Assembly: GCF_000312385.1 (NCBI RefSeq)
Contig: NZ_HE997626.1
Coordinates: forward strand, 545,206 to 609,205
Reading direction: 5' to 3'
DNA length: 64,000 nucleotides
Origin: Tsukamurella sp. 1534
GTDB lineage: Bacteria; Actinomycetota; Actinomycetes; Mycobacteriales; Mycobacteriaceae
The translations under genes were made by a program, and so were the position numbers. Below, one piece after another: positions 1 through 64,000 of this stretch. Position 1 is the stretch's first letter. Every line of letters begins with the position of its first letter. The notes below the pieces were generated by a model. It had not been told where the DNA came from. It saw only the letters and a list, made by a program, of their open reading frames with translations, and searched no databases.

Positions 1-456
1 GAACGAGGCGGACCAACCGCGGTCGCCGGAAAAGACGGCCCCGGAAACCTGGTACCCCTCTGCGGATTCCACCACCGGATCAAGACCGAAACCGGGTGGC
101 TATCCGACCTGCTCGACGACGGCACCGTCGAATGGCATCACCCCGCCGGCGGCCTCTGGCTCACCCCGCCCGGCGCGGCCCAGGAACTCCTGCCAGGCCT
201 CGGGCAACTCACCTGGGACACCCCTGCCCGCACCACCGACAATCAACCCGAACCGCGGGATTTCGACACGCACGCCGAACACCGCGCCCAGCAACGCCGC
301 GACGAACGCACCCGCAATCGCCGCATCCGCCTCGAGAAGGCGAAGAAACGCGCCGAAGAGCGACTGCGGAAAGAACTGGAACGCCAACGCAAGCAGGCCG
401 AGGAACAGGGCATCGAATTCGTGCCCAACACCGAACCCGAACCCCCGCCCTTCTGA
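1..456 (+). CDS. DUF222/HNH endonuclease, 3' end (partial)
   Basis: This is the C-terminal part (151 codons) of a DUF222 / 13E12-repeat HNH endonuclease; the gene starts before the window. The frame is open from base 1 to TGA at 454–456. It contains the second half of the HNH motif (NLVPLCGFHH), then a conserved Trp/Pro-rich stretch and a charged helical tail ending in PNTEPEPPPF. The sequence is closely similar throughout to the end of the complete gene at 33815–35731, including the last ten residues, so the two are paralogues. Members of this family occur in many copies in Mycobacteriales genomes; their biological role is not established. The short gene that follows is on the opposite strand and converges on it. 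Confidence 0.85.
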   Translation, partial: ERGGPTAVAGKDGPGNLVPLCGFHHRIKTETGWLSDLLDDGTVEWHHPAGGLWLTPPGAAQELLPGLGQLTWDTPARTTDNQPEPRDFDTHAEHRAQQRRDERTRNRRIRLEKAKKRAEERLRKELERQRKQAEEQGIEFVPNTEPEPPPF

Positions 457-467
457 CCGGACGTGGC

Positions 468-725
468 TCAGATGGTCCGGGGCAACTCCCCGCGACGTGG
501 GGCGGTATCGGTGGGGCGGCAGGGGCACCAGCCGCCGCGGGTGACGGGAAGGCGGGCCCGATCGGCGATCACGGTGCCGTGCAGCGTGCCGTCGGCGCCC
601 CAGTGCATGACGTCGTGGGTCCAGGGCTCGAGCATGATCTGGTGCCGCTCGATCAACTCGAGGTGGGTGCGGCGGAATTCGCCGAAGCGCGCGGCGATAT
701 CCGCGAGACGGTCGATCAATCGCAT
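468..725 (-). CDS. Small hypothetical protein
   Basis: This is an 85-residue reading frame starting MRLIDRLADIAARFGEFR. The chosen ATG lies 9 bases after an AAGGGG ribosome-binding site; an upstream in-frame ATG at 764 has no such site. The protein has an amphipathic N-terminal helix and then a Trp/His/Cys-containing segment (WTHDVMHWGADG, GGWCPC). I do not recognise a family. It is convergent with the DUF222/HNH gene, with only 11 bases between the stops. It could be a non-coding stretch, but the codon bias and the ribosome-binding site favour a real gene. Confidence 0.45.
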   Translation of the reverse strand: MRLIDRLADIAARFGEFRRTHLELIERHQIMLEPWTHDVMHWGADGTLHGTVIADRARLPVTRGGWCPCRPTDTAPRRGELPRTI

Positions 726-839
726 GGGCTGCCACCCCTTTTCGTCAGTATCGGAGCTCTTCACCCTCGATACTGGACGAGCCGACGCGGCGGGTCCAGC
801 GAGTATTTCTACCGCTATTCGGTGGCGTTGCTTAAGCGT

Positions 840-1382
840 TCAGAACGCCGCGTCCTCGGTATCGGGATCGGGCCGCGTCCAGGCGAGGAGCATCGCGGGA
901 GTCGACATGCCGACGAGCAGCGCGACGAGGGTGAACAGGCCGGACGCGTAGTGCCATGCGTTGTTCCCGTCGGGCTGGGAGATCACCGCGGTGAAGATGG
1001 CGTAGCAGGCCGCGATCAGCACGAGGGTCTGGGTGACGCTGAGCCCGATCGATCGTGCCTCGTTGCGCTGCTGCACCTCCCATTCGTCGAGCGTGTCGGC
1101 CGGCGCGTCGCCCTGCCTGCCCGACACGATCTGGATCGTCGTCCACAGCGGAAAGAACAGCGCGCACGCGGGAAGCCACAGCAGCGGCGCCCATCGAACG
1201 TCGACGTGACAGAGCACCCCGACGACGAACATGAAGGCGTAGACGGCGGCCAATGCCACGACGAGCTTCCGCCGCCGAGACCTGGTGCGCCACTTCGGCA
1301 GCATTCCCGCCGTCCGCTTCTCCTGTTCCAGGAACCTCCGGGTCCGGCGGTCCTGGTATCGGGTGATCATGTTCGTGGTCAT
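840..1382 (-). CDS. Multi-pass membrane protein
   Basis: This 180-residue protein starts MTTNMITRYQDRR and has a basic cytoplasmic N-terminus of about 38 residues. Four hydrophobic segments follow, in two pairs: roughly residues 40–58 and 64–84, then 113–133 and 143–166. The pairs are separated by a polar stretch containing DEWEVQQRNEA. No enzymatic motif is visible. Its start codon overlaps the stop of the XRE regulator at 1379–1382 (ATGA), so the two genes are translationally coupled. Small XRE regulators of this type are commonly paired with a DUF2178-like or other membrane protein. The function is unknown; a role in membrane stress sensing would only be a guess. Confidence 0.75.
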   Translation of the reverse strand: MTTNMITRYQDRRTRRFLEQEKRTAGMLPKWRTRSRRRKLVVALAAVYAFMFVVGVLCHVDVRWAPLLWLPACALFFPLWTTIQIVSGRQGDAPADTLDEWEVQQRNEARSIGLSVTQTLVLIAACYAIFTAVISQPDGNNAWHYASGLFTLVALLVGMSTPAMLLAWTRPDPDTEDAAF

Positions 1383-1660
1383 CGTCGTCCGCCTCTCTCG
1401 TTGCGTCCATACAGTTCCGTCGACAGGGGCCCGAATTCGGTCCGGGAGAACACGGCCTCGACGGGGAGGTCGAAGACCGCGCAGATCCGGAAGGCGAGGT
1501 CCAGGCTCGGGTAGTGGTCCCCGCGTTCCAGCGCCCCCACTGTTTGAGGGTTCACGTCGATCTCCGCCGCCAGGGCGGCGCGACTCATCCGCCGCTCCGC
1601 TCGAAGGACGCCGATGCGATTGAAGATGGGTAGAGAATCTTCACGCCTGACCGGGCTCAT
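1379..1660 (-). CDS. XRE-family HTH regulator (small, YozG-like)
   Basis: This 93-residue DNA-binding protein carries a helix-turn-helix at about residues 16–72 (IGVLRAERRMSRAALAAE, then NPQTVGALERGDHYPS) and a conserved DLAFRICAVFDLPVEAVFS segment typical of short XRE regulators. I chose the ATG at 1660 instead of the further upstream ATG at 1696. A TTGACA–N18–ACAATA promoter ends 6 bases before 1660, which predicts a leaderless message and places the longer start inside the –35 box. The gene is coupled to the downstream membrane protein by an ATGA overlap. An imperfect inverted repeat, CTGTTGT-N9-ACAATAG, lies between the promoter boxes and could be its own operator. Confidence 0.85.
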   Translation of the reverse strand: MSPVRREDSLPIFNRIGVLRAERRMSRAALAAEIDVNPQTVGALERGDHYPSLDLAFRICAVFDLPVEAVFSRTEFGPLSTELYGRNERGGRR

Positions 1661-1666
1661 GCAATC

Positions 1667-1696
1667 TATTGTTGGGAAAACACAACAGTCTGTCAA
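1667..1696 (-). promoter_or_regulatory. Leaderless promoter of the XRE regulator
   Basis: On the minus strand, –35 TTGACA (1691–1696) is followed after 18 bases by –10 ACAATA (1667–1672). The ATG is at 1660, about where transcription should begin. The arms CTGTTGT and ACAATAG form an imperfect inverted repeat across the spacer and the –10 box, a plausible autoregulatory site. Confidence 0.55.
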
Positions 1697-1735
1697 GACG
1701 AATGGACAAACGCGCAGGTCACCGCGGTACCGTCC

Positions 1736-3046
1736 TCAGAGTGCGCGCAGCGCGGCCTTGGCCGCGTGCCACCCGACCATGCCGTGCACGCCGGGCCCCG
1801 GGGCGGCGGAGGCGGAACAGAGGTATACCCCGTCGGTGAGGCGGTACGGCGCGAACAGCGTGGGTCGCCGCACCAGCTGGGACGGGATCGCGGCGCCGGC
1901 GGCGATGTCGCCGCCCACGAGGTTCGCGTTCGTGGCCTCGATCCCGGCGGGCCCCACCGACCGGGACTCCACGACGCGCTCGCGCAATCCGGGGGCGTGC
2001 CGTTCCACCTCGGCGAGGACGTTCTCGGTGAGGTCGCCGGGGAATCCGTTGGGGCAGTGCACGTACATGGACACCGGCACCATGGTCCCCGCGCACCGCG
2101 ACGGATCGGCGAGGTACTGCTGGGACAGGATCATCACGGGCCGGCCGGGCATCCGCCCGCGGTTCACCATGCGCTCCTTCTCGGCGATCTCCGCGGCCGT
2201 CCCGCCGAGGTGGACGAACGCGGACCGTCGGAGCTCGTCCCGGGCCCAGGGGATGCCGCCGTCCAGAACCAGGTCCACCTTGAACGCCGCGGGGCCGAAC
2301 CGCCACCGTCGGGCGCGGCGACGCAGCCACCCGGGCGCCCTGTCCCCCAACAACTCCCGCGCCGCGGGAACCCCGGTATCGAGCATCACGATATCCGCGT
2401 CGGGCAGGGCGGTCACCCGCTCGCCGGTGCGGATCGTTCCGCCGTGCGATTCGACGATGCGGGCGAGCCCGTCCGAGATCGCCTGGGACCCACCGAGCGG
2501 CACCGGCCAGGGCCGCACGCCGGACAGCAGGTAGCCGAGCGACGAGGTCATGGGGAGGTGCTGCGGAACCATGCCGTGCGCCGCGACGCCGGCGAACACC
2601 GCGCCGCCCACCCGGCCGAGCGCGGCGGCGGTGGCCGACGCCGGGAGCATGAACCGCGGACCCCACCGCACCGCCTCGGCGGGGTGCAGAGGCAGCTCGG
2701 GCAGCGGGCCGAAGAACGCGGCCATCACGGCGGGCCCGCAATCGGGCACGTCGGCCAGCGTGCCGACGGGGCCGCCCCGGTCGTCGGTGACGGGGTGCGC
2801 AACGTCCAGCTCGGCGGTCCCCCAGTCGATGTCGAGGCCCACGTCCCGCAGCGCGGGCGAGGCGAACGCCAGCGGGTGCCCGGTGGAGAACCGGTCGACG
2901 ACGGTGCCGCGCAGCTCGTCCGACCGGCACGCGCCGCCGATCGTCGGCTCGGCCTCGAGCACCGTCACCTCGACCCCCTCGCGGGAGAGGGCGGCAGCCG
3001 CGGTGAGGCCGTTGGGTCCGGATCCGACGACGACGGCGGAGGTCAT
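1736..3046 (-). CDS. CrtI-like NAD(P)/FAD-dependent oxidoreductase
   Basis: This 436-residue flavoprotein resembles phytoene desaturases and related amine-oxidase-fold enzymes. The N-terminal dinucleotide-binding motif is GSGPNGLTAAAALSREG (about residues 8–24), followed by VTVLEAEPTIGGACRS, the usual acidic end of the second strand and the GG doublet that contacts FAD. The C-terminal motif SASAAPGPGVHGMVG (about 410–424) is the conserved CrtI/PDS flavin-binding end. The substrate cannot be read from sequence; most actinobacterial proteins of this type are annotated only as desaturase-like. No carotenoid genes are adjacent, so a carotenoid role is not supported here. It is divergent from dapC with a 38-bp intergenic region. 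Confidence 0.85.
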   Translation of the reverse strand: MTSAVVVGSGPNGLTAAAALSREGVEVTVLEAEPTIGGACRSDELRGTVVDRFSTGHPLAFASPALRDVGLDIDWGTAELDVAHPVTDDRGGPVGTLADVPDCGPAVMAAFFGPLPELPLHPAEAVRWGPRFMLPASATAAALGRVGGAVFAGVAAHGMVPQHLPMTSSLGYLLSGVRPWPVPLGGSQAISDGLARIVESHGGTIRTGERVTALPDADIVMLDTGVPAARELLGDRAPGWLRRRARRWRFGPAAFKVDLVLDGGIPWARDELRRSAFVHLGGTAAEIAEKERMVNRGRMPGRPVMILSQQYLADPSRCAGTMVPVSMYVHCPNGFPGDLTENVLAEVERHAPGLRERVVESRSVGPAGIEATNANLVGGDIAAGAAIPSQLVRRPTLFAPYRLTDGVYLCSASAAPGPGVHGMVGWHAAKAALRAL

Positions 3047-3084
3047 GCCTCCACAGTAGCCACGCGCGGCACTAGGCTGCGGGC

Positions 3085-4260
3085 ATGCGCACCGTCGATC
3101 GATTGCAGCCGTTCACGTCGACGATCTTCGCGGAGATCTCCACGCTCGCGGCGGAGACCGGGGCCGTCAACCTGGGGCAGGGCTTCCCGGACACCGACGG
3201 CCCCGCCGGCATGCTGGCCGCGGCGAAGGCCGCCATCGACGGCGGGATGAACCAGTACCCGCCGGGCGACGGCCTGCCCGAGCTGCGGCGCGCCGTCGCC
3301 GCGCAGGTCGAGCGCGACTACGGCCTGGTCCACGACCCCGACGGCGAGGTGCTGGTCACCGTCGGCGCCTCCGAGGGCATCGCGGCCGCGGTGCTCGGCC
3401 TCGTGGAGCCCGGCCGCGAGGTGATCCTCATCGAGCCCTTCTACGACTCGTACGCGGCGACGGTCGCGATGGCCGGCGCGCGGCGCGTGGTGGTGCCGCT
3501 CGTTGAGGACGGCGGCCGGTACCGCCTGGACCCGGACATGCTGCGCGGCGCGGTCACCGAGAAGACGGCGGCGATCATCGTGAACTCGCCGCACAACCCC
3601 ACGGGCACCGTGCTCTCCGATGACGACCTGCGGCTCATCGCCGAGACCTGCGTGGAGCGCGACCTGCTCTGCTTCACCGACGAGGTGTACGAGTACCTGC
3701 TGTTCGACGGCCGCGCGCACCGCCCGCTCGCCACCTTCGACGGGATGCGCGAGCGCACGGTGCGGATCTCCGGCGCCGCGAAGGCGTTCAACGTGACCGG
3801 CTGGAAGATCGGCTGGATCACGGCGCCGCGGGAGCTCGCCGACGCGTGCCGCGCGGCGAAGCAGTGGCTCACGTTCACCGGCGCGACCCCGCTGCAGCAC
3901 GCGGTGGCGCACGCCCTGGACCACGAGACCGCATGGCTCGCGGGACTCGCGCCGGACCTGCAGGCCAAGCGCGACCTGTTGACGAAGGCACTGGTGGACG
4001 TCGGTTTCGAGGTGCACCCGTCGGAGGGCACGTACTTCGTCACCGCCGACGCGCGGCGGCTCGGGTACGACGATGCCGGCGCGCTCTGCCGGGAGATGCC
4101 GCGCACCGTCGGCGTCGCGGCGGTCCCGGTGGCCGCGCTGGCGGACGACCAGGCCCGGTGGGGGCACCTGCTGCGGTTCGCGTTCGCCAAGCGCGAGGAG
4201 GTGCTGGCCGACGGTGCGCGTCGCCTCGCCGGCCTGTCCGGTGGCCGGGAGGCGACCTGA
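3085..4260 (+). CDS. dapC: PLP aminotransferase, DapC-like
   Basis: This 391-residue fold-type I aminotransferase matches, as I recall it, the M. tuberculosis Rv0858c-type N-succinyldiaminopimelate aminotransferase, which acts in lysine and meso-diaminopimelate synthesis. Visible features are NLGQGFPDTDGP (about residues 29–40), the NPTG motif at 171–174, the Asp/Tyr region TDEVYEYL, and the Schiff-base lysine K233 in SGAAKAFNVTGWKIGW. The start is supported by a TAGGCT –10 element six bases before the ATG, which suggests a leaderless transcript. The fold also covers kynurenine aminotransferase and methionine aminotransferase homologues, so the substrate is inferred. No other dap genes are nearby. 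Confidence 0.8.
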   Translation: MRTVDRLQPFTSTIFAEISTLAAETGAVNLGQGFPDTDGPAGMLAAAKAAIDGGMNQYPPGDGLPELRRAVAAQVERDYGLVHDPDGEVLVTVGASEGIAAAVLGLVEPGREVILIEPFYDSYAATVAMAGARRVVVPLVEDGGRYRLDPDMLRGAVTEKTAAIIVNSPHNPTGTVLSDDDLRLIAETCVERDLLCFTDEVYEYLLFDGRAHRPLATFDGMRERTVRISGAAKAFNVTGWKIGWITAPRELADACRAAKQWLTFTGATPLQHAVAHALDHETAWLAGLAPDLQAKRDLLTKALVDVGFEVHPSEGTYFVTADARRLGYDDAGALCREMPRTVGVAAVPVAALADDQARWGHLLRFAFAKREEVLADGARRLAGLSGGREAT

Positions 4261-4315
4261 CAACATCAGTTGTCGAAATCGTCCCGGGTGAAGATCCGGC
4301 GCGCTATCGTGAGAT

Positions 4316-5350
4316 ATGGCCACACCCGCGTCGCCTCTCGGCCCGGACAGCGTGACCTGGCGGTCCTTCGGCGACTGGCGGGGCATGCTCAGCGGCCCGT
4401 GGTCCGGCTCGATGCAGAACATGCACCCCAAGCTCGGCGCGGCGGTGTGGGAGCACTCCGACTTCTTCGGTGAGCGCTGGCAACGGCTCTACCGGTCGCT
4501 GTACCCGATCATCGGCACCGTCTTCGACGAGGACCCCGAGGCCACGGGCCGGCAGGTGCGCGACTACCACCGGGAGATCAAGGGCGCGATGCCCGACGGT
4601 GCGCGCTACCACGCCCTGGATCCCGACGTCTTCTACTGGGCGCACGCCACCTTCTGGTACGGAAACATCCGTTCCGCGGAGGCGTTCGGGCCGAAGCTCA
4701 CCGAGGCCGAGAAGCGCCGGCTGTTCGACGAGTCCTGCGAGTGGTACGCCCGCTACGGCGTGTCCATGCGGCCGGTGCCGGACACCTACGAGGAGTTCCT
4801 CGAGTACTGGGACCGGATGTGCCGCGAGGTGCTGATCGATCACCCGGCGGCCCGGCAGGTCCTCGATCTCACCACCCTGCCGCCGCTCCCGGGCCTGCGC
4901 CGGCTGCCGCCCCCGGTGTGGCGGGCGATCATGACGCCGGGCCGGGCGCTGGCCATGTGGATCACCGTGGGCCTGTACGACCAGTCGATCCGGGACAAGC
5001 TGGGCTTCGAGTGGACGCGACTGGACGCCATCGGATTCCGCGCATTCGGACTGCTGGTGCGCGGCGTCATGGCGGCGCTGCCGCCGCGGTACCGCCGGCA
5101 CCCGCGGGCCCGCGACGCCCTGGACAGGGAGCACGGCCGGGTCCCGCGCGGCGCCCCGAATCTGGAGTCGCCGCGGCGGAACCTCCCGCCCCGCGCCGCC
5201 CGCGAGGACCCGTGGCACTACTGCCCGGTGCACGCGGAGCGCCGCGCGGAGATGCCGTGGAAGTCGAACGAGCAGAAGCCCGTTCAGCCGGCTCAGGAGA
5301 ACGCGGAGATGACCTCGCGCTCGAACAGCTCCAGGCCGGTGGTGTCGTAG
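4316..5350 (+). CDS. Oxygenase MpaB family protein (DUF2236)
   Basis: This 344-residue protein belongs to the MpaB / latex-clearing-protein-like family, which is very abundant in Mycobacteriales. Conserved features are GTVFDEDPEATGRQVRDYH near residues 66–84 and HATFWYGNIRSAEAF near 109–123, a helix with the His expected to lie near the haem. The last 80 residues are basic and low in complexity. The gene starts at an ATG five bases after a TATCGT –10 element, so the message is probably leaderless. Its 3' end overlaps the convergent LLM gene by 58 bp (5293–5350). The physiological substrate of these actinobacterial paralogues is unknown. Confidence 0.8.
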   Translation: MATPASPLGPDSVTWRSFGDWRGMLSGPWSGSMQNMHPKLGAAVWEHSDFFGERWQRLYRSLYPIIGTVFDEDPEATGRQVRDYHREIKGAMPDGARYHALDPDVFYWAHATFWYGNIRSAEAFGPKLTEAEKRRLFDESCEWYARYGVSMRPVPDTYEEFLEYWDRMCREVLIDHPAARQVLDLTTLPPLPGLRRLPPPVWRAIMTPGRALAMWITVGLYDQSIRDKLGFEWTRLDAIGFRAFGLLVRGVMAALPPRYRRHPRARDALDREHGRVPRGAPNLESPRRNLPPRAAREDPWHYCPVHAERRAEMPWKSNEQKPVQPAQENAEMTSRSNSSRPVVS

Positions 5351-6279
5351 GCCAGCTCGGGGAAGTAGCAGATCGCGTAGGTCATGCCCTGCGCCTCGAG
5401 CTTCGTGAGGTTGTCCACGATCTCGCTCGGCGTGCCGACGCCCGGCATGCCGTAGAAGGCACCCATCGTGGCGTCGGACTCCTCGATCGGCGCGTGTGCG
5501 GCGTACCGGCGGCGCACCTCGTCGAGCTTCCACTGCACGTCCGTCGCGGTCTCGCCGATCGCGATGTTGTAGTTGGCGGAGCGGGTGATCGCGTCGAAAT
5601 CGGTTCCGACCTCCGCGCAGTGCTGCTTGAGCACATCGGACTTGTGCGCGAATCCCTCGAAGGTGCCGTCGAAGTTGGTGTACTGCGCGTACTTCGCCGC
5701 GATCTTGAGCGTGCGCTTCTCTCCGCCGCCCGCCAGCCACAGCGGAAGGCCGCCGTCCTGCAGCGGTTTCGGCTCACAGATCGCCCCGTCCACCTGGTAG
5801 TACTTGCCGTCCAGCGTGGACACCCCGTCGCGCCAGGCCTGCTGCAGGATCTGCACGCCCTCCTCGAGGCGGCCCAGCCGCTCTCCGGGCGGCGGGAAAC
5901 CGTAGCCGTAGGCCCGCCACTCGTGCTCGTACCAGCCCGCACCGATGCCCATCTGGGTGCGCCCGCCCGAGATCAGGTCGACGGTGGCGGCGACCTTCGC
6001 GAGGTACGCCGGGTTGCGGTAGCTCATTGCGGTGCACATCTGCCCGAGCTTGATCCGCTCGGTGGTGGCGGCGAACGCCGACATCAGCGTCCACGCCTCG
6101 TGGGTGGCCTCGTGGGTGGCAACGGGGACGGTGTGGAAGTGGTCGTACACCCAGATCGAGTCCCAGGGCCCCGTATCGGCCCGGCTCGCGAGGCCGCTCA
6201 TGGTGGACCATTGGTCCGCCGGGTCGATGCCGACGAGGTCGAGACGCCAGCCTTGCGGGATGAAGAGTCCGAATCGCAC
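5293..6279 (-). CDS. LLM-class F420-dependent oxidoreductase
   Basis: This 328-residue luciferase-like TIM-barrel protein begins VRFGLFIPQG (GTG start). The family motifs are WVYDHFHTVP near residue 43, MSYRNPAYLAKVAATVDLISGGR near 84–106 and GIGAGWYEHEWRAYGYGFP near 111–129, which are typical of the F420-dependent LLM subgroup of Actinobacteria and not of FMN-dependent monooxygenases. It probably uses reduced F420 to reduce a small hydrophobic substrate, but the substrate is not predictable. It is convergent with the MpaB gene and divergent from alkB. Nothing in the neighbourhood suggests a pathway. Confidence 0.85.
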   Translation of the reverse strand: MRFGLFIPQGWRLDLVGIDPADQWSTMSGLASRADTGPWDSIWVYDHFHTVPVATHEATHEAWTLMSAFAATTERIKLGQMCTAMSYRNPAYLAKVAATVDLISGGRTQMGIGAGWYEHEWRAYGYGFPPPGERLGRLEEGVQILQQAWRDGVSTLDGKYYQVDGAICEPKPLQDGGLPLWLAGGGEKRTLKIAAKYAQYTNFDGTFEGFAHKSDVLKQHCAEVGTDFDAITRSANYNIAIGETATDVQWKLDEVRRRYAAHAPIEESDATMGAFYGMPGVGTPSEIVDNLTKLEAQGMTYAICYFPELAYDTTGLELFEREVISAFS

Positions 6280-6338
6280 CCGTCCAGCCTACGTTCGCAG
6301 CCGTGAACTTGTCGCACCGTTTCCGTACCCTCCGGTTC

Positions 6339-6932
6339 ATGCAGGTAGCAGGACAGGACGGGCTGTTCGACGTGGCCGGCCACCGCAGGGAGCTCGGCGC
6401 GGGGGCATGGCTCGATGTGCGCACGGGGTGGCAGCACGATCCCGACGGGCTGTTCGCGGCGCTCCAGCACGACGTGCCGTGGGTCGCCGAGCGCCGCCGC
6501 ATGTACGACCGCACGCTGCCGGTGCCGCGCCTGCTGCGGTTCTACGGCACCGGCGCCGCGCTCCCCCACCCGGCGCTGGAGGAGGCCCGGCGGGAGCTGA
6601 GCGAGCTGTACTGGGAGGACCTGCGCGAGCCGTTCACCTCCGTGGGGCTGTGCCTGTACCGGGACGGCGCGGACTCGGTGGCGTGGCACGGCGACACCAT
6701 CGGCAGGGGCGGCACGCACGACACGGTGGTCGCGATCGTCTCGCTCGGTTCCACCCGCCCGTTCCTGATGCGCCCGCGTGGCGGCGGCGCCAGCACGCGG
6801 CTCAGCGTGGGCCACGGCGACCTGCTGGCCATGGGTGGATCGGCGCAGCGCACGTGGGAGCACGCGGTGCCCAAGGTCCCGCACGCCGAGCCGCGGATCA
6901 GCATCCAATTCCGCGTGGCCGGGGTGCGCTGA
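6339..6932 (+). CDS. alkB: AlkB-like 2-oxoglutarate/Fe(II) DNA dealkylase
   Basis: This 197-residue protein removes alkyl lesions such as 1-methyladenine and 3-methylcytosine from nucleic acids by oxidative demethylation. The Fe(II) ligands are visible: H117 and D119 in AWHGDTIG, and H175 in WEHAVPK. The 2-oxoglutarate-binding arginines R186 and R192 lie in PRISIQFR. MYDRTLPVPRLLRFYG (about 55–70) is the nucleotide-recognition region. I prefer the ATG at 6339, giving MQVAGQDGLFD, because family members begin with a short segment ending in LFD. A GTG at 6303 would add 12 residues. A GntR regulator gene lies 50 bp downstream on the same strand. Confidence 0.9.
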   Translation: MQVAGQDGLFDVAGHRRELGAGAWLDVRTGWQHDPDGLFAALQHDVPWVAERRRMYDRTLPVPRLLRFYGTGAALPHPALEEARRELSELYWEDLREPFTSVGLCLYRDGADSVAWHGDTIGRGGTHDTVVAIVSLGSTRPFLMRPRGGGASTRLSVGHGDLLAMGGSAQRTWEHAVPKVPHAEPRISIQFRVAGVR

Positions 6933-6949
6933 CGGCCCTGCAAATCCGT

Positions 6950-6966
6950 ACTGGTCATTACCTGGT
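6950..6966 (+). promoter_or_regulatory. Operator-like site upstream of the GntR gene
   Basis: The sequence ACTGGTCATTACCTGGT lies 17 bases before the GntR start. It agrees with the first half of the NagR/DasR (dre) consensus ACTGGTCTAGACCAGT. It is the same as a site in front of the PTS genes (11686–11700) at 13 of the 15 shared positions. It is probably an autoregulatory site. Confidence 0.5.
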
Positions 6967-6982
6967 GTGACAAGATGAGCTG

Positions 6983-7699
6983 ATGATCGCGGACGGCCCG
7001 ATTCCGAAGCACGAGCAGCTCCGGGCACTCCTCGAGCAGCGCTGCGCCGAGGATCTGGTTCCCGGAGCGGCCCTGCCCAGCGAGCGGCAGCTGTGCGAGG
7101 AGTACGGCGTCTCCCGCATCACGGTGCGCGAGGCGCTCCGGCAGCTGGTCGCGGAGGGCACGCTGGTGCGGATCCGCGGCAAGGGCACGTTCGTCGCCGA
7201 CCACCCCGCGCGGTCGCAGCTGCACCTCGCGTCGTTCCACGAGGACATGCGCCGCCTCGGCCGGGCACCTTCCACCGTCGTGCTGCAGACGGAGCTGCGG
7301 GTCCCGCCGCCGTCCACCACCTCGGCGTTGCAGATCCGGGCCGCGGACAAGGCGTTCCACATCAAGCGACTCCGCCTGGCCGACGGGGTGCCGATCTCCA
7401 TCGACGACGCCTGGTACCCGGAGACCGTGGCGCCCGGGCTCGACCGGCACGACCTCACGCAGTCGATCTATCAGCTGCTGCGCAGCGAGTACGGCCACGC
7501 GATCGACCACGCCGAACAGTCCATCGGGGCCATCTCCGCCGACGGCGAGTTGGCCCGCCTCCTCGGAGTACCCTCGGGCGCACCGCTACTCGCGTTCGAC
7601 CGGGTCTCCTTCTCCGGCGCCGCGCGCGTGGAGCACAGCTACTCCTGGTACCGCTCCGACCGCTACCAGGTCCAGATGACGGTCACCGACCCCGGCTGA
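6983..7699 (+). CDS. GntR/HutC regulator, NagR/DasR-like
   Basis: This 238-residue regulator has an N-terminal winged HTH (about residues 8–75; LPSERQLCEEYGVSRITVREALRQL, then GTLVRIRGKGTFVA) and a C-terminal UTRA effector domain (about 95–235), the HutC subfamily architecture. NagR/DasR proteins of this class sense GlcN-6-P or GlcNAc-6-P and repress amino-sugar uptake. That role is supported here by an ACTGGT[C/T]AT[T/A]ACCTG sequence present both in front of this gene and in front of the PTS/nagA genes 4.7 kb downstream. The ATG has no ribosome-binding site; a CAAGAT element six bases upstream suggests a leaderless message. The effector is inferred, not shown. Confidence 0.8.
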   Translation: MIADGPIPKHEQLRALLEQRCAEDLVPGAALPSERQLCEEYGVSRITVREALRQLVAEGTLVRIRGKGTFVADHPARSQLHLASFHEDMRRLGRAPSTVVLQTELRVPPPSTTSALQIRAADKAFHIKRLRLADGVPISIDDAWYPETVAPGLDRHDLTQSIYQLLRSEYGHAIDHAEQSIGAISADGELARLLGVPSGAPLLAFDRVSFSGAARVEHSYSWYRSDRYQVQMTVTDPG

Positions 7700-7730
7700 C
7701 GGACCCGGACATCGTGGTAGCTTCTGGTCG

Positions 7731-8588
7731 ATGACCTCCACCTCCCCCACACTGGTCCTGGTCCACGGCGCGTTCGCCAACTCGTTCTCCTTCGCACCGC
7801 TGCAGGCGGCGCTCGCGCTGCGCGGCGTGCGGTCCCTCGCTGTGGACCTGCCCGGCCACGGATTCCAGGCCACCTTCCCCGCCGCCTACCAGGCGCCGCA
7901 GGACCGAGAGGCGCTGGCCGCCGCGCCCAGCAGCATGGCCGGAGTCACCCTGGCAGACAACGCCGCCCACCTCATCGGCGTGCTCGAACGCGCCCGCGAG
8001 CACGGCCCCGTGACCGTGCTCGCGCACAGCCGCGGCGGCATCACGCTCACCGCGGCGGCGAACGCGCGCCCGGACCTCATCGACCGCATGGTGTACGCAT
8101 CCGCATGGGCACCGGTCGATCTCGACGTGGACGCCTACCAGACGGCCCCGGAGATGGCCTCGTTCGACGGCGCGGCGCTGGCCGGCCTGGTGGCCGCGAA
8201 TCCGGCGGACATCGCCGCCCTCCGGTGCGACTTCCGCACCGCCGATCCGGCGTCGCTCGCCGCGGTGAAGAAGCTGTTCCTCGCCGACGGGACCGAGGAC
8301 GAGTTCCGCACGTTCCTCACGACCTTCCAGCCCGACGAGAACCTCGACGTGGGCGGCGCCGCCGACCGCGCCCGCGCCGACACGTGGGGAACGGTCCCGC
8401 GCACCTACATCCGGCTCAGCGAGGACGAGAGCATGCCGATCGCCATGCAGGACCGCCTCATCCGGGAGGCGGACGCCCTCACCCCCGGCAACCCCTCCGA
8501 TGTGCGCACGCTCCGCTCCAGCCACCTGGGCTGGCTGGTGCACACGGACCCGGCCGCAGACCTCCTCGCGGACATCGTGGCGGGCTGA
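7731..8588 (+). CDS. Alpha/beta hydrolase
   Basis: This 285-residue alpha/beta-hydrolase-fold protein starts MTSTSPTLVLVHGAFANSFS, with the oxyanion HG motif at about residues 12–13. The nucleophile elbow is AHSRGG near residue 102. A late His in SSHLGWLVH (about 267–275) is the probable catalytic histidine. An insertion with PAAYQAPQDREALAAAPSS after the second strand resembles salicylate esterase / EstC-like members that are often annotated only as alpha/beta hydrolases. The substrate is unknown. A TAGCTT –10 element seven bases before the ATG suggests a leaderless transcript. The gene converges with the Abi-alpha gene, with a 3-bp gap. Confidence 0.85.
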   Translation: MTSTSPTLVLVHGAFANSFSFAPLQAALALRGVRSLAVDLPGHGFQATFPAAYQAPQDREALAAAPSSMAGVTLADNAAHLIGVLERAREHGPVTVLAHSRGGITLTAAANARPDLIDRMVYASAWAPVDLDVDAYQTAPEMASFDGAALAGLVAANPADIAALRCDFRTADPASLAAVKKLFLADGTEDEFRTFLTTFQPDENLDVGGAADRARADTWGTVPRTYIRLSEDESMPIAMQDRLIREADALTPGNPSDVRTLRSSHLGWLVHTDPAADLLADIVAG

Positions 8589-8591
8589 GGC

Positions 8592-9437
8592 TCAATCGAA
8601 GGTGAAGCAGGTGCCGCAGAAGTCGCGGCCGAACGGGGTGATCTCGATGCGGCGCCGGATCGTCTTCGCGTAGCGGCCCGCCTTGCCCATCGCGTCCATC
8701 ACCGTGGGCTGCACCTGCAGCAGTTCGTATCGCTGCACCTCGACCTGCTCCTTGGAGAACCAGATCAGGCCCAGGCGGTTGAGGTTGCCGAGGTACGACG
8801 GGAGCCGCTCGGCGTGCCGGCAGCCGGCCACCTCCGAGATCATCGACAGGCCCGCGGCCACGGTCTCCGAGCCGACGCCGAAGGGCCGGTTGGTCCGCAC
8901 GTCCACCGCGGGCTGCGCGCCCTCGAGCACCAGCAGCCGCAGGATGCGGGCCTCGTCGGGGCACAGCTGCATGAGGATGTACTCGAACGCCGGGTGCGGG
9001 GCGTCCGGGAGCGGCGACTGCGCGGACTGCAGCAGTAGCCGGTTGCCCTTCTTCCGCAGTTCCTCCCCCGACGGGATCGGGGGCTGCTCGAACTCGTCCT
9101 CGAACTCCTCGACGATCTCCCCGTGCACGATCTCCCGGGGCGCGGGCTCGGTGAGCGCGACGTCCACCAGATGCTCGGCCTCGTTGACGAACTGCCGGGT
9201 GATGCGCTGCGCGGAGCCGCCCACCTCGCGGCCGAGGTTCAGCGCCGAGTTCGACGCCCGGCCGAGCGCACCGAGGAGGCCTCCGCCGCCCGCCTGCTCG
9301 GGCTCCGCCACGGCCGGAACGTCGGCGTCCCGCGTCGCGATCTCCCAGCGCTCCGAGGCGGTCGCCTCCCGCGCACCGTCGGTCTTCGCCCGCCGCTTGG
9401 CGGCGTCGCGCCGCGCGGCCCCGGACTCGTCACTCAC
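8592..9437 (-). CDS. Abi-alpha / DUF4393-like protein
   Basis: This 281-residue soluble protein is translated from a GTG (VSDESGAARR) only 2 bases after the stop of the DUF445 gene. The N-terminus is charged and disordered, followed by a Gly-rich helix (about 45–60). The core PPIPSGEELRKKGNRLLLQSAQ and CPDEARILRLLVLEGAQPAVDVR (about 125–185) resembles the Abi-alpha/DUF4393 family. The C-terminus holds a CxxC-like CGTC motif. The family name comes from a domain seen in some abortive-infection proteins, but this conserved actinobacterial version is not known to act in phage defence. The tight coupling with a DUF445 membrane protein suggests a shared envelope function. Confidence 0.65.
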   Translation of the reverse strand: MSDESGAARRDAAKRRAKTDGAREATASERWEIATRDADVPAVAEPEQAGGGGLLGALGRASNSALNLGREVGGSAQRITRQFVNEAEHLVDVALTEPAPREIVHGEIVEEFEDEFEQPPIPSGEELRKKGNRLLLQSAQSPLPDAPHPAFEYILMQLCPDEARILRLLVLEGAQPAVDVRTNRPFGVGSETVAAGLSMISEVAGCRHAERLPSYLGNLNRLGLIWFSKEQVEVQRYELLQVQPTVMDAMGKAGRYAKTIRRRIEITPFGRDFCGTCFTFD

Positions 9438-9439
9438 GT

Positions 9440-10714
9440 CTACACCCCGAATATCGCTAGATGGAGGAACCCGGCGAACGAACCGAGCACCGCGCCGTGC
9501 AGGAACAACAGCCACTCATCCTGCTTGATCGCGGACCGGAGCAGCTCACTGAGGTCCTCGGGACTCAGCTTGTTCATCCGCTCGACGACGAACGTCCGCA
9601 CCTTGCACTGCTGCTCGGCGACGAACTTCGGGTCGTTGACCGTGGCCTCGGCGACCTTCATCGCCTCCACTCCTACCAGCTGGGGCACGCGGTCGTAGGC
9701 CTCGAATCCCACCGAGAGCTTCACGAACCCGCGGGCCCACCCCGCCGCGTTGTCGATCGAATCCCGGAGCACGGTCTCGACGGTGGCGCGGGTGCGGTCC
9801 GAGCGCGGGCCGTGCAACAGCTCGTCGCAGATGTTCTCGATGGTGATCACCTTGTCCGCCATCACGATGGCGTACTGCTCGGCGATCTCCTTCTTGCGTT
9901 TGAGGAACAGCCCCTGCTTCCACGGCACCCACCACTTGGGGTGGATCGGTTCGAAGATCATCAGGATGCCGATGTAGTTGACCACGTAGCCGATGACCAC
10001 GCCGCCCAGCGGGAGCAGCCACCAGTACGGGAAGAAGTGCAGCAGGGCCACCAGGATGAAGCCCATGGGGAAGCCGAAGTAGAAGCCGAAGTTCTGCATG
10101 AACACGAGCTCTTTCCGGCCCATGTTGTAGAAGATGTCCTTGAGCACCTTCGGATTCGCCGTGAGGTACCGGATCACCATGAGCTTGGCGTCGATGTAGT
10201 CGTCGATGTTCTCGCCGATGGTCGACGTGATCTTCCGGACGTCCTGCGGCAGGGATGCCGACACCCGCCGGTACACCAGCAGTTTCACGTCCTCGGGCAG
10301 CGAGTACCACAGGCGCGGGTTCTCGCGCTGCATCACGCTCTCCACGATGGACGGGATCATCGGCATGGACGCGCGGGTCAACACCTCCGAGACGTGCTCG
10401 GGATCCATCACCTCGTAGAACTCGGCGATACTGCCGACCTTGTTCAGCGATTTGTCGACGGCGATACTCGCCATCTTCTCCGCGCGCGAGGGCACGATGC
10501 CCTGCCAGCCGACGCGGCCGTCGGGCTGGATCGCGGGGATCACCTGGACGCGACGCGGGAGGAACGGATAGAGGGTGGCCATCCCGGGGAACTTGAACCC
10601 GTAGAACTTCTTGGGCTCGAACAGCATCAGGATGCCGGTCCAGTTGGTGATGTAGCCGATGATGCCCGTGAACAACGGGACGGTGATGAGATGGCTGATC
10701 AGGTCCGCGCTCAC
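9440..10714 (-). CDS. DUF445 family membrane protein
   Basis: This 424-residue protein has a hydrophobic N-terminal helix (LITVPLFTGIIGYITNWTGILMLF), a central pair of helices (about 215–260, FPMGFILVALLHFFPYWW then GGVVIGYVVNYIGILMIF) and a C-terminal helix (LLFLHGAVLGSFAGFLHLAIF). The N- and C-halves look like an internal duplication, each with a G-x-x-x-N-[WY]-x-GILM motif, as in DUF445/YheB proteins. I chose GTG at 10714 because GGAG precedes it by 8 bases. A longer frame back to 10765 lacks a ribosome-binding site. It heads a two-gene operon with the Abi-alpha-like gene. The function is unknown. Confidence 0.8.
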   Translation of the reverse strand: MSADLISHLITVPLFTGIIGYITNWTGILMLFEPKKFYGFKFPGMATLYPFLPRRVQVIPAIQPDGRVGWQGIVPSRAEKMASIAVDKSLNKVGSIAEFYEVMDPEHVSEVLTRASMPMIPSIVESVMQRENPRLWYSLPEDVKLLVYRRVSASLPQDVRKITSTIGENIDDYIDAKLMVIRYLTANPKVLKDIFYNMGRKELVFMQNFGFYFGFPMGFILVALLHFFPYWWLLPLGGVVIGYVVNYIGILMIFEPIHPKWWVPWKQGLFLKRKKEIAEQYAIVMADKVITIENICDELLHGPRSDRTRATVETVLRDSIDNAAGWARGFVKLSVGFEAYDRVPQLVGVEAMKVAEATVNDPKFVAEQQCKVRTFVVERMNKLSPEDLSELLRSAIKQDEWLLFLHGAVLGSFAGFLHLAIFGV

Positions 10715-10846
10715 GACGGGCTCCGATCGACCCCGTCGACGCTCCCCGCCGAGCTCACCACACAACCTCCCGCATCACCACACCATTGGCGGGGCACCCG
10801 TCCTTCGAATGCCTCACGACCGTCGAGCCTTTGTTCTTCGCGCGCA

Positions 10847-10874
10847 ACTGTACTCAACGAAGTGAGAGGTTTAA
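10847..10874 (-). promoter_or_regulatory. Candidate promoter of the DUF445 operon
   Basis: On the minus strand, TTAAAC (10869–10874), a 16-base spacer and TACAGT (10847–10852) form a plausible vegetative promoter about 130 bases before the GTG. The rest of the 10715–10950 region shows nothing else I can support. Confidence 0.4.
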
Positions 10875-10950
10875 GACACTTGTCGATCACCCCGGCCACC
10901 CCCTGCCGCCGGAGCCTTTGAAAAAGATTGTCTCCCACGGCCTTCCAATC

Positions 10951-11406
10951 TCACGCCGAGAAGATCACATCTCCTGCGGCGACATCGCGCTCGGCCGGAT
11001 CGTCGATCGCGCCCGGCTTGGAGTCCATGAGTACCACGGGACAGATCGCACTGAGTCCACGTTGCCGAATCGCCTCGGGCGAAAAGGAAATCAGCGGCTG
11101 GCCGGCGACGACCTTCGCCTTCTCCTCGGCCAACAGGGTGAACCCCTCGCCCCCGAGATTCACGGTGTCGATGCCGACGTGCACCAGCACCCCGGCGCCG
11201 CCGTCGCCCAGCACGATCGCCGCGTGCGGGTGCAGCTTGAGCACCGTGCCCGCCACCGGCGAACCCACGACCGCCTCGGCACCGTCGGGCGGGACCGACG
11301 GCTCGATGGCCACCCCCGAGCCCACCATCTGGCCGGCGAAGACCTGATCCGGCACCGCCGAGAGCGGCAGGAGCCGCCCGGCGACCGGCGCCAGCACATC
11401 CGTCAC
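10951..11406 (-). CDS. crr: PTS EIIA, glucose/GlcNAc class (Crr-like)
   Basis: This 151-residue cytoplasmic phosphocarrier takes phosphate from HPr and passes it to EIIB. The two active-site histidines are visible: H61 in LKLHPHAAIV and the phosphorylated H76 in GVLVHVGIDTV. The beta-sandwich landmarks APVAGRLLPL and SPVAGTVLKL are also present. The start ATG overlaps the EIIB stop (ATGA at 11403–11406), so EIIB and EIIA are coupled. In this locus the three PTS domains are separate polypeptides, with EIIB and EIIA divergent from EIIC. No HPr or EI gene is in the window, so general PTS components must be elsewhere. Confidence 0.9.
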   Translation of the reverse strand: MTDVLAPVAGRLLPLSAVPDQVFAGQMVGSGVAIEPSVPPDGAEAVVGSPVAGTVLKLHPHAAIVLGDGGAGVLVHVGIDTVNLGGEGFTLLAEEKAKVVAGQPLISFSPEAIRQRGLSAICPVVLMDSKPGAIDDPAERDVAAGDVIFSA

Positions 11407-11630
11407 AGGAGGTCCTGCACTTCCTCGGCGAGCGCGTCGGCGGTCGGGCCCACGACGACCTGCACCGCGGAGCCCGCGATCATCACTCCGTGCGACAGCT
11501 TCTTCAGGGCCGCCTGGTCCACCTTGCCGGTGTCCTTGACCTCGCAGCGCAGGCGGGTGATGCAGCCCTCGACCTCTTCGATGTTGTCGGCCCCGCCGAG
11601 CCCGTTCACGATGTCCTGCGCCTTGGCCAT
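11403..11630 (-). CDS. PTS EIIB, glucose/GlcNAc class (NagF-like)
   Basis: This 75-residue EIIB domain protein carries the phosphorylated cysteine at C23 in EGCITRLRCE. The segment GGADNIEEVEGC is the standard glucose-family EIIB signature. The ATG at 11630 is preceded by AGGAAGG with a 9-base gap, which favours it over a 14-residue longer start. It is the first gene of the minus-strand EIIB–EIIA operon and divergent from the EIIC–nagA operon, as for separate NagF-type proteins in Streptomyces. The likely sugar is N-acetylglucosamine because nagA follows EIIC, though glucose or another amino sugar remains possible. Confidence 0.9.
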   Translation of the reverse strand: MAKAQDIVNGLGGADNIEEVEGCITRLRCEVKDTGKVDQAALKKLSHGVMIAGSAVQVVVGPTADALAEEVQDLL

Positions 11631-11685
11631 GTTCGCCGCCTTCCTAGACGAGATGTTTGCGACGAAACCCACGCACGCCGCGACA

Positions 11686-11720
11686 ACTGGTTATAACCTG
11701 TCGTCAGGTTAGTTGACCTG
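11686..11720 (+). promoter_or_regulatory. Overlapping operator repeats between PTS operons
   Basis: ACTGGTTATAACCTG (11686–11700) matches the site upstream of the GntR gene. It is followed by the perfect inverted repeat AACCTG-TCGT-CAGGTT (11695–11710) and by CAGGT-N6-ACCTG (11705–11720). These sites occupy the promoter region between the divergent EIIB–EIIA and EIIC–nagA operons and are probably bound by the NagR/DasR-like regulator. Confidence 0.55.
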
Positions 11721-11739
11721 CACTCGACAGGAGCGAGAA

Positions 11740-12975
11740 ATGAGTTCCAACTCCGGTTCCGGTATATCAGCACGAAGGCTCGATCTGAGCGGTCTCCAGA
11801 AACTCGGCCGCAGCCTCATGCTGCCGATCGCGGTGCTGCCGGCCGCGGGGCTGCTCCTCCGGCTCGGGCAGGACGATCTGCTCGGCCGCTGGTCGTCGAT
11901 GAAGACGGTGGCCGCCGTGATCGGCGGCGCCGGCGACGCCCTGATCTCCAACCTCCCCATCCTGTTCGCCGTGGGTATCGCAATCGGCTGGGCCAAGAAG
12001 TCCGACGGCTCCACCGCGCTCGCCGCGCTCGTCGGCTACCTCTCGTTCCAGGCGGTCGAGAAGGCCATGTCGCCCGTGGTCCTCGCGGGCGAGGTGGACA
12101 AGTCGGGCGAACCGGCCGTGGTCGATTACGGCGTGCTCGGCGGCATCGTGATCGGCATCCTGTCCGCCGTCCTCTGGCAACGCTTCTACAAGACGAAACT
12201 GCCGGACTACATCGGCTTCTTCTCCGGCCGCCGGCTGGTGCCCATCCTCACCGCCTCGGCCGCGATCGTGGTGGGCGTGATCATGTCGTTCGCGTACCCG
12301 CTGTTCAACTGGGCGCTCACCGGTCTCGGCACCTGGGTCGCGGAGAACTCGGTCGTCGGCGGCGGCGTGTTCGGCACGGTCAACCGGCTGCTGCTCCCCC
12401 TCGGCCTGCACCACATCATCAACTCCGTGGTGTGGTTCATCCTGGGCGATTACCGCGCACCGTCGGGCGAGATCGTGCACGGCGACGTCTCCCGGTTCCT
12501 CCAGGGAGACCCCACCGCCGGCACCTTCATGACGGGCTTCTTCCCCATCATGATGTTCGGCCTGCCCGCCGCGGCGTTCGCGATCTACCGCTGCGCCAAG
12601 CCCGAGAACCGCACGATGGTCGGCGGCATCATGGTGTCCGTCGCGCTCACCAGCTTCCTCACCGGCATCACGGAGCCGCTCGAGTTCTCGTTCATCTTCG
12701 TGGCCTGGCCGCTGCTCCTGGTGCACGCCCTCCTCACGGGCAGCTCGCTGCTCATCGCGAACTGGCTCGACATCCACCACGGCTTCACGTTCTCCGCGGG
12801 CGCCATCGATTACGTGCTCAACTTCGGTAAGGCCACCAACCCGCTGTGGCTCATACCCATGGGGCTCGTCTACGCCGTGATCTACTACTTCACGTTCTCG
12901 TTCATCATCACACGCCGGAACCTCAAGACACCGGGGCGCGAGGACGAAGACGAGGAAGCAGAGATGATCGCTTGA
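11740..12975 (+). CDS. PTS EIIC permease, GlcNAc/glucose class (NagE-like)
   Basis: This 411-residue EIIC membrane domain transports and phosphorylates an amino sugar or glucose together with the separate EIIB and EIIA. It has about ten hydrophobic segments, the N-terminal KLGRSLMLPIAVLPAAGLLLRLG characteristic of the family, LPLGLHHIINSVVWF mid-protein, and the conserved GITEPLEFSFIFVAWPLL (about 310–327) that contains the sugar-contact Glu. There is no EIIB domain at the C-terminus. ATG 11740 follows AGGAGC by 8 bases, so I reject the upstream start at 11713. nagA starts inside its stop codon, giving tight coupling. Confidence 0.9.
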   Translation: MSSNSGSGISARRLDLSGLQKLGRSLMLPIAVLPAAGLLLRLGQDDLLGRWSSMKTVAAVIGGAGDALISNLPILFAVGIAIGWAKKSDGSTALAALVGYLSFQAVEKAMSPVVLAGEVDKSGEPAVVDYGVLGGIVIGILSAVLWQRFYKTKLPDYIGFFSGRRLVPILTASAAIVVGVIMSFAYPLFNWALTGLGTWVAENSVVGGGVFGTVNRLLLPLGLHHIINSVVWFILGDYRAPSGEIVHGDVSRFLQGDPTAGTFMTGFFPIMMFGLPAAAFAIYRCAKPENRTMVGGIMVSVALTSFLTGITEPLEFSFIFVAWPLLLVHALLTGSSLLIANWLDIHHGFTFSAGAIDYVLNFGKATNPLWLIPMGLVYAVIYYFTFSFIITRRNLKTPGREDEDEEAEMIA

Positions 12976-14126
12976 CCGAGCTGCTGCGCGGCACCGTCGT
13001 CACGCCGTCCGGGACCATCGACGACGGCGTCGTCGCCCTCGCCGACGGTCTCATCAGCGAGGTCGGCCCGGCCTCGGCCTTCCCTCCGGCGACGGTTCCG
13101 CCCGCGACCGGCCTGGTGTACGTGCCGGGCATGATCGACGTGCACTGCCACGGGGGCGGCGGGTTCGGCTTCCCGGACTCCGACGCCGACGGTGCGCGGG
13201 CCGCCGCCGAGCACCACCTGCGCCGCGGCACCACCACGATGCTCGCGTCCCTCGTGTCCGCCGCGCCGGAGAAGCTGCTCGAGCGGATCGCGGTGCTGAG
13301 CCCGCTGGTGGACGACGGCACCGTCGCGGGGCTGCATCTGGAGGGGCCGTTCCTGGCGCAGGAGGTGTGCGGGGCGCAGGACCCGCGGTACATCATCGAC
13401 GGCGATCCGGCGCTGCTCGCGCGGCTGCTGGACGCCGCGGGTGGGCGCATCGCGTCGATGACCGTCGCCGCGGAGACCGCCCACTTCGACGAGCTCGCGC
13501 GCCTGCTCTCCGACGCCGGCGCCGTGGTCTCCGTCGGCCACACCGCGGGCGACTACGACACCGTCGCCGCGGCCCTGGGCACGCCCACGGGGCCGGTCAG
13601 CGTCACGCACCTGTTCAACGGCATGCACCCCATGCACCACCGGCACCCCGGCGCGGTCGGGGCCGCGCTCACCGTCGCGGGCGAGGGCCGCGCCGTCGCC
13701 GAGATCATCGGCGACGGGGTGCACCTCGACGCCGGCACCGTGGCGATGGTGTTCGCCACCGTCGGGTCCGACCACGTCGCCCTCATCTCCGACGCGATGC
13801 AGGCCGCGGGCATGCCCGACGGGCAGTACACGCTGGGGCCGCTCGACGTGACCGTCGGGGGCGGGGTCGCGCGGCTCACTACGCCCGACGGTGCTCCCGG
13901 CGCCATCGCCGGCGGCACCGCCTCGGTCTACGACGTGTTCGTCCGCGCCGTCCGGCACGCCGGCGTTCCGCTCGCCGACGCCGCACGCGCAGGCGCCACC
14001 ACGCCCGCCCGCCTGCTGGGGCTCAAGGACCGCGGGGAGCTGGCCGCGGGCCTCCGCGCCGACCTGCTGGAACTGGACGGGGACCTGTCGCTGCGCCGGA
14101 TCCTCCGCGGCGGCGCAGAGGTGTAA
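12972..14126 (+). CDS. nagA: N-acetylglucosamine-6-phosphate deacetylase
   Basis: This 384-residue amidohydrolase converts GlcNAc-6-P to GlcN-6-P and acetate. The HxH metal motif is at residues 58–60 (GMIDVHCHGGGG). LHLEGPFL carries the metal-binding Glu, VSVGHTAGDYD and THLFNGMHPMHHRHPG hold the further His ligands, and LISDAMQAAGMPDG contains the catalytic Asp. The start is TTG at 12972, overlapping the EIIC stop as TTGA, which gives MTELLRGTVVTPSGTIDDGVV. It forms the second gene of the EIIC–nagA operon. A nagB deaminase is not present in the window. Confidence 0.92.
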   Translation: MTELLRGTVVTPSGTIDDGVVALADGLISEVGPASAFPPATVPPATGLVYVPGMIDVHCHGGGGFGFPDSDADGARAAAEHHLRRGTTTMLASLVSAAPEKLLERIAVLSPLVDDGTVAGLHLEGPFLAQEVCGAQDPRYIIDGDPALLARLLDAAGGRIASMTVAAETAHFDELARLLSDAGAVVSVGHTAGDYDTVAAALGTPTGPVSVTHLFNGMHPMHHRHPGAVGAALTVAGEGRAVAEIIGDGVHLDAGTVAMVFATVGSDHVALISDAMQAAGMPDGQYTLGPLDVTVGGGVARLTTPDGAPGAIAGGTASVYDVFVRAVRHAGVPLADAARAGATTPARLLGLKDRGELAAGLRADLLELDGDLSLRRILRGGAEV

Positions 14127-14223
14127 CACCTGCGATCCCGGTGTCCGTGGCCACCTTCGACGCCCGACTACACGCCGGAGCGGCGACCTACGGCATCGCG
14201 TCGGCGATCACGGACCGGGTCTC

Positions 14224-15057
14224 CTAGAGGGAGAGCTCGCCGCGAATCGTGGTGGTGGTCGCGCCGCCGATCCAGGTCTCGCCGTCTGCGCGCTCGACGT
14301 GGACTCGGCCGCTGCGGCCGAGTCTCGTGCCCTGCGATGCGATGTAGCGGCCGGGCAGCACGTCGCCGATCAGCCACTGCGCCAGGCCGGCGTTGAGGGA
14401 CCCGGTGACCGGGTCCTCGGGCACGCCGAGATCAGGACAGAAGGCGCGGACCTCGACGGCGCGCTCGTCGCCCTCGGGGTACGGGCCGACGGCTCCCACC
14501 TGCAGCTCCCCCATCGTCGCGAAATCCGGTTCCAGCGCGAGCACCGCGTCCGCGTCGCGCAGCCGCGCCGCGACCCAACCGGGGCCGTTGTCCACCCACT
14601 GCACCGCCAGCAGGTCCGACGGTGCGAGGCGCAGGCTCGCAGCCACGCGCTCGACGACCTCCGGCTCGGCCGGCCCGCTGCGCACGAGCGGCGGGGCCGC
14701 GAAGGCGAGCGTCCCCGCGCGCCGCAGCCGCACCAGCCCGGCGCCGCACTCCTGCACGAGGGTCCCAGGGGTGCGCGGCGCCCCTCCCGCCTCGAGCCAC
14801 GCGTGCGCGCTGCCGAGGGTCGGGTGCCCGGCGAACGGCAGTTCCCCGCCCGGGGTGAAGATCCGCAGCCGGTAGTCGGCGGCGGGGTCGGTGGGCCGCA
14901 GCAGGAAAGTGGTCTCGCTGAGGTTCGTCCACCGCGCGAACGCCGCCATCTGCTCGTCCGTCAGCCCGTCGGCGTCGTGCACCACGGCCACCGGGTTGCC
15001 GAGGAGCGGTTCCTCGGAGAAGACGTCGACCTGCCGGAACACGTTCACGTGGTGCAC
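14224..15057 (-). CDS. PhzF-family isomerase
   Basis: This 277-residue PhzF / epimerase-fold protein has two similar halves. The catalytic Glu of the family is E48 in TNLSETTFLL. Other landmarks are LGNPVAVV near residue 19, FTPGGELPFAGHPTLGSAHAW near 67–87 and the C-terminal PVTGSLNAGLAQWL, which is the second GHP-like loop. True phenazine genes are absent, so it is one of the many PhzF-like proteins of unknown substrate. It is convergent with nagA and is followed upstream by the ABC transporter operon on the same strand, 40 bp away, so it may be the last gene of that transcript. Confidence 0.85.
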   Translation of the reverse strand: MHHVNVFRQVDVFSEEPLLGNPVAVVHDADGLTDEQMAAFARWTNLSETTFLLRPTDPAADYRLRIFTPGGELPFAGHPTLGSAHAWLEAGGAPRTPGTLVQECGAGLVRLRRAGTLAFAAPPLVRSGPAEPEVVERVAASLRLAPSDLLAVQWVDNGPGWVAARLRDADAVLALEPDFATMGELQVGAVGPYPEGDERAVEVRAFCPDLGVPEDPVTGSLNAGLAQWLIGDVLPGRYIASQGTRLGRSGRVHVERADGETWIGGATTTTIRGELSL

Positions 15058-15097
15058 CTTTCGCTCGGTAGAGGTCCCTGCCGCAGCCGGGGCGGCA

Positions 15098-15853
15098 TCA
15101 CAGCGGATGGAGGATGCGATCGAGGAATTCGCGGGTGCGGGCCTGCTGCGGATCGCCGATCACTTCGGCGGGCGGCCCGGACTCCAGCACCTTCCCGCCG
15201 TCGACGAACAGCACCTGATCGGCCACGTCGCGGGCGAACGCCATCTCGTGCGTCACCACCACCATCGTGCGGCCCTCCGTCGCCAGGTCGCGCATCACCG
15301 TGAGCACGCCCCCGACGAGCTCCGGATCCAGCGCGGAGGTGGGCTCGTCGAACAGCACGACCTTCGGCCGCAGCGCCAACGCGCGGGCGATGCCGACGCG
15401 CTGCTGCTGCCCGCCCGACAGCTGATGCGGGTACTTGTCGGCGTGGTCGGCCAGCCCCACCCGGTCGAGCAGCGCCCGGGCCTCCGCCTCCACGTCGCCG
15501 GCGGGCCTGCGCTGCACCACGATCGGCCCCTCCGTCACGTTCTCCAGCGCCGTCTTGTGCGGGAACAGGTTGTGCGACTGGAACACCATCGCGCTCTGCG
15601 CGCGATAGCGGGCCAGTGCCGCCCTGCCCGGCTCCCCGGCGGCGAAATCGAGCGTCTCCGACCCGACGGTGACGGTGCCCCCGTCCGGCAGCTCGAGCGC
15701 GTTGAGGGAGCGGAGCACCGTCGTCTTGCCGGAACCGGACGGTCCGATGACGACGGTGACGGTGCCCTCCGGCACCGCGAAGTCGATGCCCCGCAGCACC
15801 GGCCGGTCGCCGAAGGACTTGGTCAGGCCCCGCACCGAGATCAGGTCGGTCAT
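15098..15853 (-). CDS. Polar amino-acid ABC transporter ATPase
   Basis: This 251-residue ATP-binding subunit has Walker A GPSGSGKTT (37–45), Q-loop FQSHNLFPH (91–99), signature LSGGQQQR (145–152), Walker B VVLFDEP (165–171) and a THE switch histidine near 202. The sequence type (FPHKTALENVTEGP) belongs to the polar amino-acid uptake group with GlnQ, HisP and TcyC/TcyN. Its ATG overlaps the stop of the fused binding protein/permease (ATGA, 15850–15853), so the two proteins make one transporter. The partner's binding domain looks cystine-like, which suggests cystine or another polar amino acid as substrate. Confidence 0.9.
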   Translation of the reverse strand: MTDLISVRGLTKSFGDRPVLRGIDFAVPEGTVTVVIGPSGSGKTTVLRSLNALELPDGGTVTVGSETLDFAAGEPGRAALARYRAQSAMVFQSHNLFPHKTALENVTEGPIVVQRRPAGDVEAEARALLDRVGLADHADKYPHQLSGGQQQRVGIARALALRPKVVLFDEPTSALDPELVGGVLTVMRDLATEGRTMVVVTHEMAFARDVADQVLFVDGGKVLESGPPAEVIGDPQQARTREFLDRILHPL

Positions 15854-17283
15854 CGCGTCACGTACCTCTCGAATCGATCCTCCAGGCGTGACTGCAGGAG
15901 GCTGAGCACCAGGCAGATCACCCAGTAGTAGCAGGCCGCCACCACGTACATGATGAAGAAGTCGTAGGTGGGCGCGGCGGCGATCTGGGCCTGCCGGAAC
16001 AGCTCGGTGACCAAGATCGCGGACGCCAGCGAGGTGTCCTTGACCAGCGAGATCAGGGTGTTGGCGAGCGGCGGGGTCGCGGTGCGCGCCGCCTGCGGCA
16101 GGATGATCCGGCGCAGCGACGTGCGGTAGTCCATACCGATCGTCGTGGCCGCCTCCCACTGCCCGCGCGGCACGGCCCCGATCGCCGCGCGGATGATCTC
16201 CGCCGCGTAGCCGCCCACGTTGAGCGAGAAGGCGATCACGGCGGCGAGGAACGGATCGAACACCACGCCCGCGAGCGGCAGCCCGTAGAAGATGATCACG
16301 AGCTGCACCAGCAGCGGGGTCCCCCGGATGATCGAGATGTAGCCGCGCGCGAGACCGCTCACCGCCCGCCGCTTCGACATCCGCGCCAGCGCCACGACGA
16401 GGGCGATCGCGAGGCCGATGACGAAGCTGATCGCGGTGAGCGGGATGGTCTTGGTGACCGTCGCCTGCGCCATCGGGACCAGGTTGCGGCGCACCATGTC
16501 CCAGGTGCTCGACCCGTGGGCGGCCTCCTGGGCGCCCGCGCCGAAGAACCGGTCCGAGATGCGCGCCGCGGTGCCGTCGGCGCGGATCTCGTTGAGGCCG
16601 CGGTTGATCTCGGGCAGGAGCCCGGAGTTCTTCCGCGCCGCGAACACCGATTCGGACTTGTCCGGGGTCTCCGCCGCGATCTCGACGGGCGCGCCGGGCG
16701 TCACCTTGAGGTAGTTGCGCACCACGCCGGTGTCGTTGACCACCACGTCCACCCGCCCCTGCGCGAGGACGTTCGCGGCGTCGGTGAAGCTGTTCACCGC
16801 CTCGATCCGGGCGCCGGCCTTCTCGGCGACGCCGGACCAGCTGCTGGTGATGCTCTGCGCCGCGGTCTTCCCGCGGATGTCGTCGATCGAGCGCACCGAG
16901 GTGTCGCCCTTGCGCACCAGGATCGATCCGCCGGTCTGCAGGTAGGTGTCCGACAGGTCGTACTTGGCGGCCCGCTCGTCGCTGCGGGTCACCTGATTGG
17001 CGACGAGGTCGAACCGCCCCGATTCGAGGCCGGCCATCATCGAGTCCCACGGCGTCTCGACGAATTCGACGCGCTTACCGATCTTCTCGGCGATCGCGGT
17101 GATCATCTCCACGTCGTAGCCGGTGAGCCGCCCGGCGTCGTCGTGATAGCTGTACACCTGGTAGACGCCCTCGGTGCCCACGCGCAGCACGCCGGGCGGC
17201 GCCGGATCGGCTTGCGCCGGTAGCGGTCCCGCCACCAGCAGCACCGCGGTCAGCGCGAGCAGCACCCGCCTCAGCACGGACAT
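15850..17283 (-). CDS. Fused substrate-binding protein and permease, amino-acid ABC
   Basis: This 477-residue protein carries a Sec signal (MSVLRRVLLALTAVLLVAG), a periplasmic-type solute-binding domain (about residues 30–255) and an ABC permease domain (about 275–470). The binding domain contains VGTEGVYQVYSYHD, GYDVEMITAIAEKIGK and DLVANQVTRSDERAAKYDLS, and resembles cystine-binding proteins. The permease has the EAA-type loop AAIGAVPRGQWEAATTIGM. ATG 17283 follows GGAGG, so the 45-residue longer frame is rejected. Fusions of this kind tether the binding domain to the membrane in Gram-positives. It heads the operon with the ATPase. A four-copy TTCCCGCGA array lies about 105–170 bases upstream. 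Confidence 0.9.
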   Translation of the reverse strand: MSVLRRVLLALTAVLLVAGPLPAQADPAPPGVLRVGTEGVYQVYSYHDDAGRLTGYDVEMITAIAEKIGKRVEFVETPWDSMMAGLESGRFDLVANQVTRSDERAAKYDLSDTYLQTGGSILVRKGDTSVRSIDDIRGKTAAQSITSSWSGVAEKAGARIEAVNSFTDAANVLAQGRVDVVVNDTGVVRNYLKVTPGAPVEIAAETPDKSESVFAARKNSGLLPEINRGLNEIRADGTAARISDRFFGAGAQEAAHGSSTWDMVRRNLVPMAQATVTKTIPLTAISFVIGLAIALVVALARMSKRRAVSGLARGYISIIRGTPLLVQLVIIFYGLPLAGVVFDPFLAAVIAFSLNVGGYAAEIIRAAIGAVPRGQWEAATTIGMDYRTSLRRIILPQAARTATPPLANTLISLVKDTSLASAILVTELFRQAQIAAAPTYDFFIMYVVAACYYWVICLVLSLLQSRLEDRFERYVTR

Positions 17284-17386
17284 GTCGGACCTCCACGGCG
17301 TGGAACCCGGAGGGAATCGGCGACGAAGGCGGGCGGGCGCATGCACTGTTCCTATCACCCACGCCGCCCGACGGGGCGGGTACCGC

Positions 17387-17454
17387 TTCCCGCGACACCC
17401 CGCTTTTCCCGCGATCACCAGGGCGATCGCGGGATCGAATCACGATCGCGGGAA
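17387..17454. repeat. Symmetric four-copy TTCCCGCGA array
   Basis: Two direct copies of TTCCCGCGA (17387–17395 and 17406–17414) are followed by two inverted copies, TCGCGGGAT (17427–17435) and TCGCGGGAA (17446–17454). Both pairs have a 19-bp period and the array is symmetric about 17420. The second and fourth copies extend to 11-bp complementary arms. It lies between the ABC operon and the ArsR operon and may be a regulator-binding array or alternative hairpins in the ABC leader. Confidence 0.6.
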
Positions 17455-17482
17455 GAGTCCGCGGGGACGCGCGGAAACCTTT

Positions 17483-17546
17483 TTCAACCAAGGGGTTGAA
17501 CACGGCGAGCGACGGGTGTACCGTCTTATTCAACAGATCGGTTGAA
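17483..17546 (+). promoter_or_regulatory. ArsR promoter with twin operators
   Basis: Two inverted repeats of the same type flank a promoter: TTCAACC-AAGG-GGTTGAA (17483–17500, perfect) and TTCAAC-N6-GTTGAA (17529–17546). Their centres are 46 bp apart. A promoter TTGAAC (17496–17501), 17 bases, TACCGT (17519–17524) lies between, with its –35 box inside the first repeat. They are the obvious binding sites for the ArsR protein encoded just downstream. Confidence 0.65.
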
Positions 17547-17566
17547 CACTCTGGAAGGAGGCCCAC

Positions 17567-17950
17567 ACGGACGAGCAACAGGAACTCTTGAACAAGGCGT
17601 TCGCCGCCCTGGCGGACCCCACCCGCCGCGACATCGTGGCCCGGCTCGCCGACGGCGACGCCACCCTCACCGAGATCGCGGAACACTACGACGTGAGCAT
17701 CCAGGCGGTCTCCAAGCACCTCGCGGTGCTACAGACAGCCGGCCTGATCAGCAGGACCAGACAGGCGCAATCACGCCCGGCCCACCTCGAGGCCGAGATG
17801 TTCGACCGCATGAACGGATGGATCGAGCGCTACCGGCGCCGCGCGGAGCGGCGCTACCGGCGCCTCGACGCCGTCCTCGCGGACCTGGACACCCCGACGC
17901 ACGACCACCACGACGACACACCCCACACCACCGAAGGAGAACCATCATGA
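17567..17950 (+). CDS. ArsR-family regulator
   Basis: This winged-helix regulator reads (T)DEQQELLNKAFAALADPTRRDIV, with the recognition helix VSIQAVSKHLAVLQTAGLI near residues 45–63. No metal-binding Cys cluster is seen. The C-terminal tail is His-rich (DTPTHDHHDDTPHTT). The start is uncertain. The strong ribosome-binding site GGAAGGAGG ends at 17561, five bases before an ACG at 17567. The first standard start is TTG at 17588, which is 26 bases away and would trim conserved residues. I give the longer version with an unusual ACG start. It is coupled by ATGA to the SRPBCC gene, the usual ArsR–AHSA1 pair, and twin operators precede it. Confidence 0.75.
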   Translation, partial: TDEQQELLNKAFAALADPTRRDIVARLADGDATLTEIAEHYDVSIQAVSKHLAVLQTAGLISRTRQAQSRPAHLEAEMFDRMNGWIERYRRRAERRYRRLDAVLADLDTPTHDHHDDTPHTTEGEPS

Positions 17951-18444
17951 CCACCACCGACAACGAGGCCCGGATCGAAGCCTCCCCCTCGCTCCCCGCC
18001 ATCACCATCACCCGCGAGTTCCGGGCCACGCCGGCGCAGCTGCACCGGGCCCACACGGATCCCGAGGTCTACACGCAGTGGATCGGCCCGTCGGACATCG
18101 ACACCGAGATCACGCACTGGGACGCGCGCACCGGCGGCAGCTGGTCGTACCTCAGCGTGCGCCACGGCGAGAACGGCCGCGAGGAGTACGGCTTCCACGG
18201 CAGCTTCCACGACGTCACCGACGACCGGATCGTGCAGACCTTCACCTTCGACGGGATGCCCGACGCCGTCTCGCTGGAGACCATGACCTTCGAGGACCTC
18301 GGCGACGGTCGTACCCGCCTGCACTCCACGTCACTGTTCGACAGCTTCGAGTCGCGCGACGGGATGCTCGCGAGCGGCATGGACGTGGGCGTCAACGACG
18401 GCTACGCCAAGCTGGACGACCTCCTGGAGAAGGGCGGCCTGTAA
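17947..18444 (+). CDS. SRPBCC / AHSA1-like domain protein
   Basis: This 165-residue START/Bet v1-fold protein has the typical AHSA1 opening ITITREFRATPAQLHRAHTDPEVYTQWIGP (about residues 19–48), followed by TGGSWSYL and a Gly-rich DGYAKLDDLLE C-terminal helix. Such proteins bind hydrophobic ligands or act as chaperone-activator-like modules. In actinobacteria they are usually co-transcribed with an ArsR repressor, as here (ATGA overlap). The ligand is unknown. The pair is probably expressed when the ArsR protein leaves its two upstream operators. Confidence 0.85.
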   Translation: MTTTDNEARIEASPSLPAITITREFRATPAQLHRAHTDPEVYTQWIGPSDIDTEITHWDARTGGSWSYLSVRHGENGREEYGFHGSFHDVTDDRIVQTFTFDGMPDAVSLETMTFEDLGDGRTRLHSTSLFDSFESRDGMLASGMDVGVNDGYAKLDDLLEKGGL

Positions 18445-18459
18445 CCGCCCGCCCCGCCG

Positions 18460-19463
18460 TCAGGCGGCGTCGTACTGCGGTTCGCCGCGGAACCGGGACT
18501 CGCGCCCGTCGATGCCGAGACGCCGCCAGACGCGGCGGGACACCGGATTCATCAGGCCGATGCGGTGCGCGAGGGCCCGGACGTCGCCGAACACGTCGGC
18601 CCGCATCCGGCGGTTCGCCGGATCACGCCAGAAGATCTCCCGGCGCACCTCGTCCGGCACCTCGAAGGCCTCCCAGAACTCCTTGGGCGGCACCATGATC
18701 ACGTTGTTCAGCGACCACATCACCACGGGCATCACGATGGAGAGGATGCCGCGCTGGATGCGGCTCATCCTGGGCACCCGGTATTCGAGCAGTTCGTGCG
18801 CGAACGAGATGTGCCGCGCCTCCTCGGCCACGTGGATGGCGATGATCGCGGTCATCGCCGGGTGCTGGGTGGAACCCGCCCGCAGCTGCCGCTTCTGCAT
18901 GTGGTCGATCGGTTCCTCGCCGCCGAGCACGCCCACGAAGAAGCCCGGAGGCGCCCACACCGCGGCCCGCGTCAGCCGCGGCATCACCCTGCGGAACCAC
19001 CGCGGCGCGCCCGGCACGTCCTGGCCCGTGCGGTTGACGAACTCCTGGAACATGAGGGTGTGGTTGCACTCCTCGCGCGCCTCGTGCGTGGCGTAGCGGA
19101 ACTCGGCGGAGCCGTTGCGGCGCACGAACGAGTACTGCATGAGCGCGGCGATGAGGATCTGCTCGAACTGCAGGCCCGCCTTGACCAGGTTCGCCTGGCG
19201 CCAGACGCCCATGGCGATCCGCTTCTCCAGCGGCTGCGCCCGGTACCACGCGCTGCGGCCGATGTAGTCCAACTCCGGGTCGAGCACCCAGCGCGGTCGG
19301 CCGGGTCGATCGCCAGCTCGTCGGAATCCCAGTCGATGTCCAGGTACGGGTCGAAGTTCCGGTGCACCGAGGCGTCCGAGAGGTCCGCGAGAGTCTGCTC
19401 GAATCCGCCGCGGTCCAGGCCGGCCGACGGCACCCGCGTCGTTCCCGTATCGCTGATAGTCAT
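18460..19463 (-). pseudogene. AurF-like diiron oxygenase with a one-base frameshift
   Basis: The N-terminal part (MTISDTGTTRVPSAGLDRGG to ELAIDPAD, from ATG 19463 with GAGG 8 bases upstream) and the C-terminal part (RWVLDPELDYIGRSAWYRAQ to the stop at 18460) are in different frames. They join at about 19294–19296. Adding one C to the CC run on the coding strand would restore ADPRWVLDP and a continuous protein of about 334 residues, the normal size for the family. The diiron ligands are intact in HEAREECNHT and HVAEEARHIS. The gene is either a recent pseudogene or contains a sequencing error; all other features look functional. The TAGACAGT operator overlaps its promoter. Confidence 0.75.
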
Positions 19464-19481
19464 GATCACTACCTCGTCATA

Positions 19482-19511
19482 TAGACAGTCCGTTGATAAC
19501 TGTCTACCACG
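19482..19511 (-). promoter_or_regulatory. Operator/promoter of the AurF-like gene
   Basis: The perfect inverted repeat TAGACAGT-N9-ACTGTCTA (19482–19506) lies 19 bases before the AurF ATG. On the minus strand its outer arm forms a –35-like TAGACA, followed after 17 bases by TATATG. A TetR-type repressor is the likely binder; none is encoded next to the gene. Confidence 0.6.
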
Positions 19512-19553
19512 AGTCCGGCCCGATGTCCGTGCCGGAGCCTGTAGTTTCGGCCT

Positions 19554-21179
19554 ATGAAGCTGCCCAGCCTGCGCTCCGATTACGGATCGGTGCTGCTCGG
19601 CCCGGCGGACGCGAGCCCCCAGAGCACCCGCGTGCGGGTCCAGCTGGTCATCACGATCGGCGTGATCGTCGCGAACCTCATCGGCGTGGTCCTCGCGGTC
19701 TGCCTGGCCGTCGTCGGCATCCCCCAGCCGCCCATCCCCTGGATCGACGGGTGGTGGATGAACTTCCTCGTGGTGCCGGTCTACATCGGCATCGCTTTCC
19801 TCATCGGCGCGACGGTGGGCACCATCCGGATCGTCCGCTCCCTGCGCTGGTCCATCCGCGACGAGGACCCCGACGCCGCCGAAGCCCGCGCCGCCCTCGT
19901 CGCGCCGTTCCGGCTCACCGCGCTGCAGGCCGCGCTGTGGGCGATCGGCACCGTGGTGATCACCGCGGGCTACGGGATCCTCGACCCGCAACTCATCCCC
20001 AAGATCGCTCTGGTGACGGGTCTCAGCGGCCTCGTGGTCTGCGCGATCTCCTATCAGATCACGGAATTCGCGCTGCGGCCCGCCGCGGCCAAGGCCCTGG
20101 AGGCCGGCTTCCGCGCACCCCGGCGCGGCCGCCTGCGGATGCGCGCCGCCTCCGCGTGGGCCATCGGCTCGGGGGTACCGCTCGCCGGGATCTTCATCGT
20201 GGTGATCTTCGGGACCTTCCGCGACGACACCTCCAAGACGGACATCTTCATCGGAGTGGCGGCGCTCGCGGCGATCTCGCTGCTCACCGGCCCGCTGCTG
20301 GTGATCCTCAACGCGGACTCCCTCGTCGGGCCGCTGCGCGTACTGGGCGACGCCATGCGGCGGGTGCGCGACGGGGACTCCGACGTCACGGTCCGGATCT
20401 TCGACGGCTCGGACATGGGCGAGTTGCAAGCCGGGTTCAACTCGATGACCACGGGCCTGCGCGAGCGGGAACGCCTGCAGGACCTGTTCGGCCGGCACGT
20501 GGGCCGCGACGTCGCGGCGGCGGCGCTCGGGCGGGGCGTCGAGCTGGGCGGCTCGGAGCAGACGGTGGCGGTGATCTTCGTCGACGTGGTCGGCTCCACC
20601 ACCATCGCCCGGCAGCGACCCGCCACGGAGGTGGTGGAGCTGCTCAACCGGTTCTTCGAGGTGATCGTGACCGCCGTCGAGGAGAACGACGGACTGGTCA
20701 ACAAGTTCGAGGGCGACGCGGTGCTCGCCGTGTTCGGAGCCCCACTGCCGCACCCGGATCCGGCCGCCGGGGCGCTGCGCGCGGCCCGCCGGATCGCGGA
20801 GCGGCTCCCCGCCGCGGTGCCCGATCTGTCCGCCGGGATCGGGGTGTCGTTCGGCACCGTCGTGGCCGGCAACGTGGGCGCGATCGAGCGCTACGAGTAC
20901 ACCGTGATCGGGGACCCGGTGAACGAGTCGGCGCGGCTGTCCGAGGTGGCCAAGCGCGACACCTCGCTGCCCGTGGCCGCCGAGCCCGCGATCCTGGCGG
21001 CCCGCGCATCGGAGACCCAGCACTGGCGGTTCACCGATGCGGTGGTGCTCCGCGGCCGCGACGTGCCGACCCGGCTCTACTCCCCCGCCCCGTCGAGCAC
21101 CAGCACGTCGTCGACGAACTCCGTCGCCCCCACCGAGAAGCGCCGAAGCCCCGCCGAGACGAACCCCGATTTGGCGTAG
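19554..21179 (+). CDS. Class III adenylate cyclase with membrane and HAMP domains
   Basis: This 541-residue protein should make cyclic AMP at the membrane. Six hydrophobic segments (about residues 28–255) are followed by a HAMP linker (GPLRVLGDAMRRVRDGDSDV) and a catalytic domain (about 330–505). Visible catalytic elements are the metal-binding Asp in IFVDVVGSTTIA, the adenine-specifying Lys and second Asp in NKFEGDAVLAVFG, and the transition-state Asn/Arg in DPVNESARLS. This matches the six-TM plus HAMP cyclases of Mycobacteriales. A TAGTTT –10 element six bases before the ATG suggests a leaderless message. The 3' end overlaps the convergent GNAT gene by 103 bp. Confidence 0.9.
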   Translation: MKLPSLRSDYGSVLLGPADASPQSTRVRVQLVITIGVIVANLIGVVLAVCLAVVGIPQPPIPWIDGWWMNFLVVPVYIGIAFLIGATVGTIRIVRSLRWSIRDEDPDAAEARAALVAPFRLTALQAALWAIGTVVITAGYGILDPQLIPKIALVTGLSGLVVCAISYQITEFALRPAAAKALEAGFRAPRRGRLRMRAASAWAIGSGVPLAGIFIVVIFGTFRDDTSKTDIFIGVAALAAISLLTGPLLVILNADSLVGPLRVLGDAMRRVRDGDSDVTVRIFDGSDMGELQAGFNSMTTGLRERERLQDLFGRHVGRDVAAAALGRGVELGGSEQTVAVIFVDVVGSTTIARQRPATEVVELLNRFFEVIVTAVEENDGLVNKFEGDAVLAVFGAPLPHPDPAAGALRAARRIAERLPAAVPDLSAGIGVSFGTVVAGNVGAIERYEYTVIGDPVNESARLSEVAKRDTSLPVAAEPAILAARASETQHWRFTDAVVLRGRDVPTRLYSPAPSSTSTSSTNSVAPTEKRRSPAETNPDLA

Positions 21180-21601
21180 AACCGCTTGGCGCGTGCGTTG
21201 TCCGCGTTGACGCCCAGCCACACCGGCAGGCCGTCGGCGTCCTCGCGGACCGCGTCCAGCAGCACCCGCGCGACGCCGGCACCGTGCCGGTCCGGGGCGA
21301 CGTACAGCTTGGACAGGTAGGCCGACGGTGCGCCGCGCAGCGCGTCGGGCCCCTCGTCGTGGACGCCGTGCAGCACGAGCGCGTACCCGACGGGGCCGCC
21401 GGCACCGTCCACCACGAACACCCGGTGATCGGGCGCGGCGATGTGCCGCGCGAAGGCGTCGGCGCCCAGGTTGCGGGCGACGAAGTCCGCGATGTGCGCC
21501 CGCGGCAGCGCCGGCGGGCAGGCGAGCGGGAACGTGCGCGCGGCGAGCGCAGCGACGGGCTCGGCGTCGGCGGCGACGGCGCGCCTGACTCGGGCGGTCA
21601 T
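21077..21601 (-). CDS. GNAT N-acetyltransferase
   Basis: This 174-residue acetyltransferase begins MTARVRRAVAADAEPVAALA. The acetyl-CoA-binding signature is KLYVAPDRHGAGVARVLLDA (about residues 98–117), with the R/Q-x-x-G-x-G/A loop. Strands ending in VGYALVLHG and the GVNADNARAKRFYAKSGFV motif complete the GNAT fold. The acceptor is unknown. The gene is convergent with the adenylate cyclase, with the last 103 bases overlapping, and divergent from a GntR/FCD regulator 97 bp away. Confidence 0.88.
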   Translation of the reverse strand: MTARVRRAVAADAEPVAALAARTFPLACPPALPRAHIADFVARNLGADAFARHIAAPDHRVFVVDGAGGPVGYALVLHGVHDEGPDALRGAPSAYLSKLYVAPDRHGAGVARVLLDAVREDADGLPVWLGVNADNARAKRFYAKSGFVSAGLRRFSVGATEFVDDVLVLDGAGE

Positions 21602-21698
21602 CCGTGTCCTCCTTGGCGGGGTTCGCCGCGTCGGAACGCCGACGGCGGATACTGTGTTTGATGTCGAAAAGTATTCGCCGGATCGAGGAGGCCGGACG

Positions 21699-22391
21699 GT
21701 GGCACCCAGGAACGAGGCGCCCACGCGGGCGGGCGCCAAGCGGCGGCAACTGCCCGACCAGGTGGCCGGGTACGTCCGCGAGCAGATCATGACCGGCCGG
21801 ATGCGACCCGGCGACTTCCTTCGCATGGAGCCTATCGCGGAGGCCGTCGGCGTCTCCATCACTCCGGTGCGCGAGGGCCTCCTGACGCTGCGCAGTGAGG
21901 GTTTCGTGACGCTGGTGCCGCGCCGCGGTTTCCAGGTGGCCGCCTTCACCCGGCAGGACGTGCGGGACCTGTTCTGGACGCTGTCGCAGTTGTCGGGCGA
22001 GCTGTCCGCGCGGGCCGTGAAGAAGGCGACCCCCGAGCTGGTGGCGCGGCTCCGCGAGATCAACGAGTCCACCACCGCCGCGGCGCGGGCCGGCGACACC
22101 GCCCGGGTGGGCGATCTGGGCCACGAGTTCCACCGGCAGATCAACCTGGCCGCCGAATCCGATCGCCTCACGCGGCTGCTGATGGGCGTGGTGAAGCACC
22201 TGCCGAACCGGTTCTACGCGGCCCTGGAATCCGATGTGGAATCCCTACGGGCGCACCACGACGAGATCGTCGACGCGTTCGAGGTGGGCGACGCCCGCCG
22301 GGTCCGCAGGGCCATGGAGCAGCACCTCACCGAATGCTCCGGACACGTGGTCGCGATGCTGGAGGGTGCGGGGCTCTGGGCCGAGGAATGA
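21699..22391 (+). CDS. GntR-family regulator, FCD domain
   Basis: This 230-residue regulator has an N-terminal winged HTH (about residues 18–80; VREQIMTGRMRPGDFLRMEPIAEA, then PVREGLLTLRSEGFVTLVPRRGF) and a helical C-terminal FCD effector domain (about 88–215) with the metal-binding DLGHEFHRQI and AHHDEIVDAF histidines. The GTG start is supported by GAGGAGG 7 bases upstream; longer frames lack a ribosome-binding site. FCD regulators usually sense organic acids or acyl-CoAs. Nothing adjacent identifies its regulon, although the divergent GNAT gene is a candidate. Confidence 0.85.
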   Translation: MAPRNEAPTRAGAKRRQLPDQVAGYVREQIMTGRMRPGDFLRMEPIAEAVGVSITPVREGLLTLRSEGFVTLVPRRGFQVAAFTRQDVRDLFWTLSQLSGELSARAVKKATPELVARLREINESTTAAARAGDTARVGDLGHEFHRQINLAAESDRLTRLLMGVVKHLPNRFYAALESDVESLRAHHDEIVDAFEVGDARRVRRAMEQHLTECSGHVVAMLEGAGLWAEE

Positions 22392-22407
22392 CCTCGGGGA
22401 ACCGGAA

Positions 22408-22764
22408 TCACCCCCGGCCGAGAAGCCGATCCGTCTCGCGCCGTTCACGTTTGGTGGGCCGACCCGCTCCGCGCTCGCGCTGCGGCATCGACAGCACGAT
22501 CTCCCGCGGGGGCGGGGGCGGGCTGTTGTCGATGTAGCAGGTGGCCGCGACGGGCGCGCCCACCCGTTTCGCGATGAGGGTGGCGACCTCGACGATCCGC
22601 TCGCGGCCGCCCAGCCGCAGCCGCACCTCGTCGCCCACGACGATGTGCTGGGCCGGCTTCGCCGTGGCGCCGTTCACCCGGACGTGCCCGCCACGGCACG
22701 CGGTGGCCGCGGCCGACCGGGTCTTGGTCAGCCGCACCGCCCACAGCCAGGCGTCGACCCGCAC
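22408..22764 (-). CDS. S4-domain RNA-binding protein, Hsp15-like
   Basis: This 118-residue protein consists of an N-terminal S4 RNA-binding domain (MRVDAWLWAVRLTKTRSAAATACRGGHVRVNG) and a basic Arg/Lys-rich tail (GRPTKRERRETDRLLGRG). This is the Hsp15/HslR architecture, whose members bind free 50S subunits carrying nascent chains after heat shock. The family assignment is firm; the stress role is transferred from E. coli. A small membrane protein gene lies 4 bp upstream on the same strand. Confidence 0.88.
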   Translation of the reverse strand: MRVDAWLWAVRLTKTRSAAATACRGGHVRVNGATAKPAQHIVVGDEVRLRLGGRERIVEVATLIAKRVGAPVAATCYIDNSPPPPPREIVLSMPQRERGAGRPTKRERRETDRLLGRG

Positions 22765-22768
22765 GCGC

Positions 22769-22981
22769 CTAGCGCCTCCGCAGCAGCCGCGAGACCCCGA
22801 CCGCGCCGAGGGCGCCGAAGGCGATGAGCAGCAGGATGCCCAGCCCCGCGCCGCCGACCACCCAGCCGACCGCCACGATGACCACCGCGGGCGCCGCCAT
22901 CGCCGCGACCATCCCGGGATGCTGCTTCACGACCTCCAACGCGGCCTGCTTGCGCGCCGGGTCCAGCTCTTTTCCAGCCAT
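22769..22981 (-). CDS. Small two-helix membrane protein
   Basis: This 70-residue protein starts MAGKELDPARKQAALEVVKQ. It has two hydrophobic helices (about residues 26–42 and 46–63, separated by a GG turn) and ends RLLRRR. The charged N-terminus followed by a helical hairpin suggests a small inner-membrane protein. I do not recognise a named family. It lies 4 bp from the S4 protein gene and is divergent from the first SixA-type gene, with 40 bp between the starts. Confidence 0.7.
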   Translation of the reverse strand: MAGKELDPARKQAALEVVKQHPGMVAAMAAPAVVIVAVGWVVGGAGLGILLLIAFGALGAVGVSRLLRRR

Positions 22982-23021
22982 GTCCCCAATGTACCGATCT
23001 GATCCGAGGCAGGATGGATCC

Positions 23022-23474
23022 ATGACGGTGCTGGCGCTGATGCGACACGGCGAGGCGGGGATGGCGGCCCCCGACGACGCCCGCCCGATCACCGACGCGG
23101 GTCGCGAGCAGGCCCGCCGATCCGCGCTCTGGCTCACCGAGCAGGACCTCGCCCCCGAGCTCGCGCTCGTGTCCTCGTCCCGGCGCACCGTCGAGACCTT
23201 CCACGCCACGGGCCTGCGCTGCCCGATGACCGCGACCGAGGCGCTGTACGGATCCACCGGGCAGAAGATCCTCGACGAGATCAACGGCGTGCCCGGCGAT
23301 CTCCCGGTGCTGCTGGTGGTGGCGCACTTCCCCGGCGTCCCCGAGGCCGCCTCCCTGCTCGACCCCGGCGCCGAGCTCCCCGCGTTCACGCCGGGCACCG
23401 TCGTGCTGCTGGACCTGGACGACGGGCCCGCGGCGCCCGGCTCGGGGCGGCTGCGGCAGTGGTACACCCCGTAG
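23022..23474 (+). CDS. SixA-type histidine phosphatase 1
   Basis: This 150-residue protein belongs to the histidine phosphatase (phosphoglycerate mutase-like) superfamily, SixA branch. The phosphorylated histidine is in LMRHGEAG (RHG at 8–10), and the second catalytic histidine is in VVAHFPG near residue 106. LVSSSRRTVETF carries the conserved Arg. SixA proteins dephosphorylate phosphohistidine in signalling or PTS-related proteins. It is followed after 10 bp by a second gene of the same family. The two share the architecture but differ clearly in sequence. Confidence 0.85.
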   Translation: MTVLALMRHGEAGMAAPDDARPITDAGREQARRSALWLTEQDLAPELALVSSSRRTVETFHATGLRCPMTATEALYGSTGQKILDEINGVPGDLPVLLVVAHFPGVPEAASLLDPGAELPAFTPGTVVLLDLDDGPAAPGSGRLRQWYTP

Positions 23475-23484
23475 AGTGGGCGGC

Positions 23485-23916
23485 ATGGACACGCTGATCC
23501 TCCTGCGACACGGGAAGTCCGCCTATCCCGACAAGGTGAAGGATCACGACCGCCCGCTGGCCCCGCGCGGGCTGCGCCAGGCCAAACTGGCGGGCAAGTC
23601 CATCCGCCGCTTCGGCCACTCCCCCGACCTGGTGCTGTGCTCCACCGCCGAGCGCGCCCGGGCCACGCTCGAGCAGGCGGAGATCGCCGCGCCCGTGCGG
23701 TACGTCCGCGAGCTGTACGGCGCATCGGGCGACGAGATCCTGCAGATCGTCGAGGCGGAGCGGGGCGATGCGGGCACCGTCGTGGTCGTCGGACACGATC
23801 CGGGGCTGGCCGACGCGGCGCAGATCCTGGACCCCACGTTCACCCTCGGCAAGTTCCCCACCTCGGCCTTTGCGATCGTCGCGGATGGGCACGCGGAACT
23901 GCACATCCCCCGCTAG
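23485..23916 (+). CDS. SixA-type histidine phosphatase 2
   Basis: This 143-residue SixA-family protein starts MDTLILLRHGKSAYPD, with RHG at residues 8–10. The second half of the active site is VVVGHDPGLAD near residue 97, and LVLCSTAERARATLEQ carries the conserved Arg. It is 10 bp downstream of a paralogous gene, so the pair may be co-transcribed. A TAGAGT element overlapping the previous stop, seven bases before this ATG, could also give a leaderless transcript. The target phosphoprotein is unknown. Confidence 0.85.
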   Translation: MDTLILLRHGKSAYPDKVKDHDRPLAPRGLRQAKLAGKSIRRFGHSPDLVLCSTAERARATLEQAEIAAPVRYVRELYGASGDEILQIVEAERGDAGTVVVVGHDPGLADAAQILDPTFTLGKFPTSAFAIVADGHAELHIPR

Positions 23917-23926
23917 CGTGGGGAGC

Positions 23927-25561
23927 GTGACAGTACGCGCTCGCTTCGAGAACTCATCGCACTCCCTCTTCACCGACGGGCTGCGGGGCGTGCTCGCCGC
24001 GCACCCCGACGCCGCGTGGCACGACGCGGGGTTCGTCGCCCGCCGCACGGGCCGCGGCTCCGGCGTCGCCCTCGTCTCCGGCGGCGGCTCCGGGCACGAG
24101 CCGATGCACATCGGCTTCGTCGGCGCCGGGATGCTGGACGCCGCCTGCCCGGGCCTGATCTTCACCTCCCCCAACGCCGTTCAGGTCGCGGCCGCCACCC
24201 GCGCCGTCGACACCGGCGCCGGGGTGCTGCACATCGTGAAGAACTACACCGGCGACGTCATGAACTTCGCCGTCGCGCGGCGCCTCGCGGCCGCCCCGGA
24301 CGGCGACGAGCCCGCCATCGCGACCGACGTGGTGCTCGTGGACGACGATGTGGCCACCGAGGACACGTCCGGCCCCGGCCGGCGCGGCACCGCGGCCACG
24401 ATCGTGGTGGAGAAGATCTGCGGGGCCGCCGCCGACGAGGGACGCGCCCTCGCCGACGTGGCCGCGGTCGGCCGCCGCGTCGCCGCCACCGCGCGGTCGA
24501 TGTCCGTGTCCTTCGGGGCGTGCATCGTGCCGGGGTCGGGCGCACCGTCGTTCGACCTGCCCGACGGGCAGATGGCCTTCGGCGTGGGCATCCACGGCGA
24601 ACGCGCCCGCGACGAGCGCCCCGCGGAGCGGGCCGAGGACATCGTCACCGACCTGCTCACCCGGATCCTGCCCGGCACCGGCCTCGCCTCCGGCGGCCGC
24701 GCCCTCGTGGTGGTCAACAACCTCGGCGCGGTGACCGACCTGGAGACCGGCGTCCTGTTCGCGGAGGCCGTGAAGCAGTTGAGCGAGCGTGGGATCGAGG
24801 TCGAGCGGTCCCTGGTCGGCCGGTTCGTCACCGCGCTGGACATGGCCGGGGCCTCGCTCACCGTGGTCCCCCTCGACGACGAGCTGGTGCGCCTGTGGGA
24901 CGCCCCCACCTCCGCGCCCGGCTGGCCGCACGCGGCCACGGCACCGTCGCACACCGACCCGCTCGAGCACGCCCGCCCGGACGACTCCGCCGCCGACGGC
25001 GAGCCGAACGCCTGGATCTCCGCCTGGGTGGACCGGGTGCAGCAGTCCGTGAGCGAGCTGACGGAGCTCGACCGCAAGGCGGGCGACGGCGACTTCGGTA
25101 CCAACATGGAGGCCGCCCTCGGGCACTACCCGCTGCCGCTCCGGGGCTCCGACGGCGCCGTCCTGGAGGCGATCTCCACGGCCTACCTCGTGCGGGCGGG
25201 CGGCACCTCCGGCGCTGTGTTCGGGACCTTCTTCACCGAGCTCGGCCGGGCCCTGGAGGCCGACGGTGCCGGCTTCGCCCGCGGGGTGCGGGCCGGGCTC
25301 GACGCCGTGCAGGAGCTCGGCGGCGCGCGGGTGGGCGACAAGACCGTGGTCGACGCGATCTCACCCGCCGCGGACGTGCTGGACGGCGGCGGGTCCCTCG
25401 ACGAGGCTGCGGCCGCCGCCTCGGAGGGCGTCGCGGCCACCGCGGGCAGCGCCGCGTCCCGGGGTCGGGCCAGCTACCTGGGCGACACCGTGAAGGGCGT
25501 CCCGGACCCCGGGGCCCTCGTCATGTCCTGGCTGTTCGAGGCGGCCGCGACGCACCGCTAG
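23927..25561 (+). CDS. Fused DhaK–DhaL dihydroxyacetone kinase
   Basis: This 544-residue single-chain kinase phosphorylates dihydroxyacetone, and probably glyceraldehyde, using ATP. The DhaK domain (about residues 1–335) has GGGSGHEP (52–59) with H57, and H223 in GVGIHGER, which forms the hemiaminal with the substrate. The DhaL domain (about 360–544) has the Mg-ATP aspartates D382, D387 and D389 in LDRKAGDGDF and the loop GGTSGAVFGTFF. The fused form is ATP-dependent, unlike the PTS-dependent three-subunit DhaKLM. GTG 23927 is preceded by GGGGAG; no upstream in-frame start fits better. It follows the SixA pair by 10 bp and may be in the same operon. Confidence 0.92.
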   Translation: MTVRARFENSSHSLFTDGLRGVLAAHPDAAWHDAGFVARRTGRGSGVALVSGGGSGHEPMHIGFVGAGMLDAACPGLIFTSPNAVQVAAATRAVDTGAGVLHIVKNYTGDVMNFAVARRLAAAPDGDEPAIATDVVLVDDDVATEDTSGPGRRGTAATIVVEKICGAAADEGRALADVAAVGRRVAATARSMSVSFGACIVPGSGAPSFDLPDGQMAFGVGIHGERARDERPAERAEDIVTDLLTRILPGTGLASGGRALVVVNNLGAVTDLETGVLFAEAVKQLSERGIEVERSLVGRFVTALDMAGASLTVVPLDDELVRLWDAPTSAPGWPHAATAPSHTDPLEHARPDDSAADGEPNAWISAWVDRVQQSVSELTELDRKAGDGDFGTNMEAALGHYPLPLRGSDGAVLEAISTAYLVRAGGTSGAVFGTFFTELGRALEADGAGFARGVRAGLDAVQELGGARVGDKTVVDAISPAADVLDGGGSLDEAAAAASEGVAATAGSAASRGRASYLGDTVKGVPDPGALVMSWLFEAAATHR

Positions 25562-25571
25562 CGCGGGCCCG

Positions 25572-26981
25572 TCAGGCCTTCGCCGGCTCCTTCGGGCGGG
25601 CACCGGCGGGGCCCGCGAACACCGTGAGCCCGAGCGGCTGCCACAGCAGCAGGAACGCGCCGAAGATCATCGCCGTGGCGCCGGCCGGGACGGCGAGCGG
25701 CCAGAACGCGATCGCGCCGGCGACCACCATCGCGCCGCCGATGAGCAGCGTGTTGCGCAGGTTCTGCTTCGCCATCGGGATCATCTTGCGGCCCGTGGTG
25801 TAGAGGCTCACCGGGGTGCGGCGCAGCACCTCGGAGATCCCGACGGTGAGGAACACCGTGACGATGAAGGTGATCACGGTGACGATCGGCGCGTACACCT
25901 CCAGGCGGAAGCGCTGGATCGTGGGCGCCAGCTCCTGCAGCGCGAAGCCGTGCACCAGGAAGATGCCGAAGGAGCGGTCGGACGCCGTCTTGAGGAACTT
26001 GTCCCAGAAGGAGCCGGGGGTCCGGTGATCCGACCAGTACGTGCCCGCCGCGTAGAGGCTCAGGATGATCATGATGAACATCGCCGCCGCGTACGGCTTG
26101 AACACGTTGGACGCGGTGACCGGGAACATCCCGAGCTCGGTGAGCCGGTAGTAGTAGAACAGCGTGGCCACCAGCACCGGGACGGCGAGCCCGATGATGT
26201 AGAAGCGGTAGCGCTTCATGAACCGCTGCACGCCCTCGAGGTGCATCGCCGCGACACAGCCGAGAAGGGTGAAGAACTGGTACGGCAGCACCGTGGCGGG
26301 CAGGTGGTTCCACAGCTTGGCGAGGATGCCGTAGTTGAACATCTCCGGCCGCACGTTGGACATGTAGTGCAGCAGGCCCATGTGGAACACGAAGCTGGCC
26401 GCGAGCAGGTAGCGGTGGTAGCCCCAGGTCCAGCGCAGGAACTTCAGGACGAGCGGGAAGATCAGGTACACCTGCATCGTCACGAACACGAAGTACAGGT
26501 GGTACCAGGCGTCGCCGGTGAGCAGGTCGTACCCGAGGACCTTGAACGCGGCCTTCGTCGATTCCCAGGTCTCGAAGGTCCGCCAGACGTTGGAGAAGGC
26601 CGGCGGCCACATGATGTACATGTGGTACAGCCAGTAGAAGGCCGTCCACACGACGAACGGCAGGCCGACGGCCTTGTATCTGCGGCGCCAGAAGTCGATC
26701 GCGTCCAGCTTCCGGTCGCGGTACTGGTACACGAGGACGAAGCCGGTGAGCGCGAAGAACGCGTTGCGGGTGTAGTGGAACACCGTCTGCACCGCGTTGG
26801 AGGCGACGCTGAACGGGAATGTCGTGCCGGAGACGCAGTGGTCGAATATGACGCCCGCGAAGGTGACGATGCGGACGATGTCGAGCTGGTAGAGATGCCC
26901 GGTGACCCGCTCGGGGGCCGGCGGTGCGGTCACCTTCTCCGGCGCGGTCTCCCCCGTCGGCTCGGTGCCGCTTCCGCTCAT
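25572..26981 (-). CDS. Acyltransferase family 3 membrane protein
   Basis: This protein of about 469 residues has some ten transmembrane helices after a 30-residue Pro/Thr-rich cytoplasmic N-terminus. The family motif (Acyl_transf_3) is YQLDIVRIVTFAGVIFDHC, with the reactive Asp/His near residue 45; RNAFFALTGFVLVYQYR and the extracytoplasmic AWYHLYFVFVTMQVYL follow. The family O-acylates sugars and cell-envelope glycoconjugates with acetyl, succinyl or related groups. The acceptor is unknown. ATG 26981 gives MSGSGTEPTGE; a GTG at 26999 would add six residues. It is convergent with the DhaK gene, with 10 bp between. Confidence 0.85.
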   Translation of the reverse strand: MSGSGTEPTGETAPEKVTAPPAPERVTGHLYQLDIVRIVTFAGVIFDHCVSGTTFPFSVASNAVQTVFHYTRNAFFALTGFVLVYQYRDRKLDAIDFWRRRYKAVGLPFVVWTAFYWLYHMYIMWPPAFSNVWRTFETWESTKAAFKVLGYDLLTGDAWYHLYFVFVTMQVYLIFPLVLKFLRWTWGYHRYLLAASFVFHMGLLHYMSNVRPEMFNYGILAKLWNHLPATVLPYQFFTLLGCVAAMHLEGVQRFMKRYRFYIIGLAVPVLVATLFYYYRLTELGMFPVTASNVFKPYAAAMFIMIILSLYAAGTYWSDHRTPGSFWDKFLKTASDRSFGIFLVHGFALQELAPTIQRFRLEVYAPIVTVITFIVTVFLTVGISEVLRRTPVSLYTTGRKMIPMAKQNLRNTLLIGGAMVVAGAIAFWPLAVPAGATAMIFGAFLLLWQPLGLTVFAGPAGARPKEPAKA

Positions 26982-27135
26982 GGTCTGGTCCACACCCACT
27001 GATTCAAATCCCTAATACGGCACTGTCATACCTGGTCACAGGTCCTACGTACGGTAACCGTTGGGACAACCGCGATCCAACTCCGGCGGGTCGTCGCGAC
27101 GCGGGCGCGCGTTCTTCACATCGGATCGGCCCCGG

Positions 27136-27876
27136 TCAGTTCGCCGTCCAGCCGCCGTCCATCGTGTACGACGCGCCCGTCACCATCGCCGCCTCGGGCC
27201 CGCACAGCCACGCCACCAACCCGGCGACCTCGGCGGGTTCGATGAGTCGCTTGATCGCGGGGCGGGCGAGGAAGACCTCGTCGGTCACCTGCTGTTCGGA
27301 GATGCCGTGCGCCGCGGCCTGCTCGGCGATCTGCTCGGCGACCAGGGCGGTGCGCACGTACCCGGGGTTGACGCAGTTGCTGGTGACGCCGCGGTCGCCG
27401 CCCTCGAGCGCCGTCACCTTGGACAGGCCCTCCACGCCGTGCTTCGCCGCCACGTAGGCGGCCTTGTACTTCGAGGCGCGCAACCCGTGCACCGAGGAGA
27501 CGTGCACGATCCGGCCGAAGCCGCGCTCGTACATCCCGGGCAGGGCGGCGCGCGTGAGCAGGAACGGCGCCTCGAGCATGAGGGTGAGGATCCGCCGGAA
27601 CCACTGCGGGTCGAACTCGTCGATCGGCGCGACGTGCTGCACGCCCGCGTTGTTCACGAGCACGTCCACGTCGAGCTCGAGCCCCGTGAGCGCCGCGGTG
27701 TCGGTGAGGTCGAGCGCGAGGGCGGTGCCGCCGATCTCCCGCGCGACCACGGCGGCCGCGTCGCCGTCCCGGTCGACGACGGTGACCGCGGCACCGTCGG
27801 CCGCGAGCCGCCGGGCCACGGCCGCGCCGATCCCCGCGGCCCCGCCCGTGACCATCGCCCGGACGGGCTCCCTCAC
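27136..27876 (-). CDS. SDR, 3-hydroxybutyrate dehydrogenase-like
   Basis: This 246-residue short-chain dehydrogenase interconverts 3-hydroxybutyrate and acetoacetate with NAD, as judged by overall similarity. The nucleotide motif is VTGGAAGIGAAVA (about residues 9–21), the structural motif is NNAGVQHVAPI, and the catalytic Ser/Tyr/Lys lie in VSSVHGLRASKYKAAYVAAKHG. VNPGYVRTALVAEQI and the long QAAAHGISEQQVTDEV helix are typical of D-3-hydroxybutyrate dehydrogenases. Its GTG start overlaps the MFS stop (GTGA at 27873–27876), so transporter and enzyme are coupled. This suggests uptake and oxidation of 3-hydroxybutyrate. Confidence 0.85.
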   Translation of the reverse strand: MREPVRAMVTGGAAGIGAAVARRLAADGAAVTVVDRDGDAAAVVAREIGGTALALDLTDTAALTGLELDVDVLVNNAGVQHVAPIDEFDPQWFRRILTLMLEAPFLLTRAALPGMYERGFGRIVHVSSVHGLRASKYKAAYVAAKHGVEGLSKVTALEGGDRGVTSNCVNPGYVRTALVAEQIAEQAAAHGISEQQVTDEVFLARPAIKRLIEPAEVAGLVAWLCGPEAAMVTGASYTMDGGWTAN

Positions 27877-29237
27877 GCCTTCGCCCCGGCGTCCCGCGCG
27901 GCGAGGTCGAGCATGGCGCGGTCCTCGTCGTCGACGGTGGCGAGGTCGATGCCCTTGGTCTCCCGCACGAAGAAGACGGCGACGAAGGTGATCGCGCAGG
28001 CGATCGCGAGGTAGATCGCGATCGGCGTCGGGCCGCCGAAGTCCTTGAGCAGGTTGGTCGCGATGATCGGGGCCAGCGAGCCGGCCGCGATGGACGTGAC
28101 CTGCGCGGCCACCGAGACCCCCGAGTAGCGCATCCGGGTGGGGAAGGACTCGGCCATGATCGCCGGCTGCGGCGCGTACATGAGCGAGTGGAACACCAGG
28201 CCGATCGTCACGGCGAGCACCACCATCGCCGGCTCTCCGGTGTCGAACATCCCGAAGGCGAAGAAGCCCCACGTCGCGCCGAGCGCGGCGCCCGCGAAGT
28301 ACACGGGCCGGCGGCCGATCCGGTCGGTGAGCGCGCCCGCGAGCGGCATCACCACGAAGTGCACGGCGTGCGCGATGAGCAGCCACTTGAGGATGTCGCC
28401 GGTGTTCATCTTCACCACGGTCTTGAGGTAGGTGATCGAGAAGGTCACCACCAGGTAGTAGAAGATGTTCTCGCCGAACCGGAGGCCCATGGCGGAGAGC
28501 ACGCCCCGCGGGTACCGCTTGATCACCTCGACGACGCCGTAGGACATCTCCTTCTCGCGCTCGACCTCGGCGCGCGCCTCCTCGAACAGCGGCGACTCGT
28601 CGACCTGCGTGCGGATGTAGTAGCCCACGAGCACGATCACCGCGGACAGCCAGAACGCGATCCGCCAGCCCCAGCTGAGGAAGTCCGCATCGGAGAGAGT
28701 GTTCGTCAGGACCAGCAGCACGACGGTGGCGGCCAGGTTGCCGCCCGGCACGCCGGCCTGGGGCCAGGACGCCCAGTACCCACGGGAGCGGTCCGGGCAC
28801 TGTTCGGCGACGAGGAGCACCGCGCCGCCCCATTCGCCGCCCACCGCGAAGCCCTGGATGAACCGGAGCACGACGAGCAGGAACGGCGCCCAGTACCCGA
28901 TCTGGTCGAACGTGGGCAGGCAGCCCATGAGGAAGGTCGCGACGCCGATCAGCAGGATCGACACCTGCAGCAGCGTCTTGCGCCCGATCCTGTCGCCCAG
29001 GTGCCCGAACACGATGCCGCCGATCGGCCGGGCCGCGAAGCCCACCGCGTAGGTGACGAACGCCGCGATGATCGCGTCGTACTCGCTCTCGCCCTGCGGG
29101 AAGAAGATCTTGTTGAACACCACCGTGGCGGCGATGCCGTACAGGAAGAACTCGTACCACTCCACGACGGTGCCGGCCATCGACGCCGCGACGATCTTGC
29201 GCAGCGCCGTCGGCTTCCCGAGGTCCTTGTCGGCCAT
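27873..29237 (-). CDS. MFS transporter, metabolite:H+ symporter (MHS) type
   Basis: This transporter of about 454 residues has twelve predicted helices and belongs to the MHS branch (ShiA, KgtP, ProP relatives). Signatures are GTVVEWYEFFLYGIAATVVF in helix 1 and GHLGDRIGRKTLL in the loop between helices 2 and 3. FIQGFAVGGEWGGAVLLVAEQCP is the hallmark of this family. ATG 29237 is 6 bases after GAGGAGA; the GTG one codon upstream is too close. It is coupled to the 3-hydroxybutyrate dehydrogenase gene, so a short hydroxy acid or keto acid is the likely cargo. It is divergent from a LysR gene, with an inverted repeat between them. Confidence 0.88.
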   Translation of the reverse strand: MADKDLGKPTALRKIVAASMAGTVVEWYEFFLYGIAATVVFNKIFFPQGESEYDAIIAAFVTYAVGFAARPIGGIVFGHLGDRIGRKTLLQVSILLIGVATFLMGCLPTFDQIGYWAPFLLVVLRFIQGFAVGGEWGGAVLLVAEQCPDRSRGYWASWPQAGVPGGNLAATVVLLVLTNTLSDADFLSWGWRIAFWLSAVIVLVGYYIRTQVDESPLFEEARAEVEREKEMSYGVVEVIKRYPRGVLSAMGLRFGENIFYYLVVTFSITYLKTVVKMNTGDILKWLLIAHAVHFVVMPLAGALTDRIGRRPVYFAGAALGATWGFFAFGMFDTGEPAMVVLAVTIGLVFHSLMYAPQPAIMAESFPTRMRYSGVSVAAQVTSIAAGSLAPIIATNLLKDFGGPTPIAIYLAIACAITFVAVFFVRETKGIDLATVDDEDRAMLDLAARDAGAKA

Positions 29238-29278
29238 CACTTCTCCTCGCTGGGGACCCGGGTCATCGGGTCACATTC

Positions 29279-29301
29279 GATGTGCCACTGTGACGCACAT
29301 C
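29279..29301. promoter_or_regulatory. Operator between MFS/SDR operon and LysR gene
   Basis: The inverted repeat GATGTGC-N9-GCACATC is perfect over seven bases on each side. It lies 42 bases upstream of the MFS start and 71 bases upstream of the LysR start, the usual position of a LysR recognition site in a divergent pair. A separate 12-bp palindrome, TGCATCGATGCA (29365–29376), covers the LysR start codon. Confidence 0.55.
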
Positions 29302-29371
29302 ATCCTCAGGGGAGTATGAATGGCTATATTCGCAGACACAATGATCACCGACGCGCAATGGATCTGCATCG

Positions 29372-30268
29372 ATGCACACCTCTGAGGCGAGCGCCGACGG
29401 GCTGCTGACGCTGCTCGCCGTGGCCCGCACGGGCCGGTACACGGCGGCGGCCGACCTGCTGGGCATCAACCACACCACCGCGTCCCGCCGGGTGGCCGCG
29501 CTCGAACGCGCCCTGGGCGGTCCCCTGTTGGCCCGCGCGCCCGGCGGCTGGGAGCCCACCGACCTCGGCCGCACCGCCCTGGCCGCAGCCGAATCCGTGG
29601 AGGAGACCCTCGCCGCGCTCCGCGCCGACACCCACGACGATCTGCACGGCACGGTGCGGGTCGCGGCCACCGACGGATTCTCCGCGCGCGTCGTGGCGCC
29701 CGCGATCGCGCGGCTCGGCGCGGCGCACCCGCGGCTGTCGGTCGACCTGCTGACGGTGACCCGGCGCGCACCGTCGACCCGCTCCGGCGTGGACATCGAA
29801 GTGGTCGTGGGCCGGCCGGCGACGTTCCGCGTGCAACCCCGCCTGCTGGGGCCGTACCGGCTCGGGCTCTACGGCAGCACCGCGTTCCTCGCGGCGACGG
29901 GGACCCCCAGCGCGCGCGAGGAACTGGCGGGCGTGCCGCTGGTCTACTTCATCGAGTCGATGCTCACGGTCGACGACCTGGACCTGGCCCGCGAACTGGT
30001 GCCGCAGATGTCGGACCGGCTCAGCTCCACCAACGTGCTGGTGCACGTCGAGGCGACCCGCGCCGGCGCCGGCCTCGGCCTGCTCCCCTGCTTCCTCGCC
30101 GACACCCACGCCGACCTCGTGCGGGTGCTGCCGGACGAGGTGTCCGTCGAGCTGGAGTACTGGATGGTGGTGCGCCCCGAGGCCGCCCGGCGACGCGAGG
30201 TGGTGGCCGTGGCGGACGCGCTCCGCGCCCAGGTCGACGGGATGCGGGACGCGCTCCTAGGAATCTGA
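29372..30268 (+). CDS. LysR-family regulator
   Basis: This 298-residue regulator has an N-terminal winged HTH (about residues 8–66; LLTLLAVARTGRYTAAADLLGINHTTASRRVAALE) and a LysR substrate-binding domain (about 90–295). It is the divergent neighbour of the MFS/3-hydroxybutyrate dehydrogenase operon and probably activates it, with a ketone body or the transported acid as co-inducer (inference). The ATG at 29372 lies inside the palindrome TGCATCGATGCA, so binding there or an RNA hairpin could affect its own expression. Confidence 0.88.
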   Translation: MHTSEASADGLLTLLAVARTGRYTAAADLLGINHTTASRRVAALERALGGPLLARAPGGWEPTDLGRTALAAAESVEETLAALRADTHDDLHGTVRVAATDGFSARVVAPAIARLGAAHPRLSVDLLTVTRRAPSTRSGVDIEVVVGRPATFRVQPRLLGPYRLGLYGSTAFLAATGTPSAREELAGVPLVYFIESMLTVDDLDLARELVPQMSDRLSSTNVLVHVEATRAGAGLGLLPCFLADTHADLVRVLPDEVSVELEYWMVVRPEAARRREVVAVADALRAQVDGMRDALLGI

Positions 30269-30364
30269 GATGCAACCCTCGCATCCCGTGTGTATTGAAT
30301 CGCGCCGGCCCCGGGGAGCGGGGAGAACCGGGCACCGTCGGCTCGGCGGCGGTAGACTGTCCGC

Positions 30365-33300
30365 TTGACCATGAGCGGATCGACTTCCAGCAGCGGGCCC
30401 TCGTTCACCCCCGAGGACCTGACCGGATTCTTCGGGGCACCCACGGTGCGCCGGGCCGGCGAGTACGTGGGGACGGGCCTCGTCGGCGACCTCGAATGGG
30501 ACGACGAGAAGCGGCTGGTGTCGGGCGTCGTCGCGGGCGCCCGCGAGTACGACACCCGGGTCTGGATCGAGCAGGTGGGCACCCGGTGGCGGCCGGTGCG
30601 GTGCATCTGCACCTGCCCCGTTGCGCTCAACTGCAAGCACGGCGCCGCGCTCCTGCTCGAGCTCACCTCGGAGGACATCGAGGACTCCGCCGTCGAGATG
30701 CCGGATCCGTGGCAGCGCCAGCTCGACTCCCTGCTGCCGGAGAAGCCGCGGGCCGTGTCCGCGACGCTGCCGGTGGCCCTCCAGTTCGACGTCGACGAGC
30801 GCGGCGTGACCACCGGGCAGCGCCTGCAGGTCCGCCTGGCCACGCCCGGCATGCGGGAGGGCAGCTGGGTCGCGGGCGACGTGCGGTGGCGCACCATCGC
30901 GTCGGCGCCGCGGGTTGCGCCGGCGCAGCGGGAGGTTCTCGCGCCGCTCGCCCAGCTCGTCCTGTGGTCGCTGTACGGCGTGGACGCGTGGGCCGACGTG
31001 GGCATGATCGACACCCCGCTGCTGTGGGAGCAGCTGCGCACCGTCCGCGACGCGGGCGTGCCGCTGCTCACCAAGAAGCCGCGCGGGCGGGTGCTCCTGG
31101 GCCCCGCCACCCGGCTCGGGCTCGTCGCGCACCCGTCGGGCGACGGGGTGGAGTTGGACCGGGAGATCGACTTCGGCGACGGTCCGCGGCCCTTCACCGG
31201 CGGGCTGCTGGGCGCGCAGCGCGCGATCGGCGTGTTCCAGCAGGACGGCGAGGAGCTGCGGCTGGCGCCGCTGGAGCCGCCGCTCTCGCCCGCGCACACC
31301 ACGGCGATGCGACGCTTCACCCCGGTGCACGTGCCCGCCGCGGCGATGCCGCAGCTGCGGGAGAAGTACCTGCCGTACCTGTCAGCGGTCGCGCCGGTGC
31401 GCGATCCCGAGCAGCTGGTGGGCGAGGTCGAGGTGTCCGGCCCGGAGCTGGTGTGCACCGCCCGCTACTACCCCGAGGCCGGCGAGCTCGAGGTCGACTG
31501 GAAATGGCGCTACACGGTGGGCGGCGAGGCGCGCGACTACGCGCTCGGTTCCGAGCCCGCCGGTATCGCCGATGCGGTCGGCCAGCAGCGGATCACCCGG
31601 GCGATGGCGGCCGCGCTGCGGGAAGCCGCTGTGAGCGTGGACCATTCGCAGGGCTTCTACCGCGGCACCGAGGCCGCCGTGTGGCTCGCCGAGGCGGCGC
31701 CCGTGCTCCGGACGGTGCCGGGCATCGTCGTCGAGGTGACCGACGATCCAGGGTTCCGGTGGGCCGAGAGCGCGGCGACGGTGTCCGTGCGGGTGCGCGG
31801 CGAGGACGCGGGATCTCCGTCGATGGACTGGTTCGACCTCGAGGTCGCCGTGGAGGTGGAGGGCGAGGAGGTGCCCTTCCGCGACGTGTTCACCGCGATC
31901 GCCGCGGGCCACGACACCATCCTCACCCCGGGCGGGGTGCTCGCCCGGGTGGACGGGGAGCGCTTCGACCGGCTGCGCGAGCTGATCGGCGAGGCGCGGG
32001 ACCTGCCCGCCCGCGGGCAGCGGCGGGGGTCGCGCGGCGACGAGGCGGGCGAGCGCGGTGGGGATCGCGGGGATAGGAGCCTGCGGATCAGCCGGTTCCA
32101 GGCGGGCCTGGTGGACGATCTGGCGGAGCTCGCGGACGCCACCGAGTTCGACGGTGACTGGTCCCGCCGGGTGGGGGCGCTCACGGCGGGCGATCTGGTG
32201 CGGCAGGAGCCCCCATCGAGCCTCGACGCCGAGCTGCGGCCGTATCAGCGCGACGGCCTGGACTGGCTGGTGTTCCTGTACGACAACGACTTCGGCGGCA
32301 TCCTGGCCGACGACATGGGCCTGGGCAAGACGCTGCAGACGCTCGCGCTGATCTGCAGGGCGCATGAGAAGGCCCCGGCGCCGGGCCCGTTCCTCGTGGT
32401 GGCGCCGACGTCCGTGGTGAGCAACTGGGCCGCGGAGTGCCGCCGGTTCGCGCCGCACCTGAAGGTCGCGACGATCTCCGAGACGTCGCGGAAGTCCGGA
32501 GCGTCGATCGGCGCGGCGGTCGGCGACGCCGACGTCGTGCTCACCTCGTACACGCTGCTCCGCTTGGACGCCGAGGAGTACGCCACGGTGTCCTGGTCCG
32601 GCGTGATCCTGGACGAGGCGCAGTTCGTGAAGAACCCGCGCTCCAAGGCTTTCGCCGCGGTGTCGCTGCTGGACCGGCGGTTCACGCTGGCCGTGACCGG
32701 CACGCCGATGGAGAACCACCTCGAGGAGTTGTGGGCCCTCACCGCGCTCACCGTGCCCGGACTGTTCCCGGGCCGGTCCTGGTTCGCGGAGGAGTACCGG
32801 CGCCCGATCGAGCGCGGCGGCGACGACGACCGGCTCGCCCGGTTGCGACGACGGGTACGCCCGTTCATGCTGCGCCGCACCAAGGACCTGGTGGCGAAGG
32901 ACCTGCCGGAGAAGACGGAATCCGTGGTACAGGTGGAGCTCTCGGAGGAGCACCGGCACACCTACGACCGGATCCTGGCCGACCAGCGCGCGAAACTGCT
33001 GGGCCTGCTGGACGATTTCGAGGGCAACCGGTTCGAGATCCTGCGGTCGCTCACGATGCTGCGCCGGCTGGCGCTGGACCCGTCGCTGGTCGACGAGGAC
33101 CTGGCCGTCGAGGACGTGGCGAAGCTGGACTACCTCGCGGAGAAGCTCGACGAGCTGCTGGAGGAGAAACACGCGGTGCTGGTGTTCAGCCAGTTCACCG
33201 GGTTCCTGCGGAAGGCCGCGGAGCGGTTGGACGAGGAGGGCGTGGCGTACGCGTACCTAGACGGTTCCACCACGGACCGGGCCGCCGCGATCGAGAGGTT

Positions 33301-33622
33301 CACCTCCGGCGAGGTGCAGGTGTTCCTCATCTCGCTCAAGGCGGGCGGATTCGGCCTCAACCTGGTGCAGGCGGACTACTGCTTCCTCCTGGACCCGTGG
33401 TGGAACCCCGCCGCGGAGGCGCAGGCCATCGACCGGGCGCACCGCATCGGACAGACCCGCAGCGTGATGGTCTACCGGCTCGTCTCCGCGGACACGATCG
33501 AGGACAAGGTGATGGCGCTCAAGGAGCGCAAGGCCGCGCTGTTCGAATCCGTCATGGGCGGCGAGGGCGGTTTCGACGCCCGCCTCGCCGCGTCGGACAT
33601 CCGCGCACTGTTCGAGGACTGA
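30365..33622 (+). CDS. SWIM-domain SNF2 helicase/translocase
   Basis: This 1085-residue SNF2-family ATPase begins with a SWIM zinc finger (C82, C84, C90, H92 in CTCPVALNCKHG) and has a long central region of unknown fold. The SNF2 motor is C-terminal. Motif I is ADDMGLGKT near residue 655, motif II is LDEAQ, motif III is VTGTPMEN, motif VI is AIDRAHRIGQ. Bacterial proteins of this type (HepA-like) are usually linked to transcription or DNA repair, but the function is not known. TTG 30365 is seven bases after a TAGACT –10 element; the in-frame ATG at 30371 is an alternative start. It is not part of an operon. Confidence 0.9.
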   Translation: MTMSGSTSSSGPSFTPEDLTGFFGAPTVRRAGEYVGTGLVGDLEWDDEKRLVSGVVAGAREYDTRVWIEQVGTRWRPVRCICTCPVALNCKHGAALLLELTSEDIEDSAVEMPDPWQRQLDSLLPEKPRAVSATLPVALQFDVDERGVTTGQRLQVRLATPGMREGSWVAGDVRWRTIASAPRVAPAQREVLAPLAQLVLWSLYGVDAWADVGMIDTPLLWEQLRTVRDAGVPLLTKKPRGRVLLGPATRLGLVAHPSGDGVELDREIDFGDGPRPFTGGLLGAQRAIGVFQQDGEELRLAPLEPPLSPAHTTAMRRFTPVHVPAAAMPQLREKYLPYLSAVAPVRDPEQLVGEVEVSGPELVCTARYYPEAGELEVDWKWRYTVGGEARDYALGSEPAGIADAVGQQRITRAMAAALREAAVSVDHSQGFYRGTEAAVWLAEAAPVLRTVPGIVVEVTDDPGFRWAESAATVSVRVRGEDAGSPSMDWFDLEVAVEVEGEEVPFRDVFTAIAAGHDTILTPGGVLARVDGERFDRLRELIGEARDLPARGQRRGSRGDEAGERGGDRGDRSLRISRFQAGLVDDLAELADATEFDGDWSRRVGALTAGDLVRQEPPSSLDAELRPYQRDGLDWLVFLYDNDFGGILADDMGLGKTLQTLALICRAHEKAPAPGPFLVVAPTSVVSNWAAECRRFAPHLKVATISETSRKSGASIGAAVGDADVVLTSYTLLRLDAEEYATVSWSGVILDEAQFVKNPRSKAFAAVSLLDRRFTLAVTGTPMENHLEELWALTALTVPGLFPGRSWFAEEYRRPIERGGDDDRLARLRRRVRPFMLRRTKDLVAKDLPEKTESVVQVELSEEHRHTYDRILADQRAKLLGLLDDFEGNRFEILRSLTMLRRLALDPSLVDEDLAVEDVAKLDYLAEKLDELLEEKHAVLVFSQFTGFLRKAAERLDEEGVAYAYLDGSTTDRAAAIERFTSGEVQVFLISLKAGGFGLNLVQADYCFLLDPWWNPAAEAQAIDRAHRIGQTRSVMVYRLVSADTIEDKVMALKERKAALFESVMGGEGGFDARLAASDIRALFED

Positions 33623-33814
33623 GACCCGGGCACGATCGCGAGGCGCGACGGCGAGGCGCGGCGACGGGGCGCGGGGGGCGGTTCGTTTCCGAACAGCCAT
33701 GCGCCGCACGCATGCCTCCGAGCACGACGGCGATGCCGAACGCCGTGGGAGCCAGGCGAATCAGTCCACTTGTTGCTGTAGCAATATCGTCGTGAGCGGA
33801 GTAGTATCGAATAT

Positions 33815-35731
33815 ATGAGCCAGACAGGCGATGCATTCGAACACGGGAGAGCGGTCCGCCGACCGCTGCCGCCCGAGTTCGGGGACGTCGCAGGCCTCGA
33901 CGCCGGCGCCCTGCTGGCCGACCTGCGCTCGGTGCTCGCCGAGGCGAACAGGTTGGAGGCGAGGAAGAACGCAGTGCTCTCGCAGCTGTTCTCCGTCCGT
34001 GACGATGCCCGACGGTGCCGCACCGAGTCCGATCGCCGGTTCGTCGGGGACTGGGACGAACTGGTCGCCGAGGTGGGTGCGGTGCTGCAGGTCGGGCGGG
34101 GCGGCGCCTCCGCGGCGGTGCACCGCGGACTGGACCTCCGCGAACGGTTGCCGCGCGTATTCGCGGTCTGCGCCACCGGCATCGTGACGAACCAACAGCT
34201 CTACGCCGTCCTGCGGTACGCGTCGGCGATCATCGACGACCGCGTGCTCCATGAGTTCGACGTCCGCATGGCCGCGTGGCTCGCGGGAACGCTCACCGAT
34301 CCCGATGTGGCGGTGACCGCGGCGGCGGTGGAGGAGGCGGCGAAGCAGATCCTGGTGCGGATCGACATCGACGCCGTCCCCCAGGTCCCGGAGAAGAAGC
34401 CCCGCTTCGGCATCGACATGCACGCGCGTGCCGATGGGACGGTCGATATCGAGGCGGTGGTGTCCAAGGAACACGGCATCCGCTTCGCCGCCCTCCTCGC
34501 CGACATGCTCAAGACCACCTGCCGGAAGGATCCGCGGACGCCGGGTGAGCGGCAGGTCGCCGCGCATGCGGCGTTGATCGAGGGTTACGAGACTCTCGGT
34601 TGCCAGTGTTCCGACGATGCCTGCCGGTTCAAGGAACGTAAACCCCGCACCGCTGCCGTGTCATCGGAAGTGAAAGCCCTGGCACTGATCCTCCTCAACG
34701 AATCCGACCTCCGCCCACCGGAACCCGCCGCGGCCGAACCCCAGCCCGCCACCACTGCTGGTGCGGTCGACGACGCGATCACCCTGTTCGACGAACCACC
34801 CGCCGCCGAAGACACCGCGGATGAGGCAGACGACGCGGACGGCACGGACGTCACGAACGACGAAGACAATGCAGACCGTTCGGACGATGCGGACCTCACG
34901 AACGCCGCGGACGACGTAGACGAAACCGGGGACATCGCCTCCGGCGACTCGGGTGCACAGCGCGCGTCGACGCCTCCGGACTCGTCGGGAGGGGCGTATG
35001 TGGTGTGCGACGAGCTCGGGATCTCCGGGCCGGTGACCGTGGAGCAAGCGAACGACCTGATCGCCGACTGTGACACCACCATCCGCACATTGGGTAAGCG
35101 CGACCCCGCGACCGGGGAGATCCACATCACCGGATCCTCCGGCTACACACCCACCCAATACCAACTGCTGATCATGCGGCTGACGTACCCGACGTGGGTG
35201 TTCCCCGGCTGCAGCGTGCCGTCCACCCGTTGCCAGGCCGATCACGTCGCCGAATACGACCACCGCAATCCTGCGCGCGGCGGCCGGACGACGGTCGCCG
35301 GGAAACACGGCCCCGGGAACCTGGTACCACTCTGCGGATTCCACCACCGCATCAAAACCGAAACCGGATGGCTCTCCGACCTGCTCGACGACGGCACCGT
35401 CGAATGGCGGCACCCCGCCGGCGGTATCTGGCTCACCCCACCCGGCGCCGCCCAGGACATCCTCCCCGGCCTCGGGAAACTCATCTGGGACACCCCTGCC
35501 CGCACCGAACCAGAAGAGCAGACCGAACCGCCGACCTTCGACACCCACGCCGAACACCGCGCCCAACAACGCCGCGACGAACGCACCAAGAACCGCCGCA
35601 TCCGACTCGAGAAGGCCACGAAGCGCGCCGAAGAACGCCTCCGGAAGGAGCTGGAAGGGCAACGTAAGCAGGCCGAGGAGCAGGGCGTCGAATTCGTCCC
35701 GAACACCGAACCCGAACCCCCGCCCTTCTGA
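33815..35731 (+). CDS. DUF222/HNH endonuclease, full length
   Basis: This 638-residue protein has the DUF222 domain (about residues 20–290, with GRGGASAAVHRGLDLRERLPRVFAV), an acidic low-complexity linker rich in Asp/Ala/Thr (about 300–385) and a C-terminal HNH nuclease motif (CSVPSTRCQADHVAEYDHRNP, then NLVPLCGFHH). The charged tail ends PEPPPF. Such 13E12-type genes occur in many copies in Mycobacteriales and behave like dispersed repeats. The last 150 codons closely match the partial gene at the left end. An inverted repeat TTGCT-GT-AGCAA (33773–33784) lies 30 bases upstream. No cognate partner gene is visible and the biological role is unknown. Confidence 0.9.
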   Translation: MSQTGDAFEHGRAVRRPLPPEFGDVAGLDAGALLADLRSVLAEANRLEARKNAVLSQLFSVRDDARRCRTESDRRFVGDWDELVAEVGAVLQVGRGGASAAVHRGLDLRERLPRVFAVCATGIVTNQQLYAVLRYASAIIDDRVLHEFDVRMAAWLAGTLTDPDVAVTAAAVEEAAKQILVRIDIDAVPQVPEKKPRFGIDMHARADGTVDIEAVVSKEHGIRFAALLADMLKTTCRKDPRTPGERQVAAHAALIEGYETLGCQCSDDACRFKERKPRTAAVSSEVKALALILLNESDLRPPEPAAAEPQPATTAGAVDDAITLFDEPPAAEDTADEADDADGTDVTNDEDNADRSDDADLTNAADDVDETGDIASGDSGAQRASTPPDSSGGAYVVCDELGISGPVTVEQANDLIADCDTTIRTLGKRDPATGEIHITGSSGYTPTQYQLLIMRLTYPTWVFPGCSVPSTRCQADHVAEYDHRNPARGGRTTVAGKHGPGNLVPLCGFHHRIKTETGWLSDLLDDGTVEWRHPAGGIWLTPPGAAQDILPGLGKLIWDTPARTEPEEQTEPPTFDTHAEHRAQQRRDERTKNRRIRLEKATKRAEERLRKELEGQRKQAEEQGVEFVPNTEPEPPPF

Positions 35732-35735
35732 CGGG

Positions 35736-36110
35736 TCAGGCGACGGTGAGGGCCTCGAGGGCGTGTCCGTCGGGCGAGAAGAAGTAGACGCCCCGGCCAC
35801 CGAAGTTGTGATTGATCTCCCCGCGCCCGGAGCCGTCCGGGTGGGCGTAGAACTCGAGGCCGCGGTCGGTGATCCGGCCGAAGATCTCGTCGAACTCCCG
35901 CTCCGAGACGAGGAACGCGTAGTGCTGGCGATGGATGGGCGGCGCCACGGTCATCACGTCGAGGTCGACGCCGTTGGCGAGTTTCACCTGCTGGAAGTGC
36001 CCGCCCGCCACGGCGACGGGGCCCTCGAGGCCGAGCATCTCCGTGAGGAAACGCGCGGTCTCGAGGTTGTCCGCCGCCGCGACGATGGTGTGGTTCAGTT
36101 CGATGCTCAT
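35736..36110 (-). CDS. VOC-fold (glyoxalase-like) protein
   Basis: This 124-residue vicinal-oxygen-chelate protein starts MSIELNHTIVAAADNLETARFL, with the first metal-ligand His in ELNHTIV. Pairs of beta-alpha-beta-beta-beta units follow; HFQQVKLANGVDLDV and GGRGVYFFSPDGHALEALTV are typical family segments, the last holding the C-terminal Glu ligand. VOC proteins include glyoxalases, dioxygenases and resistance proteins; this one cannot be assigned. It converges on the DUF222/HNH gene with a 4-bp gap. Confidence 0.85.
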   Translation of the reverse strand: MSIELNHTIVAAADNLETARFLTEMLGLEGPVAVAGGHFQQVKLANGVDLDVMTVAPPIHRQHYAFLVSEREFDEIFGRITDRGLEFYAHPDGSGRGEINHNFGGRGVYFFSPDGHALEALTVA

Positions 36111-36143
36111 GTCCCGACGCTACGACCTGAACCGCACTCCACG

Positions 36144-36725
36144 TCAACGCCCGACGAAGCCGAGCACCCGCTCCCAGAACACTTCGGCGGCGGCACCGTC
36201 GAACTCCGCGGGCAGGGAGGGGTCCGTGAACAGGTGCCCCGCGCCCGGATACTGGTGGTACTCGCTCACCGCACCCGCGGCGCTGACGGAATCCATCACC
36301 GAGGCCACGGATCCGGGGCGCTGGAACGGGTCGTCCACGGTGTAGTGCAGCTGCGCGGGCACACCCGCCGGCCACCGGTCGAGGCCGATCATCTCCAGCG
36401 GCAGCGCGCCCGAGCAGAGCACCGCCCGCTCCACCGGGCGATGGCAGGCCACGTACGTGGACATGCCGCCGCCGTTGGAGAAGCCCATGGCGACGAAGCC
36501 GTCGGGCAGGTCGGCGACGGCCTCCAGGGCCGAGGCCATGAGTGCGGGATAGCCCACGCCCTCCGCGTATTCGGACGCCTCGGCGTAGTCGTCGAACACC
36601 CGGCCCGCGTACTGGTCCACCACGCGCACCGCGTGCCCGGCGCCCCGGAGGCGCTCCGCGGCGAGGAGGACGCCCTCGCGGACGCCGAGCACGGAATGGA
36701 ACAGCGCGACGGTCTTCGCCGTCAT
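36144..36725 (-). CDS. Dienelactone-hydrolase-family protein (Ser nucleophile)
   Basis: This 193-residue alpha/beta hydrolase begins MTAKTVALFHSVLGVREGV. The nucleophile elbow is MGFSNGGGMS near residue 82, so it uses Ser, whereas classical dienelactone hydrolases use Cys. The catalytic His is in GAGHLFTDPSLP near 167–178, and the Asp in HYTVDDPFQ near 142. The substrate is unknown. The start ATG overlaps by one base the stop of the upstream TIGR03086 gene (TGATG), so the two are coupled and share a WYL-regulated promoter. Confidence 0.8.
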   Translation of the reverse strand: MTAKTVALFHSVLGVREGVLLAAERLRGAGHAVRVVDQYAGRVFDDYAEASEYAEGVGYPALMASALEAVADLPDGFVAMGFSNGGGMSTYVACHRPVERAVLCSGALPLEMIGLDRWPAGVPAQLHYTVDDPFQRPGSVASVMDSVSAAGAVSEYHQYPGAGHLFTDPSLPAEFDGAAAEVFWERVLGFVGR

Positions 36726-37312
36726 CAGACCCAGCCCTGCGCGGACCGCCCGCTCCAATTGGCGAGGCGCTCGGTGGGGCCGGCCTCGGCGCGCGGCTCC
36801 ACGACGGGGCCGAAGGGCACCTCCCCTCCGCGGTAATCGGCCGGCAGGGCCTTCTTCACCACGGCGAGGACGCCCTCGGGCAGGGCGGGCTCGGGGAACT
36901 CCGCGTCCTGGCCGGTGGCGACCGCGAGGTCCCAGCCGTGCACGAGCGTCTCGTTGACGTACATGCCCAGGGCCGCGAAGCCGGGCACGACGCCCCACGG
37001 CACCGCGACCTCCCGCTCGAGCGGGGCCTCCGCCCAGGCGGCGAGCGCGCGCTCGCGGATACGGGCGTAGGTGGTGGCGTCGTACTCCTCGGCGCGGAAC
37101 GGCTGGCCGTCGACGGTGGCGACGGTGGCCAGCGCCTCGGCGCGCATCACCACGGCGATGAGGTGCTCGGCGAGGGCGCGGACGTCGAACTCGTCGCACG
37201 GGGTGGGGAGGGCGAGCTGCTCGTCGGTGACGTTCGCGAGGAGCGAGTGCATCCACTCGGTGGCGGCGGCGTAGGCGGGACGGGGGTCGGTGAGGGCTGC
37301 TGTATCGGTCAT
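36725..37312 (-). CDS. TIGR03086-type metal-binding (DinB-like) protein
   Basis: This 195-residue helical-bundle protein belongs to the TIGR03086 / maleylpyruvate-isomerase-N-terminal (DinB-like) group that is common in actinobacteria. Key features are CDEFDVRALAEHLIAVVMR, where the His is the first metal ligand, and NETLVHGWDLAVATGQ, where the His is a further ligand. Relatives include mycothiol-dependent enzymes, so a mycothiol role is possible but not shown. It heads the operon with the hydrolase and faces the WYL regulator across a perfect 9-bp inverted repeat. Confidence 0.8.
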   Translation of the reverse strand: MTDTAALTDPRPAYAAATEWMHSLLANVTDEQLALPTPCDEFDVRALAEHLIAVVMRAEALATVATVDGQPFRAEEYDATTYARIRERALAAWAEAPLEREVAVPWGVVPGFAALGMYVNETLVHGWDLAVATGQDAEFPEPALPEGVLAVVKKALPADYRGGEVPFGPVVEPRAEAGPTERLANWSGRSAQGWV

Positions 37313-37331
37313 GAGTGCAGTCAACCCGCCT

Positions 37332-37354
37332 AATATGACACCTCCTGTCATATT
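37332..37354. promoter_or_regulatory. WYL-regulator operator (perfect 9-5-9 inverted repeat)
   Basis: AATATGACA-CCTCC-TGTCATATT lies between the TIGR03086 gene and the WYL regulator, 19 bases from each start codon. An AT-rich 23-bp perfect palindrome in a 70% GC background is a strong operator signal. Confidence 0.7.
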
Positions 37355-37373
37355 GGTCTGGGAGAGTTCTCCC

Positions 37374-38285
37374 ATGCGCGCCGACCGCCTCCTCTCGCTG
37401 CTCATGCTGCTGCGGCACCGCGGCTCCATGACCGCCGCGCAGATCGCGGGCGAGCTCGAAGTGTCCACTCGCACCGTGTTGCGCGATGTCGAGGCGCTGT
37501 CCGCCGCCGGGGTGCCCGTCTACACCGACCGCGGCCACGGCGGCGGCATCCGCCTGCTGCCCGGGTACCGCACGGACCTCACGGGTCTGACGCTCGACGA
37601 GGCGAAGGCCCTGCTCGCCGGGGCGCCCGTCTCCCCCGCCTTCGCCAGCGCCATGCGCAAGGTGGCCGCGGCTCTGCCGGAGGCGCACCGTCGGGAGGCA
37701 GCCGCCGCAGCCCAGCGGATCCACGTGCGCCCCGACGGTTTCGCCCGGGTCCCCGAACCCGAGCCGTTCCTCGGCGACCTGCAGCACGCGGTGATCGACG
37801 GCCTGCGCGTGCGCGCGGTGTACGCGGCCCGGGGCGGCGCCCCCGCGGAGCGACTGCTGGACCCGGTGGGACTCGTGCACGCCGGTCAGCGCTGGTACCT
37901 CCTGGCGCTGCGCGACGGCGATCGCCGAACCTATCGCACTTCCCGGTTCTCCTCCGTGACAGTGCTTTCCGATCCCGCGGAGCGGCCCGCGGAGGTGGAT
38001 CTCGCCGCCGAGTTCGAGGAGTCCCGCACGTCCTTCCGGACCGCCCTGGCCACGGTGCCCGTCACCGTCCGGGCGACGCCCGACGCCTGGGACAAGCTCA
38101 CCATGTTCGCCGCCCGGGTCACGCCGCCCGGGCCCGACGGTGCCGGCGTCGCCGTGTTCCGGGACCGCGACCAGGCGGAGTGGGTGCTGTGGGCCACGCT
38201 CCCGGAGGTGACGGTGCTCGATCCGCCCGAGATCCGAGAGGCCTTGCGCGCCAAGGTCGACGCCGCCGCGGCCGCGCTGGATTAG
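37374..38285 (+). CDS. WYL-domain HTH regulator (YafY-like)
   Basis: This 303-residue regulator starts MRADRLLSLLMLLRHRGSMTA. It has an N-terminal DeoR-like winged HTH (about residues 1–65; AAQIAGELEVSTRTVLRDVEAL) and a central WYL domain (about 130–215; AGQRWYLLALRDGDRRTYRTSRF, where WYL is visible). The C-terminal WCX-like extension follows. WYL domains bind nucleic acids or small ligands. It probably represses the divergent TIGR03086–hydrolase operon through the 23-bp palindrome between them. Its stop overlaps the convergent Ddn-like gene by 4 bp. Confidence 0.88.
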   Translation: MRADRLLSLLMLLRHRGSMTAAQIAGELEVSTRTVLRDVEALSAAGVPVYTDRGHGGGIRLLPGYRTDLTGLTLDEAKALLAGAPVSPAFASAMRKVAAALPEAHRREAAAAAQRIHVRPDGFARVPEPEPFLGDLQHAVIDGLRVRAVYAARGGAPAERLLDPVGLVHAGQRWYLLALRDGDRRTYRTSRFSSVTVLSDPAERPAEVDLAAEFEESRTSFRTALATVPVTVRATPDAWDKLTMFAARVTPPGPDGAGVAVFRDRDQAEWVLWATLPEVTVLDPPEIREALRAKVDAAAAALD

Positions 38286-38620
38286 GCCAGGTCGACCGCG
38301 AGGGTGACGCCGCTGTCGGAGCGGGTGGCGACGGCGTGGCCGGTGCGGTCACCGTCGGGGAAGTGCAGCGTGAGGGGCGCGCCCTCGCCGAGGAAGTTGC
38401 GCCACCACTGCTTCTGATCCGGCAGGGCGACGGCGATGGTCACGCGGTCGGCGCCGCTGCGCCGATAGGCGACGGGCAACGAGAACCGCTTACCGGACTT
38501 GCGGCCGGTGTAGCTCAAGGTGACCATCGACTTCCCGAGCGCGGGGCCGACCACGGGCAGGGACAGGAGCGGCGTGAATCCCGCGTTGAAGACCTTCGCC
38601 GCGCGCTGGAACAGAGTCAT
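38282..38620 (-). CDS. Ddn-like F420-dependent nitroreductase family protein
   Basis: This 112-residue split-barrel protein belongs to the deazaflavin (F420)-dependent nitroreductase/quinone reductase family of Mycobacteriales. The family core is LSYTGRKSGKRFSLPVAYRR (about residues 35–54), followed by KQWWRNFLGEG, which corresponds to the cofactor phosphate region. Family members reduce quinones or nitro compounds with F420H2. It is convergent with the WYL gene, overlapping by 4 bp, and has no obvious operon partners. Confidence 0.85.
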   Translation of the reverse strand: MTLFQRAAKVFNAGFTPLLSLPVVGPALGKSMVTLSYTGRKSGKRFSLPVAYRRSGADRVTIAVALPDQKQWWRNFLGEGAPLTLHFPDGDRTGHAVATRSDSGVTLAVDLA

Positions 38621-38635
38621 GTCCCCAGCGTACGA

Positions 38636-39361
38636 CTACTCCCCGGGCGCCGCCGCCCGCTCGTCCATCGCGTGCCGGATGAACGATTCCACGCCGGCGA
38701 TGTGCACCGTCGCGCAGGCCGCCGCCACATCGGGTTCGCCCGCGGCGAGTGCCTCGTAGATCTGCGTGTGCTCGGCGATGGTGCGTTCCCGCGCGCCCGA
38801 CTGGTCGTAGCCGCGCCAGATCCGCGCCCGCAGCGTGGGGCCCGAGAGCCCGGCGATGAGCGCGCGGAGCACCGGATTGCCCGAGGCCTCGGCGATGGTC
38901 CGGTGGAACAGGACGTCCTGTTCCACCAGCGTCTCCACCGACGCGTCCGGCCCGCCGAGCGCGAGCGTGTCCTCGAGCACCGCGAGCGTCTCGGGGGTGA
39001 TCCTGCGGGCGGCCATCGCGGTGGCCGAGGGCTCGAGGATGCGCCGCACCTCGAAGAAGTGCAGCACCGAATCGTCCTGCTGGAAGTCCACGACGAACCC
39101 CATGGTGTCCAGCAGCAGGGTGGGTTCGAGGCTGGTGACGTAGGTGCCGTCGCCCTGCTTGACGTCCAGGATCCGCAGCATGGCGAGCGCCCGGATCGCC
39201 TCGCGCAGGGAGTTGCGGGAGAGTCCGAGCCGCTCGGCGAGGTCGGCCTCGTTGGGCAGACGGCTCCCCGCCGGCAGCTCGCCGTCAGTGATCATCGCCT
39301 TGAGCTTGAGAATCGCGTCGTCGGTACGCGACACCCGCCCGGCCCCCTCGGTTGTCGACAT
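38636..39361 (-). CDS. GntR-family regulator, FCD domain (fucose cluster)
   Basis: This 241-residue FadR-type regulator has a winged HTH (about residues 14–80; GSRLPNEADLAERLGLSRNSLREAIRALAML) and a helical FCD domain (about 95–235), with the metal-ligand segments DVLFHRTIAEASGN and AEHTQIYEALAAGEP. It lies downstream of and convergent in orientation with the minus-strand sugar acid genes and is the only regulator in that cluster, so it probably represses it. An 8-3-8 palindrome, CCGTCGAT-GAT-ATCGACGG, begins one base before its start codon. FCD regulators commonly bind sugar acids, consistent with a fuconate or keto-deoxy-fuconate effector. Confidence 0.85.
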   Translation of the reverse strand: MSTTEGAGRVSRTDDAILKLKAMITDGELPAGSRLPNEADLAERLGLSRNSLREAIRALAMLRILDVKQGDGTYVTSLEPTLLLDTMGFVVDFQQDDSVLHFFEVRRILEPSATAMAARRITPETLAVLEDTLALGGPDASVETLVEQDVLFHRTIAEASGNPVLRALIAGLSGPTLRARIWRGYDQSGARERTIAEHTQIYEALAAGEPDVAAACATVHIAGVESFIRHAMDERAAAPGE

Positions 39362-39380
39362 CCGTCGATGATATCGACGG
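39362..39380 (-). promoter_or_regulatory. Palindrome at the FCD regulator start
   Basis: CCGTCGAT-GAT-ATCGACGG is a perfect 8-3-8 inverted repeat directly upstream of the ATG at 39361. It is a candidate autoregulatory operator. Confidence 0.5.
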
Positions 39381-39396
39381 TCGGACGCCCCGCGCG

Positions 39397-40365
39397 TCAC
39401 AACACGGCTGCCAGGTCGTCCCACAGCGCCCGAGGCGGCTCCTCTCGGAGAAGCTGCAGGTCAGAGGCGACTTCCTGCGCGCTGCGCATACCGATCAGGA
39501 CGGTGCTCACCGTGGGATCGCACAGTGGGTAGTGCACCGCCGCGTGCGGGAGCGTGGTGCCGTGGTCGCGGCAGATCCCCGCGGCCCGCCGCGCGCGCTC
39601 GATCTCCGTCCGGGTCGCGGGCCGGTAGTCGTACATCGCGCCGGGCCCGGGTTCGGCCGAGGCGCTGATCCCCGAGTTGAACACGCCGCCCGCGACCACG
39701 GACACGTCGCGCTCCGCGCACGCGGGCAGAAGGTCCTCGGCGGCGCCGCGGTCGAGCACGGTGTACCGGCCGGCGACGAGCACGACGTCGAGGTCCGTCT
39801 CCCGGACGAACCGGGTGAGCATCGCCGACTGGTTCATCCCGGCGCCGTAGGAGGTGATCACGCCCTGGCGTCGCAACTCGTCGAGCGCGGGGAACGCACC
39901 GTCCATCGCCTCGGCGAAGTGGTCGTCCGGATCGTGCACGAACACCACGTCGATCCGGTCCCGGCCCAACCGCTCCAGGCTCGACTCGATCGAACGCAGT
40001 ACGCCGTCGCGGCTGAAGTCCCACACCCGCTCCACGCCGGCGGTCACCGCGAAGCCCTCGGTGTCGGGCCCCGGATCCCCTGCGGCGGGCCGCAGTACGC
40101 GCCCCACTTTGGTGGACACCAGCACGTCCCGTTCGGGGCCCAGGGCCGCTCCGAGCCGCGTCTCGGACAGCCCGAGCCCGTAGTGCGGCGCGGTGTCGAA
40201 GTAGCGCAGGCCCGCGCCGAGGGCGGCGCGCACCGCCTCCGTCGCCTGCGCGTCGTCGACCTCGCTGAACAGGTTCCCGATCGCGGCGGCGCCGAATCCC
40301 AACGGCCCCACCCGCAGTCCGCCGCGCCCGAGGGGACGGCCCGTGGCGTGCTGCGGCTCGGTCAT
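39397..40365 (-). CDS. Aldo/keto reductase, aldose (L-fucose) dehydrogenase-like
   Basis: This 322-residue AKR resembles D-threo-aldose 1-dehydrogenases, which oxidise L-fucose and related sugars to the aldonolactone with NAD(P). The AKR tetrad is visible: Asp and Tyr in YFDTAPHYGLGLSE (about residues 55–68), Lys in LVSTKVGR and His in VVFVHDPDD. The partners in the operon (SDR, fuconate dehydratase, FAH hydrolase, with a lactonase on the other arm) make the first step of non-phosphorylating L-fucose oxidation its most likely role. Its start overlaps the SDR stop by ATGA. Confidence 0.85.
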   Translation of the reverse strand: MTEPQHATGRPLGRGGLRVGPLGFGAAAIGNLFSEVDDAQATEAVRAALGAGLRYFDTAPHYGLGLSETRLGAALGPERDVLVSTKVGRVLRPAAGDPGPDTEGFAVTAGVERVWDFSRDGVLRSIESSLERLGRDRIDVVFVHDPDDHFAEAMDGAFPALDELRRQGVITSYGAGMNQSAMLTRFVRETDLDVVLVAGRYTVLDRGAAEDLLPACAERDVSVVAGGVFNSGISASAEPGPGAMYDYRPATRTEIERARRAAGICRDHGTTLPHAAVHYPLCDPTVSTVLIGMRSAQEVASDLQLLREEPPRALWDDLAAVL

Positions 40366-41117
40366 CGCTGCGGCGGGAGTCGCAGGCCGCTCATCCCGCC
40401 GTCGACGGCGAGCGAGGTCCCGGTGGTGGCGGCGGCCGCGGGGCCGAGCAGGTAGCAGATCGCCCCGGCCACCTCGGTGGCGCTCACCAGCCGGCCCGTG
40501 GGCTGCCGGCGGCGCAGGGCCTCGGCCTCGGCTTCGGGATCGGTCGCCGCGTCCAGCAGCCGGCGCACCCACGGGGTGTCGACGGTGCCGGGGTTGACGC
40601 AGTTGAACCGGATGCCCTCGCGCACGTGGTCCGCCGCCATGGCGCGGGTCAGCGACTCCACCGCCCCCTTGGAGGCGCTGTACAGCGCGCGCCGCGGGAG
40701 CCCCGCGGTCGCGGCGATCGAGCAGGTGTTGACGACGGCGGCCGCCTTCGACTCCCGCAGGTGCCCGAGCGCGGCCCGCGTCACGCGGACGATGCCGAGC
40801 ACGTTGATCTCGAACACCGTGCGCCACTCGTCCAGGTCGCCGTCCTCGACGGTGCCCTGGGCGCCGATGCCCGCGTTGTTGACCAGGCCGTCGATGCCGC
40901 CCAGGCGCGCCGCGGCTGCCGCCACGGCGGACCGGACCGCGTCGTCGTCCGCCACGTCGCAGCGGATCGGATGTGCGCCGTCCGGCGCGGTGGACGGGTC
41001 CAGGTCGAGCACCGCCACCGCCGCGCCGCGGGCGAGCAGTTCCTCGGCCGTGCGCCGGCCGATGCCCGATCCGCCGCCGGTCACGACGGCGCGGAAGCCC
41101 TCGAACTCGGTGGTCAT
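40362..41117 (-). CDS. SDR, 2-keto-3-deoxy-L-fuconate dehydrogenase-like
   Basis: This 251-residue short-chain dehydrogenase has [13 protein letters not shown] (about residues 12–24), the NNAGIGAQG motif, and the catalytic Ser/Tyr/Lys in [22 protein letters not shown]. In characterised L-fucose pathways an SDR oxidises 2-keto-3-deoxy-L-fuconate at C4 to the 2,4-diketo acid, the substrate of the FAH-family hydrolase encoded upstream. The alternative is a dehydrogenase for the sugar itself. It is coupled by ATGA to both the preceding dehydratase and the following AKR gene. Confidence 0.82.
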
Positions 41118-42427
41118 GACGCCGCTCCCTCCGCCCATTCCGCCCCGCCCGGAAAGGTGTACCGCAGGATGGACTCGTCCCGCATCTGCGCGGAGAAGCC
41201 CGGCGCCGCGGGGGCCGCGTACGCGCCGTCGACGATCCGCACCGGGTCGAGGAAATGCTCGTGCAGGTGGTCGACGTACTCGATGGTGCGATCGGCGACG
41301 GTGGCGGACACCGCGACATAGTCGAACATCGACAGGTGCTGCACCAGCTCGCACAGGCCCACGCCGCCGGCGTGCGGGCAGACGGGCACGCCGAACTTGG
41401 CCGCCAGCAACAGGATCGCGATGTTCTCGTTGACGCCGGCCACGCGGGTCGAGTCCAATTGCAGCACGTCGATGGCCTCCGCCTGCAGCAGCTGCTTGAA
41501 CAGCACCCGGCTGTGCGCGTGCTCGCCGGTGGCGATCCGCACGGGCGAGACGGCCCGCCGGATCGCGGCGTGGGCGAGCACGTCGTCGGGTGCGGTCGGC
41601 TCCTCGACCCACCACGGGACGAACTCGCGCAGCCGCTCGATCGACGCCACCGCGTCCGCGACGTCCCACCGCTGGTTCGCGTCCACGGCGATGCGGACGT
41701 CCTCGCCCACGGCGGCGCGGGCGAGCGCGAATCGGCGCACGTCGTCGTCGACGTCGGCGCCCACCTTGAGCTTGATCTGCCGGAACCCGGCGGCGACGGC
41801 CTCCCGGGCCAGGCGCACCAGCTTCTCGTCGGAGTAGCCGAGCCAACCCGGCGAGGTGGTGTACGCGGGGTAGCCCCGCTCCCGCAGCGCCGCAGCGCGC
41901 TCCTCCCGGCCCGGTACCGAGGCGCGGAGCAGTTCCAGCGCCTCGTCGCGGGTCAGGGCGTCGGTGAGGTAGCGGAAGTCCACGAGATCCACGAGGGCCT
42001 CCGGCGACAGCTCGCCCAGGAGCTGCCACAGCGGCAGGCCCGCGCGTTTGGCCCGCAGGTCCCACAGGGCGTTGATCACCGCGCCGATCGCCATGTGCAT
42101 GACGCCCTTCTCCGGGCCGAGCCACCGCAACTGCGCGTCGTAGACCAGTTCGCGCCACATGCCGCCGAGGTCCTCGAGGACCGCGTCGACGGCGCGGCCG
42201 AGCACGTACGGCGCGAGCGCCTCGATCGCGGCCCTCTGCACGTCGTTGCCCCTGCCGATGGTGAACACGAAGCCGTGCCCCTCGAGCCCGTCGCCCGCGT
42301 CGGTCCCCAGCACCAGGTAGGCCGCGGAGTAGTCGGGGTCGACGTTCATCGCGTCGGACCCGTCCAGATCCCTGGACGTCGGGAAACGCACGTCGTGCGT
42401 GGCGAATTCCGTGAACACGGCTCCCAT
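41114..42427 (-). CDS. L-fuconate dehydratase (enolase superfamily)
   Basis: This 437-residue enolase-superfamily protein closely matches the L-fuconate dehydratase subgroup. [24 protein letters not shown] at the N-terminus is characteristic of it. The catalytic KxK is in [12 protein letters not shown] near residue 219. The metal ligands are in [19 protein letters not shown] and ATGEHAHSR, and the general-base His is in [11 protein letters not shown]. It dehydrates L-fuconate to 2-keto-3-deoxy-L-fuconate; many members also accept L-galactonate or D-arabinonate. It is followed by the SDR gene with an ATGA overlap and preceded by the FAH gene with a 1-bp gap. Confidence 0.92.
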
Positions 42428-42428
42428 C

Positions 42429-43280
42429 TCAGGCCGCCCCGACGGGCGAGCGGTGCGCGCCGAGCCCCTCGATCGCGGCCTCGACCACGTCGCCGCGGCG
42501 GAGGTACGGCTTGTCCCCCGGGTAGCCGAACGCGACGCCGGCCGGGGTCCCGGTGTTGATCACGTCGCCGGGTTCGAGCACCATGAACCGACTGAGGTAG
42601 CGGACGATCTCGCCGACGCCGAAGATCATCTGCGCGGTGTTCGCCTCCTGCCGCACCTCGCCGTTCACGGTGAGCCCGATCCCGAGGCGCTGCGGGTCCG
42701 GGATCTCGTCCGCCGTCACCAGTTCCGGCCCGAGGGGGTTGAAGGTCTCGCAGTTCTTGCCCTTGTCCCAGGTGCCGCCGTGGTTCATCTGGAAGTCGCG
42801 TTCGGACACGTCGTCGGAGACGGTGTAGCCGGCCACGCACGCGAGCCCCTGCTCCGCGTCGTCGAGATACCGTGCGGTGCTGCCGATCACGGCCGCCAGT
42901 TCCACCTCGTAGTCGGTCGCGACGGAGCCGCGGGGTATGAGGATCGCGTCGTGCGGGCCGACGACGGTGGCCGAGGTCTTGAGGAACACGACCGGCTCGG
43001 CCGGCTTCTCGTGCTCGGTCTCCTCGGCGTGCGCGAGGTAGTTGACCCCGACGCACACGATCTTGCCGGGACGCGCCACCGGCGCCCCCACCCGGAGGCC
43101 GCGCGGGTCGAAGGCCGGCAGGCACCCCTCGGCCATCGCGGTGGTCAGCAGGGGCCAGGCCGCGCCGATCGTGTCCGGCCGGTAGTCGGCGACGACGCCG
43201 GACGCGTCGAACCACCGGCCGTCGCCCGCGGAGACGATCGGCAGTTCCCGGCCCGCTTCACCCACTCTGCGCAGCCTCAT
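42429..43280 (-). CDS. FAH-family 2,4-diketo-3-deoxy-L-fuconate hydrolase
   Basis: This 283-residue fumarylacetoacetate-hydrolase-fold protein starts [16 protein letters not shown], with GAGGGGG 7 bases before the ATG. The active-site segment is [13 protein letters not shown] (about residues 77–89), the metal Glu residues lie in [11 protein letters not shown], and [13 protein letters not shown] (about 243–255) is the conserved C-terminal loop. In the L-fucose pathway it cleaves 2,4-diketo-3-deoxy-L-fuconate to pyruvate and L-lactate. It is the first gene of the minus-strand arm and begins about 90 bp from a divergent promoter/operator shared with the lldD arm. Confidence 0.9.
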
Positions 43281-43366
43281 CGACGCCCCCTCGCGATCAG
43301 GACCGGGGCTCCGGCGCGAAGCGCACCCGCCCCGGGTACCGTGGACCATGTGTGGTGAGTCACAGC

Positions 43367-43400
43367 GTTGACTGTAAACATCCGATGTCTATGCGTCAAC
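43367..43400. promoter_or_regulatory. Overlapping divergent promoters of the fucose cluster
   Basis: Minus: TTGACG (43394–43399), 17 bases, TACAGT (43371–43376). Plus: TTGACT (43368–43373), 16 bases, TATGCG (43390–43395). Both share one spacer containing ACATC-C-GATGT (43378–43388), and GTTGAC…GTCAAC bounds the 34-bp element. A repressor on the central palindrome would silence both arms. Confidence 0.6.
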
Positions 43401-43467
43401 ACGCCGGGGCTTTGTGCGCCCTCCGGCTATCATCACCGAAAGCGCTTCGTCAAAGATCGGAGGACTG

Positions 43468-44721
43468 ATGCGCCGTCAGGTGCCCAAGGTGCGTGACCTC
43501 GCGCCGCTCATGCGCGTGAAGCCGCCCCGCCTCGACCGGCGGGCCGCGCGGCTGGACGACGCCCAGACCATCGCCGACCTCCGCCGCATCGCGCAGCGCC
43601 GGACGCCGCGCGCCGCGTTCGACTACACCGACGGCGCCGCGGAGGCCGAGCTCTCGCTGGCGCGGGCGCGGCAGGCGTTCGCCGACATCGAGTTCCATCC
43701 GCAGATCCTCCGGAACGTGGCCTCCGTGGACACCGCGCGGACGGTGCTCGGCGGACCGTCGGCCCTGCCCTTCGCGATCGCCCCCACGGGGTTCACCCGG
43801 ATGATGCAGACCGAGGGCGAACTCGCGGGGGTGCGCGCCGCGACCCGCGCCGGGATCCCGTTCTCGCTCTCCACGATGGGCACGGCGTCGATCGAGGAGG
43901 TGGCCGAGGCGGGCCGGGGCGGGCGCCAGTGGTTCCAGCTGTACATGTGGCGCGACCGGGAGCGGTCGATGGCGCTCGTCGATCGCGCGGCCGCGGCGGG
44001 GTACGACACACTGCTCGTCACCGTGGACGTCCCCGTGGCCGGGGCGCGCCTGCGGGACAAGCGCAACGGCATGACCATCCCTCCCGCGCTTACGCTGCGC
44101 ACCGTGCTCGACGCGGTGCCCCGCCCGCACTGGTGGATCGACTTCCTCACCACCGAGCCCCTGTCGTTCGCATCGCTCGACCGCTGGTCCGGCACCGTCG
44201 GCGAGCTGTTGGACACCATGTTCGATCCCACCGTGGACTACTCCGACCTCGCGTGGATCCGCGACCAGTGGCCGGGGAAGGTGGTGGTCAAGGGCATCCA
44301 GACCATCGACGACGCCCGGCGGTGCGCCGACCTCGGTGCCGACGGCATCGTGCTGTCCAATCACGGCGGGCGGCAGCTGGACCGGGCTCCCGTGCCGTTC
44401 CACCTGCTCCCGGAGGTCGCCGCCGATCTCGGCGGCGCCACCGAGATCCTGCTGGACACCGGCGTCATGTCCGGGGCCGATGTCGTGGCCGCGATCGCGC
44501 TCGGCGCGCGCAGCACGCTGGTGGGACGCGCGTACCTGTACGGCCTGATGGCGGGCGGCGAGGCCGGCGTGGACCGCGCGATCACCATCCTCGCCGACGA
44601 GGTGCGGCGCACGATGCGCCTGCTGGGCGTGAACTCGCTCGACGAGCTGAACCCCGGCCACGTCACCCAGCTCACCCGCGTGGTGCCGCTCCCCCGCCCG
44701 GACCGGGCGGCGCGGTCGTGA
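43468..44721 (+). CDS. lldD: FMN-dependent L-lactate dehydrogenase
   Basis: This 417-residue alpha-hydroxy-acid oxidase-fold protein oxidises L-lactate to pyruvate using FMN and the respiratory chain. The catalytic His/Arg motif is [14 protein letters not shown] near residues 293–306. [13 protein letters not shown] and [19 protein letters not shown] near the N-terminus, and [14 protein letters not shown], are family signatures. GGAGG lies 7 bases before ATG 43468; a longer frame from 43414 has no ribosome-binding site. In this locus it consumes the L-lactate released by the FAH hydrolase encoded divergently. GTGA coupling links it to the mutarotase gene. Confidence 0.9.
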
Positions 44722-45053
44722 CCGAGACGATCGCCCTGCACACCCGGCTCAAGCCCGGCGCCGAGGAGGAGTACGACCGGGTGCACGCCGTGATCCCCGC
44801 GGATCTCGATGCGGCGCTGCGGGATGCGGGCGTGCGGGCGTGGCGCATCTGGCGCGACGGGAGGGAGCTGTTCCACCTCGTCGAGGTGGACGACTACCGG
44901 GCCATGCGCCGGCGCCTCGCCGCGCACCCCGCCAACGTGCCCTGGCAGGCGAGGATGGCCGGGCTGCTCGAGATCGAGGACGACTACTCCGGCGACGACC
45001 ACGGCATCGCGCTGGTCTGGTCGCTCCCCGCCGGCGAAGCGGCCCCGCGATGA
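44718..45053 (+). CDS. L-rhamnose mutarotase family protein
   Basis: This 111-residue dimeric ferredoxin-like protein belongs to the RhaM (DUF718) family, which interconverts alpha and beta anomers of 6-deoxy-hexoses. The family pattern is [21 protein letters not shown] (about residues 6–26), with the catalytic His in DRVH, and [19 protein letters not shown] (about 42–60). It overlaps both neighbours (GTGA with lldD, ATGA with the lactonase). In this cluster it probably supplies the right anomer of L-fucose to the aldose dehydrogenase. Confidence 0.88.
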
Positions 45054-45886
45054 TCGTCGATGCGCACCACCACCTCTGGTCCCTGGACCGGCACGATCAC
45101 GGCTGGCTCGACGACCCGCGACTCGCGACCATCCGCCGCGATTTCGGCACCGTCGACCTCGCGGACGCGGCACCGTCGGGTACGGCCACCGTGGCGGTCC
45201 AGGCCCTCGGCACCGCCGCCGAGACGCTCGACCTGCTCGCCGCGGCCGCCGGTCCCGGGCCGGTGACGGCCGTCGTGGGCTGGGCCGACCTGACCTCGCC
45301 GGCGGTGGCCGACGATCTCGACGCGCTCGCCGCCGCACCCGGTGGCGGCGCGCTGCGCGGCCTCCGGCACCTGGCGCAGGACGAGCCCGATCCCGCGTGG
45401 CTGCTCCGGCCCGACGTCGCCCGCGGCCTCGCCGCCGCCACCGAACGGGGACTGACCTACGACCTCCTGGTGCGCGGGCCGCAGCGGGCGGCGGCGCTGG
45501 AGCTGGCGCGCCGCGCACCGTCGACGATGTTCGTGCTCGACCACGCCGGCAAGCCCGATATCGGCGGCGAGTGGGACGGCTGGGCGCGCTGGATCTCCGC
45601 GCTGGCGGAACTCCCCAACGTCGCCTGCAAACTCTCGGGCCTGGTGACCGAGTGCCCGCCCGGCGCCTGGACCGCGGAGGACGTCCTCCCGTACGGGCGG
45701 CACGTGCTCGACGCGTTCGGCGCGGGCCGGGTGATGTTCGGCTCCGACTGGCCCGTGTGCCTGCTGCGGGCCGGCTATTCCGACGTCCTGGACCTGGCCA
45801 CCGAGATCGTGGGCGACGCCTCGCACCGGGAACGCTCGGCGGTGTTCTCCGGCACCGCGACCTCCGTGTACTCCCTCACACCGTGA
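45050..45886 (+). CDS. Amidohydrolase-family L-fucono-lactonase
   Basis: This 278-residue TIM-barrel amidohydrolase (amidohydrolase_2 group) opens the aldonolactone formed by the aldose dehydrogenase. The N-terminal metal motif is [19 protein letters not shown], with HHH at residues 6–8. The middle His is in FVLDHAGKPDIGGEW near 167, CKLSGLVTE carries the conserved Lys/Ser and GSDWPVCLL carries the C-terminal Asp. This matches L-fucono-1,5-lactonases and L-rhamnono-lactonases. It ends the plus arm of the cluster, and the membrane protein that follows has its own promoter-like –10. Confidence 0.88.
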   Translation: MIVDAHHHLWSLDRHDHGWLDDPRLATIRRDFGTVDLADAAPSGTATVAVQALGTAAETLDLLAAAAGPGPVTAVVGWADLTSPAVADDLDALAAAPGGGALRGLRHLAQDEPDPAWLLRPDVARGLAAATERGLTYDLLVRGPQRAAALELARRAPSTMFVLDHAGKPDIGGEWDGWARWISALAELPNVACKLSGLVTECPPGAWTAEDVLPYGRHVLDAFGAGRVMFGSDWPVCLLRAGYSDVLDLATEIVGDASHRERSAVFSGTATSVYSLTP

Positions 45887-45937
45887 CGCCGCGCACCGCC
45901 TGACCTGCGACGCCCCGGGCGCCTGCATACTGGGCGC

Positions 45938-46309
45938 ATGAAGGTGCTCCTCAACATCATCTGGCTGGTGTTCTGCGGGTTCTGGATGGCCGTGGGCTAC
46001 GCGGTCGCCGGGATCGTGTGCTGCCTGCTCATCGTGACGATCCCGTTCGGGCTCGCGTCGTTCCGGATCGCGAACTACGCGCTGTGGCCGTTCGGGCGCA
46101 CCGTCGTCGACCGGCCCACCGCCGGGGCGGCCTCGGCCGTCGGCAATGTGATCTGGCTCCTGGTCGCGGGCATCTGGCTGGCGATCGGGCACATCGTGAC
46201 CGGTATCGCGCTGTGCCTCACGATCATCGGCATCCCCATGGCGATCGCCAACTTCAAGATGATCCGCCTGTCGCTGCTGCCGCTCGGCTCGGAGATCGTG
46301 CCGGTCTAG
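45938..46309 (+). CDS. yccF: YccF-domain inner-membrane protein
   Basis: This 123-residue protein has two copies of the YccF domain: NIIWLVFCGFWMAVGYAVAGIVCCLLIVTIPFG and the similar NVIWLLVAGIWLAIGHIVTGIALCLTIIGIPMA. Each copy makes a helical hairpin that ends in the IPFG/IPMA turn. The family is widespread and of unknown function. A CATACT element six bases before the ATG suggests a leaderless message. It is convergent with the next GntR gene and not part of the fucose arm. Confidence 0.88.
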   Translation: MKVLLNIIWLVFCGFWMAVGYAVAGIVCCLLIVTIPFGLASFRIANYALWPFGRTVVDRPTAGAASAVGNVIWLLVAGIWLAIGHIVTGIALCLTIIGIPMAIANFKMIRLSLLPLGSEIVPV

Positions 46310-46319
46310 CGTCCGGGAC

Positions 46320-47045
46320 TCAGCGCGCGGCGGCGTCGCGGGCGTGGAACAGCGCGACCATGGATTCGCCCGAGCGGTGCAGGTAGTCGCGCAGCGCGTC
46401 CTCGGCGGCCGTCAGATCACCCGCCGAGATCAGCCGCGCCAGTTCGGCGTTCGCCCTGAGCCAGGGCTCGTGCACCACCTGCGCGCCGCCCACGGCCACG
46501 AACACGAGGCGGATCTCGGTGAGCAGCCGGCGCGCCTCCTCCACCAGGCGCGCGCTGCCCGCGAGCCCGCAGATCGCCAGGTGCACCTCGCCGTTGTAGG
46601 TGCCCACCTGCGCCCACTCGCCGCGCTCGGCGGCCGCGGTGGCGCGCACCGTCAGGTCCTCCAGGTCGACGCCGGCCGCGGGCGGCGTCGCCGCGCGGCG
46701 GGCAGCGGCGAGAGCGCCGCACTCGAGCACCTCGCGGGCGCGCCACAGGTCCCGGGCATCGTCGGCCGTCGGGGTCCGGACGAACACGCCGCGGTGCCGG
46801 ACGTGCTGCACCAGGCGCTCGTGGGAGAGCAGGCGGAAGGCCTCGCGCAGGGTGTTGCGCGAGGCCCCCAGCTCCTCGGCGAGCTGTTCCTCGTAGAGCT
46901 GGATGCCCGGGGGCAGCACACCGTCGAAGATCCGGTCGCGCACGCGCGCGGCCACCGCCTCGGCCACCGGGACGTGGGTCGCGGCGCCTCCCCGAGCTGT
47001 CTCCACACCTCGAACGCTAACGAAGTCGTCCCCGTCGGTATCCAT
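46320..47045 (-). CDS. GntR-family regulator, FCD domain (next to pxpABC)
   Basis: This 241-residue FadR-type regulator has a winged HTH (about residues 25–90; [46 protein letters not shown]) and an FCD effector domain (about 98–235). It is divergent from pxpA, with 133 bp between the starts, and is the likely repressor of the 5-oxoprolinase operon. ATG 47045 is used here; a GTG one codon upstream is possible. A TTGTTCAA direct repeat lies 15 bases upstream of it. Confidence 0.85.
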
Positions 47046-47059
47046 CACCCCGCCAGATT

Positions 47060-47080
47060 TTGTTCAACAATCTTGTTCAA
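47060..47080. promoter_or_regulatory. Operator between FCD regulator and pxpABC
   Basis: TTGTTCAA-CAATC-TTGTTCAA is an exact direct repeat with a 13-bp period, and it also contains the palindrome TTGTT-C-AACAA. The second copy overlaps a plus-strand –35-like TTGTTC with GATACT 17 bases further on. Confidence 0.5.
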
Positions 47081-47178
47081 AGACCCGTCGGGGTCGATAC
47101 TACTGTCGTACCGTTCACTCCTACGTCCGCTTCCGGCGACCACGCGCCGGGCGGGACGACGACCGAAGGGGAGCACCG

Positions 47179-47940
47179 GTGGACCTCAACGCGGACATGG
47201 GCGAGTCCTTCGGACGCTGGACGCTGGGCGACGACGAGGCCCTGCTCGACGTGGTGACCAGCGCCAACGTCGCGTGCGGATTCCACGCCGGCGATCCGCT
47301 CACGCTGCTGCGCACGTGCGAGCTCGCGGCCCGGGCCGGCGTCGTGATCGGCGCGCAGGTGGGCTATCGGGACCTGGCCGGGTTCGGCAGGCGGTTCATC
47401 GACGTGGCGCCGGACGACCTGCGGGCCGACGTGCTCTACCAGCTGGGCGCCCTGCACGGCCTCGCCCGCGCGGCGGGCACCCGCGTCCTCTACCTCAAAC
47501 CGCACGGCGCTCTGTACCACGCGGTGACGACCTCGCAGGCGCAGGCGCGGGCGGTGGTCGACGCGGTGCTGGCGTTCGATCAGGGCCTGTCCATCCTCGG
47601 CGCCCCCGGCAGCCATCTGCTCCGCCTGGCCGGCGACGCCGGGCTGCGCACCGTGCGGGAGGCCTTCGCCGACCGCGCCTACACTCCCGACGGCCGCCTC
47701 GTGGACCGTCGCGAGCCCGGCGCCGTTCTCCACGATCCGGAGGCGATCGCCGCGCAGGCGGTGCGGCTGGCGACCGAGGGCACCGTGGGCACGATCGACG
47801 GCCGCTCCGTGGACGTGGACGCGCAATCGATCTGCCTGCACGGCGACACCCCGGGCGCCGTCGCGTCGGCGCGCGCGGTCCGGGCGGCGCTGCAGGAGAA
47901 GGGCATCACGCCTGTCGCGTTCACCGGAGGCCGCGATTAA
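47179..47940 (+). CDS. pxpA: 5-oxoprolinase subunit A
   Basis: This 253-residue LamB/YcsF-family protein is one of three subunits of the prokaryotic ATP-dependent 5-oxoprolinase, which recycles pyroglutamate to glutamate. Signatures are [13 protein letters not shown] (1–14), [10 protein letters not shown] (about 34–43), [17 protein letters not shown] and [12 protein letters not shown]. The GTG start follows GGGGAG by 6 bases; upstream in-frame starts are too far from any ribosome-binding site. pxpB and pxpC follow on the same strand with overlaps, and an FCD regulator is divergent. Confidence 0.92.
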
Positions 47941-48559
47941 CGCGCCCGCGGGCGCGCACGCCGTCGGCCTCCGCACCGCCGGCCCGGAGGCCCTCCTGCT
48001 CGAGTGCGCCGACGGGGCGCACGCCGCCGCCGTGGCGGCCGCGCTGCTGCCCCGCCGCGACGAGCTCGGCGCGCTCGACGTGGTGGCCGGCGCCACCACC
48101 GTGCTCGTCGAGGGCCCCCGGCTCCGGCGGTCCGCGATCGAATCCGTCGCCGCCGCGGCGGCGACGGGCGCGGACTCCGGCGGCGAGGTCCTGCGGCTCG
48201 CCGTGACCTTCGACGGCCCGGACCTCCCCGCGGCGCCGGCGGAACGCGATGCTCTCGTCTCGTCGCTGTGCGCGCGGCCGTGGACCGTCGGATTCCTCGG
48301 CTTCGCACCGGGTTTCGGGTATCTGATGCGCGAGGACGTGGTGCCCGGCTCCCCGCTGTACCTCCCCCGGCACGCGCAGCCGCGCGCGCACGTGCCCGCG
48401 GGATCGGTGGCGCTCGCGGCCGGCTACGCCGCCGTGTACCCGCGCCCCTCCCCCGGCGGCTGGAACCTGATCGGCAGGATCGAGGCCCCCGAGCGCCTGT
48501 TCGACCCCGAGCGCGGCGCGCTGCTGCGCCCCGGATCGGCGGTGGAGTTCCATGCCTGA
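47936..48559 (+). CDS. pxpB: 5-oxoprolinase subunit B (probable ATT start)
   Basis: This KipI-like subunit contains the hallmark [19 protein letters not shown] and ends [16 protein letters not shown]. The homology extends upstream of the first standard start (GTG 48032) through [20 protein letters not shown], which matches the N-terminal strands of PxpB proteins. The only initiation site that includes it is ATT at 47936. That ATT overlaps the pxpA stop (ATTAA) and sits 5 bases after a perfect GGAGG at 47926–47930. The gene would thus start with the rare ATT, giving 207 residues, in tight coupling to pxpA. pxpC begins 8 bp before its end. Confidence 0.8.
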
Positions 48560-49415
48560 GTTGACCGTCGAGGCACCCGGCCCGCTCGCCCTGGTGCAGG
48601 ACGCCGGCCGTTCGGGCTCCGCACACCAGGGCGTGCCCCGGTCCGGATTCGCCGACGCCGCGGCCGCCACACTCGCCAACCGCCTGGTCGGGAACGCCGA
48701 GAGCGCCGCCGTCGTCGAGGCCACCCTCGGCGGCCTCACGGTCCGCTTCACCGAGCCCGCGGTCGTGGCCGTGACGGGCGCGCCGGTCCGGGTGGAGGTC
48801 GACGGACGCCCCGTCGGGATGTCGTACGCGCGTGCCCTTCCCGCCGGAGCCCGGCTGGTGCTGAGCCCTCCGACGGCGGGGCTGCGGACGTATCTGGCTG
48901 TGCGCGGTGGACTCTCCGGCCCCGGCACCCGTGTCCTCGGTTCGTGGAGCGCCGACGTGCTCAGCGGGTTCTCCCGCCCGCTCGAGGCGGGCGACCGGCT
49001 GGCGATCGGCGCACCGTCGGGCGCGATCCCGGACGTCGGCATCGCCGCCGTGCCCGCGCCCGTGTCGGGGACCGTCACCCTGCTCGCCCACCTGGGTCCG
49101 CGGGCCGACCGGTTCGCCGCGCCGCGGGACCTGTTCGCGGGCGGGTGGGCCACCTCCGCCACCAGCAATCGGATCGGCGTACGGCTGGACAGGTCCGACG
49201 GTCCGCCGCTCGCCCCGGCAGGCGAGGGCCAGTTGCCCAGCGAGGGAGTGCCTCTCGGCGCGATCCAGGTGCCGCCCGGTGGGCAGCCGGTGATCTTCGG
49301 CCCCGATCACCCGGTGACCGGCGGCTACCCCGTGATCGCCGTCCTCGACCGGCGGTCGCTGTCCGCGGCGTTCCAGCTGCGGCCGGGCCAGCCGGTGCGG
49401 ATCCGGCCGGCCTGA
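48552..49415 (+). CDS. pxpC: 5-oxoprolinase subunit C
   Basis: This 287-residue biotin-dependent-carboxyltransferase-like (KipA/PxpC) protein starts [22 protein letters not shown], the standard opening. TYLAVRGGLSGPGTRVLGSWSAD and EGVPLGAIQVPPGGQPVIFGPDHPVTGGYPV are the two conserved cores. It works with PxpA and PxpB in ATP-dependent ring opening of 5-oxoproline. The reading frame overlaps the end of pxpB by 8 bp. It is convergent with the siderophore-binding lipoprotein gene. Confidence 0.92.
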   Translation: MPELTVEAPGPLALVQDAGRSGSAHQGVPRSGFADAAAATLANRLVGNAESAAVVEATLGGLTVRFTEPAVVAVTGAPVRVEVDGRPVGMSYARALPAGARLVLSPPTAGLRTYLAVRGGLSGPGTRVLGSWSADVLSGFSRPLEAGDRLAIGAPSGAIPDVGIAAVPAPVSGTVTLLAHLGPRADRFAAPRDLFAGGWATSATSNRIGVRLDRSDGPPLAPAGEGQLPSEGVPLGAIQVPPGGQPVIFGPDHPVTGGYPVIAVLDRRSLSAAFQLRPGQPVRIRPA

Positions 49416-49423
49416 CCGCGGGG

Positions 49424-50410
49424 CTACCTCTTCGGGAACATCTGCCGCACCAGGTCGAGCGTCGCGATGGCGCGGTCGAAGTCCGGGCGCTGCACCCAGT
49501 ACGGCAGGTCGTGGGCGCTGTTCGCCGTGAACGCGGGCAGCGCCGCCCACACCGGCTGCTGCCGCAGGGTCGCGACGCTCGCCGTGCTCGCGTTGTTGAA
49601 GGCCATGACGAACAGCGTCGGCTGATCGAAGGTGCTCGCGATGAGCTCGGGCGAGACCTCGTAGGAATCGCCGCCCTGGGAGAAGGGCCGGAAGCGGCCG
49701 GAAGCGAAGATCGGGGCGGACGCGATGCCCACCTTGGCGAATTCGCCCGGCACGCCGCGCCCCTCGACCAGGCCGTGCGCCACGCCCTTGCCGGTCATGG
49801 AGACGAACGCCGCGGGCGCGGGCGGCGGAGTGATCGACGCCTTCACCTCGGCGATCTTCTCGTCGTACTTCCGCACGGCGTCGGCGTACACCTGCGGCTT
49901 CCCGAACACCGCGCCGGCGAGGTATTCGAACTGCGCCTGCCACGTCTCGTACTTCTTGTCCACCAACACCGTCGGCGCGATCGCGGACAGCTTGTCGTAG
50001 GCGTCGTCGGCCTGCTTGAACGGCAGGCCGATGCCGCCGGCCACGATGAGGTCGGGCTTCTGCGCGGCGACCTCCTCGATGCTGAAGCCCTCCGCGGGCC
50101 ACGGGATGAACCTCGTCCCCGCGGACCTGAAATCGCCGGCCCAGGCCCCGTTCGGCTCGGACGGTTTCCCGGTGAACTCGGGCGTCATCGCCACGACCGG
50201 AAGCCGCAGGTCGTAGAGGTAGCCCGCGAGGGCGTAGTTCAGCAGCACCACACGCTTCGGCGCCTCGGGGATCCGCACCTCGCCCTTGACGGTGGCGACG
50301 GTGCGCGCGTCGCCGGGCGCGTCACCCCCCGCCCCCGAACCGCAGCCCGCCACGGCCAGCGCGACGGCGCAGAGCAGCGCCGTCGCGGCACCTCGAACCT
50401 TCGTGAACAT
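49424..50410 (-). CDS. Iron-siderophore-type substrate-binding lipoprotein
   Basis: This 328-residue ABC binding protein carries a lipoprotein signal with lipobox AVAGC near residue 19–23 (MFTKVRGAATALLCAVALAVAGCGSG). The FecB/FepB-type fold is recognisable by EAPKRVVLLNYALAGYLYDLRL, VAAQKPDLIVAGG and a C-terminal NSAHDLPYWVQRPDFDRAI segment. It should bind a ferric siderophore or haem at the outer face of the membrane. ATG 50410 follows AAGGGGTGG. No permease or ATPase gene is nearby, so it must share a transporter encoded elsewhere. An IdeR-like box lies 75 bases upstream. Confidence 0.85.
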   Translation of the reverse strand: MFTKVRGAATALLCAVALAVAGCGSGAGGDAPGDARTVATVKGEVRIPEAPKRVVLLNYALAGYLYDLRLPVVAMTPEFTGKPSEPNGAWAGDFRSAGTRFIPWPAEGFSIEEVAAQKPDLIVAGGIGLPFKQADDAYDKLSAIAPTVLVDKKYETWQAQFEYLAGAVFGKPQVYADAVRKYDEKIAEVKASITPPPAPAAFVSMTGKGVAHGLVEGRGVPGEFAKVGIASAPIFASGRFRPFSQGGDSYEVSPELIASTFDQPTLFVMAFNNASTASVATLRQQPVWAALPAFTANSAHDLPYWVQRPDFDRAIATLDLVRQMFPKR

Positions 50411-50484
50411 CCACCCACCCCTTCGTCCGCGGCGCTCGGTAGCACCGGCGACTAGCGAGTATGCCCGTTTCGCCCGGAAGGAAG

Positions 50485-50503
50485 CAAGGTTAGGCATTCC
50501 TAT
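50485..50503. promoter_or_regulatory. IdeR/DtxR-type iron box
   Basis: CAAGGTTAGGCATTCCTAT agrees with the IdeR/DtxR consensus TTAGGTTAGSCTAACCTAA at 13 of 19 positions, including the whole AGGTTAGGC half. It lies between the siderophore-binding lipoprotein (minus) and a membrane protein (plus), so iron repression of one or both is expected. Confidence 0.6.
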
Positions 50504-50527
50504 ATCATTGTGTTTAGTGTGGGACGC

Positions 50528-51808
50528 ATGGATTCACCTCGACCCGCACCCCACGCCACCGCGCGCAGCACGTTCGCCGGCATGGCGGGACTGACGGTCG
50601 GCGGCGGACTGCTGGTCCTGTTCGTCGACGGCATCCTGCTGAGCCAACTCCTCGCGCGCCTGTCGATCAGCGGCGTCGTCGACCCGGTGTGGTCGTTCTT
50701 CGCCACGATCGGGGCGGCCCTCACCGGCACGGGCCCCGTCGACGTGGACGCGGCGACCGGGAGCGACATGGCCTGGGCGTGGCAGTTCCACCTCGGCTGG
50801 ATCGTGGTGGCACTGGCCGGATCCGCGGTTTGGGCCATGCTCGACCGCGACCACCCCGACCTGCGCGGCGCCTACCGCGCGCTCAGCGGGATCGCCGCGA
50901 TCAGCCTGGCCGTGGCGATGCTGATCTACGGCCTGGCCAAGGCCGTCCCGATCCAGATGGGATACATGAATCTGCCCGCGCACCAACTGCAGTCGGTCGG
51001 CGACACCGGCGGATTCTCGATGCTGTGGGGATCCATGGCGGCCTCCACGCCGTACACGGTGATCACCGGGATGATCGAGGTGGCATCCGGAATCCTGTTG
51101 CTGTTCCGCAGGACCCGGCCGGCGGGCGCGATGCTCGCGATCGTGGCGCTGACGCAGATCGTCCTGCTCAACCTCTTCTACGACGTGCCCGTCAAACTGT
51201 TGTCGCTGGAGCTGCTGCTGACCGCTGTCGCACTCACGACACCGTCCTGGCCCGCACTGCTGCGGATCATCCTGCCGCGGAGCACATCCGGCGGACCACT
51301 ATGGGCCCGGGCTGCGGTCGTGACGGCGGTCCTCGCGGTGATGGCGGCCGTCGGGGCGCAGAACGTCGACCGGTGGCGGAGCATGGACACCCCGCGCAGT
51401 CCGCTCGACGGAACCTGGCGGGCGACGTCGTTCACCGTCGACGGTGCGCCGGCCCTCGCCGCGTCGTCCGGCCCGGTGTGGACCGCCGTCGCGATCACCC
51501 TGCGCGGCACGCCCGGCCGGCCCGCGCAGGGCTCGGCACAGGACAGCGTCGTGACGCAGCGGCCGGACGGCACCGTGCAACCGTTTGGCCTCACGGTGTC
51601 CGACGGTGCGCTCCTCCTCCGGTCCGGCGCCGGCGCCGCGCCGGTGCGGCTGGCCGCGTCCCAGCGATCCCCCGATTCCCTCTCCCTGTCCGGGGACGTC
51701 GACGGGCGGCGGATCGAGGGCACCTACCAGCGCCGGGCGATGGCCCGGGAGTCCACCGAGATCCGCCTCGTCCAGCCGCCCGTCGACCGGAGTAGGCCGC
51801 GGGTCTGA
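50528..51808 (+). CDS. Multi-pass membrane protein (DoxX-like) with C-terminal domain
   Basis: This 426-residue protein has about eight hydrophobic segments between residues 20 and 275 (for example AGLTVGGGLLVLFVDGILLSQLL, IVVALAGSAVWAML and LLSLELLLTAVALTT). After them comes a soluble C-terminal half (about 285–426) with repeated beta-strand patterns such as PLDGTWRATSFTVDGAPA and SLSGDVDGRRIEGTYQR, which look like a lipocalin-like or META-like fold. The membrane half resembles DoxX-type proteins. I do not recognise a named family. ATG 50528 is used; a start at 50510 is possible. It shares its promoter region with the iron-box gene, so iron control is possible. Confidence 0.7.
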   Translation: MDSPRPAPHATARSTFAGMAGLTVGGGLLVLFVDGILLSQLLARLSISGVVDPVWSFFATIGAALTGTGPVDVDAATGSDMAWAWQFHLGWIVVALAGSAVWAMLDRDHPDLRGAYRALSGIAAISLAVAMLIYGLAKAVPIQMGYMNLPAHQLQSVGDTGGFSMLWGSMAASTPYTVITGMIEVASGILLLFRRTRPAGAMLAIVALTQIVLLNLFYDVPVKLLSLELLLTAVALTTPSWPALLRIILPRSTSGGPLWARAAVVTAVLAVMAAVGAQNVDRWRSMDTPRSPLDGTWRATSFTVDGAPALAASSGPVWTAVAITLRGTPGRPAQGSAQDSVVTQRPDGTVQPFGLTVSDGALLLRSGAGAAPVRLAASQRSPDSLSLSGDVDGRRIEGTYQRRAMARESTEIRLVQPPVDRSRPRV

Positions 51809-51817
51809 CGGCGCGAC

Positions 51818-52462
51818 TCAGAGCCGCGAGCGCAGGGCGGCGACACCCGGGCCGGCCGCGGCGTCCAGGGCGGCGGGGCGGCCCGTCGCGGCGAGGAGCA
51901 GGGCGGACACGGGTGCGCGCACCTCGTCGCCCTCCCCCGCCGACCAGTCCGCATCCTCGGCGACCACGCGCAGACCGCGGAAAGCCTTGCGTCCCGGGTA
52001 GAACCGGCTGCGCGCGACGTGGTCCAGGGCGGCGACGGCGGGCTCGACGGGCATCGCGCGCGCGATCCCCAGCGGCATCGCGACGTCCTGGCCGTGCACC
52101 AACATGTCGACGAGCGGATCGATCGGCGCCGCGCCGGGCGCCCGCCTCGGGGACGCCGCCGTCTCCCGGATCCGCGCGATCACCTGCGGCGGAGAGCTCT
52201 GCGCGGCGATGTCGATCGCCGCCCGCGCGTTCATCCGGTTCCAATCGCCGCGCGCCCGGATCAGGCCGCGGACCGTGGCCAGCACGGTGTCGCCGGTCGA
52301 CGTGGTGATGTGCGCCGCCAGCTGGTGGATCGTCCACTCCGAGCAGGCGGACCGCTCCGACCACTGCTGCGGCTCCAGGGATTCCAGGAGGTCGGCGATA
52401 CTGCGCCGCTCGGCCTCGAGCCAGCGCATGATCTGCGCGCGGTCGGCCACGGCAGCGGTCAC
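51818..52462 (-). CDS. TIGR03083-type maleylpyruvate isomerase N-domain protein
   Basis: This 214-residue DinB-like protein starts VTAAVADRAQIMRWLEAERRSI from a GTG that overlaps the stop of the DoxX gene (GTGA, 52459–52462). Metal-ligand histidines are expected in CSEWTIHQLAAHITTST (about residues 43–59) and in DMLVHGQDVAMPLG (about 120–133). The C-terminal part YPGRKAFRGLRVVAEDADWSAG is the TIGR03083 extension. Relatives act with mycothiol. Its coupling with a DoxX-like membrane protein suggests a shared redox or detoxification function. Confidence 0.8.
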   Translation of the reverse strand: MTAAVADRAQIMRWLEAERRSIADLLESLEPQQWSERSACSEWTIHQLAAHITTSTGDTVLATVRGLIRARGDWNRMNARAAIDIAAQSSPPQVIARIRETAASPRRAPGAAPIDPLVDMLVHGQDVAMPLGIARAMPVEPAVAALDHVARSRFYPGRKAFRGLRVVAEDADWSAGEGDEVRAPVSALLLAATGRPAALDAAAGPGVAALRSRL

Positions 52463-52884
52463 CGGCCGAGGACCGCGCGGCGGAGATCCGGGCGGCGCAG
52501 GATCATCGCGACCCAGATCAGCACGCCCACATACACGCCCGAGAGCACGAAGCCCGCGACCGGCTGCTCGGCGCGCAGGTTGATCGCCACCGCCCCGCCC
52601 AGGTAACCGGTGAGGTAGATCGCGCCGATCACCGCGGTCCGCGGGATCGTCCACAGCACCACGCCGACCAGCAGCACCAGCCCGATCACCAGGATGTGCT
52701 TCTCCTGGAATCCGAGCTGCAGCGTCCCGTCGATCACCGCCTGCGGCTTGGTCAGTTTCCCCACCACGTCGAACACCAGGAACGCCCAGATCAGCACGGT
52801 CAGCACCATGCCGGTGATCCAGGACTTCGAACGGTTCGCCCACGGCTTCGTCGGAGCCGCGGTCGCATCGGAGGTCACGGTCAT
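52459..52884 (-). CDS. DoxX-like four-helix membrane protein
   Basis: This 141-residue protein has four hydrophobic helices (about residues 22–42, 62–82, 85–105 and 110–128) with the pattern LIWAFLVFDVVGKLTKP, HILVIGLVLLVGVVLWTIPRTAVIGAIYLTGYLGGAVA, typical of the DoxX-like family. DoxX proteins are associated with membrane redox complexes and thiosulfate or mycothiol stress. ATG 52884 lies 6 bases after AGGAG; a second ATG at 52887 is too close to it. It heads the operon with the TIGR03083 gene. Two similar palindromes stand just upstream. Confidence 0.82.
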   Translation of the reverse strand: MTVTSDATAAPTKPWANRSKSWITGMVLTVLIWAFLVFDVVGKLTKPQAVIDGTLQLGFQEKHILVIGLVLLVGVVLWTIPRTAVIGAIYLTGYLGGAVAINLRAEQPVAGFVLSGVYVGVLIWVAMILRRPDLRRAVLGR

Positions 52885-52904
52885 CATCGGCTCCTCAGCC
52901 TCTG

Positions 52905-52943
52905 TGTTCACGGCGTGAACATTTGATGTTCACACCGTACACA
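52905..52943 (-). promoter_or_regulatory. Twin operators upstream of the DoxX operon
   Basis: TGTTCACG-G-CGTGAACA (52905–52921) is a perfect 8-1-8 palindrome. TGTTCACACCGTACACA (52927–52943) matches it at 13 of 17 positions. The copies are 22 bp apart, two helical turns, as for cooperative repressor binding. The repressor gene is not adjacent. Confidence 0.6.
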
Positions 52944-53001
52944 TCAGGAGGCCGGAGCGCAACAGCCCCCTGGGCCACCGCATCGTCGGGCCGACGAAAA
53001 C

Positions 53002-53031
53002 GGCCCCCGACCTGCGAACAGGTCGGGGGCC
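53002..53031 (-). terminator. Intrinsic terminator after rpoC
   Basis: A 12-bp perfect stem, GGCCCCCGACCT (53002–53013) and AGGTCGGGGGCC (53020–53031), with a 6-base loop GCGAAC, lies 18 bases after the rpoC stop. On the minus strand it is followed by GTTTTCG. It should end the rpoBC transcript. Confidence 0.8.
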
Positions 53032-53048
53032 GGATTCGGCTGACTACG

Positions 53049-57005
<3,957 letters not shown>

Positions 57006-57032
57006 TTCTCTCCTCAGTTGTTCGGTCGGCGG

Positions 57033-60000
57033 TTAGTTGGCGAGGTCTTCGGCCGAGGCGTTCTCGTTGCGCGACAGGTTGATGCCCAGGTTGGCAGCAG
57101 CGCGCTCGAGGTCCTCGTCGTCACCGTCCGCCATCTCGATCGCGGCGCCGTCGGACGACAGCACCTCGACGTTGAGGCAGAGCGACTGGAGCTCCTTGAG
57201 GAGCACCTTGAACGACTCGGGGATGCCCGGCTCGGGGATGTTCTCGCCCTTGACGATCGCCTCGTACACCTTCACGCGGCCGACCACGTCGTCCGACTTG
57301 ATGGTGAGGAGCTCCTGCAGCGTGTACGCCGCGCCGTAGGCCTGCATGGCCCAGCACTCCATCTCGCCGAAACGCTGGCCACCGAACTGCGCCTTACCAC
57401 CCAGCGGCTGCTGCGTGATCATCGAGTACGGGCCGGTGGAACGGGCGTGGATCTTCTCGTCGACCAGGTGGTGCAGCTTCAGGATGTACATGTAGCCCAC
57501 CGCGACCGGGTACGGGAACGGCTCGCCGGAACGACCGTCGAACAGCGTCGCCTTGCCGTCGCCGCCGACCATGACGTCGCCGTCGCGGTTCGGGAGCGTC
57601 GAGCCCAGCAGGCCTGCCAGCTCCTCGTCGCGGGCACCGTCGAACACCGGGGTGGCGGTGTTGGTGTCCTTGGGCTGGCTGTACATCTCCTCGGGCAGCG
57701 CCGACGCCCAGTCCGGGATGTTCCCGTTCTCGTCGCGAACGTCCCAGCCCGTCTTGGCGACCCACCCGAGGTGCGTCTCCAGGATCTGGCCGATGTTCAT
57801 ACGACGGGGCACGCCGTGCGTGTTGAGGATGATGTCGACCGGGGTGCCGTCCGGCAGGAAGGGCATGTCCTCGGCGGGCAGGATCTTGCCGATGACGCCC
57901 TTGTTGCCGTGGCGGCCGGCCAGCTTGTCGCCGTCCTGGACCTTGCGCTTCTGGGCCACGTACACGCGGACCAGCTCGTTCACGCCCGGGGCCAGCTCGT
58001 CGTCGTCGTCGCGCGAGAACACGCGGACGCCGATGACCTTGCCGGTCTCGCCGTGGGGCACCTTCAGCGAGGTGTCGCGCACCTCACGCGCCTTCTCACC
58101 GAAGATCGCGCGGAGCAGGCGCTCCTCCGGGGTCAGCTCGGTCTCGCCCTTCGGGGTGACCTTGCCGACCAGGATGTCGCCGTCGCGGACCTCGGCACCG
58201 ATGCGGATGATGCCGCGCTCGTCCAGGTCGGCCAGCACCTCGTCGGAGACGTTCGGGATGTCCCGGGTGATCTCCTCGGCGCCCAGCTTCGTGTCGCGGG
58301 CATCGATCTCGTGCTCCTCGATGTGGATGGACGTGAGCACGTCCTCCTCCACCAGGCGCTGCGAGAGGATGATCGCGTCCTCGTAGTTGTGGCCCTCCCA
58401 CGGCATGACCGCGACGAGCAGGTTCTTGCCCAGCGCCATCTCACCGTTGTCGGTGCAGGGGCCGTCGGCCAGGACCTGGCCGGTCTCGACCCGCTGGCCC
58501 GCGTTGACGATCGGGCGCTGGTTGGCGCAGGTGCCCTGGTTCGACCGCGCGAACTTGCGCAGGCGATGCGTGGCACGGGTGCCGTCGTCCGCCATGACGG
58601 TGATGAAGTCGGCCGAGACCTCCTCCACGACGCCCGGCTTCTCCGTGATGACCACGTCGCCGGCGTCGACCGCGGCGCGCAGCTCCATACCGGTGCCGAC
58701 CAGCGGCGACTCGCTACGGACCAGCGGCACGGCCTGACGCTGCATGTTCGCGCCCATGAGGGCACGGTTGGCGTCGTCGTGCTCGAGGAACGGGATCATG
58801 GCCGTCGCGACCGACACCATCTGGCGCGGCGAGATGTCCATGTACTCCACCGCCGAGACGGGGACCATCTCGACCTCGGAGCCGCGCTTCCGCACGAGCA
58901 CGCGGTCGTCGGTCAGGCGCCCCTGGTCGTCGGTGGCCGCGTTCGCCTGCGCGATGTAGTAGCGGTCCTCCTCGTCGGCCGTCATGTAGACGATCTCGTC
59001 GGTGACGACACCGTCGGCGATGCGGCGGTACGGCGTCTCGATGAAGCCGAACGGGTTGACCCGCGCGTACACCGACAGCGAGCCGATCAGGCCGATGTTC
59101 GGGCCCTCAGGGGTCTCGATCGGGCACATGCGGCCGTAGTGCGACGGGTGGACGTCGCGGACCTCGAGGCCGGCGCGCTCACGCGACAGGCCGCCCGGGC
59201 CCAGCGCCGACAGGCGGCGCTTGTGGGTCAGGCCCGACAGCGGGTTGTTCTGGTCCATGAACTGCGACAGCTGCGAGGTGCCGAAGAACTCCTTGATCGC
59301 CGCCGAGACCGGGCGGATGTTGATCAGGGTCTGCGGGGTGATCGCCTCGACGTCCTGCGTGGTCATGCGCTCGCGCACCACGCGCTCCATGCGGGACAGG
59401 CCCACCCGGAGCTGGTTCTGGATCAGCTCGCCCACGGTGCGCAGGCGGCGGTTGCCGAAGTGGTCGATGTCGTCGACCTCGACGGGCACCTCCTCGCCCT
59501 GCGGCACGGTCATGTACGTCAGCTGCTCCGACGGGGCCTCGTGCAGGCGCACCAGGTACTCGACGGTCGCGACGATGTCCTCTTCGGTGAGGACGAGCGG
59601 CTGCGTGCCGTCCTCGTTGGCCGGCAGGCCCAGCTTCTTGTTCAGCTTGTAGCGGCCGACGCGAGCCAGGTCGTAGCGCTTCTCCTTGAAGAACAGGTTC
59701 TCCAGCAGGGTCTGCGCGGACTCCTTGGTGGGCGGCTCGCCCGGGCGCAGCTTGCGGTAGATGTCGAGCAGCGCCTCATCGGTGCCGGCGGTGTTGTCCT
59801 TCTCCAGGGTGGACCGCATGATCTCCGAGAAGCCGAAGCGCTCGAGGATCTGCTCGCTCGTCCAGCCCAGCGCCTTGAGCAGCACGGTGACCGGCTGGCG
59901 ACGCTTGCGGTCGATGCGGACGCCGACGGTGTCGCGCTTGTCCACGTCGAACTCGAGCCACGCGCCGCGGGCCGGGATGACCTTCACGCTGTGCAGCGGC

Positions 60001-60545
60001 TTCTCGGTCGACTTGTCGATGGTCTCGTCGAAGTAGACGCCCGGCGAGCGGACCAGCTGCGAGACGACGACGCGCTCGGTGCCGTTGATGATGAACGTGC
60101 CCTTGTCCGTCATCATCGGGAAGTCGCCCATGAAGACGGTCTGCGACTTGATCTCACCGGTGTTGTTGTTGATGAACTCGGCCGTGACGAACAGCGGCGC
60201 CGCGTACGTCATGTCCTTGTCCTTGCACTCCTCGATCGAGGCCTTGACCTCGTCGAAGCGCGGATCGGAGAAGGAGAGCGACATGGAACCCGAGAAGTCC
60301 TCGATGGGCGAGAGCTCCGCGAGGATGTCCTCCAGGCCGCCGGTCGGCTGGGCCTCGCCCCGCGCCGCGGCCTTCTCACGCCACGCGGGCGAGCCCACGA
60401 GCCACTCGAAGGAATCGATCTGGAGATCGAGCAGTCCCGGAACCGGAAGCGGCTCGGAGATCTTCGCGAACGACACGCGCTTCGGGGCCCCCGGGACCAC
60501 CGCGTTCTGATCGTTCTGAGTCTGGCTGGAGACGGAGACTGCCAA
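57033..60545 (-). CDS. rpoB: RNA polymerase beta subunit
   Basis: This 1170-residue subunit starts at TTG 60545 ([17 protein letters not shown]), with GAGGA 7 bases upstream. A longer frame back to 60662 is not supported. The rifampicin-resistance region [19 protein letters not shown] is wild-type at the main resistance positions: the Asp of FMDQ (codon 59253–59255), the His of THKRR (59223–59225) and the Ser of RLSALG (59208–59210). Conserved motifs such as [12 protein letters not shown] and GRHGNKGV are present. It is followed by rpoC with a 27-bp gap. The divergence of the 5' 40 codons from the rest is usual for actinobacteria. Confidence 0.98.
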
Positions 60546-61019
60546 GATGCGTCCTCTGCTGTGCCTAGTAACGTTGCCAAAATCGTGCCGACGGCAACCC
60601 GCAGAGAAAACGCCCTCTAGGAGGAGACGAATATTCAGATGGGCAGGAGGCAGCCAGCGCAACGTCCAACATTAGCAGAGGGAGACCACCCCCGCAAGGG
60701 GCAGTCCAGACTAGGCCCCTGAGGGGCCGTGCGCAAGGACCGTACGCCAGGTGAATCGAACACCCTCGCCGAACCGGGGCCCGCGGGCTGGCTGCCGTGC
60801 GAACCGCGACGTCGAGGCGTACGTCCTGCCGATAACTGTGACCCGAATCGGGGAGAACGTCAAGCGAAACCGCCGTTCTCTTCGAAAATCAGGTGAGAGT
60901 CCCGTGACCGCCGGGGCGTCCGACGGTGCGCCTCCCCCGCCCGACGGGGCCGCGGACCGTCGGGAACGACGAAGCCGCGCCCGGCGCCCCGGCGGGCTCC
61001 GAGCGCGGCTGCGCGTCGA
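60546..61019 (-). promoter_or_regulatory. rpoB upstream region
   Basis: This 474-bp gap has no gene I can support. It should hold the rpoB promoter and a leader. The best candidate on the minus strand is TTGACG (60858–60863) with CAGTTA (60833–60838) after 19 bases, which is weak. A short GGCCCCT-G-AGGGGCC hairpin (60714–60728) lies within the leader. A copy of the 9-mer GCACCGTCG is at 60921–60929. Confidence 0.4.
60973..61010 (-). terminator. Putative terminator after mceG
   Basis: AGCCGCGC (60973–60980) pairs with GCGCGGCT (61003–61010), and CGG/CCG inside them can extend the stem around a GC-rich loop. It starts 10 bases after the mceG stop. There is no U-tract, so its strength is uncertain. 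Confidence 0.5.
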
Positions 61020-62180
61020 TCAGCGGTCTTCGACCTTGGGAAGGTGATCCGTGGGGTTGTCGTCCTGGCTGAGGGGCTGCCGCACCTCGTAGCCGGCGGG
61101 AACCTCGCCCTGGGCCTGCCCCTGGTACTCGGCCCCCTGGCCCAGCACCACCGTGGGCGCCTCCGGCGAACCCGCCGCGGCGTACGCGGCGTCGGCCGCG
61201 GGCTCCCCCTCCAGGTCCCTCAGGATGGCCGTCTGCGCCTTCGCCGGCAGCGACGGCAGCATCTCGCGCACGCGTGCCTTGCGGCGGGCGACGCCCTGGC
61301 GCACCGGCATGCCCGGCGTCGGCTGCATCTGCGGGGCGATCTCGTCCGGCACGTCCACGCCGCCGTCGGAGTGGCCGCCGGCCACGCGCTCGGCCTCCGC
61401 GGCCATCTGCGCCTGGTCCTTCTCCTCCGACATGCCGATCGGGCCGATCATCGAGCCGGTGAGGAACTGCTTGACGACCGGCTCCTCCGAGGTCAGCAGG
61501 ACCTCGCGCGGGCCGAACATGACGAGGTGCTTGAGGAACAGCATGCCCATGTTGTCCGGAACGGTCCGGGCGATGTTGATGTTGTGCGTCACGATCAGGG
61601 TGGTGCAGTCGATCTGCGCGTTGATGTCCATCAGCAGCTGGCTGGTGTAGGTGGTACGCACCGGGTCCAGGCCCGAGTCCGGCTCGTCCACCAGCATGAT
61701 CTTCGGGTCCAGCACCAGGGCGCGGGCGAGGCCGGCGCGCTTACGCATACCGCCCGAGATCTCGCCGGGGAGCTTGTCCTCCGCGCCGACCAGACCGACC
61801 ATCTCGAGCTTCTCCATCGTGATCTGACGGATCTCGCTCTCCTTCTTCTTCGTGTGCTCACGAAGCGGGAAGGCCGTGTTGTCGTACAGGTTCATCGAGC
61901 CGAAGAGGGCGCCGTCCTGGAACAGCACGCCGAACATCTTGCGGATCTCGTAGAGCTCCGAGCTGGAGCAGGTGAGGATGTCGGTCCCGTCGATGATGAT
62001 CTGGCCCTCCTCGGGGCGCAGCAGACCGATCAGGGACTTGAGGAACACCGACTTACCGGTACCGGAGGGGCCGAGCAGAACCGAGACCTCACCCGCCGGC
62101 AGGGTCAGCGAGACGTCGGACCAGATGTTCTGGGACCCGAACGACTTCGTCAGGTTCTTGGTAGTTACTTCGACACCCAC
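61020..62180 (-). CDS. mceG: Mce-system ATPase MceG (Mkl)
   Basis: This 386-residue ABC ATPase powers Mce lipid importers in Mycobacteriales. Walker A is GPSGTGKSV near residues 37–45, the signature is ISGGMRKRAGLARAL near 141–155 and Walker B is IMLVDEPDSGLDP. FQDGALFGSMNLYDNTAFPL is typical of the MlaF/MceG group. The C-terminal 140 residues are an extension found in MceG, with GMSEEKDQAQMAAEAERVAGG and a disordered Gln/Pro-rich tail. The location between rplL and rpoB is conserved in the order. The GTG start is 10 bases after AGGTC. No mce operon is in the window. Confidence 0.93.
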   Translation of the reverse strand: MGVEVTTKNLTKSFGSQNIWSDVSLTLPAGEVSVLLGPSGTGKSVFLKSLIGLLRPEEGQIIIDGTDILTCSSSELYEIRKMFGVLFQDGALFGSMNLYDNTAFPLREHTKKKESEIRQITMEKLEMVGLVGAEDKLPGEISGGMRKRAGLARALVLDPKIMLVDEPDSGLDPVRTTYTSQLLMDINAQIDCTTLIVTHNINIARTVPDNMGMLFLKHLVMFGPREVLLTSEEPVVKQFLTGSMIGPIGMSEEKDQAQMAAEAERVAGGHSDGGVDVPDEIAPQMQPTPGMPVRQGVARRKARVREMLPSLPAKAQTAILRDLEGEPAADAAYAAAGSPEAPTVVLGQGAEYQGQAQGEVPAGYEVRQPLSQDDNPTDHLPKVEDR

Positions 62181-62312
62181 TGTCGAGACCTTTCGTCGCT
62201 CTCCTAGGTGTGGCTCGCGCCACAGACCGCTGGGAGCACAGTACCCCAGTCACCGCTGGTCGCGGTACCGGACCTGTTCTATCCGGCGGCGCCGGCGCCC
62301 CCGGAAACGCGA

Positions 62313-62343
62313 ACCGCCCCGTCGCACTGGGCGACGGGGCGGT
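62313..62343 (-). terminator. Intrinsic terminator after rplJL
   Basis: A 13-bp stem, ACCGCCCCGTCGC (62313–62325) and GCGACGGGGCGGT (62331–62343), with a 5-base loop lies 27 bases after the rplL stop. On the minus strand it runs into TTCGCGTTTCC. Confidence 0.75.
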
Positions 62344-62369
62344 CAGAGCACTGACGTGCGGTTCGGTTA

Positions 62370-62765
62370 TTACTTGACCGAAACCGAGGCGCCGGCCTCC
62401 TCGAGCTTGGCCTTGGCGGCGTCGGCGGCCTCCTTGTCGACCTTCTCCAGGATCGCCTTGGGGGCGCCCTCGACGAGGTCCTTGGCCTCCTTCAGGCCGA
62501 GGCCCGAAACCAGCTCGCGGACGACCTTGATGACCTGGATCTTCTTGTCGCCGGCGCCATCGAGGATGACGTCGAACTCGTCCTGGTCGGCAGCGGCGGC
62601 GGCGTCGCCGCCGGCAGCCGGGGCAGCACCGGCGGCCGCGACGGCGACCGGAGCAGCGGCGGTGACCTCGAAGGTCTCCTCGAAAGCCTTCACGAACTCG
62701 CTGAGCTCGAGCAGGGTCAGCTCCTTGAAAGCATCAAGCAGCTCGTCGGTGGTGAGCTTCGCCAT
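62370..62765 (-). CDS. rplL: Ribosomal protein bL12 (L7/L12)
   Basis: This 131-residue stalk protein has the dimerising N-terminal domain ([32 protein letters not shown]), an Ala-rich hinge (about residues 36–60) and the C-terminal factor-binding domain ([21 protein letters not shown], then [16 protein letters not shown]). ATG 62765 follows GGAAGG by 8 bases; the 15-residue extension is rejected. It lies 99 bp downstream of rplJ in the same operon. The hinge is slightly richer in Ala/Gly than in E. coli, as expected for a high-GC genome. Confidence 0.98.
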
Positions 62766-62864
62766 GGTGGCGTCCTTCCGTTCAGTCTTGCTCGCTGATC
62801 CGCGAGGCAAGGTGGTGATGTTCCCGCGCGCGGTGCCCGCGGGAGGTTCGCTGGATCAGCGGAA

Positions 62865-63395
62865 TCAGGCGGCAGCCTCTTCGGCGGCCTTCTTCTCCTG
62901 CAGCGCGGCGCCCAGGCGGGCCACCTGCGAGGCGGGAGCGTTGAACAGGCCAGCGGCCTTCGCCAAGTTGCCCTTCATGGCACCGGCGAGCTTGGCCAGG
63001 AGCACCTCGCGCGACTCGAGATCGGCGATGCGCTCGATCTCCGCCACGGACAGCGCACGGCCGTCCATGTAGCCGCCCTTGATGACCAGGGCCTTGTTGT
63101 CCTTGGCGAACTTCTTGATCGCCTTGGCGGCCTCGACCGGCTCACCCTCGATGAAGGCGATCGCGGTGGGACCCTCGAACAGCTCGTCCAGGCCCTCGAC
63201 GCCGGCGTCAGCCGCGGCGCGCTTGACCAGGGTGTTCTTGGCGACGGAGTAGGTGGTACCCGCCCCGAGCGAGCGACGCAGCTCGGTGATGGAACCGACC
63301 GACAGTCCGCGGTACTCGGTGACCACGGTGGCCGTGGACTTCGAGAACTGCTCGGCGATCTCTGCGACCGCGGCGACCTTCTCGGCGTTTGCCAT
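62865..63395 (-). CDS. rplJ: Ribosomal protein uL10
   Basis: This 176-residue protein anchors the L7/L12 stalk to 23S r[43 protein letters not shown] (about residues 2–41) is the rRNA-binding part. [19 protein letters not shown] leads to the C-terminal helix, which recruits L12 dimers and ends [13 protein letters not shown] 63395 follows GAGGAGG. A leader of about 200 bases with several hairpins precedes it, as usual for L10 operons. Confidence 0.98.
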
Positions 63396-63600
63396 ACTTC
63401 GCCTCCTCTCTTGCGTGTCATCCGACGGAGAAGGCTCGGGCCCGAAACGACGAGAACCCCGGCGCAGGGCGCACGGGGTTCGGTGAAGAATCCTCGTCCT
63501 CCTGCGTGGGTCGCCGGCTCGGGGCCGGACCTTCGATCGGGCTCGCGCCCGATGACCGACGGTCTCTGGTGGAACGATCCGGTTGACACCGGATTCCGAG
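63396..63600 (-). promoter_or_regulatory. rplJ leader, probable L10-binding autoregulatory RNA
   Basis: The leader can form GAACCCCG/CGGGGTTC (63454–63461 and 63474–63481), ATCGGGC-TCGC-GCCCGAT (63536–63553) and ATCCGGT-TGAC-ACCGGAT (63577–63594). Such hairpins are expected for an L10 leader, but the kink-turn was not verified. Confidence 0.55.
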
Positions 63601-63605
63601 GGACC

Positions 63606-63634
63606 AGAGTACGGGAACCGGCGGGCTACGCCAA
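63606..63634 (-). promoter_or_regulatory. rplJL promoter
   Basis: On the minus strand, TTGGCG (63629–63634), a 17-base spacer and TACTCT (63606–63611) form a fair vegetative promoter, placing the start near 63599. Confidence 0.5.
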
Positions 63635-63645
63635 ATCGTCGCCGG

Positions 63646-64000
63646 TCAGCCGATGGTCACGCCGGATTCGGCGTAGACGATGCGCAGGGCCAGGCCGGCC
63701 TCCGGGCCCATGACCCGCGCCGCGAGGTCGACGAACGCCGCGGTGAACTCGGGCCCGTGCGCGGCGGCCGCCGCGTCCGACGGTGCGCCGTGGTGCGCCA
63801 GTTCGTGCAGGACCACCAGCTCCCGCAACGCCCACGCCCCGTCGCGCCCGGCGGGCACCGCCACCGTCGGGCGACGGTCCGCTCCCCGCTCGTAGTGCGC
63901 GCCGGTGGCGCCCGCGCGGGCCCGGACCCGCACCTCGCCGGGGCCGAGCACGCGGTCGACGTAGGCCTGCACCGAGTCCACCGACCCGAACCGGGCCTCG
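63646..64000 (-). CDS. TIGR04338-type metallohydrolase, 3' end (partial)
   Basis: This is the C-terminal 117 codons of a zinc metallohydrolase of the TIGR04338 group; the 5' end is beyond the window. The motif HELAHH (in [15 protein letters not shown]) provides two metal ligands and the catalytic Glu. The later segment [20 protein letters not shown] provides the third ligand, HGPEF, which resembles SprT-like proteins. The frame continues upstream as [16 protein letters not shown], so the ATG-like GTG at 63981 is not the real start. The function of the family is unknown. The rplJ promoter follows 12 bp downstream of the stop. Confidence 0.85.

Follow-up and report, generated by a model that had tools for sequence, protein, structure and literature searches.

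Dispersed copies of the 9-mer GCACCGTCG form a genus-specific DNA signal in Tsukamurella, with a possible parallel in uptake signal sequences

The window, meaning the whole stretch of 64,000 nucleotides of Tsukamurella DNA that was analysed, includes rpoC and rpoB and carries 49 exact copies of the 9-mer GCACCGTCG when both strands are counted, 30 on the + strand and 19 on the - strand. The word is asymmetric and not palindromic. The initial annotation had given 43 copies (28 +, 15 -); the repeat proved real and all 13 of its example coordinates are exact, but the copies had been undercounted. The 30:19 strand imbalance is attributable to chance (p = 0.15; p = 0.64 for the genome). All entries below are exact matches to GCACCGTCG.

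122..130, +, copy
2899..2907, -, copy
3089..3097, +, copy
4103..4111, +, copy
4209..4217, -, copy
4594..4602, -, copy
9373..9381, +, copy
11279..11287, +, copy
12457..12465, +, copy
12991..12999, +, copy
13187..13195, -, copy
13318..13326, +, copy
13886..13894, -, copy
14617..14625, -, copy
15715..15723, +, copy
20854..20862, +, copy
21323..21331, -, copy
23185..23193, +, copy
23395..23403, +, copy
23774..23782, +, copy
24542..24550, +, copy
24941..24949, +, copy
25261..25269, -, copy
27791..27799, +, copy, kept exactly in 12/12 aligned relatives
29165..29173, -, copy, altered in 12/12 aligned relatives
29768..29776, +, copy, kept exactly in 12/12 aligned relatives
30332..30340, +, copy
34010..34018, -, copy
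35394..35402, +, copy
36193..36201, +, copy
37685..37693, +, copy
38135..38143, -, copy
38704..38712, +, copy
40580..40588, -, copy
40847..40855, -, copy
44192..44200, +, copy
45147..45155, +, copy
45170..45178, +, copy
45515..45523, +, copy
46098..46106, +, copy
49011..49019, +, copy
50296..50304, -, copy
51439..51447, -, copy
51601..51609, -, copy
53100..53108, -, copy in rpoC
55045..55053, +, copy in rpoC, opposite strand
57634..57642, +, copy in rpoB, opposite strand
60921..60929, -, copy
63778..63786, -, copy

With both strands pooled, GCACCGTCG is the commonest 9-mer in the window. Base composition predicts 1.9 copies, in agreement with the earlier estimate of about two. Markov models of orders 1, 2, 3 and 4 predict 3.7, 4.6, 7.0 and 12.6 copies, so that the third-order model, which might have accounted for the repeat, does not approach the count observed. 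Expectations at orders 5-7 are high (24, 41 and 47 copies) because such models contain the subwords of GCACCGTCG itself. The enrichment also extends to the rest of the genome, where its absence had been named as grounds for dismissal: the whole Tsukamurella genome (4.50 Mb) contains 2,466 copies, 1,221 on the + strand and 1,245 on the - strand (0.55/kb), against 72 (34 +, 38 -) of a control word with the letters reversed.

Counts in the 13 other core Tsukamurella genomes range from 1,911 to 4,002 (425-817 per Mb), the highest being found in a genome of 4.9 Mb. Two outlying members of the genus, G007 and G008, are much more weakly enriched, with 827 and 1,247 copies between these genomes. Other genomes of the class that were sampled reach about 177 copies per Mb, a value computed with rounded genome sizes. 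Ranked by genus-specific density, GCACCGTCG comes first among 14,641 9-mers. No comparable dispersed 9-mer that could be a dialect was found in single stretches, at most 20 kb long, from 15 other genera of the family, a length at which a weak dialect would escape detection. In one of these stretches, L132, a clustered repeat predominates.

Genes were delimited with a home-made caller rather than taken from an annotation. Coding DNA contained 247 copies, against 39.9 +/- 6.0 under synonymous shuffling (maximum 54 in 100 shuffles) and 105 under a stricter shuffle in which the two bases before and the two after every codon were held fixed; neither codon-aware model thus predicts a similar count, which the initial annotation had named as a second ground for dismissal. 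Intergenic DNA contained 17 copies against 2.6 expected. The density of copies is 0.30/kb between genes and 0.61/kb in genes, and the fold enrichment is about equal, 6.5 in intergenic and 6 in coding DNA. In the coding DNA of four core species all six frame and strand classes were enriched, by 3.2-27-fold (687 copies in total against 117.5), two of these classes being small (6 against 0.3 and 21 against 2.2). Since every frame and the intergenic DNA are enriched, the original proposal that the repeat is a DNA-level signal not explained by protein sequence is borne out.

An effect on proteins was nevertheless observed. The rare-codon frame GCA CCG TCG accounts for 108 copies against 3.9 expected, and in this frame GCACCGTCG encodes 108 of the 264 Ala-Pro-Ser tripeptides, for which 151.6 were expected (170.0 in an order-1 model). 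The excess is made up by these motif-coded copies and is present in the core genus and absent in G008 and in other Actinomycetes, and the five permutations of the tripeptide occur at 0.69-1.08 of expectation. Because tripeptide ratios vary by themselves (0.55 to 1.52 for Ala-Pro-Ser permutations in other Actinomycetes), the excess alone is modest evidence; the codon make-up of Ala-Pro-Ser is the strong part. Apparently, GCACCGTCG is kept at some cost to protein sequences.

Sites of GCACCGTCG were kept exactly in 70 of 112 and 25 of 55 site-species pairs, compared with 21.6% and 25.8% for all 9-mers; these counts are of pairs of related species at 29 distinct sites and are not independent events. 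Conservation between species also exceeds that of synonymous controls. Changes to sites in aligned relatives are substitutions, and the word has a weak extension, S-S-GCACCGTCG-R.

In the coding DNA of the four core species, 323 copies are oriented with and 364 against their genes, and a signal at the RNA level was rejected on this near-equality. For G004, a single contig, sampling of 20 stretches at even intervals gave 232 sites, 116 per strand, and a replichore test (240 kb steps, terminus half-way) gave at most 53.4% in one orientation for any origin placement tried. Spacing in three species is random (CV 0.96-0.99 against 0.98-1.06 for random sites), and close inverted pairs show no consistent excess in three species, for which reason terminator hairpins were rejected. 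No consistent quintile trend towards gene ends was seen in three species, with a rise in G004; a gene-end bias is reported for the uptake signals of Pasteurellaceae in the available part of PMC2346458. Over-representation is 5.2-6.9-fold for perfect copies, 1.4-1.6 with one mismatch and 1.05-1.17 with two. Perfect copies are not in the majority (273 against 874 single-mismatch forms in 484 kb), and background makes up much of the single-mismatch forms, given that 755 were found in coding DNA against 553 expected. Among the genomes searched, GCACCGTCG is a double-stranded-DNA signal that is clade-specific to the genus Tsukamurella.

Counts were also obtained for mobile elements. Plasmid pTpau01 (70 kb) carries 10 copies, where 33 would be present at chromosomal density. 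Terminase elements (37.9 kb), the extents of which were judged from gene clusters around the terminase gene, carry 5; chromosomal density would give 24.5 and the order-3 model 3.6. The phages counted were TPA2, TIN2 and TIN3, with TIN4 left out. TPA2 has 17 copies against 4.1 expected, an enrichment close to that of its host genome, G009 (85 against 16.8), whereas TIN2, with 3 copies against 1.4, and TIN3, with 2 against 1.3, show none. A search of IMG/VR for relatives using the TPA2 terminase returned TPA2 itself only. Haemophilus phage HP1 carries 17 USS against 0.6 expected.

The best analogue for GCACCGTCG appears to be the uptake signal (USS/DUS), and from this likeness it is plausible, if short of probable, that the word works in Tsukamurella as uptake signal sequences do in Pasteurellaceae and Neisseriaceae. 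The USS (AAGTGCGGT) of Haemophilus influenzae and other Pasteurellaceae is likewise an asymmetric 9-mer present about once per 1-2 kb, clade-wide and equally in both orientations, with a graded mismatch series, sites that change by substitution in aligned relatives, and carriage by a phage of the host (HP1, as TPA2 here). Further USS/DUS traits found in Tsukamurella are a copy number in the thousands, at roughly one per kb, and DNA uptake genes in the same genome, ComEC (PF03772) and DprA (PF02481) each being present in 16/16 genus genomes. In the available part of PMC1626085, the DUS of Neisseriaceae is a dispersed clade-specific signal common to a genus, as is GCACCGTCG, and USS/DUS are without orientation bias. 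The mismatch series of USS/DUS, in the part of PMC1939737 available, resembles that of GCACCGTCG in shape, the latter being far weaker than in H. influenzae. DUS is a different word from GCACCGTCG. In contrast to both USS and DUS, the Tsukamurella word lacks even spacing, an arrangement in inverted pairs and a higher density between genes, and its perfect copies are fewer than the forms with one mismatch; it is also much less enriched, at about 6-fold over the codon null, and its uptake role is putative.

Under the uptake model, selection or molecular drive would keep GCACCGTCG scattered genome-wide in both orientations. A DNA-uptake or recombination component would prefer fragments bearing the word, and DNA taken up from kin would therefore carry it; recombination would then swap imperfect copies for perfect ones, and copies would build up wherever proteins tolerate them. 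The only candidate readers seen are the comEA-comEC pair, DprA and the one match in the genome to PF00437, a family of secretion ATPases. In G000, comEA adjoins comEC, and the two score above Pfam cut-offs and below those of the full-length NCBIfam models TIGR01259 and TIGR00361. PF00437 has one match in 14/16 genus genomes and two in G008, one of them under the cut-off, and none was found in the draft G007. Most control genomes have comEC and dprA as well, as do the weakly enriched G007 and G008, so these genes do not explain the clade specificity. In the open-licence literature no report of transformation in Tsukamurella was found, nor, by title and among the matches listed, any report of the motif.

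The main rival to an uptake role is an intracellular double-stranded-DNA signal, a serious contender though one we would not expect to prevail, in which a DNA-binding protein peculiar to the genus would recognise GCACCGTCG and weak selection on the chromosome would keep each copy. The reader might be a nucleoid organiser or a recombination or self-protection factor acting in either orientation. Such a role would accord with sites conserved in place across species, with random spacing without terminator pairs and with a consensus less strict than that of the USS, and the enrichment of TPA2, about like that of its host species, could be equally compatible with it. No candidate protein was identified, however, TIN2 and TIN3 are at background and the plasmid well below the chromosome, and in our judgement a binding protein would seldom have thousands of copies of one 9-mer that visibly affect amino acids. 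A methylation or restriction-modification motif with an orphan methyltransferase is improbable. Its precedent is HIP1 (GCGATCGC) of cyanobacteria, described in the available part of PMC4390886 as a very frequent clade-specific short word linked to methyltransferases; HIP1 is a palindromic octamer, whereas GCACCGTCG is asymmetric and a different word. Among the 16 genus members, PF00145 is absent from G011 and G015 and PF01555 occurs only in G000, G007, G013 and G015. Methylation is disfavoured because each of these two families, the ones searched, is missing from some core members, and G011 lacks both yet has 3,261 copies.

Chi sites are short, asymmetric, over-represented words and, in species in which they are well known, their orientation follows that of replication. 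The abundant GCACCGTCG resembles them in length, asymmetry and over-representation but is not oriented with replication, and an oriented signal, whether for recombination like Chi or for chromosome segregation like KOPS, is very unlikely, being rejected on the strand balance. The functional guesses of the initial annotation are supported in part, as to a signal in the DNA; its Chi-like suggestion is disfavoured by the lack of replichore bias for every origin placement tried, and its methylation suggestion by the gene distribution above. Of its other two suggestions, uptake has the nearest known parallel, at the strength given above, and a site for chromosome organisation or for other intracellular binding may also account for the word. 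Finally, it is scarcely credible that the word arises as a side effect of codon usage, protein sequence, base composition or mutation pattern. The excess is in part generic, in that GCACCGTCG reaches 1.5-2.0-fold over the same synonymous shuffle in other Actinomycetes, and the density drops in low-GC stretches, high-order Markov models approach the count and the stricter shuffle halves the excess. With these caveats, such an artefact was rejected on the enrichment of all frames, the rare-codon frame and intergenic DNA, on the Ala-Pro-Ser excess confined to the core genus in that comparison, and on site conservation above synonymous controls.

That GCACCGTCG is kept thousands-fold, genus-wide and visibly in proteins shows that the DNA of the whole genome is subject to some sequence-specific process. 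Uptake signals of such a kind are documented in two proteobacterial families, and Tsukamurella is an opportunistic pathogen. As an uptake signal, the word would mean that Tsukamurella exchanges genes by a self-selective route; as an intracellular site, it would be a genome-wide binding motif matched here to no known one. We consider it conceivable, though only tentatively, that uptake-signal systems arose within the Actinobacteria themselves on more than one occasion, with GCACCGTCG in Tsukamurella and CGGCATAC in Humibacillus arising independently. Self-recognition codes for DNA exchange would then exist outside Pasteurellaceae and Neisseriaceae, and the Tsukamurella code would be strong enough to reshape protein sequences. 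The second such word, CGGCATAC, has 2,908 copies in Humibacillus, and its close pairs are inverted (intergenic), as in USS/DUS.

The asymmetric 9-mer GCACCGTCG was the most frequent 9-mer of the window, with 49 exact copies (30 on the plus strand and 19 on the minus). The enrichment stood against an order-3 Markov model, named in the initial annotation as a possible refutation, which predicted 7.0 copies, and all 13 example positions listed there were exact matches. It also extended beyond the window: the assembly of this genome (G000; 4.50 Mb, 4 contigs) held 1,221 + 1,245 copies, compared with 72 of the reversed word. Strand balance held for genome, replichore and gene, spacing was as expected from random placement, and a consistent orientation was not found among close pairs. 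Motif density climbed with local GC content, and a 20-kb stretch of low GC content (62.5%) contained 2 copies. In the window, near-identical sequence surrounds the copies at 122 and 35394 on both sides (102-150 and 35374-35422), which suggests a paralogous gene pair.

The earlier claim that protein sequence does not explain the word was upheld in 464 kb of G000, where 247 coding copies were observed against 39.9 +/- 6.0 when synonymous codons were shuffled within genes; the highest of 100 shuffles gave 54. Between genes, 17 copies were present with 2.6 expected. A stricter shuffle that also held constant the two neighbouring bases to the left and right of each codon, and so by design preserves part of the motif, gave 105. 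In 1.30 Mb from four species of the high-density core of the genus, all six classes of frame and orientation exceeded expectation, from 194 versus 61.5 to 108 versus 3.9 (687 versus 117.5 in sum). Comparison stretches from other Actinomycetes gave 170 versus 114.4, with two rare-codon classes at 1 versus 0.9 and 1 versus 1.2. Codon usage was rejected as the source of the motif on the synonymous shuffle together with the enrichment in every frame. Among the 14,641 9-mers with at least 25 copies, GCACCGTCG ranked first in genus-specific density.

The word was also visible in proteins. Ala-Pro-Ser occurred at 1.74 times expectation (1.55 times in an order-1 model), the five permutations of this tripeptide lay at 0.69-1.08 in the core genus, and the Ala-Pro-Ser ratio was 0.85 in the outlying genome G008 and 0.68 in other Actinomycetes. 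Exactly GCA CCG TCG encoded 108 of 264 such tripeptides, with GCA making up 4.9% of alanine codons; once motif-coded copies were subtracted, 156 were left, with 151.6 (or 170.0) expected. Because permutation ratios in other Actinomycetes span 0.55 to 1.52, the choice of codons weighs more here than the tripeptide excess itself.

Sites were retained between species. Sites of the window genome were exact in 70 of 112 pairs in a first syntenic region (G008 counted; 21.6% for all 9-mers) and in 25 of 55 pairs in a second (G008 excluded; 25.8% for all 9-mers), or 11 of 28 when the second was counted with four species; these are pairs of related species and hence not independent events. Retention was uneven, two window sites being exact in 12/12 relatives and one altered in 12/12. 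With amino acids constant, inner codons were kept in motif sites at 0.88, 0.77 and 0.73 in three frames, and the same codons outside motifs at 0.58, 0.52 and 0.65. In the frame GCA CCG TCG, inner codons were kept in 280 of 283 motif cases versus 0.39 in the sole control, 31 other synonymous cases.

Single-mismatch forms were together enriched 1.4-1.6-fold and double-mismatch forms 1.05-1.17-fold. Variants at position 1 still reached 1.7-3.4-fold, and mid-word variants mostly showed little or no enrichment. G or C was preferred at the two preceding bases and a purine after the word; the top preceding dinucleotide was GC in the window's species and CG in two other Tsukamurella genomes (G004 and G001), and in G009 the two were equally common.

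Among 61 genomes, the 16 Tsukamurella members carried 827 to 4,002 copies, other genera of the family 52-669 (21 genomes) and other families of the order 51-713 (24 genomes). Densities, which rest on rounded genome sizes except for G000, were 425-817 per Mb in the 14 core genomes, and the densest found outside the genus reached about 177 per Mb (148 genomes of the class, G000 included). Two genomes filed under the genus, G007 and G008, carry far fewer copies (165 and 265 per Mb), with residual enrichments over the synonymous shuffle of 4.1-fold (from 34 kb only) and 3.2-fold, respectively. In one compared gene G008 was 75% identical to the window and 12 core members were 83-85% identical; a full-length match to this gene was not found in G007 or G013. 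G008 is useful as an outgroup because, of the genomes compared in this gene, it diverges furthest from the window. Core motif sites showed no excess over chance in G008: 0 of 9 aligned window-genome sites and 1 of 38 pairs drawn from other core species (eight stretches) were exact, as were 3/23 and 1/24 pairs for G008's own sites, with a background of 10-12% over all 9-mers. The burst of copies would thus postdate the divergence of the G008 line, unless that line has since lost it.

By analogy with the uptake signals of Pasteurellaceae (USS) and Neisseriaceae (DUS), GCACCGTCG may be a DNA-uptake signal, a reading we hold tentatively. Like those signals it is asymmetric, strand-balanced, clade-specific, present in thousands of copies and visible in proteins, although several USS/DUS habits described in a published account (PMC1626085) are not seen. 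The genes comEC and dprA were found in 16/16 genus genomes, and comEA in G000, but comEC and dprA are shared by G007, G008 and most of the control genomes, which counts against uptake. A binding site for an intracellular protein on double-stranded DNA is a possibility only slightly less probable. Methylation, raised initially, is made less probable because neither methyltransferase family PF00145 nor PF01555 is genus-wide in Tsukamurella.

Mobile DNA bears on the uptake reading. A second contig of G009 matches plasmid pTpau01 of Tsukamurella paurometabola DSM 20162 without a difference across 3,099 bases. This plasmid had 10 copies in the 70 kb covered (about 30 kb lie outside), versus 4.5 by order-3 and 33 if it were as dense as the chromosome of that strain. 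Seven terminase-bearing clusters from five Tsukamurella genomes, their extents judged from surrounding gene clusters, held 5 copies in 37.9 kb, versus 3.6 predicted by the order-3 model and 24.5 at the density of the chromosome.

L193-L199: small terminase-bearing clusters, about 5.5 kb each, few motif copies

Phage TPA2 (L164, L213) carried 17 copies in 61.4 kb, every one within the first 50 kb, where 4.1 were expected and 200 shuffles reached at most 9. No clear excess was seen in 50 kb each of TIN2 (3 versus 1.4 expected) and TIN3 (2 versus 1.3); two Gordonia phages with a related tape-measure gene had 1 and 3 copies and a mycobacteriophage 1. Haemophilus phage HP1 is itself rich in USS (17 in 32 kb versus 0.6 expected), so a motif-rich TPA2 fits an uptake system without proving one.

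A second word, the octamer CGGCATAC, stood out in a Humibacillus xanthopallidus locus found via rpoB. The KV-663 genome of this species (5.3 Mb) holds 1,450 + 1,458 = 2,908 copies, balanced between the strands (reversed-word control, 406), Phycicoccus sp. Soil748 (4.0 Mb) 625 (control, 43) and six other genomes 5-102. Across 304 kb of Humibacillus sequence, the octamer exceeded the synonymous shuffle 12-fold (135 versus 10.8), and its density in intergenic DNA was twice that inside genes. Spacing was evener than random (CV 0.84 versus 0.97), and 9 pairs lay less than 60 bases apart (6.4 at random), all 9 inverted. Perfect copies were not in the majority (181, with 242 single mismatches). By its likeness to USS/DUS, most of whose layout habits it shows, CGGCATAC is a strong candidate for an uptake-like signal, which in general raises the plausibility of an uptake signal in Actinobacteria. 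Some inverted close pairs are intergenic, possible hairpins (L088, L217-L230).

Two further repeated words were noted. CCCCAGCA in Nocardioides stalactiti (L104:10511-14165) recurs mostly at 111-base steps and was rejected as a dispersed signal, this periodicity marking a tandem array. GCTGTCC in Pseudonocardia acaciae (L036) was unevenly divided between the strands of a 23.6 kb stretch, with 28 copies against 5, many of them in its first 4 kb, and is worth a check as an oriented word.
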